Shown here: in pieces, positions 1 through 64,000 of the stretch
Layout of the letters: each line of letters starts with the position of its first letter
How positions within the stretch are numbered: the stretch's first letter is position 1
Origin: Nymphaea colorata
Lineage: Eukaryota; Streptophyta; Magnoliopsida; Nymphaeales; Nymphaeaceae
Direction of reading: 5' to 3'
Assembly (NCBI RefSeq): GCF_008831285.2
Contig: NC_045147.1
Span: 14,300,854-14,364,853 of the forward strand
DNA: 64,000 nucleotides
Translations under genes and position numbers: made by a program
The notes under the pieces: model-generated
What the model saw: only the letters and a program-made list of their open reading frames with translations
What the model was told of the DNA's origin: nothing
Databases searched by the model: none

Positions 1-3000
1 ACGGCCATGCAGCTTCCAGGAAGGAGAGGAATTGGCGTTTAATGGTGGAAATAAGGTGAATGAAGGTGACTTGTGGGGGAAGGTCAAGTTGTTCTTGCTT
101 TTGGTTTTGTTAGGCCACCCCCACTTTCCTGGTGCCTTCCTCCTTCTTCCCTTCATTGACATTCATATCTTTACAATAATGCTGCACTATTCTATAGTAC
201 CCGTTTCGTATCGGCAGCTTGGTACCGGCTTTATTGTTTTTTAGAAAACTCGAGTTTGATTCGAAACCACAAATAACATCTCAGAGTTTTAAACAGCGAG
301 GTTTTTTTCAGGTATAATATGGTGACCTTGAAAAAAACAAGAAAAATATGGTGATTTTTTTTAAATTTTAAAAAAATTAAAAATAAAAAAAAATAAAATA
401 AGTAGGAAACTAATAACACAAACATCAAAAGATAAGTAGATTTGTAATAAATAAAAAATAAAAATAAATTGTTTGGCATTAAAAAAACTAAAAAAAGTGA
501 AAAAAAACACATTCTTTTTTAACTTAAAAAAAACGTATTTTTTAAAGTTTTAAACCGTCATTTAATTTATCACGTATTAAAAAATGTACTTTTTAAACTT
601 TTCTAAGGCTTGTCAACAAACTCGAATTTGGCATAAAAAAATGCATTTTCTACGACTATGCGACAAACTTGACTTGAACTCCACCTTCAAATGTCGGCCG
701 ATACGTATAGCAGCTGCAGCATCGGTTATGTCAATTTTATATCAATTGTTTCAATAAAATAACGATAATAATAATAATACTGATAAACTGATCTTTCAAG
801 TGTTCAAATAGAAAAGCATTTAAAAAAGACTGGCAGATCAACGGAAAAAAAAAAAGACTCGCATTAATTTTGGTGCTAATGTTGACAAAATTTTATTGGG
901 GATGTGGTTGGTCGCCTAGTCTTTATTGCATAGTTTTCTTGTTTATCAAACAGTAGATAATCGTATTAGTGTACTTAATTTTCACAATAAATATATTCTA
1001 ATTTTTTTTTTAAATACCGCCTTTGGTGAAAACGTTAAAGCGAGCTTTTAATATTGTCACCACAGGACTTTCAGTTTGCTTTTATTAAAATATATAAATG
1101 AGGACAATAGTTCTTGCACAAAAAGCTCAATGAAAATGTGTGGATTTGGAAAAGTTGCCTCTAGAATGTCAACAGTGAGTTGCCGATGGCAGCACACACA
1201 AATTTATTTATAAATAGAGGTATATAAAAAATTGCATATAGATGTGTCCAATTCAGTGTAGCAAGGATCTCTCTCACTATATGTATAGAAAAATTGGTAG
1301 GTTGAAACCTTTAGTTAACTTTCTCAATCTTCGAATTTTTTCGTATTGACTGTTGAGAGAGAAAAAAAGAGAAAGGTTTTTTAAGAGTTTAGGACCTGAA
1401 GATCTGACACCTACTAATCTCTCACTCTCTCTCTTTTGGCAATCTAACCTTATACATATAATCTTAGAAGTGGTTTGGTTTGAAACATATATTAGGTTAG
1501 TTATTTTTTGCTTTAATAATGTTTTTCATAAAAAAATGAACAGCCCCTATAACATCTAAATTTTGATATTAGATAGTTCAATTTTTTGACAAAGATAACT
1601 TAAACTAAAACATGATTTGTATTAAATTAGTAGTTATAAACGCATTAGGCAGCTTACATTTTGTTTAAAACACTTTTTATGGTTTTTATCCCATACCAAA
1701 ACAATCTGGTTTTTACTAATCATTCACACACACACATATATATAGACACACATTGGGTTTGGTTTTCACCAATCCAACTATATATATGTATCCAAAATTT
1801 GAAACTTAGGTATGTTTGATGGATTGGAAACTTGGAATTGAAAAAATATTCTTGAAAATAAGTTTCTTGGAATAAAGGAATTGAAAAAATCTTTCCGATT
1901 CTCATTTTGATGTGTGTGTGATGCCTTCTTAGTTTGATGGAATCGAAATATATTTCCAAGTGAAAAAGGCGAGTGAGGGAGGAAGAAGGGAGGTGCAAAA
2001 AGAAGGGAGCGAGGAAATGGAGAAAGGAGGAAGCGAGGGAGGAAGAAGGGAGGCAGAGGAAAAAGGGAGCAAGGGAGGTGCAAAAAGAAGGCGAGCGAGG
2101 GAGGAAGAAGGCGAGCGAGGGAGGCAGCAGATGTAACGGTCAAAAAAAAAAAACCGAAAAAATTTTTTCAGCTCTCAACTGAAAATTTTTTTCCGAAAAT
2201 ATATTTTCGTTTCCAGAATTAAGTATATCATGCACAGAAAAGCACAACAATAATGCAGAAGGACCCACTAGCGATAGAATATATGAAAGTCCTTTTGGGT
2301 TCTCAAGAGACTCCAGCTGAAGAACAAAGAACAATTTCCTAGACCTTAGGCTTATATTCTTGCCTTTGTGCGGCCATTGCAGGCCTCACATCAAGCAATG
2401 TAAGTAGCGTCCAAACGTCTCCATGATGATAAAATTATGTTTCTAAATTGCGAGCATATTCATACTTGGATTCCTCTATATCTGGTCAATTTGCAATAAC
2501 AAATTGCAGAGACTGCACCACTTGGATAGCTGAATAAGGCCGCAACCGCGAATTGTGCTCATGCCAAGGTGGCTCCACCACTGATGGAGACTCGCATATA
2601 AAAACTCTATATTTAGGGGTAGAGCCAGAAATTTTTCTTTGAATTGTATTTTTAGAGATTGTACAACGGCCGAACAATTTTTTTTTTTTAGAATTTCTGT
2701 ATTAACATTTTTTAAAATTATAAGCATAATTTTATTTTCCAAAATCTGAGGAGGAGCCATGGCCCCTGCCGGACCCCCCTCCGTCCGCCCCTCAGAACCT
2801 TACAGCTGGATAGGCTGTTCGCTTTTATGCAACTCAAACTTGTCTGTGTAAGCTTAAGTCGAACTCGACTCGTTTAATATTTAATATTTGCATTTTGATA
2901 TCTTTGATACTCGGTTTGATACTCGGTCAGCCCAAGTATCAAATAACCAGCCCAAGCTCAGCCCATGTATCCATTAGGTACCAGGCCCGTTGCCCGCCCT

Positions 3001-3238
3001 TATCGAAGAAAGATAGGTAGGTCCAAATCCAACTTGCATGAGAGAAGTTTACTATCCACTGATGATGAATTGAGGAGCTGAAAAAGATTCATTTGGTGTT
3101 TCTTTTGTAAGTGACAAACCAATTCAAGTGACACCCACATCCCTATAAACTTGTGTATCCTTGTGACTAGGATCATTGAAGTAATGACAGAAGCTATTCA
3201 GTTTCTGCACATGAAAGTGTTTCCAGCCACAGTTATAC
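1..3238. other. AT-rich spacer, no gene seen
   Basis: I see no supportable gene. The first kilobase is dominated by A/T homopolymer runs. A purine-rich tract at 1973-2130 repeats variants of the word GGAGGAAGAAGGGAGG. The open frames here are low-complexity translations, and several begin at TTG. The region borders the 3' side of the P450 remnant on the minus strand. A diverged transposable element could be hidden here, but I see no terminal repeats or conserved domains. Confidence 0.6.
1973..2130. repeat. purine-rich imperfect tandem repeats
   Basis: Strongly strand-asymmetric DNA in which one strand is nearly all A and G. It is built from imperfect repeats such as GGAGGAAGAAGGGAGG and GAAGGCGAGCGAGGGAGG. 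The frames through it encode only Arg/Glu/Lys or Pro/Leu/Phe-rich peptides, so I regard it as non-coding. Confidence 0.7.
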
Positions 3239-6200
3239 CTGTATCTGGCGGCCAAGTGATGAAGGAAAGCTGCCATCATCACCCTGCTGAAGTCTGCACA
3301 TGAAATTTGAGAGCAAAATCTGTGACTGTAATCTGCCATCTAACAATTTGCTCCAAATAGTTGCACTAAAAAAGGCACCCTGACTACTTCTAAGGTTTAC
3401 CTCCCATCTTGATGGTTCAAAGGAAAATAGATCAGGAAACAAATCAGGATTCATGTGCACTGAAATTGTGGACACAGCTGCAGTCCAATCTTTGGGAATC
3501 GTGTGTCCTGCATCAAACAGGTCATTGAAGCCATGGAAGACTGATCTGTCCTGCAGAAAACCATATCTTTTGTAATATATACCTTTTGTGGTGTTATCTG
3601 CCAAAGATTTTCTGAATATAACAGGTGCAATGTTGCCCAATCTAAGTGTCTCCTTTATCACCTGAAATTGTTGTAATGGTGTAAGAAAAGTGTTTATATG
3701 AATGAGGTGCTCGAATATAGAAGATCTCTTGAATTTGCAGTGGCCAGGACGCACAGCCAATGTGAGAAAGTTCTTTGCATTTCCTTAATACAAACAAGAG
3801 GGAAGAGAGTTCCACCAGACTGTGAGTCGAGATTAACTTTCACTATGACAATATAGTACCTGGGAAGTGTAAGTCATGGATTTATATTCCTTCCAAGAAA
3901 TCCCCATTTGCTCGTCATTCCTTCTACTGAGAATTTTGTGATGTTGCTTCTGATTGACACACACAAAAACTTGCGAGCTGTTAACGGAAGTGAACTGGAA
4001 ACCAACAAAATCAGTTTGTTTGATGCCTTCAGTTTTAAGTCCTTTCTGAGTGAGGCTTTCATGTTATAATTTGACTTACTGTTAATTCCTCCAGCACCTC
4101 AGGATGGTCTGCGAGAGCTTCGTTCATGCAGAAGGTTATTGACTGAGTTGTGGTCTCAAAGCTTGCAAAGAGAAGAACAAAAAGGAGGTCAAGTGAAATG
4201 GCCTTTGTCAAGGTTGATCCTTCCTTGTTCAACTCCTTTACAAGGAGATCAATGAGGTCTTTTTGCTCTTCCCTCGGCTGATCAAGCCCCTGTTCCACCA
4301 TACTCTTCAAGGTTTGCATCACCTTCTTCCGACCCTATCCAAGATATACAAGTGGTGATCAGAAGCCAGGGCTCCCTGAAGTTTCCATCTATTTTTTACT
4401 TAAATTTGGTAGAATGGATTAGATATAATGCATTTGTGCAGTTTTTGTGAAATTGTATTGCAGAAGCAAATTTGGTAAGTTGGTTTTCACGAGTCTGAGC
4501 ATATAAAAGTGAATTACACGATTAAAAAACTAGGAATGCATAGATGGACTAGATTGATTGGATGCCAAAATAAGATTTTATAGCTTAGAGAAATTCAAAA
4601 GTTTTAGATTGTTGAAACTTCAGTCCTCTCATCACATATTTAGACAACATTTAGATATTAATGCAGGTACTCATGTTTTGCTAAAACAGTATGCTTACAT
4701 AAATCAATAACTGTACTTCCTATAATACCGCCACCATGGTTTGAACAGACTTTAGAATATACAATCCACAAATTGCCCTCCCACTTTATCATTTCAAAAC
4801 ATCATGCTAGTTTAAGAAAATAATTGACCTGTTCATAAATTGTTTCCTTTAACTTTACAGTTACAAATATTTTGCTAGATACTCATTCAACTTATAAATC
4901 ATGATTTTCCCTTTCCGTCATGCATCCTGCCCTCAATTCAAGGTCTGAGTCTGATCATCTATATGTATACCCACTCCACATACACATTTTAATCATATTT
5001 TGAGATCCATATCTAAAAAGAATGCCATGGAGTTAATTGACCAGCAATCCAAACTAAAAGTTAAACAATCAATTCAATCAAAATGTATGGAAAATGACGT
5101 CACGGTCTGATGCCATACCTTCATACATAGGTAATATGCAGTGACAGGAATATTGAATGGAAATGAGAATAACCTATGCATGAAATCATGAAAATGCTTT
5201 TTCAGGTTTTTGGGTATCTTCAGACGGGTCATAACTTATCAACTTCTTCATATGAGAATCTTCATATCAGAAGGAAATAGGATACGAGTTACAGAAGTTT
5301 TTTTCAATTTTTTTCTTTTTCATTCTACTTTTCAGGAGACGGTCTTTGTAGAGGTGCAGGTAGCTTGCCAAGCCCGCCAGGTTGAGGTCGGAGCCATTCT
5401 TTACCAAGTCCAACCTGGTCGGATCTGATATATATTAGTTGTGGATTTAGAACCAGATCGACTTGGTTGTCTGAAACCAAAAGTTAATCGATCTGGGTCC
5501 AACTAGAGTAAAGGTGTTCGACTCATGTGAAGGTGCGTGCAGTTCAGATCTGGGGCTGTTTGTAACTGGATCCTGTTTTCTTTACCAAACGCCATATGGA
5601 CCCAAATTCGGATCAGTACCACCCATTGACATGTCACTAAAAATTGCCTTCCTTCATAGGCCCAATAAAATTGTTCATTTATTAATTGAAATTTCTTAAC
5701 AGTTTCTAGATGCCCCTTAAAATTTTTGGATTATATAACTAGTACCCTTTAGTTAAAATTTTGTGGCTTTTCGGCCCTGGTTTCAGATACGAATCAGACC
5801 GGTATTGGTTTGGAGTTTAAGCAACCAAACCAGACGGAGATTGACAAGGTTCCAACTGTAAATCTTGGACTACGCCTCTTTGATCTGGATTAGATTTTTA
5901 AAATTCAGGACAGATCCGAGTTCAATCCAATTTAGGGGAGATCTAATTTGGACGAATATGGCAAAAAGTAAATCCAGATTAGGTCCAAATCGTTTCTGTC
6001 CTTAGAAGAGGACAGCTGGATTACACGACGTAAAATCATGAATCTGGTGGCAAAGAACTTGATCTAGAAGCTGTAAATATAATTTCATGAAACCAAAGAT
6101 TTTATGACCGAATTAAATTCAAGCTTCAAATCCGCATTCTACTCTTTTACAATCACGAAGTATCTACTCTAATATGAGAAAAGAGAAAGTTTAATATATA

Positions 6201-6854
6201 TGAAAGGGGAGCTGAGAGGGCGAGAGGCTTTCATGCGCAGGCAAGAAGGAGGCGACCAAGGGAGGCAGCAGCAGCCGGAGGGAGGCGACCAAGGGAGGCA
6301 GCAGCAGCCGGAGGGAGGCGACTAAGGGAGGCAGCAGCAGCGGGAGGGAGGCTCTCCTCTTTATTATCACAAAAATACCTCTTTACGTTCAATACGTTTC
6401 ACCTCTTGCCATGAAACCTGTGAAACAGAACATTATCTTTCAAACAGTTTCGACGATCAAACAACCTCAACCTCTGAAAGAAAACATTGTGATTTGTTGG
6501 TGCGAGAAAAAGAAAGTTTACAGATTCATTCGCCTCTTTGAGTTCACTAGCGGGCAGTTCCGCCCATGAGAGGAGACTGGCGGAAATGCGGCTTCGTCAA
6601 TCTCAGGGAGCAGAGATTGCTTCAGATTTTCGGGGCCAAAGAGGGTCATGACTCATGACGAGGCTCTTGAGATACTTGAAAAGGAAGCCATGGAGTTCAC
6701 CGATGCCATGTTTGCCGAAGATCTCCTTGAGCGACTCAGGATAAGAGATCTGAAAGCATCGACCTTCCTGACCGAAGATGAAATTGTTGAAGTCCATTTC
6801 TGTTGGAAGATTATAGGCTTCCCTGCCAAGTTGGTCTTCAAAACCGGGCCATAC
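3239..6854 (-). pseudogene. CYP87-like cytochrome P450 remnant
   Basis: Exon-like blocks on the minus strand, in 5' to 3' order: 6854-6522 (YGPVLKTNLAGKPIIF, then EIFGKHGIGELHGF and SWAELPASELKEA), about 5260-5119 (KKLISYDPSEDTQ, then LFSFPFNIPVTAYYLCMK), 4334-4080 (I-helix LLFASFETTT), 3949-3860 (WKEYKSMTYTSQ), 3661-3593 (ETLRLGNIAPVIFRK), 3507-3401 (HTIPKDW to FEPSRWE) and 3293-3239 (ADFSRVMMAAFLHHLAARYR). Most ends carry GT/AG, and the order matches CYP87-type P450s of the CYP85 clan, which are ER-bound oxidases. The block that should carry the heme loop FxxGxRxCxG, between SRWE and ADFSR, is absent. There are single-base frameshifts near 6800, 6560 and 5215. I found no N-terminal anchor exon and no last exon. 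A working P450 is therefore excluded as the sequence stands. Some frameshifts could be sequencing errors, but the missing loop is not explained that way. Confidence 0.8.
6248..6350. repeat. 33-bp tandem repeat, three copies
   Basis: Three units of period 33, beginning GCGACCAAG at 6252 and 6285 and GCGACTAAG at 6318, rich in GGAGG and GCAGCAGC. It lies in the presumed intron between two exons of the P450 remnant. A multiple of three would preserve frame, but no conserved protein is seen. Confidence 0.85.
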
Positions 6855-7680
6855 CTGCAACAGGTTTTTTAGATTTCCTGTAAGTAGAAAAGAAGTAGAG
6901 AAACCAAAAAATAATTGCTGTGGTTCCGTGTAAGGCAACTGCCCACACAAGTCCATGCATAGCTCCCCTAGTGGTCGGAGAGCATATGATACGTGGTTAC
7001 CTTCTTGTTCAGTTTATAATGTGAGTGTGAATGTGAGTGTGAATGTGAGGAAGTCGGAAGAAGCATTGGTGGTGAAGAACTGGAAGGTTTCGCCGAGCAG
7101 AGGGAGTCAATCCCGTAACTAATACATATCAACACCAATGATATACCATGCATGCTGTGAACGCCCACATCTTTAGAGAGAGGATGAGAGACTGTAACCT
7201 AGAGAGAGGATGAGAGACTGTAACCTAGAGAGAGGATGAGAGACTGTAACCATAGTCCATAGGAGATGGGTGCAAGTCGATGGGCAACGGCTGTCCTTGT
7301 ACAGAAGAGACAATGGGAGTGTCAGCGGGTCGGAAGCCATTAGGAATAAGCACTCCAGGTACGAATCCAATTTGGATGTGTAGATAGTGGTTCCAGATCT
7401 GGATATTATCAGATCCTTCATGCGAATGACCAGCTACATATAAGCAGGTGTAGGCAGTTGCCCACCAAAAACTTTATATTTTCATATTGATGCATTAAAA
7501 GATTTACTCATTTATATACTAAGGTGCAAGGGTTTTTTAGCTAGGCCTCTTAGGTCAAATTACTTGGCTCCGCTGCTGCCCAAGTGCCGTCCGTTAAAAC
7601 CATAAGAACTAATCAAATCATACCTGCCCATAGCCAAATGTATCTATTAGTCAGTCCTTGCTGAATGGGCCTGGATGCTA
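6855..7680. other. spacer upstream of P450 remnant
   Basis: Expected position of the missing first exon of the P450 remnant, but no membrane anchor or proline-rich hinge is recognisable. It includes a GTGAATGTGA dinucleotide-like tract (7020-7047) and the 26-bp tandem repeat listed separately. Open frames on the minus strand here have no recognisable domain. Confidence 0.5.
7175..7250. repeat. 26-bp tandem repeat, three copies
   Basis: Three nearly exact head-to-tail units starting at 7175, 7201 and 7227, each reading AGAGAGAGGATGAGAGACTG plus TAACCT. The third is followed immediately by unique sequence. A simple minisatellite; no coding meaning seen. Confidence 0.9.
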
Positions 7681-7824
7681 ATGGGTTATTTGGCAGGGGG
7701 AACACTGCGATGAGTGTCTCATGATTTACCCTAAAGATTAACAAATTCAAGAAATGCTAAAACTAGTGTTTCATAAACATACTCCAACTTTTTAGGCAAA
7801 TTTATCGGACACCAAATGACCCAT
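7681..7824. mobile_element. MITE-like fold-back, about 144 bp
   Basis: The left end ATGGGTTATTTGGCAGG and the reverse complement of the right end, ATGGGTCATTTGGTGTCC, are imperfect terminal inverted repeats around an AT-rich core. The ends resemble those of the element at 11111-11258 (GGTCATTTGGTAGG). It has no coding capacity. I infer a non-autonomous DNA transposon; I could not define a target-site duplication. Confidence 0.45.
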
Positions 7825-7883
7825 AAAGTCGGATTTAATTGTTTTGTAGCATCGAAACTTGAGCTCATTCACGATCAAAGGTG

Positions 7884-8144
7884 TAGAAACATGGTCGAAA
7901 GAAAAAAATCTCTATTTGATTGGGCTTCTTCCTATACATTTGAATTCCATTGGACCCAGAAATGATACATTGTAATAATCTTTTTGGTCTCCCAATATCA
8001 ATAGATTGATTGTTTCGCTCCCGTATCTTATAAAAGGAAAAAGATATCTAAGATTTGTTTCATGGATTCGAAAGGGAGTACTTGGATCCTCCCAATAATT
8101 AAAAAGTGTATCATGTCTGAATCTAACTGGGGTTCACGGTGTCC
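7884..8144 (+). other. nuclear plastid insertion (ycf2 fragment)
   Basis: From AACATGGTCGAAAG to about GGGGTTCACGGTG, the sequence aligns by eye with the plastid gene ycf2 near its 5' end. Reading across frames gives peptides typical of Ycf2, for example [17 protein letters not shown] and ITKKCIMPESNWGS equivalents. Multiple substitutions and small indels interrupt the frame, so it is a decayed nuclear copy (NUPT) and not a gene. The flanks are not plastid-like. The match is from memory of ycf2, so exact ends are approximate. Confidence 0.85.
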
Positions 8145-8386
8145 CCAATAGATGCATGCTGAATATAGTGGTGTATTGATCTTTTCATGAGGTGGTGGTT
8201 TGAACTAAGTCTTGGTGAATTGATTTATAGGTTCATTAATCATATCCAACTGCTTTATGTTGTAATAACTGAGTGGCCTTTCCTATTGCTACCAATCAAT
8301 TATCATGCTCATACAAAACTTATAGAGGTTGGCTACTATCTTGAGCATGATATATAAATTTGATATTATCGGAACCTCTTATGGAC
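8145..8386. other. spacer between NUPT and MITE-like element
   Basis: AT-rich sequence with no conserved reading frame and no match I recognise. It ends at the CTTTAA direct repeat flanking the next element. Confidence 0.5.
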
Positions 8387-8392
8387 CTTTAA

Positions 8393-8828
8393 GTAGGGTG
8401 AACACGAGCCCAGTTGGGCCCGACTTTAGTCAACTCGAACTCAGTTTGACTAATGAAACCTCGAGAATGGCTCGACTCGACAATTACATGTTGAGCTCAA
8501 GCTCAACTGGAATAAGGCTAGACAAACTCATTTCAATAGAATTGATATTCATCGTTACGTGTTGAGTTCGAGCTCGACTCGATTAAGGTTTGATAAACTC
8601 GTAAACTTTTTTTAATATATCGACTTGATTAAGGCTCAACAAACTCTATTAAGGCTTGAGTTCGACTCGGCAGTTACATGTTGAGCTTGAATTCAACTCG
8701 ATTATTTGAACGAGTCGACTCATGAATTCGAGCTCGACTCATTAAGCAAATGACTTGGTTCGAACTCGTTCACGAGCTAAGCTTTAACGAGTCGAGCTCG
8801 AGTAACTCAACTCGATGTTCACCCCTAC
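8393..8828. mobile_element. non-autonomous element with TIRs and 6-bp TSD
   Basis: The left end GTAGGGTGAACAC at 8393 and the right end GTTCACCCCTAC at 8828 are inverted repeats of each other apart from one base. They are flanked by CTTTAA at 8387-8392 and 8829-8834, a candidate target-site duplication. The 436-bp interior is a degenerate reiteration of AGCTCGACTCG-like words in both orientations, with no protein. I infer a MITE or other non-autonomous transposon; the superfamily is not clear. Confidence 0.65.
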
Positions 8829-9798
8829 CTTTAAGCGGCCATTTGGAGTTAGAAATACTTTGTGAGTGTTTCATAAATCTACCTCAAAATTATAATAGAA
8901 TCATGAAACACGTGATAAGTGTTTTATGAGTCCAGATTCACGAAACGCGCACATATTGTTCTCAATGCCATACAACCCATAAAGTTCCAACTTGCTTACT
9001 TATTTACTAAAGTGATTTGGCACGAACAATTTCTACGGTCAAACCCAAATTGGGCACCGAAGATTTTCACACTCCATTTGAAGGCTAGGGAAGCAAAACA
9101 CTGGGCTTGATAAACAAATGATAAGGCAGTGGCGACAGTTAATTAATTGTGAAGCAAATAGCAGGACTAGGTTATTGATTTAGATTATAACCCTAAGATC
9201 AAGGACCGTATTTTGTAAGTCATCCTTCTCGTTATAAATATGACACCATCTCTCAAAATGAAAACATGAAAAATAACATAGAGATATAAATGAAAACATG
9301 AAAAATAACATGGAGATATATGCAAAGAAGTTCATGGTTCACTGCTAGAAAGAACATCTTTAAAGAGGGATGAAGCGTGATCAGTAAAAGTTTTACTTGC
9401 TGCAATTTGTGGCATGGCTTGAAGAAAAACGCTAACGAAGGTCGTGCCACTGATCATTTGGTGACGGAAGGCGCAAATGTCAATGAAGAGACGTTCAGAA
9501 ATACTCCAGGAAGACGTCACAGAAGGTAGACCAGACTAGAACGAGCACCAGTGGCGTAGTATTCATGTCAATGAATGGTCGTCAACAATGGTGCAAAAGA
9601 ACGTCAGCCTTTGTCAACGGTGACACGCTTCTCATGTCAAAAGGGACTATATGGTCTCATAAACCGTCATTGACATGACGTTGGCGTCAGTGATTCATCA
9701 CAGTAGCGCGCTATCTGTGCCAATGAGATGAAAACGTTAGTTTTGTATAGCTTTTAGTGACGTGAGAGAATGCATTACTGGCAATCTGGATTTTTTAG

Positions 9799-9857
9799 TG
9801 ACTCAACATGTTGAGTCAATGATGATTGATCATTGTTTTTTAAAACAATGATCAATC
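9799..9857. repeat. two adjacent palindromes
   Basis: A perfect 20-bp palindrome, TGACTCAACATGTTGAGTCA, occupies 9799-9818. Six bases later a 16-bp inverted repeat (9824-9839 with 9842-9857, GATTGATCATTGTTTT arm) surrounds a 2-base loop. Both would extrude as hairpins. Confidence 0.85.
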
Positions 9858-11110
9858 CCTGCTACCAAACAAACCCTGTTTGAAAACATGAAAAAAAATG
9901 TACATTAACCACTGGAATAATCGACTTCAAATAAGTGGGGCTCTATGCTATCTGCATCCCAAAGAAAGCAAAAGGAGAAACAAATTAATACCAACATAAT
10001 ACTAAAGACGATAAACATTAAAGAATGATAGTAACAACTCTATCATGGCGACAAAGAAAATGTGACAGATTTCAACAAACAGAAAGAAGAATTGGAGCGA
10101 GAAGACAGGAAATTACTGGAAGAGCGGCTGTACAAATCAAGCGGCCGCCTTTGCTGCTACACAAGAAGCCAATCAAAGGAACAGACAAATCATGAGAGAT
10201 AAAGAGACAGGGAGAGAGATAAAGGTTCTATTTCCTGGATGTAGATAGTTGTTTCTCTTCTTGCTGTAAAGTGCAAACTTCACACTTCTTTTATATATTT
10301 TTCTGTAGATGGTTATCATTAATTTAATAAAAATTAGTAACTAGATCGATAATAAGTACAAGGCTTTGTTATCAAAAAATTGATGGAAATTTTGAAAAAT
10401 GACAGAAAATCATGGAATATCATGTTGGTGCGTATAGTTAGTTTTTGGCAAGCATTCTTACAAAAATTTGTTCGGGACGTGATTGGCTGGTTCTTGTCCA
10501 AAACAAGGTGCTCTCAAAGAGTCATTATTAGAATATAGAAAATACAAGGAAGTCAGGTTTTCCTAAAACTGATTGTAAATGTATTGTCTCCTTGCTCACG
10601 AGTTTACTGCCGATCAAATCGGACTCCATCATCTACATTGTCATGAGTATCTTTGTTCTCTTCTTTGGATCTCATCTCATTGTTCTGGTTGATCTGAAAA
10701 GTTACCATAGATGTTATGTATATGGTTAATTTATTCAATAAAATATCGTTTGTCAAATCAACACGACATAACACGTACATGCACGAGAATCTTTCTGATA
10801 GCAAAGATTGACAGTAAAACAACAAGAATTGCATCCAACAAATATGCTCACTGATGTGAACAGTATCGTGTTCACATATTTATTGGTGCTGTTCTTTTGT
10901 CATTTCTATAAAGTTCTTGTGGTGATAAGTAGGAATTGTTTGGCGAATAGAACAATTTATCAGTATTTCATGAATCTGTTTCAAAGATTGATGTAAACTC
11001 ATTAGCACCTAATTCTAATGTTTTATAAATTTGCCTCAATTTTTAGGGTATATTCATGTAAAACTTACTTAGTGTTTTAATTGTCAAACAACCTTATAAT
11101 GTATCTTTTT

Positions 11111-11258
11111 GGTCATTTGGTAGGAAGAACACTGAGTGAGTATCTAATGAATCAGCACCAAATATTCAAGTAGGTTTATGGAAGAATAGAGTTATTGTTC
11201 TTAATGTTTAGGACAGATTCATTGAACACTCTCTCAGTGTCTTTCCTGCCAAACGACC
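11111..11258. mobile_element. MITE-like fold-back, 148 bp
   Basis: The left arm from GGTCATTTGGTAGGAAGAAC at 11111 and the right arm ending TCCTGCCAAACGACC at 11258 pair imperfectly over about 45 bp; the terminal words are GGTCATTTGG and GGTCGTTTGG. It has no coding capacity. It resembles the element at 7681-7824, so a low-copy family is likely. Confidence 0.6.
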
Positions 11259-12089
11259 TCATAACGCCATGTGAGATTAACTACTTGTGAATGTAGGGTA
11301 TAATGATATCTTTCATTCAAACCACATATATAAATACCTGCTGGTTTATTCTAATTCTTTTGGAGGCCATAGGATCTAGTTTCTGAACATATAGAAGTCG
11401 TGAGACAAGAGTGATTTTTGTGTACGAATGTGTACATTACACTCCTGAAATGTGGTGTGCAAGGTCCATCTTGGTAGATCAAGTTGTGTGCACCCACGGC
11501 AACAAACATACAACCATCAAAAAACGAGAAAGTGTTGGAGCATTTTAAATTTTTTTTTATCAAGATGTGTACTTTTTAGTCTTTTTACTTTTTATAATTT
11601 CCTTTTTATATGGTCATTACATGCAAGAAGGTGCATATAACCAGTTTCGCATTCTTGAAGGCATTGAAAGAAGCTCCTAATTGAGCAATTTCATGTGTTT
11701 GCTAATTATTTGCTCTTCATTTAAAAAGCCGCTGTTACTTCTGCAGAAAAAAGATTAAAAAAAAAAAGTGTCATTAGGCTCAAGATCCAAACATATCGTG
11801 AACGACTTTAGTGTGTTCTGGAACACATTGTAGTCAATTTCATGTTCATGCTCAAACATGGTCAAGATTCTGCTTGGTGTTGTACTTGTTTTTACCTTAT
11901 TTTCTTTTTATTATGGGATTATATTGACAGCTTTCTTGATTTTTTTTTATTTTTTTCTACTTTACAAATTTTTTTTTTTTTGAGAACTAGCGATTTAAGC
12001 GGTATCGATTGAGATAGATCAGGTAAACGCGTGGACAAGCCCATATATATGATTTAGCTCAATACAACCACAAAATGAATTGTTCAATT

Positions 12090-12240
12090 TTTTAGCAAGG
12101 TGCAGAATGTTAATGTCAAATATTCAATATGATTTTACAAAATCTATTTTAGTTCATCTAAGTGATTTCATCTTTTTGGTCAATTCAAGGGAAATTTATG
12201 ATTACTGCTTAGTGTCAGCACTGAATATGAAAAAAGAATA
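12090..12240 (+). other. possible second ycf2-derived fragment
   Basis: The stretch TTAGCAAGGTGCAGAATGTT to AATATTCAATATGATTTTAC recalls the ycf2 segment encoding KVRNVSSNIQYDS. Weaker similarity continues to about 12240 (GGTCAATTCAAGGG, CTGAATATG). In plastid ycf2 this lies roughly 0.6 kb downstream of the segment at 7884-8144 and in the same orientation. It is more diverged than the first fragment, so I hold this call loosely. Confidence 0.5.
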
Positions 12241-12759
12241 TCTAAACAGATTAAATTTATATGTTTGCAGTTTGCAGAAGGAAGGAACCATGGAAAGGTG
12301 TCAGATTCTCCTCATACATGTTCGCTGAGGTGTCTTACAATCTCTGGATATCATTGAGACAAAATTTGGTATGAAGTTGAGATGTTATCCAGCTGCATAA
12401 AAATACAATTACGGATTAAAAAGACAAATCTAACCTTCCACCCAGTTTTTGCAACACTTGAATGAAAACCAGGTTTTCACTAAATTGAGTTTTTTTTGGA
12501 ACCCAGTTTCGTGCCTTCTCAAACGCCTACTAAAGGACGGCATTTTACCTCTACACGTCTTTTTTTAGACCCCAGGGGTCTACAAAATTGAGAATTAGGT
12601 GAGGAAAGTGCCAACATAATAAAATTATAATAATAATAATAATAACAACAGCAATAATAATAGAGTAAGTTATATGTAAAATATGGTTCCTTAATCTCTT
12701 TCTCTATTTTTCTTGTTTATTTGATATATTTAATAATATTCAGTTTCAGCGACGTGGAT

Positions 12760-12975
12760 TTTGGTCAGGCAGCCGTCGCCGCCAATTCTGGAAAGAGAAA
12801 CTCTTCTCTCGGAGACTCGGACGAGTCATCAAAACGCTCTTGGCAGCAATCCGCGGTTGTCTTCGACAATCGCCATTGAACAATCAGGTCGGTGTCTTCC
12901 TCGTCTGATGATTTTACTTGAGTTTTTTTTTTAGTTCCTTTGTTTAACTTTTTTTTACATTGCATTAGAAAACTC

Positions 12976-13014
<39 letters not shown>

Positions 13015-14233
13015 ATGGATGCCGCAATTCGGTGTTTGCGTTGCTGAACTTTTTCCCCTTGTCCTCTGTAGTTTTGGTGTCTATTTAGTAAGAAAATCTA
13101 CAGTAACCCGACTCTTTGATCTTGAAATTGGAGTTCCCAAATGTATAAATTCTTGATGGGTCGCGTGCAATTCGGTGTTTCTAACTGAAATACGAAGGCG
13201 ATCCCCATTGGTTCTCAGTTTTGCATCTTCTTCCTTTGGTTTGAGTTCTTTCCTTGCCGATGAGGTTTCTTCCTGGATAAGGTATTGGGGCTTTCGATAC
13301 AAAGGGACAGCTTGGTGTGGCCGAATTTCTAGAGATATCTTGTGTTCGAGTAATTCCTTGTTTTGACTTTCCCTTGTTTCTTACTGTTCCTGCTAAGCTG
13401 TCTTTATCAGGATTACCTAATAAGAGGATTTTCTACCATATCTCTTCGGTGAAGGTTGTGCGGAAGTTATGCGCCTGGTGCATCTTCTTGATGAATAGAG
13501 ATATTTGGGCACTGTGATGGAAGAAACTGGGGGTGGGTGTTACGCCAGTGAAATGATTTATAAATGTCTGTATTTTAGCAATAACCTGAGATATGATGTT
13601 CCGCTTGTTGTTGCCACCTTGAAATTATTATAAATTTATGTTTTCTTAAGCGATAACCTGAGTTGTGATGTTCTGTTTGTTTGTTGGCATCTAGCAACTT
13701 TGCATTCTTTGGCAGGTTTGATCTAATTGCTGATTTTATTCAGGGTCGAAATATGTGTTATGAACTGCTTGGCGTCTTTTCATAATATGAATCTTTTGCG
13801 ATTAGTATAGCGTCAAGTAAACACGACACATGAAACTTAGGAAGAAATTATCGTGTCTGCTTGCTGTAATTAAAGATGAACTTCCTATTTTCTAGCTCAT
13901 ATGCTTTAGGCCAGGTTATTTATTAACGTCAAATGGTTGATGGATAAGAATAAAGCTCCTGATCTACGTCGTTTTTTTGTTTTATTATTTTATAAACTTG
14001 TTCGGTTTTGATGCCTTCTAAGCATGGTGTTTATTCTTTACACTCTGCTTATTTTTATTTTTAGTGCTGATGTTTTGGTTTCAGTATTCCTTCGGACATG
14101 GATTTGTTCTTGAATGGAAGTTAGCATGCTTGTCATGACTAAGTTTTAAACTTGTTTGGTTTCAATTTTACTTGATGATGTAGTGATCTTACAGAGTGAA
14201 GTAGCATCTGTTGAGCTGTACAAGACAGAACTG
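12760..14233 (+). promoter_or_regulatory. presumed promoter/5' UTR of Yippee gene
   Basis: This single-copy stretch precedes the Yippee ATG. Composition becomes GC-richer at 12750-12900 and a (CT)n tract follows, as in many plant leaders. A splice acceptor GATCTTACAG just before 14194 suggests a non-coding first exon and a 5' UTR intron. I cannot place the transcription start or a TATA box. From 13795 onward the sequence is repeated at 26972. Confidence 0.45.
12973..13012. repeat. (CT)n microsatellite
   Basis: A CT run of about 20 units with one interruption, in the presumed 5' untranslated region or first intron of the Yippee-like gene. CT tracts are common near plant transcription starts; any regulatory role is inference. 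Confidence 0.9.
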
Positions 14234-14784
14234 ATGGTTGAATCGGATGGACCACGACTATATAGTTGCTGCAATTGTCGGAATAATGTCTCTCTTCACG
14301 ACGATATCATATCGAAGGCATTTCAGGTGACTGCTTTTAGCCATTGCAGACTTTTTTGTGTCTTAGCATCTGACTTGTTTTTGGGGATCCCTCATAATGA
14401 CCTGCAACAGATTTCTCTTAGTTTACTTAGAAATTCTCTTCCTAGCTGCTTGCATTCTGTTTTGCTGAATTCAACTCAGCTACCAATTTTCCTCCAAATT
14501 TGCACTTTCATTCTATTTTCACCATAGTGTATTAATCGTGTCTGTAATCTGTCTAGGGAAGACATGGCAGAGCATTCCTCTTTGCTCATGCAATGAATGT
14601 AGTTTTAGGGCCAAAAGAGAATCGGCAGCTGATGACCGGTTTGCACACAGTTGCTGATGTTCATTGCTGTGAATGTCGGGAGATCTTGGGATGGAAGTAT
14701 GTAAGGGCTTATGAAGAAACACAAAAGTACAAAGAAGGAAAATACATATTGGAAAAGTTAAAGATTGTCAAGGAAAACTGGTAG
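14234..14784 (+). CDS. Yippee-like zinc-binding protein (copy A)
   Basis: Two coding exons, 14234-14326 and 14557-14784, joined at CAG/GTGACT and TCTAG/GGAAGA, encode 106 residues. The protein begins [20 protein letters not shown], continues [17 protein letters not shown], and has the second metal pair in [17 protein letters not shown] followed by [18 protein letters not shown]. Two CxxC pairs about 50 residues apart and the GLHTVAD motif define the Yippee fold, a small zinc-binding domain related to cereblon and Mis18. Plant members are of unknown biochemical role. The start fits the short plant subgroup that opens close to GPRxYSCCNC. Copy A is intact; the copy at 27414-27963 has frameshifts and is probably the same gene assembled twice. 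Confidence 0.9.
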
Positions 14785-16127
14785 CTCTTTCTGTTCTGCT
14801 TTGTGCTGATGTCTGCGACTTCTTTGGTGGTGCATCCAGATGTTCATCATGTACAGAAATCTTGATAGATGAAAATATTCAGCCATTGCTGATTGTGTAT
14901 CCTCTGTTGCTGCAGCCGGTGGTCTGTGTTCTGGATTCAAACTGCTATCTGTTTTATTCTTATTAGTCTTGTTCATTCATAAAGTCAACTGTATATAAGT
15001 GGAAGTTCCAAAACGAAGGATTTCTGTTGACAGTTCATCCTTCACTGAACTGGACATGAATTCAATGTGAACAGTGTGTACCTTCTTACATGGTGCTTGC
15101 ATATCTGAGAAAATGGTTTTAGATGTTTGTTATCGTTGCAGTCCACTTTATGATTCCCTCCTACTCTTGACTTGGAAATAAGCGAAGTGAAAGTCTTCTT
15201 GGAGACAACCGGTAAGTGTGAAATTATAGAGACAAGAATAGCGTGGAGCCCGTGCAAGGATGACACATAAATGACTAAGTGAAATTCTTGCAAAGACAAG
15301 TTACGTATTGAGGGGAGGCATAATTGCCATGCATGAAAATTCAGTGGTGTTTTGATGATGACCGCACAAGTTGTCTGTGGAGAAATGTAAGTGGCAATGT
15401 AGAGGCATTCTTTAACAAAATTGAAAATGCTAGAATGCCTGCAGGACAACCAGATCTTTGTTCTCTGTAAAGTACTTGGTGTTTGAATGTCTATGGAATG
15501 TTTACGTACTTTTTGAGGTATTGAGATCTGGTCACTGCTTGGACAATACATCTGTTGTGCCAATTGAAATCCATGGCGGCCTTATCTCTATTGACCTCGT
15601 GGGTATACTGGTAAGCTTTAAGGCAAAAATCACAGCTTAGTGACTAAATACCGGCAAACGATCGGATAAACTCGTGGGCAGTGGCAGTAGAGTGTTTATC
15701 CTATCAATCTTATGTAACTCTGCAGGTAAATCAAATGAGAGGTGGTTATTACCAGTGTATGGACAGACATAAATCGGATTTGAATACAGTACAAGCGTCA
15801 TTTTCAAGGTTGAAAAGACCGTCAGCAATCTCATTAGTTTGAGATGGGTCATTAAGATCGACCATTGAGTCACGCAAGCCCGCAAGTTGTCGTGGGGTCT
15901 TCAAAAATTGGTAGCCATCAAAATGGGATAACGTGGTGAGCACGATTCAAAGTGCCTTCTTATCAAATCATGTTGATCACTTTATGATTTTGACTAAAAT
16001 AAGTGAAGTTAAAAAGCCCATTATCCCATGGTCGGTAAAGCGGTTCATTTCAAAGGGATTTGGGTTACAAATTCTGCGATCGCTGTTATGATCTAGCCAT
16101 GCAACCGCGCCCGCCCGCGAGGATCGA

Positions 16128-16195
16128 GTGAAATTTCACGCAAAAAAAAGTCGGCCCTGCCAGGGCCGACTTTTTTTCGGGTGAAAGTTCACCCG
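16128..16195. repeat. three consecutive hairpins
   Basis: A 12-bp palindrome GTGAAATTTCAC (16128-16139) is followed by a perfect 17-bp stem with a single-base loop (16143-16159 with 16161-16177; arm AAAAAAAGTCGGCCCTG) and then CGGGTGAA/TTCACCCG around AG (16178-16195). The set recurs in copy B, with the central stem at 29321-29355. It could be the core of a short transposon; no function is known to me. Confidence 0.85.
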
Positions 16196-16236
16196 TCGTG
16201 GCCCTTACCCATCGACGACTTGCAAGGGCCGAAGCG

Positions 16237-16500
16237 GAGGGGACGAGTGAAATTGGAAGAGGGGGAATGGGAGGACGCAGAGGGGGAAGGGAGTAGCGGA
16301 GGGGGAAGCGACGACGGGTAAGGGAGAAGCGGAGGGGAGAAGAGGGGGAAGGGAGAAGCGGAGGGGGAAGAGGGAGAAGGGAGAAGAGGGGGAAGGGAGG
16401 AGCAGAGGGGGAAGGGGGCTGTCCACCGGACTACGCAGAGGGGGAACTGTCAGGGGGAAGGGAGAAGCAGAGCGGGAAGGTTGGAGAGGGAAAGAAGAGA
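16237..16500. repeat. G-rich purine tract
   Basis: Imperfect repeats of GGGGGAAGGGAGAAGCGGAG on the plus strand, with very few pyrimidines. Long frames through it give only Pro/Leu/Ser-rich or Glu/Gly/Arg-rich peptides, so I do not call a gene. Runs of four or five G could form quadruplexes. Repeated at about 29415-29680, with several G-run length differences. Confidence 0.75.
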
Positions 16501-18421
16501 AATAAGGAATAAGGGAGACCGTGAGACCGTGATCTCTTGCAGTCATGGCCGTGGTAGAGAACGCCGGCGTGGACTTGGGGCGTTTGATTGTCATTGGCTG
16601 GCCGGAATTTTGGTGACAAAGTGTTTTTTCAGATTTCAACAGTCACTTAGAAAGTCTCTCATTCATTTTACCATGTGCATCAAACACAGTTAATTTTAGT
16701 TAATTTTACCTGCAAAAAACTTTCCTATAGATCCTCAAATCGAAGGTAGGTTAAGTTTCATCTTGTATTTTTTTTTAGAAAAATTTACCGTAGTAAATTT
16801 ACCACGTTAAATTTTTCCTTGCCATCAAACGAGCCTAAAGGAAAGAGAAAAAAAAATGTGAAGTTTTAGCTAGATTTCAACTAAAACATTTTTTTTTTCC
16901 TTTGTTGTATGTTCCAGATTTTGAAGAATGGCCCGGCGTATGATATACACACAAACCAAATAGAACCCAATTCGCTTTGCCAATGCATATATGTGGATCT
17001 TTGATGCTCTTCATTATCGTAATTTTTGGATAAGAAACAAGATGTAAGTCGTGTTATTTCATAAATAAAAGAGTATCATTAAGACTTTTGAAATATTACT
17101 GCCGGCTATGAGAACCTAAGCCCACTGATCTAAATCGGTAGATAAGCTAAACCAGTGGGATTTAATATTGCCAATTCAAAAGGATAATTGCGATCATGCT
17201 TTCTTTCAAAACTTGTTCTCCGTTTATTCATTTATTAGACGTTCTGATTTGGCTTTAGTCATATTTGGTAATGTTTATATATTAATACATACTCTTTAAA
17301 GCCCTGAGTTCTTTGGAACGCAATGTTCCAATAACAAAAGGGGAGTAAATCAAACATCGGGTGAAGAATGTGTTCCCTCTTTATGAAAGGGGAAATGAAC
17401 AGAAGGGAAATTTATGCCAACCCTTCCTCCCGCGCGCACGCTTGGTTCATGCTCCTCTCCGCCCTCATACCGCTTCATTCGCCAGGTTCTCTTTCTGTCG
17501 CTCAATCTGCCTCCCTCTCTCTCGCATGATGCCGCATGTCTCAGGGGTCTCTCTCTTTCTCTCTCTCTCTCTCTCGCCCCTAAACTCTCACAAGACTTCT
17601 CCATCAGTGCGACCGTGGAAATATCTGATGTGGATGTGTGGTGCATGCGGATTGAATGATCCATTTACATCTATTGTTTGTTTGCCTTCAGAGAATTGGA
17701 GAGCGTAATTTGCCTATTCGACCCGTCTTTCTCCGTCAAACTGTTGTGCTATATGTTACACGCTTACATCTTGTCTCCTAAACCGTAAATAATCTGAACT
17801 CTGCAACTGCTTAGGTTTCCCGATAACAGTAATGTGGTTAGTCTCTTACGCCTCGCTCCCTTGCCCTCGTCCTTTTAATTACTCAGATTCTGCTTTACGT
17901 TGCATAGGCAGAAGCTATGCCCTCAGAGCAATTTATTTTCGACTCTTGCATTCTGATTGTGGTTAATCTTGTTGCTTCCGCTTTTTCATGCATCTATTGA
18001 TCCAATTCTTGAAACTTGAAATTCGAGATACTTTGAGGATTTCACCATATGATGTTCTGAAAGGGATGATAGTTCTGTCCTTCTAGGCGAATGTCTCTAT
18101 ATGTCCGAAGTCGGTGTTTAACCCATCTTCACCAAACGTTCAAATAGTATTGAAACAAGTATAGTCACCGCAAGGGTTCCTTTCTCGAGGACATATTATT
18201 CTATTTGTTTCGCACTTGGATTTCAACCTCAATATACTAAAGGCATTTTCCATCTCTTGAATTGATTCTTCATTTTCTTTCTTCGGGTAAAATTTGTTGT
18301 GCATGGAACTTATTTATTTTTCAATTAGTTGCAATTACAGCATTTCACAATTGGACAGGTACGAGGATAGTTTGTAAGATATTATTGTAGTCAGCTCCAG
18401 TGGAACTGCTAAGTTCTTGAA

Positions 18422-19239
18422 ATGTTGTTCTGCCCAACCTGTGGCAACATGCTGCTAGTGCAGCGCCCGAACCTTGGTCAATCTTCAAGGTTCTTCTGCC
18501 CAACCTGTCCATATGCGTATCCTATAGAACGTGAGGTAAGTATCTCTGGGCTTCTTTCTTGCATTTGTTGTTATTGTTTCTGGTTACTATACCTACTTTG
18601 TTGTTTAACAGCACTATTATTTCATGATATTGCAGATTTCTGTCAAGCAAAAACTCAAAAAGAAAAAATTAGATTTAGTATTCAACTACGAAGAAGCCAT
18701 GAAAAATGCGAGCAAAAGTCAAGGTATCTTTCTGTTTCATAAGCACTTTCACTGCATTGAATGTCTATGACGACGAGTTCACGCTTGGATGAAGTGCACA
18801 TATCAATTGCAGTTTCCACCGCATTCAATCTTGACCATTGAGGTCTCTAGTAAACATCGCTAGCCAGTAGACCCCATAGGAAGCCTGGGTGGTATCTGAA
18901 AAAAAGCAATGAAATGACTGGTAGAAACTCAATAGCTAAATTGCCTGCAGTATTTAAAGTATACATGCTTCGCTCAAAGCGAATATTATAATTAAATGGC
19001 CATTTATGTAAAAATATTAAAATTTTTAACCGTTATTCATTGTCACAGAAATACAAGCACATGTAACAGTAAATTGATATAAGGCTTCAAATTAATCAAT
19101 ACCCCGTTAAGCAATGTACTTCAACAGTTGGCGATGAACAGGACATTTTAGATATATGCCATATATGCAACAGCTAGAAATTCCATATATTGCATCATGA
19201 GACAATACTAACGATATGGATGGAAATGAAGCTGAGGAT

Positions 19240-19274
<35 letters not shown>

Positions 19275-20934
19275 GAGAGAGAGAGAGAGATTACTGTATC
19301 AATTTACCTTAAAACCCATAGGGAACAAAATTTCAGGAGATAAAAGGATTCTTTCTTGACTGGGTACTTAATCAATGAATCAGCTAGGTGGTCTAATTGA
19401 TATCGGATAGGTACTGTTAGGGTCGTCCTAGTTAAAGACTGGGAATGATTAGGCCAACTAGTACCCATCTTGACAAAGCCAACTCGGATTAGCTGCATTA
19501 TTGAGGTGAATTGCAACAATCGCATTATTTACATCTCGAGACAATTGTATGATGTTTTGGAAAAAAAAAACATTCTCTTGCTCACATTTTTGCAATAAAA
19601 TTACCAGTAGAAATGACAATCATCTGTGTGAGGAAGAACAGAATGCAAAATTATGTTTTCAGATGAAAACGTGCTTTCTTCAGGAGCTTTTCACAAAGAT
19701 ACGTTGCAATGAAGAATTAAAAGATTCATTAGCATTTTATAACAAAATGTTTTGATATTTATCAAACTATCCTGGTAAAAAGTTAAAATTGACAATAGAT
19801 GAAACCATTTATTTTACTATGAAGAACGGTTGGAATGTTTCACTTGTACACTTTGTTGATGTCTAACCAAACGAATGTTACAAAGGTTATAAATGAAGTT
19901 GTGCGCCGATGGACCTCTCCTCCAGCATTTCCAAATGGAAGTTGTTATTCCACTGTTTCTCTTCAAGCCAGATTCTTTATGGTTCGTATTAGTCAAACAG
20001 ATAAATAAAAATGAAATAACACATTATGCAGCACTTATTGTCTGCAAAGCTTTTTTTCCGAACTGATTGACTTCCAGTAGAAACTACAGTCCTAATTGGA
20101 ATCCTACAAAGATTAAGCTTGTGTTACCTTGTGGACTAAGATACCTGAACGATTGGTTTCCGTATAGCTTAGGAGTAATGGCTACGGGTGGACTTGGTCA
20201 AATTTAGATCGACTAACCTGTCAAGGCCATAAACCCATGGCCTCCTGGAAACTGTCAAATGCTGAGTTGTATGCCTCTAAGTTTGATGAGGTGAATGTCT
20301 AATGTCAAGGAAAGTTTTTCTAATCATCTCATGACTGGTGTGTTTATTCTATGTTGAAACTTTAAATGGTATTTTCATTTATCATGTTTTAACCATCTAG
20401 AGGTTGATCGGCATTTATGAGTTTGGTGAACTTCATTTAAATTCTGAGTTGTCCTGTAAGGCCTTCTTTCAATGGCAATCAAAGACTTCAGTGGCTGACG
20501 TCGAAAAGTTTTCCTCATTTGAACTGAAATGTTCTGTCATTTGTGATCTCGTGCTTTTTTCTTTGTTTTATCTCCAGGAGTTGAAATACGCCTTTTAAGC
20601 TATGAACACCCCTGCTGAGAAATATGTCCTGAATATTGTATGGTTATGTTGATCTAATGATAATGTGGGATGGGTGAAAGTTTCTCTTGCAGTATCAAAT
20701 GGTCTTCAATACTCTTAAAAGTCCCTGCATATCTGTCATGAAAGCATTCCTTTTTTCATCTTATCTTCATGTTATGATAGAATTATTGCAAGTTTTTCAT
20801 TTCATTTTCATTCATAAGTTTCCATTTACTATGATTTCTTTCTCATAAAAACATATGCCAGTGGAGATTTCCAAGAACAAAGTTGATTTTCTTTTTTTTG
20901 TCGATGCTGCACCCAAGTGTTAATTTATCCTATT

Positions 20935-20973
<39 letters not shown>

Positions 20974-21481
20974 TGTTTGCTTGAGGCACTGAGTGGTGGA
21001 TTGGTAGGAAGTCCTGGTTGAAGAAGAGAGGTCAATTTGCCCCTAAAACATATGGTACTTACTGGGTCCTAAGGAGCTCAAAAATTTTAATGGAATAATC
21101 TGAGATGCGGCTGAAATGACAGGATAGATTTCTCCATTTTGCATTGGATCATCATGTGTGGCCTGACACAAAACTCAGACAATGCGTTACTAGTACTTTT
21201 CAATAAAACAGGCAAAACATTTTTGCTTTACTGTTGGCTCGATTTCCCGTGTAAAAACAATATTAGAAGAATTGTCCATGTTTTACAGTGAACAACTAGG
21301 GATGTTTTTTACCAGTTTCACCAATTGTTTTTTCTTTACTCATGCAGAAACCTGCCCACGATGTGGTCATGGGGAAGCATACAGTTATGACATGCAGACG
21401 CGATCTGCTGATGAAGGTGCAACAATTTTTTTCACATGCTGCAATAGATCGTGTGGGCACCAATGGCAACACTTCAATTAA
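18422..21481 (+). CDS. RPC10: RNA polymerase III subunit RPC10 (copy A)
   Basis: Three exons, 18422-18535, 18636-18723 and 21348-21481, give 111 residues; all junctions are GT-AG. The N-terminal zinc ribbon is MLFCPTCGNM ... RFFCPTCPYAYPIERE. The linker is Lys-rich. The C-terminal TFIIS-like ribbon is ETCPRCGHGEAYSYDMQ, RSADE, then FFTCCNRSCGHQW. The RSADE acidic hairpin is the motif that promotes RNA cleavage in TFIIS and in this subunit (POLR3K, yeast Rpc11), which supports termination and reinitiation by Pol III in the nucleus. Length and the CxxC pattern fit RPC10; RPB9 and TFIIS are excluded by the CPTCGN/CPTCPY start and small size. The 2.6-kb second intron holds (CA)n and (GA)n tracts. 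The last residues, QHFN, replace the usual Arg-Asp/Glu ending. Convergent with WNK. Confidence 0.93.
19242..19290. repeat. (CA)n(GA)n microsatellite
   Basis: About 14 CA units (19242-19270) followed, after TA, by GA repeats (19273-19290), inside RPC10 intron 2. The corresponding tract in copy B (about 32422-32470) has the same length, which would be unusual for two independently evolving loci. Confidence 0.9.
20938..20968. repeat. (GA)n microsatellite
   Basis: A run of about 15 GA units in RPC10 intron 2. The same tract appears in copy B near 34117-34147. Confidence 0.9.
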
Positions 21482-23161
21482 CCTAGTCTGTCAAGCCAGA
21501 GAGGGTTTGTCAAGAATTGACAGCAAGCATTTCCATCATTTTTGCATGGTTATTTAGCTTGCTAGCTCCTTATCTTTGAAGTTTGGGTAGTAACCTGCTC
21601 TTAAGCTTCTCTGTGTTCTACTCCCTTGAGTTCGGTGTCTGCTTGACTGTTAGTTTCCAGGCTATATTAGGCACTTTTCGCCATGCAGACATTCGTCTCC
21701 TTGTTGTTCTTGCTTTTTTCTTTACATTGTTTCCTCAGATGGTTCCCAATCAAAACAGGATGAAAAAATAGGACTGCTGTTTGGTGAAATATAGATATGA
21801 CTTAGGAGAGTTGAACTTTATTAAAACTATGGTTTAAAAAAAAAAACAGAAAACAAAGAAATCCTTTCGGTTTACTTTATCATTCTATGATTGGTGGTGT
21901 ATGGAGATTCTTCTCTCTATTATGCGCTCGCCAACAAGATCTCAGAACACCTGGTTAAGGGATTGACTTAACGCCTTCAAAATTTGGGAGCTGAAAAGTT
22001 ACGTACATATGAACATCCATCATATGGTTGGTGTAAATCCATTTGCAGTTTAAGTTGACCTTAAGTAAGCTTCCTAATGTTAGGTTGTGTTTGCAGAATT
22101 AAGCTTTGTTCCTGGCAACCCCAGTATATATGTTCGCCACACTAAAGCCTGTATCGATTAATGAAGAACGATATTTGTGTAGTTGGGGGTTTCTTTGATG
22201 GGGTTGTCTATAATACCTGCCTTGAAATAGCATGGAACTTGAGAACATTGGGTGGATTTCATTGTCCCAACGGTCGGTATTTTTTAAGATTGTTATTTCA
22301 GTATTTTATTTTCTTTATATATTATTTGCTCAAATTTTAAGGATCCCTTCTCTCCTTGATGAATATTTTCGTTCAAGGTTCTCTCTCTTTCGACGATAAT
22401 TGCAGTACTCTGATTTCTCCGGGGGGGTCCTCACTTTTGCTGAGAACTGCCAAACGAAAGTTGAGATTAAACGAAACTTTATACTTGTTATAATCCTTCA
22501 GCTTTTAATTTTAACATTTTTGGCAAAACGCGTATATCGGGCAAATGAGAAAAATGAGGCCTTGTTATGATTACTGACAAAAGTTGCTTCCTGATTCGAA
22601 TTTCTCTAGAAAACCCTGCGACTTGAATCTGGCGTCTCCCTCGTTGTGAAGAGGAATTTTAAACTTTAACGGCAATGGTTGTTTATGTTTCCGCTGTTTG
22701 GTTTGCGTGGCGCGTTAACTTTTTTTACAACTTGAAATGCATGAATCTAATTTTTTCGAGCACGTGTCGATTGATAGTTCAAGCACTGACTGAACAACAC
22801 TATCTTTTGCCGAGAAGAGTTCGATTGACCTGCCAAGACGTGCTCCTAAGTCCTTGAATCTGATGGAGGTGAAGAGATTAAAACCAGCACTCTTTCTTGC
22901 TCTTAACTTTATACAGAGATAGGAAGGGGAGTCCAGGAGTCCTCTTAACTAGTCAGCAGCACAATCAAGCACATCATGACTGCTTGCTTGAGAATCTTCT
23001 GAGAAAACTCTTTAATTCATCATGATATTTCCCCACACAGAGAAAGTTGATAAAGAAAATCAAGACGTTGCTCGAACGGAACAAGTTTATTTTCGAGCAA
23101 ATGATCAAAGACATTCCTCGAAAATTAAGGGAAACAATGATCAATGTCAAGCTAATTAGCG
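21482..23161. other. spacer between convergent RPC10 and WNK
   Basis: Holds the 3' untranslated regions of both genes. No conserved protein is seen. Homopolymer runs at 21835-21846 and 22421-22427 differ in length from or resemble those of copy B. Repeated at 34661-36343. Confidence 0.5.
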
Positions 23162-25510
23162 TCAAGCAGCTGGCTGTTTATTCTTTGTGGCCCACCGCTT
23201 CCTAGCCTCCTCAAGTGCTTCATCACGCTGCCTCGAGAGTTCCTGAAACCATTGCTGGTACTGCTGGCTAATCAAATCAAATTCCGCTTTCAACTCCTCA
23301 TCCTCGTCTTCCTCCAAAGACGATGAGGCATAGCTCCGGGTGTTCGCAATATCAGCAAAATCGTTTAAATTACAGACTGACAAATCTAAATTTGCCACAT
23401 CTGCGACGTTGTTTTCCCTCGTTTCAGGAACCAAATCAACAACATTAGAACATTCAGTTGAGACCCCAGAGGCAACTGACTCAAGGGATTCCTGGTCCGC
23501 TGCAGCAGCAGAACTTGAAGGGGAATCAAATCCACCATGGGACATGGCATCGTCTGGTTTTGTAAATGCACCATCCTCATGCTGCCGCTTTATGGAACCC
23601 TCCACAGAACTCAGATCAATGCAATAATTCTCCAAATCTGACCCAGACAGGACATCTTCTATGCCTTTGACAGCACTGCTTCCATGTACTCCATCCCATG
23701 AATAACCAACGGAGAACCGAGCATGCTCCGGCACCTTAGATTCTGTCCGGACACAGTTTGTTCCATTTTCTGAGGGGGGAACGGAAGGTTCCCACTCAGG
23801 TATTAGTTTCATTATCAGGAAATCAATGAACTCTGCAATAAATGTGACATCTTGATCAGAGAGATCTAGCTGCTCCACCATCTCACTGGCCACCGAAAGT
23901 GCCGTGTCACTGTCAAGGTAAAACATAAAATGCACATTCTTCACACGACCTACAACAAAAGATATCTTGTCATTACGAAGCTATGGCTATAATTGAAACA
24001 ACCAAGGCCCAAGGATTGTCTAATGTAACTGACGTGCAAATTCAGTTAATTAATCTTCCCACCCATTATATCAGATCATCACTTACCATCAGGGCCAGCA
24101 ATCCTCAGAACTAGAGATATAGAATTAGCATCAGTTTGTCTCCCTTCAACCTGAACGAATAGTTCTTTTTGGACCTCTCGTATTCCAAGCTTGGAAAGCA
24201 GTGGGTATTTATGCTGTTCCTCGAATTAGTGCTCATAGATGACTGCTTGTAGTCATAATCTATGTCCATTGATAATGGTCCAGACTTCACCTGAGTAACA
24301 GAAGCCGCATCAGAGTGCACAGACGAACCTTCCAAGTTTGAGGTTTGGGGCACTAAAGTGGGTAATTGCAGAGAGTTGCAGGCTTGCTCTTTTAAATCAA
24401 TGTGCTGAAGAAATTGATATTTCAAAAGCTCCCTTGCAGAAGGCCTTTCCGATGCTGGGGCTAGACATTTCTCAATAAGCAACTTTACTTCAGGATCATT
24501 AACCATGTCTAAGGCTGCAGGTTTGATCCCCTGAAAGGGAAATAATGGATGAATAGCAATACCAGACATAATAAGATCAATTTAACCTAACACATCAGCA
24601 AGCTTACAGAAGAGACTTTCTTATAAATCTGGGCTGGGTTCTTGCATTCACTGTAAGGGTACTCAAATGTGACCATCTCCAATAAGCACATGCCGAAGGA
24701 ATATATGTCAACAAGTTCGTTGTACTCTTCTTCATAAAGCTCTGGAGCCATGAACTCAGGAGTCCCTAAGGTAAAGAGAGTTGGATAGCAGTAAAGATTG
24801 ACAAAAACCAAAATCAAAATATCAACCCACAAACAATTCAAGTTATTAGTTACCAATCACGCTTCGGGCACTAGGCTGCTGCATAATAGTTGCTAATCCA
24901 AGATCTCCGATCTTTACTTGCCCATGATTTCCATTAACGAAAATGTTATCACATTTCAAATCTCTGTGAATAATGGGTGGATTATGCCCATGAAGATATT
25001 GCAGTCCACGAAGAATCTGTCTGGCCCAGTTCTTTACAGCCTTCATGTCCACCTTTTTATGTTTCAGACGGTACCTAATATTATTTGAAAATTTATTTCA
25101 CTGCCATATCTACAAAGATCTCAAAGTATACCACAAAAATTAAGAATTTCATGATAAGTCATGAAACAATAATTGAAAGGGGTGACTCCAACTTACTTTC
25201 TTAGACTCCCAGACGTAAACAACTCCGTAATTATGTTGATGGTCTTCTTCTGCTCATCGACCCATGAACTAAAAATTTGATAATGTTATCGTGTTTAAGC
25301 GATTTCAGCAAATGCACTTCCGAATACAATCTCTCTAAATCTTCAGGCGACCGTAAGACATCGCCCATTTTGACTTGGTTCCATGCCACTTCTATCCCAT
25401 CTACTTCATCAAATGACCTGTATCTGGATAGACAAGGTTAAGAGGCCCAATCCCAACTCTCTTTGTTCTTCACCTTCAAATTTGGATAAACGATGGAAAG
25501 AAAAATGGAA
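23162..25510 (-). pseudogene. WNK: WNK kinase, 5'-truncated copy (copy A)
   Basis: Minus-strand exons 25423-25197, 25074-24854, 24765-24608, 24530-24087 and 23949-23162 correspond to exons 3-7 of the complete gene at 36344-39067. Exon 1 and exon 2 proper are missing because the sequence turns back on itself after 25510. Exon 3 is one base short (AAAAA versus AAAAAA near 25270) and exon 6 is one base short (GTTTGTC versus GTTTTGTC near 24138), so the frame is broken twice. The kinase, RFXV/PF2-like and C-terminal coiled-coil regions are otherwise identical to copy B. I think these are errors at a contig end; they are probably not a decayed paralogue. Confidence 0.85.
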
Positions 25511-26871
25511 GTTTTGGGTAAGGGAGCATTCAAGACTGTGTATCCTTCAAAATTTCCATTTTTTCTTTCCATCGTTTATCCAAATTTGAAGGTGAAGAAC
25601 AAAGAGAGTTGGGATTGGGCCTCTTAACCTTGTCTATCCAGATACAGGTCATTTGATGAAGTAGATGGGATAGAAGTGGCATGGAACCAAGTCAAAATGG
25701 GCGATGTCTTACGGTCGCCTGAAGATTTAGAGAGATTGTATTCGGAAGTGCATTTGCTGAAATCGCTTAAACACGATAACATTATCAAATTTTTTAGTTC
25801 ATGGGTCGATGAGCAGAAGAAGACCATCAACATAATTACGGAGTTGTTTACGTCTGGGAGTCTAAGAAAGTAAGTTGGAGTCACCCCTTTCAATTATTGT
25901 TTCATGACTTATCATGAAATTCTTAATTTTTTGTGGTATACTTTGAGATCTTTGTAGATATGGCAGTGAAATAAATTTTCAAATAATATTAGGTACCGTC
26001 TGAAACATAAAAGGTGGACATGAAGGCTGTAAAGAACTGGGCCAGACAGATTCTTCGTGGACTGCAATATCTTCATGGGCATAATCCACCCATTATTCAC
26101 AGAGATTTGAAATGTGATAACATTTTCGTTAATGGAATCATGGGCAAGTAAAGATCGGAGATCTTGGATTAGCAACTATTATGCAGCAGCCTAGTGCCCG
26201 AAGCGTGATTGGTAACTAATAACTTGAATTGTTTGTGGGTTGATATTTTGATTTTGGTTTTTGTCAATCTTTACTGCTATCCAACTCTCTTTACCTTAGG
26301 GACTCCTGAGTTCATGGCTCCAGAGCTTTATGAAGAAGAGTACAACGAACTTGTTGACATATATTCCTTCGGCATGTGCTTATTGGAGATGGTCACATTT
26401 GAGTACCCTTACAGTGAATGCAAGAACCCAGCCCAGATTTATAAGAAAGTCTTTCTGTAAGCTTGCTGATGTGTTAGGTTAAATTGATCTTATTATGTCT
26501 GGTATTGCTATTCATCCATTATTTCCCTTTCAGGGGATCAAACCTGCAGCCTTAGACATGGTTAATGATCCTGAAGTAAAGTTGCTTATTGAGAAATGTC
26601 TAGCCCCAGCATCGGAAAGGCCTTCTGCAAGGGAGCTTTTGAAATATCAATTTCTTCAGCACATTGATTTAAAAGAGCAAGCCTGCAACTCTCTGCAATT
26701 ACCCACTTTAGTGCCCCAAACCTCAAACTTGGAAGGTTCGTCTGTGCACTCTGATGCGGCTTCTGTTACTCAGGTGAAGTCTGGACCATTATCAATGGAC
26801 ATAGATTATGACTACAAGCAGTCATCTATGAGCACTAATTCGAGGAACAGCATAAATACCCACTGCTTTCC
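24193..26871. repeat. 1318-bp inverted repeat with 43-bp spacer
   Basis: 24193-25510 and 25554-26871 are reverse complements over 1318 bp, apart from single-base indels. The 43-bp spacer 25511-25553 equals the reverse complement of 38699-38741, the next stretch of the WNK gene in copy B. The right arm is cut off by the N run. This is a fold-back of one template strand. Confidence 0.95.
25511..26871 (+). pseudogene. WNK: inverted WNK fragment (exons 2-6, partial)
   Basis: The plus strand reads the WNK gene from exon 2 ([10 protein letters not shown], ending near 25539), through exon 3 ([15 protein letters not shown] to GSLRK), exon 4 ([10 protein letters not shown]), exon 5 ([20 protein letters not shown]) and into exon 6, stopping at the gap. 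Single-base losses in exon 4 (GGAATCATGGG for GGAAATCATGGG near 26135; AAAAGG for AAAAAGG near 26010) break the frame. It has no own promoter or C-terminus and is the right arm of the fold-back. Confidence 0.9.
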
Positions 26872-26971
26872 NNNNNNNNNNNNNNNNNNNNNNNNNNNNN
26901 NNNNNNNNNNNNNNNNNNNNNNNNNNNNNNNNNNNNNNNNNNNNNNNNNNNNNNNNNNNNNNNNNNNNNNN
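26872..26971. other. assembly gap, 100 N
   Basis: Exactly 100 undetermined bases. This round number is the usual placeholder for a scaffold join of unknown size, so the true distance between 26871 and 26972 is not given. Confidence 0.99.
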
Positions 26972-27413
26972 TTTGCGATTAGTATAGCGTCAAGTAAACA
27001 CGACACATGAAACTTAGGAAGAAATTATCGTGTCTGCTTGCTGTAATTAAAGATGAACTTCCTATTTTCTAGCTCATATGCTTTAGGCCAGGTTATTTAT
27101 AACGTCAAATGGTTGATGGATAAGAATAAAGCTCCTGATCTACGTCGTTTTTTTTGTTTTTATTATTTTATAAACTTGTTCGGTTTTGATGCCTTCTAAG
27201 CATGGTGTTTATTCTTTACACTCTGCTTATTTTTATTTTTAGTGCTGATGTTTTGGTTTCAGTATTCCTTCGGACATGGATTTGTTTCTTGAATGGAAGT
27301 TAGCATGCTTGTCATGACTAAGTTTTAAACTTGTTTGGTTTCAATTTTACTTGATGATGTAGTGATCTTACAGAGTGAAGTAGCATCTGTTGAGCCTGTA
27401 CAAGACAGAACTG

Positions 27414-27963
27414 ATGGTTGAATCGGATGGACCACGACTATATAGTTGCTGCAATTGTCGGAATAATGTCTCTCTTCACGACGATATCATATCGAAGGCA
27501 TTTCAGGTGACTGCTTTTAGCCATTGCAGACTTTTTTGTGTCTTAGCATCTGACTTGTTTTTGGGGATCCCTCATAATGACCTGCAAACAGATTTCTCTT
27601 AGTTTACTTAGAAATTCTCTTCCTAGCTGCTTGCATTCTGTTTTGCTGAATTCAACTCAGCTACCAATTTTCCTCCAAATTTGCACTTTCATTCTATTTC
27701 ACCATAGTGTATTAATCGTGTCTGTAATCTGTCTAGGGAAGACATGGCAGAGCATTCCTCTTTGCTCATGCAATGAATGTAGTTTTAGGGCCAAAAGAGA
27801 ACGGCAGCTGATGACCGGTTTTGCACACAGTTGCTGATGTTCATTGCTGTGAATGTCGGGAGATCTTGGGATGGAAGTATGTAAGGGCTTATGAAGAAAC
27901 ACAAAAGTACAAAGAAGGAAATACATATTGGAAAAGTTAAAGATTGTCAAGGAAAACTGGTAG
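27414..27963 (+). pseudogene. Yippee-like gene, frameshifted copy (copy B)
   Basis: Corresponds to exons 27414-27506 and 27737-27963 of the intact gene at 14234-14784. Exon 1 is intact. Exon 2 has a lost T (GAGAACGGC for GAGAATCGGC, near 27801), a gained T (CCGGTTTTGC, near 27819) and a lost A (GGAAATAC for GGAAAATAC, near 27920). The product would be misread between the indels and again at the C-terminus. All three are one-base changes close to the gap, so I treat them as probable base-calling errors in a duplicate of one gene. Confidence 0.85.
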
Positions 27964-30900
27964 CTCTTTCTGTTCTGCTTTGTGCTGATGTCTGCGACTT
28001 CTTTGGTGGTGCATCCAGATGTTCATCATGTACAGAAATCTTGATAGATGAAAATATTCAGCCATTGCTGATTGTGTATCCTCTGTTGCTGCAGCCGGTG
28101 GTCTGTGTTCTGGATTCAAACTGCTATCTGTTTTATTCTTATTAGTCTTGTTCATTCATAAAGTTCAACTGTATATAAGTGGAAGTTCCAAAACGAAGGA
28201 TTTCTGTTGACAGTTCATCCTTCACTGAACTGGACATGAATTCAATGTGAACAGTGTGTACCTTCTTACATGGTGCTTGCATATCTGAGAAAATGGTTTT
28301 AGATGTTTGTTATCGTTGCAGTCCACTTTATGATTCCCTCCTACTCTTGACTTGGAAATAAGCGAAGTGAAAGTCTTCTTGGAGACAACCGGTAAGTGTG
28401 AAATTATAGAGACAAGAATAGCGTGGAGCCCGTGCAAGGATGACACATAAATGACTAAGTGAAATTCTTGCAAAGACAAGTTACGTATTGAGGGAGGCAT
28501 AATTGCCATGCATGAAAATTCAGTGGTGTTTTGATGATGACCGCACAAGTTGTCTGTGGAGAAATGTAAGTGGCAATGTAGAGGCATTCTTTAACAAATA
28601 TTGAAAATGCTAGAATGCCTGCAGGACAACCAGATCTTTGTTCTCTGTAAAGTACTTGGTGTTGAATGTCTATGGAATGTTTACGTACTTTTTGAGGTAT
28701 TGAGATCTGGTCACTGCTTGGACAATACATCTGTTGTGCCAATTGAAATCCATGGCGGCCTTATCTCTATTGACCTCGTGGGTATACTGGTAAGCTTTAA
28801 GGCAAAAATCACAGCTTAGTGACTAAATACCGGCAAACGATCGGATAAACTCGTGGGCAGTGGCAGTAGAGTGTTATCCTATCAATCTTATGTAACTCTG
28901 CAGGTAAATCAAATGAGAGGTGGTTATTACCAGTGTATGGACAGACATAAATCGGATTTGAATACAGTACAAGCGTCATTTTCAAGGTTGAAAAGACCGT
29001 CAGCAATCTCATTAGTTTGAGATGGGTCATTAAGATCGACCATTGAGTCACGCAAGCCCGCAAGTTGTCGTGGGGTCTTCAAAAATTGGTAGCCATCAAA
29101 ATGGGATAACGTGGTGAGCACGATTCAAAGTGCCTTCTTATCAAATCATGTTGATCACTTTATGATTTTGACTAAAATAAGTGAAGTTAAAAAGCCCATT
29201 ATCCCATGGTCGGTAAAGCGGTTCATTTCAAAGGGATTTGGGTTACAAATTCTGCGATCGCTGTTATGATCTAGCCATGCAACCGCGCCCGCCCGCGAGG
29301 ATCGAGTGAAATTTCACGCAAAAAAAAGTCGGCCCTGCCAGGGCCGACTTTTTTTCGGGTGAAAGTTCACCCGTCGTGGCCCTTACCCATCGACGACTTG
29401 CAAGGGCCGAAGCGGAGGGGGACGAGTGAAATTGGAAGAGGGGGAATGGGAGGACGCAGAGGGGGAAGGGAGTAGCGGAGGGGGAAGCGACGACGGGTAA
29501 GGGAGAAGCGGAGGGGAGAAGAGGGGAAGGGAGAAGCGGAGGGGGGAAGAGGGAGAAGGGAGAAGAGGGGGAAGGGAGGAGCAGAGGGGGAAGGGGGCTG
29601 TCCACCGGACTACGCAGAGGGGGAACTGTCAGGGGAAGGGAGAAGCAGAGCGGGAAGGTTGGAGAGGGAAAGAAGAGAAATAAGGAATAAGGGAGACCGT
29701 GAGACCGTGATCTCTTGCAGTCATGGCCGTGGTAGAGAACGCCGGCGTGGACTTGGGGCGTTTGATTGTCATTGGCTGGCCGGAATTTTGGTGACAAAGT
29801 GTTTTTTTCAGATTTCAACAGTCACTTAGAAAGTCTCTCATTCATTTTACCATGTGCATCAAAACACAGTTAATTTTAGTTAATTTTACCTGCAAAAAAA
29901 CTTTCCTATAGATCCTCAAATCGAAGGTAGGTTAAGTTTCATCTTGTATTTTTTTTTAGAAAATTTACCGTAGTAAATTTACCACGTTAAATTTTTCCTT
30001 GCCATCAAACGAGCCTAAAGGAAAGAGAAAAAAAAATGTGAAGTTTTAGCTAGATTTCAACTAAAAACATTTTTTTTTTCCTTTGTTGTATGTTCCAGAT
30101 TTTGAAGAATGGCCCGGCGTATGATATACACACAAACCAAATAGAACCCAATTCGCTTTGCCAATGCATATATGTGGATCTTTGATGCTCTTCATTATCG
30201 TAATTTTTGGATAAGAAACAAGATGTAAGTCGTGTTATTTCATAAATAAAAGAGTATCATTAAGACTTTTGAAATATTACTGCCGGCTATGAGAACCTAA
30301 GCCCACTGATCTAAATCGGTAGATAAGCTAAACCAGTGGGATTTAATATTGCCAATTCAAAAGGATAATTGCGATCATGCTTTCTTTCAAAACTTGTTCT
30401 CCGTTTATTCATTTATTAGACGTTCTGATTTGGCTTTAGTCATATTTGGTAATGTTATATATTAATACATACTCTTTAAAGCCCTGAGTTCTTTGGAACG
30501 CAATGTTCCAATAACAAAAGGGGAGTAAATCAAACATCGGGTGAAGAATGTGTTCCCTCTTTATGAAAGGGGAAATGAACAGAAGGGAAATTTATGCCAA
30601 CCCTTCCTCCCGCGCGCACGCTTGGTTCATGCTCCTCTCCGCCCTCATACCGCTTCATTCGCCAGGTTCTCTTTCTGTCGCTCAATCTGCCTCCCTCTCT
30701 CTCGCATGATGCCGCATGTCTCAGGGGTCTCTCTCTTTCTCTCTCTCTCTCTCTCGCCCCTAAACTCTCACAAGACTTCTCCATCAGTGCGACCGTGGAA
30801 ATATCTGATGTGGATGTGTGGTGCATGCGGATTGAATGATCCATTTACATCTATTGTTTGTTTGCCTTCAGAGAATTGGAGAGCGTAATTTGCCTATTCG

Positions 30901-31601
30901 ACCCGTCTTTCTCCGTCAAACTGTTGTGCTATATGTTACACGCTTACATCTTGTCTCCTAAACCGTAAATAATCTGAACTCTGCAACTGCTTAGGTTTCC
31001 CGATAACAGTAATGTGGTTAGTCTCTTACGCCTCGCTCCCTTGCCCTCGTCCTTTTAATTACTCAGATTCTGCTTTACGTTGCATAGGCAGAAGCTATGC
31101 CCTCAGAGCAATTTATTTTCGACTCTTGCATTCTGATTGTGGTTAATCTTGTTGCTTCCGCTTTTTCATGCATCTATTGATCCAATTCTTGAAACTTGAA
31201 ATTCGAGATACTTTGAGGATTTCACCATATGATGTTCTGAAAGGGATGATAGTTCTGTCCTTCTAGGCGAATGTCTCTATATGTCCGAAGTCGGTGTTTA
31301 ACCCATCTTCACCAAACGTTCAAATAGTATTGAAACAAGTATAGTCACCGCAAGGGTTCCTTTCTCGAGGACATATTATTCTATTTGTTTCGCACTTGGA
31401 TTTCAACCTCAATATACTAAAGGCATTTTCCATCTCTTGAATTGATTCTTCATTTTCTTTCTTCGGGTAAAATTTGTTGTGCATGGAACTTATTTATTTT
31501 TCAATTAGTTGCAATTACAGCATTTCACAATTGGACAGGTACGAGGATAGTTTGTAAGATATTATTGTAGTCAGCTCCAGTGGAACTGCTAAGTTCTTGA
31601 A
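27964..31601. other. spacer between Yippee and RPC10 (copy B)
   Basis: Repeats 14785-18421, including the three-hairpin cluster (central stem 29321-29355) and the G-rich purine tract (about 29415-29680). No gene is recognised. Confidence 0.5.
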
Positions 31602-32419
31602 ATGTTGTTCTGCCCAACCTGTGGCAACATGCTGCTAGTGCAGCGCCCGAACCTTGGTCAATCTTCAAGGTTCTTCTGCCCAACCTGTCCATATGCGTAT
31701 CCTATAGAACGTGAGGTAAGTATCTCTGGGCTTCTTTCTTGCATTTGTTGTTATTGTTTCTGGTTACTATACCTACTTTGTTGTTTAACAGCACTATTAT
31801 TTCATGATATTGCAGATTTCTGTCAAGCAAAAACTCAAAAAGAAAAAATTAGATTTAGTATTCAACTACGAAGAAGCCATGAAAAATGCGAGCAAAAGTC
31901 AAGGTATCTTTCTGTTTCATAAGCACTTTCACTGCATTGAATGTCTATGACGACGAGTTCACGCTTGGATGAAGTGCACATATCAATTGCAGTTTCCACC
32001 GCATTCAATCTTGACCATTGAGGTCTCTAGTAAACATCGCTAGCCAGTAGACCCCATAGGAAGCCTGGGTGGTATCTGAAAAAAAGCAATGAAATGACTG
32101 GTAGAAACTCAATAGCTAAATTGCCTGCAGTATTTAAAGTATACATGCTTCGCTCAAAGCGAATATTATAATTAAATGGCCATTTATGTAAAAATATTAA
32201 AATTTTTAACCGTTATTCATTGTCACAGAAATACAAGCACATGTAACAGTAAATTGATATAAGGCTTCAAATTAATCAATACCCCGTTAAGCAATGTACT
32301 TCAACAGTTGGCGATGAACAGGACATTTTAGATATATGCCATATATGCAACAGCTAGAAATTCCATATATTGCATCATGAGACAATACTAACGATATGGA
32401 TGGAAATGAAGCTGAGGAT

Positions 32420-32454
<35 letters not shown>

Positions 32455-34113
32455 GAGAGAGAGAGAGAGATTACTGTATCAATTTACCTTAAAACCCATA
32501 GGGAACAAAATTTCAGGAGATAAAAGGATTCTTTCTTGACTGGGTACTTAATCAATGAATCAGCTAGGTGGTCTAATTGATATCGGATAGGTACTGTTAG
32601 GGTCGTCCTAGTTAAAGACTGGGAATGATTAGGCCAACTAGTACCCATCTTGACAAAGCCAACTCGGATTAGCTGCATTATTGAGGTGAATTGCAACAAT
32701 CGCATTATTTACATCTCGAGACAATTGTATGATGTTTTGGAAAAAAAAAACATTCTCTTGCTCACATTTTTGCAATAAAATTACCAGTAGAAATGACAAT
32801 CATCTGTGTGAGGAAGAACAGAATGCAAAATTATGTTTTCAGATGAAAACGTGCTTTCTTCAGGAGCTTTTCACAAAGATACGTTGCAATGAAGAATTAA
32901 AAGATTCATTAGCATTTTATAACAAAATGTTTTGATATTTATCAAACTATCCTGGTAAAAAGTTAAAATTGACAATAGATGAAACCATTTATTTTACTAT
33001 GAAGAACGGTTGGAATGTTTCACTTGTACACTTTGTTGATGTCTAACCAAACGAATGTTACAAAGGTTATAAATGAAGTTGTGCGCCGATGGACCTCTCC
33101 TCCAGCATTTCCAAATGGAAGTTGTTATTCCACTGTTTCTCTTCAAGCCAGATTCTTTATGGTTCGTATTAGTCAAACAGATAAATAAAAATGAAATAAC
33201 ACATTATGCAGCACTTATTGTCTGCAAAGCTTTTTTTCCGAACTGATTGACTTCCAGTAGAAACTACAGTCCTAATTGGAATCCTACAAAGATTAAGCTT
33301 GTGTTACCTTGTGGACTAAGATACCTGAACGATTGGTTTCCGTATAGCTTAGGAGTAATGGCTACGGGTGGACTTGGTCAAATTTAGATCGACTAACCTG
33401 TCAAGGCCATAAACCCATGGCCTCCTGGAAACTGTCAAATGCTGAGTTGTATGCCTCTAAGTTTGATGAGGTGAATGTCTAATGTCAAGGAAAGTTTTTC
33501 TAATCATCTCATGACTGGTGTGTTTATTCTATGTTGAAACTTTAAATGGTATTTTCATTTATCATGTTTTAACCATCTAGAGGTTGATCGGCATTTATGA
33601 GTTTGGTGAACTTCATTTAAATTCTGAGTTGTCCTGTAAGGCCTTCTTTCAATGGCAATCAAAGACTTCAGTGGCTGACGTCGAAAAGTTTTCCTCATTT
33701 GAACTGAAATGTTCTGTCATTTGTGATCTCGTGCTTTTTTCTTTGTTTTATCTCCAGGAGTTGAAATACGCCTTTTAAGCTATGAACACCCTGCTGAGAA
33801 ATATGTCCTGAATATTGTATGGTTATGTTGATCTAATGATAATGTGGGATGGGTGAAAGTTTCTCTTGCAGTATCAAATGGTCTTCAATACTCTTAAAAG
33901 TCCCTGCATATCTGTCATGAAAGCATTCCTTTTTTCATCTTATCTTCATGTTATGATAGAATTATTGCAAGTTTTTCATTTCATTTTCATTCATAAGTTT
34001 CCATTTACTATGATTTCTTTCTCATAAAAACATATGCCAGTGGAGATTTCCAAGAACAAAGTTGATTTTCTTTTTTTTGTCGATGCTGCACCCAAGTGTT
34101 AATTTATCCTATT

Positions 34114-34152
<39 letters not shown>

Positions 34153-34660
34153 TGTTTGCTTGAGGCACTGAGTGGTGGATTGGTAGGAAGTCCTGGTTGA
34201 AGAAGAGAGGTCAATTTGCCCCTAAAACATATGGTACTTACTGGGTCCTAAGGAGCTCAAAAATTTTAATGGAATAATCTGAGATGCGGCTGAAATGACA
34301 GGATAGATTTCTCCATTTTGCATTGGATCATCATGTGTGGCCTGACACAAAACTCAGACAATGCGTTACTAGTACTTTTCAATAAAACAGGCAAAACATT
34401 TTTGCTTTACTGTTGGCTCGATTTCCCGTGTAAAAACAATATTAGAAGAATTGTCCATGTTTTACAGTGAACAACTAGGGATGTTTTTTACCAGTTTCAC
34501 CAATTGTTTTTTCTTTACTCATGCAGAAACCTGCCCACGATGTGGTCATGGGGAAGCATACAGTTATGACATGCAGACGCGATCTGCTGATGAAGGTGCA
34601 ACAATTTTTTTCACATGCTGCAATAGATCGTGTGGGCACCAATGGCAACACTTCAATTAA
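31602..34660 (+). CDS. RPC10: RNA polymerase III subunit RPC10 (copy B)
   Basis: Exons 31602-31715, 31816-31903 and 34527-34660 encode the same 111-residue protein as 18422-21481, with both zinc ribbons and the RSADE hairpin. I see no coding difference, and the introns match including both microsatellites. One base fewer occurs in the long intron (GAACACCCTG versus GAACACCCCTG). It is most likely the same locus represented twice. If both were real the plant would carry two identical Pol III subunit genes 13 kb apart. Confidence 0.9.
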
Positions 34661-36343
34661 CCTAGTCTGTCAAGCCAGAGAGGGTTTGTCAAGAATTGAC
34701 AGCAAGCATTTCCATCATTTTTGCATGGTTATTTAGCTTGCTAGCTCCTTATCTTTGAAGTTTGGGTAGTAACCTGCTCTTAAGCTTCTCTGTGTTCTAC
34801 TCCCTTGAGTTCGGTGTCTGCTTGACTGTTAGTTTCCAGGCTATATTAGGCACTTTTCGCCATGCAGACATTCGTCTCCTTGTTGTTCTTGCTTTTTTCT
34901 TTACATTGTTTCCTCAGATGGTTCCCAATCAAAACAGGATGAAAAAATAGGACTGCTGTTTTGGTGAAATATAGATATGACTTAGGAGAGTTGAACTTTA
35001 TTAAAACTATGGTTTAAAAAAAAAAACAGAAAACAAAGAAATCCTTTCGGTTTACTTTATCATTCTATGATTGGTGGTGTATGGAGATTCTTCTCTCTAT
35101 TATGCGCTCGCCAACAAGATCTCAGAACACCTGGTTAAGGGATTGACTTAACGCCTTCAAAATTTGGGAGCTGAAAAGTTACGTACATATGAACATCCAT
35201 CATATGGTTGGTGTAAATCCATTTGCAGTTTAAGTTGACCTTAAGTAAGCTTCCTAATGTTAGGTTGTGTTTGCAGAATTAAGCTTTGTTCCTGGCAACC
35301 CCAGTATATATGTTCGCCACACTAAAGCCTGTATCGATTAATGAAGAACGATATTTGTGTAGTTGGGGGTTTCTTTGATGGGGTTGTCTATAATACCTGC
35401 CTTGAAATAGCATGGAACTTGAGAACATTGGGTGGATTTCATTGTCCCAACGGTCGGTATTTTTTAAGATTGTTATTTCAGTATTTTATTTTCTTTATAT
35501 ATTATTTGCTCAAATTTTAAGGATCCCTTCTCTCCTTGATGAATATTTTCGTTCAAGGTTCTCTCTCTTTCGACGATAATTGCAGTACTCTGATTTCTCC
35601 GGGGGGTCCTCACTTTTGCTGAGAACTGCCAAACGAAAGTTGAGATTAAACGAAACTTTATACTTGTTATAATCCTTCAGCTTTTAATTTTAACATTTTT
35701 GGCAAAACGCGTATATCGGGCAAATGAGAAAAATGAGGCCTTGTTATGATTACTGACAAAAGTTGCTTCCTGATTCGAATTTCTCTAGAAAACCCTGCGA
35801 CTTGAATCTGGCGTCTCCCTCGTTTGTGAAGAGGAATTTTAAACTTTAACGGCAATGGTTGTTTATGTTTCCGCTGTTTGGTTTGCGTGGCGCGTTAACT
35901 TTTTTTACAACTTGAAATGCATGAATCTAATTTTTTCGAGCACGTGTCGATTGATAGTTCAAGCACTGACTGAACAACACTATCTTTTGCCGAGAAGAGT
36001 TCGATTGACCTGCCAAGACGTGCTCCTAAGTCCTTGAATCTGATGGAGGTGAAGAGATTAAAACCAGCACTCTTTCTTGCTCTTAACTTTATACAGAGAT
36101 AGGAAGGGGAGTCCAGGAGTCCTCTTAACTAGTCAGCAGCACAATCAAGCACATCATGACTGCTTGCTTGAGAATCTTCTGAGAAAACTCTTTAATTCAT
36201 CATGATATTTCCCCACACAGAGAAAAGTTGATAAAGAAAATCAAGACGTTGCTCGAAACGGAACAAGTTTATTTTCGAGCAAATGATCAAAGACATTCCT
36301 CGAAAATTAAGGGAAACAATGATCAATGTCAAGCTAATTAGCG
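34661..36343. other. spacer between convergent RPC10 and WNK (copy B)
   Basis: Repeats 21482-23161. It carries the 3' flanks of both genes and no recognisable gene. Several homopolymers differ by one base from copy A (for example the G run near 35600, and GAAAAG versus GAAAG near 36222). Confidence 0.5.
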
Positions 36344-39067
36344 TCAAGCAGCTGGCTGTTTATTCTTTGTGGCCCACCGCTTCCTAGCCTCCTCAAGTGC
36401 TTCATCACGCTGCCTCGAGAGTTCCTGAAACCATTGCTGGTACTGCTGGCTAATCAAATCAAATTCCGCTTTCAACTCCTCATCCTCGTCTTCCTCCAAA
36501 GACGATGAGGCATAGCTCCGGGTGTTCGCAATATCAGCAAAATCGTTTAAATTACAGACTGACAAATCTAAATTTGCCACATCTGCGACGTTGTTTTCCC
36601 TCGTTTCAGGAACCAAATCAACAACATTAGAACATTCAGTTGAGACCCCAGAGGCAACTGACTCAAGGGATTCCTGGTCCGCTGCAGCAGCAGAACTTGA
36701 AGGGGAATCAAATCCACCATGGGACATGGCATCGTCTGGTTTTGTAAATGCACCATCCTCATGCTGCCGCTTTATGGAACCCTCCACAGAACTCAGATCA
36801 ATGCAATAATTCTCCAAATCTGACCCAGACAGGACATCTTCTATGCCTTTGACAGCACTGCTTCCATGTACTCCATCCCATGAATAACCAACGGAGAACC
36901 GAGCATGCTCCGGCACCTTAGATTCTGTCCGGACACAGTTTGTTCCATTTTCTGAGGGGGGAACGGAAGGTTCCCACTCAGGTATTAGTTTCATTATCAG
37001 GAAATCAATGAACTCTGCAATAAATGTGACATCTTGATCAGAGAGATCTAGCTGCTCCACCATCTCACTGGCCACCGAAAGTGCCGTGTCACTGTCAAGG
37101 TAAAACATAAAATGCACATTCTTCACACGACCTACAACAAAAGATTATCTTGTCATTACGAAGCTATGGCTATAATTGAAACAACCCAAGGCCCAAGGAT
37201 TGTCTAATGTAACTGACGTGCAAATTCAGTTAATTAATCTTCCCACCCATTATATCAGATCATCACTTACCATCAGGGCCAGCAATCCTCAGAACTAGAG
37301 ATATAGAATTAGCATCAGTTTTGTCTCCCTTCAACCTGAACGAATAGTTCTTTTTGGACCTCTCGTATTCCAAGCTTGGAAAGCAGTGGGTATTTATGCT
37401 GTTCCTCGAATTAGTGCTCATAGATGACTGCTTGTAGTCATAATCTATGTCCATTGATAATGGTCCAGACTTCACCTGAGTAACAGAAGCCGCATCAGAG
37501 TGCACAGACGAACCTTCCAAGTTTGAGGTTTGGGGCACTAAAGTGGGTAATTGCAGAGAGTTGCAGGCTTGCTCTTTTAAATCAATGTGCTGAAGAAATT
37601 GATATTTCAAAAGCTCCCTTGCAGAAGGCCTTTCCGATGCTGGGGCTAGACATTTCTCAATAAGCAACTTTACTTCAGGATCATTAACCATGTCTAAGGC
37701 TGCAGGTTTGATCCCCTGAAAGGGAAATAATGGATGAATAGCAATACCAGACATAATAAGATCAATTTAACCTAACACATCAGCAAGCTTACAGAAGAGA
37801 CTTTCTTATAAATCTGGGCTGGGTTCTTGCATTCACTGTAAGGGTACTCAAATGTGACCATCTCCAATAAGCACATGCCGAAGGAATATATGTCAACAAG
37901 TTCGTTGTACTCTTCTTCATAAAGCTCTGGAGCCATGAACTCAGGAGTCCCTAAGGTAAAGAGAGTTGGATAGCAGTAAAGATTGACAAAAACCAAAATC
38001 AAAATATCAACCCACAAACAATTCAAGTTATTAGTTACCAATCACGCTTCGGGCACTAGGCTGCTGCATAATAGTTGCTAATCCAAGATCTCCGATCTTT
38101 ACTTGCCCATGATTTCCATTAACGAAAATGTTATCACATTTCAAATCTCTGTGAATAATGGGTGGATTATGCCCATGAAGATATTGCAGTCCACGAAGAA
38201 TCTGTCTGGCCCAGTTCTTTACAGCCTTCATGTCCACCTTTTTATGTTTCAGACGGTACCTAATATTATTTGAAAATTTATTTCACTGCCATATCTACAA
38301 AGATCTCAAAGTATACCACAAAAAATTAAGAATTTCATGATAAGTCATGAAACAATAATTGAAAGGGGTGACTCCAACTTACTTTCTTAGACTCCCAGAC
38401 GTAAACAACTCCGTAATTATGTTGATGGTCTTCTTCTGCTCATCGACCCATGAACTAAAAAATTTGATAATGTTATCGTGTTTAAGCGATTTCAGCAAAT
38501 GCACTTCCGAATACAATCTCTCTAAATCTTCAGGCGACCGTAAGACATCGCCCATTTTGACTTGGTTCCATGCCACTTCTATCCCATCTACTTCATCAAA
38601 TGACCTGTATCTGGATAGACAAGGTTAAGAGGCCCAATCCCAACTCTCTTTGTTCTTCACCTTCAAATTTGGATAAACGATGGAAAGAAAAAATGGAAAT
38701 TTTGAAGGATACACAGTCTTGAATGCTCCCTTACCCAAAACTTCCGTATACTGATAACAACCATACAAGATCGCAATCAAATAAATGCTAATGCAAATAT
38801 CATAAGATATAAGCTATGAACAAATAATACAACAATAGATTCAATTATTTGAGGGAGAAAAAAAGAACCTCCATCAAAAATCAGTCTGAGAATCCTATAA
38901 ACATAAAACGAATTTTCGATCATCTTTTCACAGATGAGAATGAGGCCATTCCCATTGTCGACAGAACTCACCCGGATGTATCGACCACTAGGGTCCGTTT
39001 CCGCAATCTCCAAATCAGGCAGCTCTGATTCGCCGGAACACCGGTCTCCGGTCGGCGAGCCGTTCAT
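36344..39067 (-). CDS. WNK: WNK (with-no-lysine) protein kinase, complete
   Basis: Seven exons on the minus strand (39067-38972, 38750-38713, 38610-38383, 38259-38039, 37950-37793, 37715-37271, 37131-36344) give 657 residues, with GT-AG at every junction. The kinase domain starts [19 protein letters not shown]. The lysine lies in the glycine-rich loop (K43) and the usual subdomain II lysine is replaced in EVAWNQVKM, the WNK signature. HRDLKCDN (D159), GDLG (D178) and GTPEFMAPE follow. A PF2/autoinhibitory-like segment begins [16 protein letters not shown], and the C-terminus has the [22 protein letters not shown] coiled coil. WNKs are cytosolic Ser/Thr kinases in ion, clock and flowering-time signalling. 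An in-frame ATG at 39154 would add 29 Arg-rich residues; I prefer 39067 because family members start close to the GRY motif. Intact, unlike copy A. Confidence 0.93.
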
Positions 39068-39700
39068 GTTATCGGAATCCCTAAAAAATGATGCAAGCCA
39101 ACGCAAAAGGACCCCGCAGCCTCGCCTTCTCAGAGACGAGCCACGGCAGTCCATCGCATCGGCATCTCACTGCGCCTACCAGCGAATCCTTCGGACGCGG
39201 CCGCGGACAAAGACGAACCAAACGCCAACCGGAACCGCAATCGACACCAAAGGCCCACCCTACCTCTCTGCGACGACCCCAAAATCATTCCCCCCTTAAT
39301 CGATGCTTCCATTCCAGAAACACCCTTTATCCACAAGAACTACCAGGTCCTAACCCCCACGCCGTGCCGCCGTGGGGCCATCTTCGCCGTCGCCGCCGCA
39401 GAGAGGTGAAACCAAAACCTCCCTTAGAAACCAAGCCGTACCATCTCTGCAATCCCTGCTGGAAGAGGATGAACCAAGAGAAGAGAAGAGAAGGCAGCTG
39501 AAAACCCTAACTGATGGAATTGGGCAGAGAGAAAACCCTACAATTATGCGGAAGGGGCATTCTAGGGTTCGGTGGTGGCGCTAGGTGGCGCCAGAGCGGA
39601 AGAACCGGATGAATCAAACAGATGGATGGCACCGGGAAACCCCTCGCTTCCCTCCCTTCCCTCTGCGCCAAGATGGACACCCCAACTACCTAACTTACCT
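39068..39700 (-). promoter_or_regulatory. WNK: presumed WNK promoter and 5' UTR
   Basis: GC-richer sequence directly upstream of the WNK start, in contrast to the AT-rich DNA beyond 39700. Open frames here overlap on both strands without recognisable domains, as expected of a GC-rich leader. I cannot locate a TATA box or transcription start. Confidence 0.4.
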
Positions 39701-42700
39701 GTCACCTATTTATCATTTTTTTCCTTTATTTCATTATTTTATTTATTAACTAAATAAAGTTATTTGTTTTCCCAAATAAATCTTCTCTTATACAAAAATA
39801 ATGTGCATAATTTTTTTTATTTATTTTGGAAGCTTTATTTGCAAATAAATGATTCATGGGATGCTCACAATATTCCCAACACATTTGGGTCAATTGTAGA
39901 AAGAATCACAAGAAGGCCTGGCATCCTCTTTTTTCATTTCTTTTTTCCCAAAATTTTAATGGTAAAACTTCACGGATCCGATCACTTAATCAGCATGGAC
40001 CCGCTTAAGTATCATTTCACTCCGGCACATATGCTTGTTCATTTCCTTTTGTTAAAATATGATTTTTCAAATAATTTAACTTAATTAAGAAATAGTTTTT
40101 TTCTGAAAAACTATATCACAAATGATACCATAATGATAAATTGAAATAGATTTACCATACTATTTATGTAGAATGAATTTACAAAATCAGTCTTTTTAAC
40201 ATGTGGGTTAAATATTTAGACCTTTAAAAGACTCCTGGTCTTTTGTCTTAAGTTTTCAAAGACATCTCAACTACACAAGTTTCTCATGTTTTCCAAATTT
40301 TTAGGCAAAAAGAATTATGTTTTAGTAACTTTTTAACGAAGATATCAGGTATGCAGCAAGCAACGCAATTAATATCAATAAAACTTATTAAAAAAGTGCA
40401 TGGAAAAGCATTAATGTTGTGCCTTTATTGTTTTAAGTATTTTTAGAAATATTCCAAGTACATTAAATATATCAAATAAATTTCATTACCAACAGCATGC
40501 AAAGTTTAGCTCATTTTTTACTCACACGGCTTTGGTTCAGGGGACGTATCGTTCAAATTTCTGTCCCATCAATTTTTTCACGGCCTGAATGCCGGAGATG
40601 CAACATTTTAAATGTTTGCCCATTGATTCATGAAAGACAAAAATAAACGAAAATTTCAGCAACCAAAAACTTTAATTGATGATAATCGTTTGATTTATTT
40701 ATGGTTGAGCAAAAAACAGAAAGAAAATTGTGATGAGCAGATGAACGTTTTTCTTTTTATTTTCTTCACAACTGGATGATAACCATCGTTCATTCACCTC
40801 AATATATAAATAAACATATATCCACTAATATTACTATTATCTAAAATATATATATGTATATTTAATAACCGAAAATTGTTTATTTTTCCAACTCCTTTTT
40901 AAGAAGGTGGACACAAAGAGACATTTATTTATTACAAAATCAGGCCCGAGACCCAAGGGATTCGAACACAATAAATGCCTTAAAATTTGCTTCGTATTTG
41001 CCAACCTCGTCAGTGTCCAAAAAAGGAAGGATTGGATTCATGTATGGATTTACGTTTAAAAATACTTCTTTTTTTTTTTTTTTAAATGGGAAGTAACTAT
41101 TACCATATCTAGCTATTTCGATTTTCGATGTTGCTTAATCCAACTTGGAATGATATACGAATTCCAATGAAAAAATTACAAACGCGATCCGGAAGTATAT
41201 ATCGGGTATCCATAAGATTAACCCAATTAGATTACTAATCACATATTCGATATAGGATTTACCTTATCCAACCGCTTGAATCATCAATGGAATTGTTGGT
41301 CTATGTATGTCTTTGGTGCATTTCGTGCCACAACTTTTTTAAGTGTCCGTATTAATCTGCAAAGTTCTTCATTGCTTTGATTTTCATTTCATAGAAGAGA
41401 ACTCATATTAATCTACAAAGTTCTTCATTCCTTTGATTTTCATAAGGAAAAATATACACCTCGGTCTCTTATCTATATGCCCTTTTAAACTTGGAGGATG
41501 TTGCAAATAACTTTGCCAAGAGGAAAATTTAGAACCCAGTATAATTTTTCTTAAAAAGAAAAACTGTAACAGTATTTCTATACTCTCTCTGTTTTGTCAA
41601 AATTGAATCATACATGTACTAGATTTCCTATCACGTAGTAGCCTACACAAGACAGTACAACTCTTCTAACATAAACTAACACATACCATCCTTAACTGAT
41701 TAAGATTTTGTATGAAGAAAGGCAAGTTGTCCATTTCGAGTCGAGCTTTCTGTGAATTCATGAACAAAGTGTCTTCTCTCGTGCTGCGGAAAGAGAATAC
41801 AAGGGTTTCAAGAGCTTCGGGCACGCATGCTCACAAAATCTTCTTTTTCGTTATAGCAGAAGCAATCTTATCAACCCTCAAAATCATCTTCTTTTCTGTT
41901 ACAGCATAAGCAATCTCATCAACCCTTCCTAGAAATGAGTTGGAAGGGACACCCGTGCCTGAATCCTTGTTGAAATAGCAGCGAAGCACCCTAGTTCCTA
42001 CATGTGCATTTCTCGAACACCAGTATGATCTCATCATTCTAGACCGTGTCGTTAGTGCCATCTTTTGCTTAGACCACTTCAAATTGAAAAATACATCTTG
42101 AATTCCACGATCTGTCAATCTGAGCAAGTGATTCAGGAGCCACTCACGATAATAATTAATGGTGCAATGTCCTGTCTTAATGAACATACAACTAGAAGTG
42201 GAAGCTACATAACTGCTTACACCATATTGGATTAGTAGATGCTTGTGCAATCCCCATGGAAGATGTTCTCGTCACCACAGGCACAACCACTGTCCATCAA
42301 AAACATGAAACTTTCTCATTATATCAATCAAATCGAGAAGATAAATCAGAAATTACATCTAAGCTTGAACAGTATCTACACTTTTGCCAAATTTTCATGC
42401 CATCATATGCCACATAATGTTTCTATATTTAAAAAACCCAGAAACTGAGAACAGAAGTCACAACTGAAAGATGATGAGCTAAGAGAACCTAATACTAGTA
42501 ACTGTCACGGGGGCAATTGGCCAAATTTTGAGGTAAACAGTAACTAGTGCACCAACCAATTTCCTTCAGCATCAGCGTGCAAACTGTCAAAGAGATCCAG
42601 CATGTGACACTGGTCCAATCACAGTAGAGGCTCACTAATAACCAGAAGGTTATCCGTAGATAAAAGCAAACAAAATCCAATAACATGTGTTTCATTGATG

Positions 42701-43547
42701 AAATATGTACTTGATGTCAGTAAACACTCATATTCTTCACAAGGTAAGAGACAAATACATGTTCTTGCAACTTTAAGAACGAGTTATGGATTGACGCCAC
42801 AAGAAGATAATCCAGGCAATATTTGACCAGCCATTTATGAAATGAAATCACTGAGAAAAAAAAAATTAACATAATATAGGGATGGACTGACATGATAAAA
42901 GAAATGACCTCTATATAGACCACAAAGAACATATAAAAAATTCACCCAATGGATCCAGCAGTGAATGAATAAACAAATTAAATAAATTCTAATATGTAGA
43001 TCATGATACAGTTGCTGCACAACGTATTTCTTACATTCGTTATGATCCAACACGTTCTTTTCCCTTTTTCTCTTTTTCACAAGCTAAAAGACAAACACAT
43101 ATATGTCTCACTGCCTTGAAGTTCTGTATTTTTTCCCTGCCCCGTGCTGGCTGGAAGGAATCTCAAACTCTAATGGGAAAGTAGCTTGAATTCTATCTCC
43201 TTTCCTGCGTGATACTCCAAGTTCCAATGACTGTTTCTCCATTCCTCTCTTTCCATCGTTATCAACTTTTTACCTTCAGTCATCCAGTTGCAAAGAATGC
43301 AAAACTGCAGCTTGTTGTTTTGTATCTCCTAGTGTCAATCAGTTGAGAAAAATTTTTATGTCAATAATCTTCTGCCTGAAAGATGAAACAAATATGCAAC
43401 AAATTAGAGGTGAAAAGGAGAACCGCTACAAAAGTTAAGGACTCAACAATACAAATATACAATTATAGGCATAGGAAAGGGAGCTAATCAGATCGAGAAA
43501 ATAATGAGTCACTACTTTACTGTTGGCATAGAAAAAGAGCTAGTAAG
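39701..43547. other. spacer, no confident gene
   Basis: AT-rich DNA with homopolymers. A minus-strand frame across 41831-42250 (about 139 codons, first codon TTG) has no domain I recognise; its end is a duplicated 16-residue unit resembling VDEIAYAVTEKKMILR. The 42.3-43.5 kb part lies downstream of the PPR gene and may include its 3' UTR. Nothing else is supportable. Confidence 0.5.
41838..41935. repeat. 48-bp tandem duplication
   Basis: Two imperfect copies with period 48, starting ATCTTCTTTTTCGTTATAGC at 41838 and ATCTTCTTTTCTGTTACAGC at 41886. The period is a multiple of three and the minus strand stays open through both. I cannot link it to a known protein. Confidence 0.7.
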
Positions 43548-45773
43548 CTAAAGAAACAATGAGTTACCAGTGCTGCGCCTCTGAATCCTAATGGCTTCAA
43601 TTTCCAGCTCTTTAGCAGCCTCAATCATCCCCCTTGCATCATATGCCTGGACCATGGAAGCAAAAGTGATATCATCAGGCTGGCACTTCCTCCTTTTCAT
43701 CTCCCCAAACATCTGCTTCATTGCTTTCAACTCCCCAGCACGACCATAGGCACTGATAATGCTGTTGAAAAATGTTGTGTCCAAAACTACATTAGAGTTA
43801 TTTATTTGTCTTAGAATTGTTCCAAACTTATCGAGTCGTCCTGCTTTACTATATCCAGTGATAAGCGAAGTGTACGTGATGCAATTAGGCTTCATTCCTT
43901 GCTTCTTCATCACATCAAAGAAATATTCCATTTGTTGGATATTTCCAGCTTTACCAAATATCTCAATAATTATATTATAAGTAACTATTTCTGGTGAAAA
44001 AAAACGCCTCTTCATAAACTCCAAGACCAATTCAATCTTCTCATAGATGGCTGACTTACCATATGATTTGATCAAGATATTAAATGTTGTCAAATCCGGT
44101 TCAATGCCCATGACTTGAAATTCTTGATACCATGTTTCCATTTTCTCTATTTGGCCAGCATTCCCATAAGCCCATAAGAAAGAGTTCATTGTATATATGT
44201 CAGGCAAACATTTGCCGCCTTCCAGCATATCCATAAGCAAATCTTCCATCAATTCAAGCTTCCCCATCTTCCCATACCCATCAATGATTGTGTTATAAGT
44301 TACAATGCTGCAGTCAAAACCCAAATAGGACATCTCTGTCAGCAGCTTGTTGATCAGATCAAACCGATGCGACTTGCTGCAGCAGTTAATGAGAAGCGTA
44401 TAAGCATATACATCTGGTTTGCATTCACAAACAGTCTTCATCTCGTCAAGTACACGAAATGCCTCATCCAAACGTCCGCTAAGGCCATAAACACCCATTA
44501 AAGAGGTGTAGACATCAACAGTTGGCTTCAGCCCTTCAGACAACATGAGTCTGAAGAGTTCACTTGCTTGTCCAGGTAGTTTGGACCTCCCAAGCATTCT
44601 AAAGAGTTGTACATAAGTTTGACATTTTGGAGTATACCAGTGTTGTATCCGAAGTAATCCAAATATCTGCAAATGCCAAAACAAACGAAAGCTACCACTT
44701 GATACTTCTAAAAACCTCTTACAAACATCCTATTATAAAAAATGCGAAAAATAAACATGATTTGTTTGGCAACGTTATGATCTTTGTCCGGATACGTGCA
44801 AAAGCAATTTTCGATTTCCTTGCAAAAACAATGTGAAAATCTATACGTAACTCAACAGATAAAAAAAGAGGCCCCACGTGACACATTCCCAACCATGTCC
44901 ACCATAGCAAGATTAACAAGCATCGACTGAGATAAAACCTACTACTAATGAGACATTTTTATTTAAATATCCCAGTTGTTTCAAAAAATGAGAGAAAACA
45001 ACGAAATTCGTAGACTCACCGGGCGAATCCCCTGAGATATTCAGAAAAAATTGCGCACAACCAGGTGAACTCTAAGCATTTGAAAACAACAAACCATAAT
45101 CCTTATCAAAACAAAATTACCAAAATAAAAAAGAAGAATGCATTTAATCCCCACAAATGAGAACGCCATAACGGGAGCATAAACGAATAACCAATGAAAA
45201 GAAGTTTAATCCAGTGTCGATCGATTTCTCAAGCCGAATAAAGAGAACGCACTGTACCTACCAGTATCCAACGACTCAAAAGTAGGTAGAAAGTCCCCAA
45301 AAGAAGTACCTTCGAAAAACCAAATTTTTTAGTTCTGCAGACTCCCACTATCAATTACGTTCCTAAACCTCAATAAACACTTTAATTCTCCGCCTTTTTC
45401 ATACCCTAAGAGCAGACTCCCACTGGTCCTGCTCGATGCTCTGAGATAAAGCCTCGAGTACAGCCTTTGGCCACAGCCGACCGGAACGCGAGAACCCTGC
45501 CTTACGCTGGACACTTCCAATAGCGGCCTCCGTCCTCAGGATCTGAGACATCCTCCGCTTCTCGTCCTTCTGGATGCCCTTGGTCGTCACCTCGACGGTC
45601 TTCTTCCCGGAGCTGGTGACGACCGGGACCGATATGGGTTGCCTCCATTCTCCGGAGACGTGCCGAAGAAGGCAAACGCCAGGAGGGCACCGGACTGGAG
45701 AACCGAAGACGTCGAGGGAGGCGGAGGACCCGAGCTTCGCCGGGTCGGCGAAGGCCGCGGAGCATAACGGCAT
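43548..45773 (-). CDS. P-class PPR protein, At5g48730-like
   Basis: Exon 1 is 45773-45405 and exon 2 is 44666-43548, joined GCTCTTAGG/GTATGA to TTTGCAG/ATATTTGG, for 495 residues. Residues 1-70 are Ala/Ser/Pro/Val-rich with few acids, a plausible organelle transit peptide. KLWPKAVLEAL-like sequence (RLWPKAVLEALSQSI) and QHWYTPKCQTYVQLFRMLG lead into about ten PPR motifs such as PTVDVYTSLMGVYGLSGRLDEAF, CSIVTYNTIIDGYGKMGKLE and PDDITFASMVQAYDARGM (each shown only in part here). This order matches Arabidopsis At5g48730/At3g53170-type proteins, which bind organelle RNA. I use the ATG at 45773; the frame extends upstream without an ATG. The C-terminus reads RRSTGNSLFL then stop. A GT at STG/GTAACT could be a donor to an unseen last exon, so the last few residues are uncertain. 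Confidence 0.88.
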
Positions 45774-46001
45774 GCCTAATTCCGAGTGACCGCCGGCTCG
45801 CCCGATGGAAATAATATCCTGGGGTTGGCCGGAAAAATGAAGGTGAAAGAGTGATGACCTCCCCGTGAAGCCCAATCAGCGGGAAAGGTTGACAAATTTT
45901 ACGAGTACAGACGAAACTTTTTAGCGGAAATACAATAACGAGGTCGTGTTTAACTTTTTTCTTTCACATTTAGTGGAAACTTAAGAATGTGCCTAAAATT
46001 T

Positions 46002-46100
46002 TTTGACATATTAGTGTTCTTTTTGCCAGGCTCCTCAAACTTCGCCTTTCCTTTGCAAGTTTTTTTTTTTTAGTGGCAAAAAGAACACTAATATGTCAAA
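46002..46100. repeat. perfect 27-bp inverted repeat, 45-nt loop
   Basis: 46002-46028 and 46074-46100 are exact reverse complements (arm begins TTTGACATATTAGTGTTCTT). The loop is pyrimidine-rich with a T run. It could be a small fold-back transposon or a hairpin transcript precursor; only the structure is visible. Confidence 0.9.
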
Positions 46101-46264
46101 CGTTTTTTGAAGAGTCATTTGGTAACAGTAATACACTATTATTGTTTCATAAATTTGAGATATTTTTTTTAGAAAGAGTTATTGTTTCATGAATTTGATT
46201 AAAAAATAAGGCACATTTTTAAAACAATATATTGTATTGTTTTGTAGAAGCATCTTTATCGCTA

Positions 46265-46612
46265 TTAAACTATCTGGAGTTTTTGTAAAATTACATTTGC
46301 ACATAAACCCAAGTCATAAGCATGAATCTATGTCATTGTTTGAGCCAATTGATGGGACAATAACAAATGGATTTGTCCTACAAAATAAAGCACATTCATA
46401 AAACAATATGCAATGGTGTAGTGATTTACAATTTTTTTCTATTTTGAGATAGATTCATAAGATAATAACAGCACATTACTGCTTTATAAATGGCTTCGTA
46501 AAATCAAGAGTTAGAGAGGCCGAAGAGGCTACTTGTGTCTTTTTAGCTCCATTAAATTTTCTAATCTTTTTGTAAAATTACATGTGCACATTAACTCAAG
46601 TCATAAGCATCA
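46265..46612. repeat. diverged direct repeat, about 60 bp, two copies
   Basis: 46265-46322 and 46548-46612 share words including TTTTTGTAAAATTACAT, GCACAT, and CAAGTCATAAGCAT in the same order and spacing. The intervening DNA repeats words like ATTGTTTCATAAATTTGAG. It looks like a decayed repeat family. Confidence 0.65.
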
Positions 46613-47907
46613 TCATGTTTCATGTTTTAACCAAGTGGGTAGTGAGTTGAATTATATGGCTCTGCTTTCTCTTTAGAGGTATAAAGACACTTTTTAGGTG
46701 CCATAAATCAACCCAAAAAATTAAGATAAGTTCATGAGACACTATAATTTTCGTTGTATGAATAGTAAATTCACGAGACACTTACAAAATGTCCTTGTTA
46801 TTACCAGGGTGGCTTGGTCGAGTGTGTAGCGCAGCAAGGGTGAACAACAATGAAGAAAAAAATGTTTAAATATTATATGAACAACTACTAAATGCTTAGT
46901 CACTTGGGAAGATGGTGGGTCAATGCCTTGATATTATTAACGTGTATAACAATTATTGCACTTGAAATCCAATGAAAATTTTAATATGGGTAATCTGAAG
47001 ATGTTTTAGTGATGTTTAAAGAAATAATTAGGAAAGCAAAGTGAATACTTATATAAGGTACCTATTTGTAAAATGGAAAAAATAGTTACAAATTTTAATA
47101 ATTGTCTCGTTTTAGTGAATCCACTCCCTCGACATGGAAGTTTCGTACCGATAGGTGTAGCATATGTCACCTACATGTGGTGGTGCCGGTGCTCGATACG
47201 GCACATTTAAAAAAGTACGATATTTATTATTATTATTATTAATTTATTATTATAATATGTTATATATATATAAATATAAATGACAAAAAATTATAAACAT
47301 TATATATAATATATATTATATCAAACAAATATTCAATTTGTAGCCAGGCCAACTGCGCACGCATGTTACACACCGGCGGCCGATACTTCCTTTGGTGCGC
47401 TCCACGGGCTTCGATACGCTGACCACGTGTAGGCCACACCCTCTTCTCCTCCTCTATTTTCCTTCTGCTACTTTCAACGTGCTTTTCCCTTTCCCTTCCC
47501 TTTTATAGGGAGTCGAATAATCCATTGTTTTACTCTGGCCACTTTTCTTGAGTATTTTGGCCTTTGCTTTCCCCAAATTAAGCGGGAAGCTGAGTTTCTG
47601 CTGGTCTCTGATGCATCCCATGGTCAATCTCTATCTTACATGCATGTGCAGGATGATGGCTGGTCTGCGATCCACTTCTCTTGATTAACTTCAGAAAATT
47701 TTGCACCCGGATATTCTGCCATTCTCTCGAGCAAAAAATGGTGGGAAAATTGCTCATTTGCTCATTTATTTTCCTTTATTTGATCAATAATGGCAACTGT
47801 TTCTTGGCGTCCTGTTTGTGGTATGTGTTTTCTTCTTTTTGTTCTCTAACTATTCATGTTGGATTGGTTTCTTTCTCTGTTGTCTATTTTTGTAGGCAGT
47901 AGATGAA

Positions 47908-53489
<5,582 letters not shown>

Positions 53490-54292
53490 ATAAAAGGTTT
53501 ACTTTCAGCATCAACAGACAACTGAAACTTCTTGTGTACCTTTGACAGTATGTTTCCTTGGATTGTGGAGGCAGATTGTTAATGTGCGCTTGGTCTTTGT
53601 TTTGTGATCATTATGAACAATCTTGGCCCTTTGGAAACGGGTATTTTGGTGAATTGATATATTAGCACTTTTGATGTTCAATGAATTAAAGAATTATAGA
53701 ATTAGACTAATGAACTCGAATTAGAGAATTTTTTTTTTAGAATTAAGTAGAAGGAAAAAAAACTAGAGCTGAACCTCCTTGAGATCAGCAGCAGTGTGTG
53801 CTCTCAGTAGTTACACTAAAATGTGGCTTTAGATTCGAGAACTTTTGGATATGAAGGACGTACCGCTCCTCCCATCGGATCTTAAAGCAAATTTTCAGCA
53901 ATACTTTTTGGCAATTGTCAGCCAAAAATATTCAGAGAAATTGAAAAACTGGTTGATTTTAGATCTAGTTTAAATTAGATGAATTAATAAAACTTGTATT
54001 TGTAAGATTAGAGGATTCGTATCACAATCAGAAATATCCCAAACACGAGAGAACGTTTTCATACTTTGTTGTTTTTGTCGAAAAATATTGTACGAGATGA
54101 ATCTCAGTCCACCGACGCCCCGTTTCTGAGGTTTTCTTTCACGCGGAAATTCTGGTAAAAACGCACCAAGACGAACGAAAGCAAACGCGGGAAGTCACTT
54201 TTCCCGTTGGAGAGCACAACGATTGAGAGAGAGAGAGAGAGGCAACGGAAACCGCTGACTGTACGTCCAGGGCGCGGATCAGCGGCTTGGAG
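53490..54292. other. short spacer between ITPK and FKGP
   Basis: Holds the ITPK 3' flank and the FKGP leader. A (GA)n tract lies at 54224-54241, about 50 bp before the FKGP ATG. No gene is seen; about 800 bp separates the two same-strand coding regions. Confidence 0.6.
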
Positions 54293-56316
54293 ATGGAATC
54301 GAGAAGGCAGACGAAAGGCAGCCGGAGGAAATCGCCGGCAATGGAGGTGCTGAGGAAGTTGTGGTACCTTCTCCGGCTGTCGGTGCGGCACCCGTCTAGG
54401 GTTCCGACGTGGGACGCGATCGTCCTAACTGCCGCGAGCCCCGAGCAGGCTCACCTCTATGACTGGCAGCTTCAGCGCGCCAAGCGGATGGGACGGATCG
54501 CCTCCTCCACCATCACCCTCGCGGTGCCGGACCCTCATGGAGCCCGCATCGGATCCGGCGCAGCCACCCTCAACGCCCTGCGCGCCCTTGCCAGCAGATT
54601 GACTCAGGTAGCCGTCCGTCATTTTACTCCCGTTCTCCCCTCCAAGTCGATAATGGTCTCTCCGTTCTTGATTTTGTAACCTTAGTTAAATCCAAAATTC
54701 AGAATAGTTTGGTGCTGTGGTCGAATCCGATACGGTTATCGCAACCTAAAGTGGTGAATTATTTGGATGATGCTCAAAAGTTATGACGGTCCATGGTGAT
54801 TATAGATCCCGACAATGTATCTCTATGCTTAGTTATCTGCATATTTGGAGCTTGAGCGAGTGAAGTTCACCTAGCAACTGTCTCCAGCTGCTGATTTTGG
54901 ACTGCTTAATTGGAACCAATGCCTAACAGTCATCAAAAGTTTGGAGATCTGCAGCGGGAGCTACAGAATCTCTCTGCATGCTTTTCATGACTGGGAGAGT
55001 AGATTCGGAGGCCTATTGATATCATGGTCATGCCTGTTGATTCTTATGCAATTACTACGTGGTGTCTGTCTTATTAGTTTGAGTACTGGATCACAAGAAA
55101 CACTGTCATATAGTTTACTGCTCGATCACAAAAAATACAGGGATACAACCATAGGATCCCATACTCCTCCTGAGGCCTCTGACGATTTATAGGTTTCGCA
55201 TACTTTTCTTTCATCTGGAGGGTTTACTCTTGTGGCTTGGTTAAACGCAGGAAGAAACATGTCCCCATTGTATCCGGAGACGGACCAAATGGACTATTGA
55301 CTGCATTTCTAGATTCTTGCTTGTATGTTTCTATCAGGAGATGACACATCCAACCTTTTAGAGACAAGAAATTGTGGCATAGGGCATTGTGATAATTGTC
55401 CAATGGATGCAACTCGTATTCATTCTCCATTGGTGGCAGACTAATATTTTTGGTAAAATCATTAAGCAGACAGTGACATTTCTTTTCCTCTACAAATTCC
55501 AGTTTGGTGTATCAAGAATCCATGCTTATTTGAAGTGTGTTCAGTGACAATTGTTGTGCACCGGCATCCCTTTGCGTCTAGTTTCACAAACCTAGGGGAA
55601 AAAAGTGAGAAGACGAATTGAAAAGAAAGTGTTATTCCCTTTTGGACATTTCACCGGTATGTGCAACACGGTGGTGTTTTGAAGTTGTGCGACTTTGGGA
55701 CATGGGTGAGGACGCGACAACAAGGTGACAATTTGAAGTTATTCAAGTCACAAGTGTCAACACCTCAGGACACCGATGCAACACTGTACACGCTGATTTG
55801 ACTGCTCAAATTAGTGGCTGTTTGAAGTGCTATCCGGCATTTCGAAGTCTTTTTCATACATCTAACTGCATAGATAAATTAAGAATGTCCAAATGAAATT
55901 AAAAAAAAAGTTATTTCAATGCGTAGGTCAGTTGTTATAAGCCGAAAAGCCTAAGACAGTCAAGTTTTAGACCACAATAATTTTTCAATTCTTAGATTGG
56001 ATTTTATAAGTTGAAAATATATGATCACTGTTTTTTAAATTCTTACTGAATTCCATCTACACGTAAAATATCATGTTTCTTCTATTCTTATATTTTTGGA
56101 CATATGAAATCCTTATCCAAAGTTAGATTTCTTATAAAAACTCAAAATTCTGGACAGGTAGAACAGCACTCTAGATGGCAGATGCAGTGGATGGCTGAAT
56201 CTAACACATCATATAGCCTATTCAGAAAATATCATGCTTTAGTTTGATAGTACGTCTGCTATGTTTTTTTTTTGTATTTAGTAGTTTAATTTTTTTTGTC
56301 TACTCAGATTTCGGAA

Positions 56317-56348
<32 letters not shown>

Positions 56349-59300
56349 CTGCTTAGTGGATAAGTCGCAGAGAACTTTCGTGATAAATATTAAGAAAAGG
56401 GATAAAAGAATCAGTTTGGAGTCTTTAGACTGTCCTCGTTGTGCCACGAAGATATTTTATGTAATTCTTTTGTACATTTACCTTTGCTGTGAAACCTTTT
56501 TTATGGAAGTTTAGGGGTGTAAACAATGTTCTTGTGTTCAACTTTCCGTGCTCCAGCAAATACTTGGGAGGTGCTTGAATGATCTTGAAGTCAATATGGA
56601 AAATTTTATAGCATTTTTGACATAAAGATACTGTTTAGGTTTCCATGGTTCACATATATTGAGGTCATCTAGAAACTGAATTGGTTTCCGCCTGTTTTTT
56701 TAGCTATCTGTATTAGTCTCTTAAAGTTTTTACTCCTTCATAACGTTTATCACATGCCTATCTCACGTGCTGAGATTGGCTTGTTTACAATCTTTCCAGT
56801 CTCTTTTAGTCCTTGATAGTATCTGTCGTCTGCAGGTATCACGTGCTGAATATGGCTTTTTACAATCTTTCCCACTGCATGACAGGGTCAATGACGAAGT
56901 AACAGATGAATCATTGGTTTTGAAGTCAATGGTCAAAATGCATATACTACTACTTCATGCTGGTGGTGATTCTAAGAGGGTTCCGTGGGCAAATCCCATG
57001 GGAAAGGTTTTCCTGCCTCTTCCATACTTGGCTGCAGATGATCCAGATGGGCCAGTTCCTCTGCTTTTTGACCATATAGTTGCAGTTTCCTCTGGTGCAG
57101 TACAGGCATTTGAGAAAGAAGGTTGCTTCTTCATCGTAGCCTACTTTTGATTGGTTTAGAATCTTTAGAGTAAAAAAGTAAATACATGCACAGACACAGA
57201 CAGAGATACGCACAGAGAAAACAATATTACACAACACAGTGCAACTATTCCGGCTTCATTATTAGTACTTTCTCTTTTGTATTTTGGCAGGTGGGCTTTT
57301 CATTATGACAGGAGATGTTCTCCCTTGCTTTGATACATCAACCATGGTTCTGCCTAATGATGCGTCTTGCATCATTACAGTCCCGATCACCCTTGATATT
57401 GCTGCCAATCATGGTGTTGTTGTAGTATCTGAGAATGAAATTTTGGATCCTGCTACTGTGAGAGAACTGAAGTTGGTTGGGGATCTATTACAAAAACCCA
57501 GTATCCAAGAGCTTTCTGATAAGCTGGCAATTAGAAGTGATGGTAGGGCTTTGCTTGACACAGGAAATATATCAGTTAGAGGTAAGGCATGGGAGGACCT
57601 TCTCAGACTATCAAGTTCAAGTGACCTGATGATTGAGGAGCTTTTGAGAAGCAGAAAGGAGGTAAGTTGCATAAATAAATACGACCGGGAATAATGAATA
57701 ATGTGTCATTTCTGCTTCTTGTTTCTCTTCCATTCTTCATGGCATCTATGCTCGGTACTGGATTGGTAATCACCTCAATAATTTGAAAGCTTTTGTTTAG
57801 TTGGTAGGTATGTAAACGATAATTGTCTTGTTCAATGACCATACAGCTGTAGGAGGCGATGTGTTTTTCCCCTAGAAAAGACACTTCCTTATGAGCCTTT
57901 TTAGAGCTTGGATATTGGTAGAGGTGCACATGAACCAAGCTGGGGCAGCTTGAGTTTGGCTTGAGTCTTAGATGATGCCCATGGTTTTTGAACTAAAATA
58001 CGTCTGTTGAATCCAACCATGGAGGGTGCTTTGTACACCAAAGGCAGATCTTGTGATAAAAATGTAAAACATGCTATATTTATGCTCATCAGTTAGCTTA
58101 CATGAGCTGAGTATGATTAACTTAGAGCCCAGGCACGATCCATTTGGTTAAATGAGCTCACCTTTTAGCTTAAATTGTTTGATTAACAAGTTGAGCCTGG
58201 GTGCAACTTATGAAATTGAGCTCATGTGAGTCAAAGTTTGTGTTGAGCTTGATTTGCTCAACTGCTTGGTGCTGTCTTTAGAATCTTAGATATTTAGTAG
58301 CTCAATTATGAAATTGAGAGATGGTATCTTAAGACAATCTTTAACACATATAACCTTTTAAGAGTAACTTGTCCTGCACATTATGATGCCTTATGTCTAG
58401 CAACATAATACTATTAACCATAATGCTGGTACTTTGACCCTACAGAATGAATTAATTCAATGTTTCTATTTATCACTTCAGAAAATCTTTATTGTACTGC
58501 TAGCAAGGGAAACTGTTTCCTGGTTCTCTTTAATCATGTTTTCTATTGCCTTACTACACACTGTTAAAGTTGTGAAAATATTTCTGTGGCATCTTTAATG
58601 CACTGATTGCCACAATATATGAGGGAGAATTGTTGGGTGCAAGCCTCGATTGTTCACAGAATCACAGTATTTTTCATTGGATTGTTCACAGGATTTATCC
58701 TTTTTGAGATGTTTCACATATCTTTTCCACACATGCTTGGCTGTGCTAAAACTGTGTTGGGAAGTTAGTTGATTCTTCACAGCTATGTAGTACTTCTTAA
58801 AAAAAAAAATTGAAAAAAGCAAAATCCGCGGGTTTAGTTTTCAAAAAAGGACGAGAGTGATGTCATATGGTCCCTTGTTTCTTTTCCTTTTGATTCAATT
58901 AGGTGAAAAGGAAGGAAATCATGTCTGATCATCTCTTTTTTGCCTTGATGTCTATGTATTTTTAATTCATAAATTTTGTTTTGCTTTCTTCCAGATTATC
59001 ATTACTTATGTGGGTAATTTGACAGTATTGAACTGCTTGTAGACAGTTTCTTTTGGATACTAAGTGTAATTTTTACACAGTATGGGTTTCTTTTAAAATT
59101 GTGCAGATGAGTTTGTATGAGGAATTAGTTGCAGCCTGGGTGCCTTCCAGACATAATTGGCTGAAGTCCCGTCCCTTGGGAACAGAACTAATTAATGGCT
59201 TGGGAAATCAGAGGCTGTTCAGCTATTGTGCATGTAATTATTTTTGAATTAGATATAAATTTGGAATCTGATGTTGCCATTATCTGATTGTCTTAAAAAA

Positions 59301-62300
59301 TCTGTTGGAGGACTCCAAGCTTTTGAAACAAATTTTGCAAATGCTTCTCTTTTTGGGCAGAATGTGTTTGTTTTTACTCTTTATTCAATTGTTAAAGTTC
59401 AATTACTAATTAGTAGATTAAGGTAGTCCAGGTGATGCTCTTTCTTTGGTTTCCCAACGTGGGAAGATAGGTAGATGTAGTTGGTGTCCTAGATTCTTTT
59501 ATCCACTTCTAAGCATCACTCCCTTATTAATTATTATTAAGTAGCCTTGTTAATTATTATTAAGCAGGGGACCAAGTTTCAACATTAATTATATTGGGGA
59601 CGCAATTTACCATTAAGAGTTTGTGTTCACAGCTGCCAGTTAGGGCTTTGCTCTTCGACAATTTTTCATCTTTGTGGTGAATCGAGGTTGTATTAGCATC
59701 AACTTCTTTGTCTACTATTTTGAAAATCCAAGCATGAGTTGGACTATGCTGCCAGGCTGCCAGCTCTTTCCTATGAAGTGGATCACTTCATGGTCCTCGA
59801 CAATCACGGGGACATGAAGTTCAATTGAGGTAGCTATAGTCAGAAGAAATTTGTAAAGATGCAGGCAAGTGAATTTCTAATAGTTTAGTGAAAGGTGGTC
59901 AATTATTTTTGTTGAAGGTAAGTTGCATATTATTCAATTTTGCATCCACTGAAGCAATTTGGTTCCTATTGATTGGTCTACTTAGCAAAATATATTTTTT
60001 ACATTGTGATCGCAATTAGTTGCTGCAGGAAGTCCTTTTACTAAGTAGCTGTTTTGTAAATCTTAGGTTGTTAGCTACTTTGAAACGATTAGTTTAATTT
60101 CCATGTACTGCATTTAGCAAGATAGGCTTTCTATATAAACAAAGTTAGTTGCTGCAGAATTCCGTGTACTAACTTGCTGGTTAACAAGATTGGTAGTTAG
60201 GATGTGTTTTGTAATACATGCTTTTCGGGTCCATGTTCACATGCTGAAGATGGAATTTACTTATATGGATCATTCCTTGCAGATGATCTTTCATTTTTAC
60301 ATTTTGGTACTTCCAGTGAGGTTCTTGATCATTTAGATGAGGCCCATACCAGGTATGTGGGACGCAGGCATTTGTGTTCAATACCAGCCACAACAGTGTC
60401 TGACATTTCCGCATCTGCTGTTATCCTTTCAAGTCAAATTGATGCTGGGGTTTCAATTGGGGAAGACTCTTTGGTTTATGATTCATTGCTTTCAGGTGGA
60501 GTGCAGATAGGTTCAAGATGCATTGTTGTTGGGGTTCACATCCAAGAAGAAAAGGGAAATGAATCACTTCTTGATGTAGCCCCTTTCACACTACCAGATC
60601 GCCATTGTCTTTGGGAAGTTCCTCTGTTAGGGCGATCAGAAAAAGTCATAATCTTCTGTGGACTCCATGATAATCCGAAAAATTCATTTGCTAGAGATGG
60701 AACTTTTTGTGGTAAACCTTGGAAGAAGATACTACATGATAGTGGCATCCAGCCAGATGAATTATGGAGCTCTTCTAGTACTGACGAAATGTGCTTGTGG
60801 AATGCCAAGATTTTCCCCGTAATGCCTCTGTCTGAAATGCTTAGTTTGGCTATGTGGCTGATGGGCTTGAACGGCCAGCACCATGAGCACATGCTGTCTG
60901 CATGGAGGACATCCTACCGTGTCAGTCTCGAACAAATGCATAGATCAATTGACTTTAAACAACTCTGCATGGATTCTAGTAATCATCAAGCAAATATTGC
61001 AGCAGGAATAGCCAAGGCTTGCATTAAATATGGTTTACTCGGTCGCAATTTGTCCCAACTATGTGCAGAAATTTTGCAGAATGAGAAAACTGGGATTAGC
61101 ACTTGCATGGAATTTTTTAACCTGTGTTGTAAGTTTCTGGATAAGAACTCCAGGATTCTTCCTTTAAGTAGAATATATCAGGTACAAGTAGACTTGCTTA
61201 AGATGTGTGGGGGTGAAATAAAAGCAAACCTAATGGAAAGAAGTGTTTGGATGGCAGTTGCTGATGAAACTGCTGCAGCTGTAAAGTTTGGTCTTGAAGG
61301 TAGTTATGTTCTTTCGTTCGTCAACTTGACTAACAGATGGTTCTGAATTTGCAGTTATGCAGTGACTTCTAATAGACTAATACATCTTAGTTCTTGCAGT
61401 CACCTGATAAAAATTTCTCAATTGACTACTTTCTTTTTCTTTTTCTTTTTTAATCTTTAGATCATCTCTTGGACTCATTCACTGTATCAGCACGTGATGG
61501 CAATGGTCGTTCCCCTTGTCAATCAAAGCATTTCCATTCGTGTAAAGTTAAAGTCGAGTTACCTGTTCGTGTAGATTTTGTTGGTGGTTGGAGTGATACA
61601 CCACCATGGAGCCTTGAGCGTTCTGGTTGTGTTCTGAACATGGCAATACTTCTGGAGGATTCTCTTCCAGTTGGTGCACAAATGGAGACAGTACCAACTG
61701 GGGGTATATGGATAAGTGATGATGCTGCTAATCAAGTATTCATTGATGACGCCACATCTATTTCTGCACCATTTCACCAAGAAGACCCTTTTCGTCTTGT
61801 CAAATCTGCACTGCTTGTGACTGGTTTTGTTCAAAGTGAAGTCGTACCAGGACTTAGGATTATTACTTGGGCTAATGTTCCTCGTGGCAGTGGTTTAGGG
61901 ACTTCAAGTATCTTAGCTGCAGCTGTTGTCAAGGGCCTTCTACGGATAATGAATGGAGATGAGAGCAATGAAAACACTGCAAGGCTTGTCCTTGTTTTAG
62001 AGCAGCTCATGGGCACGGGTGGAGGTTGGCAGGACCAGATAGGTGGTTTATATCCTGGTATCAAATGTACAGCAAGTTTCCCCGGGAAGCCTTTGAAGCT
62101 ACACGTGATACCATTAGCTGCATCACCTAATTTAGTAGAGGAATTGGAGCAGCGGCTCTTGGTGGTATTCACAGGGCAGGTAAGTAATTTGGTTCTTTCA
62201 CATTTCATATTATTGCCGAAGGCGCAGCTTCCTTTGGGTGGAGCTATATGTTTCATTTACTAATGAAGTTCTGAGTCTTGGTGCAGCTTAATTGACGTAC

Positions 62301-62773
62301 ATTACATTTCCTTGTCTGTATAATTTCGATGGCACCTTGAACAGGTGAGGCTGGCTAATCAAGTTCTGCAAAAGGTGGTGACTCGTTATCTCCAACGTGA
62401 TAGCCTCTTGATATCTAGCATTAAACGTCTCGCTGAACTTGCAAAAATTGGTCAAGAAGCACTCATGAATGGCGACGTGGATGAATTGGGATCTATAATG
62501 TTGGAGGCCTGGAGACTGCATCAGGAACTGGACCCGTACTGCAGTAATTCTTTTGTGGATAACCTCTTCAAATCAGCTGAAAAATTTTGCTGTGGTTATA
62601 AGCTAGTTGGTGCTGGTGGTGGTGGGTTCGCGCTGCTGTTAGCACGGGACAAGAACTGTGCTATGGAATTGAGAAAACTGCTTGAAGTGTCAAATTTGGG
62701 TGTCAAAGTGTATAACTGGAAAATCCATTTTGATGGCTCTGATGGTGATAATTTCACATCATTTTTCAGATGA
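54293..62773 (+). CDS. FKGP: L-fucokinase/GDP-L-fucose pyrophosphorylase
   Basis: Seven exons (54293-54607, 56836-57121, 57291-57661, 59107-59233, 60283-61299, 61461-62179, 62345-62773) encode 1087 residues, in phase with GT-AG throughout; Arabidopsis FKGP has about 1055. The N-terminal pyrophosphorylase half has RIGSGAATLN (residues 86-95), LLLHAGGDSKRVPWANPMGK and GGLFIMTGDVLPCF, followed by left-handed beta-helix repeats (ASAVILSSQIDAGVSIGEDS). The C-terminal GHMP kinase half has VELPVRVDFVGGWSDTPPW, the ATP loop PRGSGLGTSS (near residue 844) and LVGAGGGGFALLL (near 1032). The cytosolic enzyme salvages free L-fucose to fucose-1-phosphate and then GDP-fucose for wall polysaccharides and glycoproteins. 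The start is the first ATG; a second in-frame Met is at codon 17. No frameshift is seen. Intron 1 is 2.2 kb. Confidence 0.96.
56320..56348. repeat. (AT)n microsatellite
   Basis: About 14 AT units in intron 1 of FKGP. Confidence 0.9.
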
Positions 62774-63685
62774 AAGCTAGTCTACTATTTATGATTCAAA
62801 CCTTGTTTTAGAATGTTTTCTGTCATGTAGTTACATAAAAGAATTACTCAAGAACCGGGTATTGCCTGCCGAGAGATTGCTTGAGTAAATATGTTGTAGT
62901 ATGTGTATGATAATTATCTCTTCATAATAATTCCTAGTCAAATCTTTTCTGTTTCCAGCATAATACCGGTTGATGGCCATGTCGTTGATTCATGATTATA
63001 TATCTTGAAGCATATAAAACAGTGTATATTTAAGTAAAATGATCTAATGGTTCAAGATCCGAGAGGGCCACAAGCATCATAGGTTTAGGTTTAAGAACAG
63101 AACCTGACCCATAGAACAGACATATGAACCAACCCAGGAGCACGCCAGCATACACATGGATAAGGCAAGTTATAATTCAAACACAAACTAAATTACGTAT
63201 TTAACAGCTCTAATATAACTAAGAAAAACACAAAGTAAATGCTGTTTTGCAATGTGTTCCATCGGTCAGCGAGCCGTTTTCTTTAAAAATATCATGAAAA
63301 AATGAATTTAACATTTTATGTATTTCTTTATTAATCAAGAGGTTGAAAAAAATTTTGTCATAGGTCCAATTTGCAACATAAATTTGCAATAGGATCATCA
63401 CGCCAAGAATTTCCTCCACTATACTAGAAAACGAAACTCGATTTTGAGCCTTCGAGTTGATGATAGTCAAGTGTTTAATACTTGACTGGGTCTCTTTTGG
63501 CCCGATTTGCCAACATCTAGCTTGTTTAACAAGGACATGTCCGAGATAAAAAGTTTCATAATCATTGCGTTCCAAAAAAGAGTGATTTTTTTTTTTCTAT
63601 TCAACAAGTGTCTCAGACACAAACATCTATCAAAACATGGGGGAAAGTGGCTTGAAAAACTCATTTCCCACTGTCCTAAAAATAA
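62774..63685. other. spacer downstream of FKGP
   Basis: Contains the FKGP 3' flank, then AT-rich DNA with homopolymers. No conserved protein is seen before the LINE remnant. Confidence 0.55.
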
Positions 63686-63991
63686 ATTAGAGACGGTGCC
63701 TTTATTTCAAAAATTGCAAGTAATGTAAGAAAGAAATACCTCAAGGAACATGGTTTGTGGCATGCTATGTCTTTCATTAAATGTTCTATAATTTGGAAAG
63801 ATATAGTTAAATCTTGTAAGCAAATCAATGACAAAGTCTGTTGGCAAATTAAAGATGGCAAAAGAGCCAAATTTTGTATTGACAGTTGGGCAGGAAGGTT
63901 CCTAGCAGCGTTGATTGATGTTAATGACTCAATTCTTGAGGTTATTAATCATAGAATCACTGTCAGAGAGGTTATGTATGACCCTAATTAG
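63686..63991 (+). mobile_element. LINE reverse-transcriptase remnant
   Basis: A plus-strand frame without an ATG start reads ASNVRKKYLKEHGLWHA, IIWKDIVKSCKQIND and VCWQIKDGKRAKFCIDSWAG, ending in a stop at 63991. The pattern KYL..W....WK.I..........W.I.DG....F..D.W.G is that of the C-terminal zf-RVT region of plant LINE (L1-type) polyproteins. Upstream reverse-transcriptase motifs are not in frame here, so this is a truncated, decayed copy. The window ends shortly after. Confidence 0.7.
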
Positions 63992-64000
63992 GCAAGTTGT

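Follow-up and report, generated by a model that had tools for sequence, protein, structure and literature searches.

The window, a 64-kb stretch of Nymphaea colorata DNA, contains three genes within or at the edge of a segment that occurs twice. The first is a Yippee-like gene, which in the upstream copy (copy A) lies at 14234-14784 on the + strand, with exons at 14234-14326 and 14557-14784, an intact reading frame and a spliced protein that matches the Pfam family Yippee-Mis18 (7.8e-11). The second, at 18422-21475 of copy A (+ strand), encodes zinc ribbons of the RPB9 and TFIIS types (Pfam Zn_ribbon_RPB9, 3.4e-12; Zn_ribbon_TFIIS, 8.3e-18); only two of its exons were located, and we take it to be an RNA polymerase III subunit gene of the RPC11-like kind. 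The third encodes a WNK-type kinase (Pkinase, 2.3e-52; best PDB match WNK3, 5.8e-96) and is found on the - strand at 36344-39067, in and beyond the downstream copy (copy B), where the alignment leaves all located exons open.

The flanks of the duplicated segment (1-13794 and 38746-64000) contain no other within-window match longer than 97 bp. Further genes lie to the right: an ORF of pentatricopeptide repeats at 43551-44729 on the minus strand (393 codons from stop to stop; PPR_2, 1.4e-63), and, at 60201-62260, a fucose pyrophosphorylase domain and, after it on the same strand, a GHMP kinase domain, presumably in the order of a bifunctional fucokinase/GDP-fucose pyrophosphorylase. Short repeats are scattered over both flanks. 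They include a 33-bp unit repeated about three times in tandem at 6248-6352 (97% matches), open in two frames of the + strand, a 34-bp palindrome at 9824-9857 (94%) and a 38-bp direct repeat at 41350-41387 and 41406-41443 (95%). A perfect 27-bp inverted repeat (46002-46028 and 46074-46100) lies near a 97-bp direct repeat of 77% identity (46255-46351 and 46542-46637), and these two pairs may perhaps be the remains of a mobile element. Scans of the window gave no Rfam match and no tRNA, the tRNA scan having been run at the bacterial setting.

Comparison of the window with itself by megablast yields three long matches, arranged around a single gap of exactly 100 N (26872-26971) that divides the window into contig 1 and contig 2. 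In the longest match, 13795-25516 aligns in the same direction with 26972-38704 over 11,746 columns at 99.676% identity; BLAST counts one mismatch and 37 gaps, all of a single base. This agrees with the preliminary description, which had reported near-identical, collinear copies of about 11.7 kb across a 100-N join at an offset of about 13,180; the offset drifts from 13,177 to 13,188. The equal microsatellite lengths that it had noted are also present: an AC microsatellite of 29 bp (19242-19270 in A, 32422-32450 in B) and a GA microsatellite of 35 bp (20938-20972 and 34117-34151). Near-identical copies thus flank the assembly gap on both sides. Copy B (26972-38704) follows the gap directly, and the first base of contig 2 already matches A, with no overhang. 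The forward part of copy A (13795-25506) stands at the end of contig 1. The overlap therefore reaches both contig ends: it begins at the first base of contig 2 and runs in contig 1 up to a fold-back.

This fold-back accounts for the other two matches. The last 1.36 kb of contig 1 (25507-26871) is the same locus in inverted orientation, the reverse complement of 37378-38745 in B, to which it aligns over 1368 columns at 99.78% identity with no mismatches and 3 gaps. Correspondingly, 24193-26871 matches itself in inverted orientation over 2690 columns (98.81%, 10 mismatches and 22 gaps), a match that passes through the turn and so counts each difference between the arms twice. The forward direction of contig 1 ends at about 25510; from there to the gap, the contig retraces its own last 1.3 kb in reverse. 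The right ends given previously (25510 and 38698) do lie at this crossover, but the stretch 25507-26871 had been left out and is in fact the inverted copy of 37378-38745.

The turn occurs at a short interrupted inverted repeat whose arms, 38695-38704 (+) and 38736-38745 (-), agree at 9 of 10 positions, with 31 nt between them. In the coordinates of B, the forward arm of the fold-back stops at 38704 and the inverted arm begins at 38745, less than 200 bases from the turn, and the stretch between the two arms of the repeat occurs only once in contig 1. The junction itself (25507-25516) is an imperfect 10-nt homology (9/10 matching) and contains the only mismatch between A and B, at 25511, a position at which contig 1 has switched to the inverted arm. 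Since the sole mismatch falls within the fold-back junction, the true overlap is, in the BLAST alignment, without a single substitution. A biological palindrome or hairpin chromosome end was considered and ruled out, because B runs on for 25 kb without within-window repeats longer than 97 bp.

The genes are affected unequally by this arrangement. The Yippee-like gene recurs in B at 27414-27963 (+ strand), with its second exon thrown out of frame by three one-base differences in the alignment (A positions 14622, 14640 and 14739), at a distance of 0.8-0.95 kb from the first base of contig 2. It had been thought that the 5' region of this gene was reached from A only; this applies to sequence upstream of the reading frame, whereas the two-exon frame is wholly within the repeat. 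The RPC11-like gene has a second copy at 31602-34654 (+ strand), with the same two ORFs as in A. The WNK gene is represented in A by its 3' part (23162-25506, - strand), which lacks the first two exons (38972-39067 and about 38713-38750), located beyond the end of the forward part of A, and whose frame is shifted by a single base at 24135 and again at 25271, between 0.2 and 1.4 kb ahead of the turn; both positions are open in B. The earlier assignment of the WNK 5' end to B holds for the whole gene, but most of the second exon is also present in the fold-back arm. That arm presents WNK exons in + strand orientation and might be called as one more partial gene during annotation.

Apart from the junction mismatch, the 37 differences between the copies are all single-base indels, and 35 of them lie in runs of at least two equal bases, a share given without a chance control. 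Four of the 37 are in a GA-rich minisatellite within the overlap (16231-16460 in A, 29410-29640 in B), where the aligners disagree on placement and the alignment is least certain: near 16350 MAFFT gives extra mismatched columns, BLAST two one-base indels. The indels are unevenly distributed. In coordinates of A, 25 lie in the left zone (13795-17299; 3505 bases), one in the middle zone (17300-21699; 4400 bases) and 11 in the right zone (21700-25516; 3817 bases), and the depletion of the middle zone has p = 1.1e-6 with zone limits set post hoc. A test of uniform positions gives p = 1e-4 for 35 events, these being the differences of the MAFFT alignment minus the junction mismatch, with those of the minisatellite near 16350 counted once.

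In the right zone, 10 of 11 represent a base absent from A (p = 0.012). In the left zone neither side is favored (14 bases absent from A, 11 from B), and only three indels, those in the Yippee-like gene, can be assigned to a copy; the two zones do not differ significantly in this bias (Fisher p = 0.059). The last 1.3 kb or so is available in three versions (the forward part of A, the fold-back arm and B), the portion of B being 10-12 kb inside contig 2. Besides the junction, this three-way comparison contains 6 gap columns, of which 3 are private to the forward part of A, 3 to the fold-back arm and none to B. Coding sequence is consistent with this pattern: all three differences in the second Yippee exon break B, and both differences in WNK exons break A. 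Thus, wherever the sequence permits a judgement, the damaged copy is the one close to its own contig end, as thin read support at the contig ends would be expected to produce.

These differences bear on the possibility, raised in the preliminary description, that two haplotypes of one locus were placed in series as a heterotype false duplication. Misplaced haplotype contigs are a described source of false duplications (PMC8081667). However, there are no substitutions outside the junction, so that haplotypes in series would need very low heterozygosity: if 0.1% of sites were heterozygous, an 11.7-kb overlap free of substitutions would have a probability of about 8e-6, rising to 0.003 at 0.05% and 0.31 at 0.01%. 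Moreover, both dinucleotide microsatellites in the overlap have the same length in the two copies, and the indels that do occur appear to resemble sequencing errors. This explanation, weakened by these results, is much less likely than unmerged contig ends, and we consider it highly improbable.

A very recent, real tandem duplication, accompanied by an unrelated fold-back artefact at the end of contig 1, would also give near-identical direct copies. This requires a duplication and a separate artefact at one place, leaves the reciprocal damage near each contig's own end to be accounted for, and would have to do without a sequenced junction from A into B, since none lies in the window. The likelihood of such a coincidence is negligible.

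A more elaborate alternative takes the fold-back itself as real. A very recent inverted triplication, with A forward, a middle copy inverted and mostly hidden in the gap, and B forward, may arise by origin-dependent inverted-repeat amplification or by template switching of the DUP-TRP/INV-DUP type. The order and orientation of the three segments agree with such an event, and the expectation of a forward-inverted-forward order from a real triplication counts against reading the locus as an artefact. The junction also coincides with a short interrupted inverted repeat whose arms are close together, as in yeast, for which repeats of 2-14 bp are described, their arms no more than a hundred bases apart and preferably 40-80 bp (PMC10766183). 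The homology at the crossover, which also counts in favor of the artefact reading, is greater than expected by chance: among 100,000 fold-back junctions placed at random in contig 2, 4 exact nucleotides have P = 0.021 and the 9/10 segment P = 0.0018, or 0.020 (exact) and 0.0016 (imperfect) at equal arm spacing, although these junction statistics and their scoring, like the zone limits above, were chosen post hoc with the sequence already seen. The stability of the hairpin predicted at the turn lends no significant support to a snap-back (z = -1.53; 19 of 200 shuffled sequences were as stable or more so), which counts against the artefact reading. Similar inverted repeats are frequent, contig 2 (37 kb) having 202 start positions of this kind, or 5.5 per kb, so that an inverted repeat at the junction is weak evidence for a real inverted triplication.

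Other features are harder to reconcile with a triplication. The 100-N gap must then conceal about 10 kb or more together with the left junction; a single inverted junction is present, and no second one is seen, the position of the latter falling in the gap. The crowding of differences toward both contig ends is left unexplained, and the damaged copy of each reading frame is the one near its own contig end. A triplication of the locus is accordingly very unlikely. Equally unlikely is its specific form, a young germline or somatic event in the plant, with template switching at an inverted repeat that spans the second WNK exon and the following intron. If it were nevertheless true, the dosage of the Yippee-like and RPC11-like genes would be raised.

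We therefore return to unmerged overlapping contig ends, the explanation to which the preliminary description had given preference. The lack of substitutions outside the junction, the indels toward both ends, the reciprocal frameshifts and the fold-back all lend it further support. Judging from the window alone and from published descriptions, the locus is almost certainly an assembly artefact, a homotype false duplication by overlapping contig boundaries, and the additional gene copies are very probably spurious. The main new evidence is the fold-back at 25507-26871, which was absent from the preliminary description.

A plausible course of events can be proposed. One stretch, comprising the Yippee-like gene, the RPC11-like gene and the 3' part of the WNK gene, would have been assembled twice, as A where contig 1 ends and as B where contig 2 starts. 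During library preparation, the strand of one molecule may have turned back at the inverted repeat 38695-38704/38736-38745, producing a chimeric long read. This fold-back read would have steered or ended contig 1, so that extension into contig 2 was no longer possible for the assembler; contig 1 was probably ended in this way. A fold-back at this position would explain both why contig 1 stops and why merging failed. In scaffolding, contig 2 would later have been joined to contig 1 across a 100-N gap, with the overlap left untrimmed. A strand that turns at the inverted repeat would account for the sequence, although homology alone cannot separate an origin in the tube from one in the cell.

If there is one copy only, the order of genes is Yippee, RPC11-like and WNK, one each, and for curation one Yippee-like gene, one RPC11-like gene and one WNK gene should be counted. 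Left in place, the artefact duplicates the RPC11-like gene, adds a frameshifted second Yippee-like gene and gives rise to incomplete WNK models on each strand, false copies that could pass for recent duplicates, pseudogenes or an antisense gene. The combination of a fold-back at a contig end with an overlap across a 100-N gap provides a signature that can be checked in the rest of the assembly.

Several known systems share features with this locus. Origin-dependent inverted-repeat amplification (PMC10766183) has a junction at a short interrupted inverted repeat and the forward-inverted-forward order, but the locus described here has one junction only and a gap in place of the second. The fold-back is closer to artefacts of sequencing and amplification. 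Such artefacts affect about 0.55-0.6% of the ONT genomic reads studied in PMC12870357 and hardly occur in the PacBio HiFi data of that study. Two studies of amplified DNA describe palindromes arising from whole-genome amplification (PMC6218980) and inverted chimeras whose arms share a short complementarity and have lost the sequence between them, more than 85% of the rearrangements being inverted and more than 70% of the junctions primed at 2-21 complementary bases (PMC1855051). In all three, as here, a sequence runs into its reverse complement; a short segment is represented only once, and the bases at the turn are complementary over a short length. Unlike these artefacts, the fold-back here is in a contig rather than a read, and several processes fit.

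The closest counterpart is the homotype false duplication, in which overlapping sequences at contig boundaries give rise to tandem copies with an intervening gap and unequal consensus quality (PMC8081667); a later survey recognizes false duplications by a very low read depth and by a gap that separates the copies (PMC9516828). The locus departs from this type in that the end of contig 1 bears a fold-back arm. In other respects it conforms to the published type: it occurs twice in tandem at contig boundaries with a gap between the copies, its 11.7-kb overlap may equal a long read in size, and the consensus quality of the copies, judged from their sequences, is unequal, as the indel zones (25/1/11) and the frameshifts in Yippee (B) and WNK (A) indicate.
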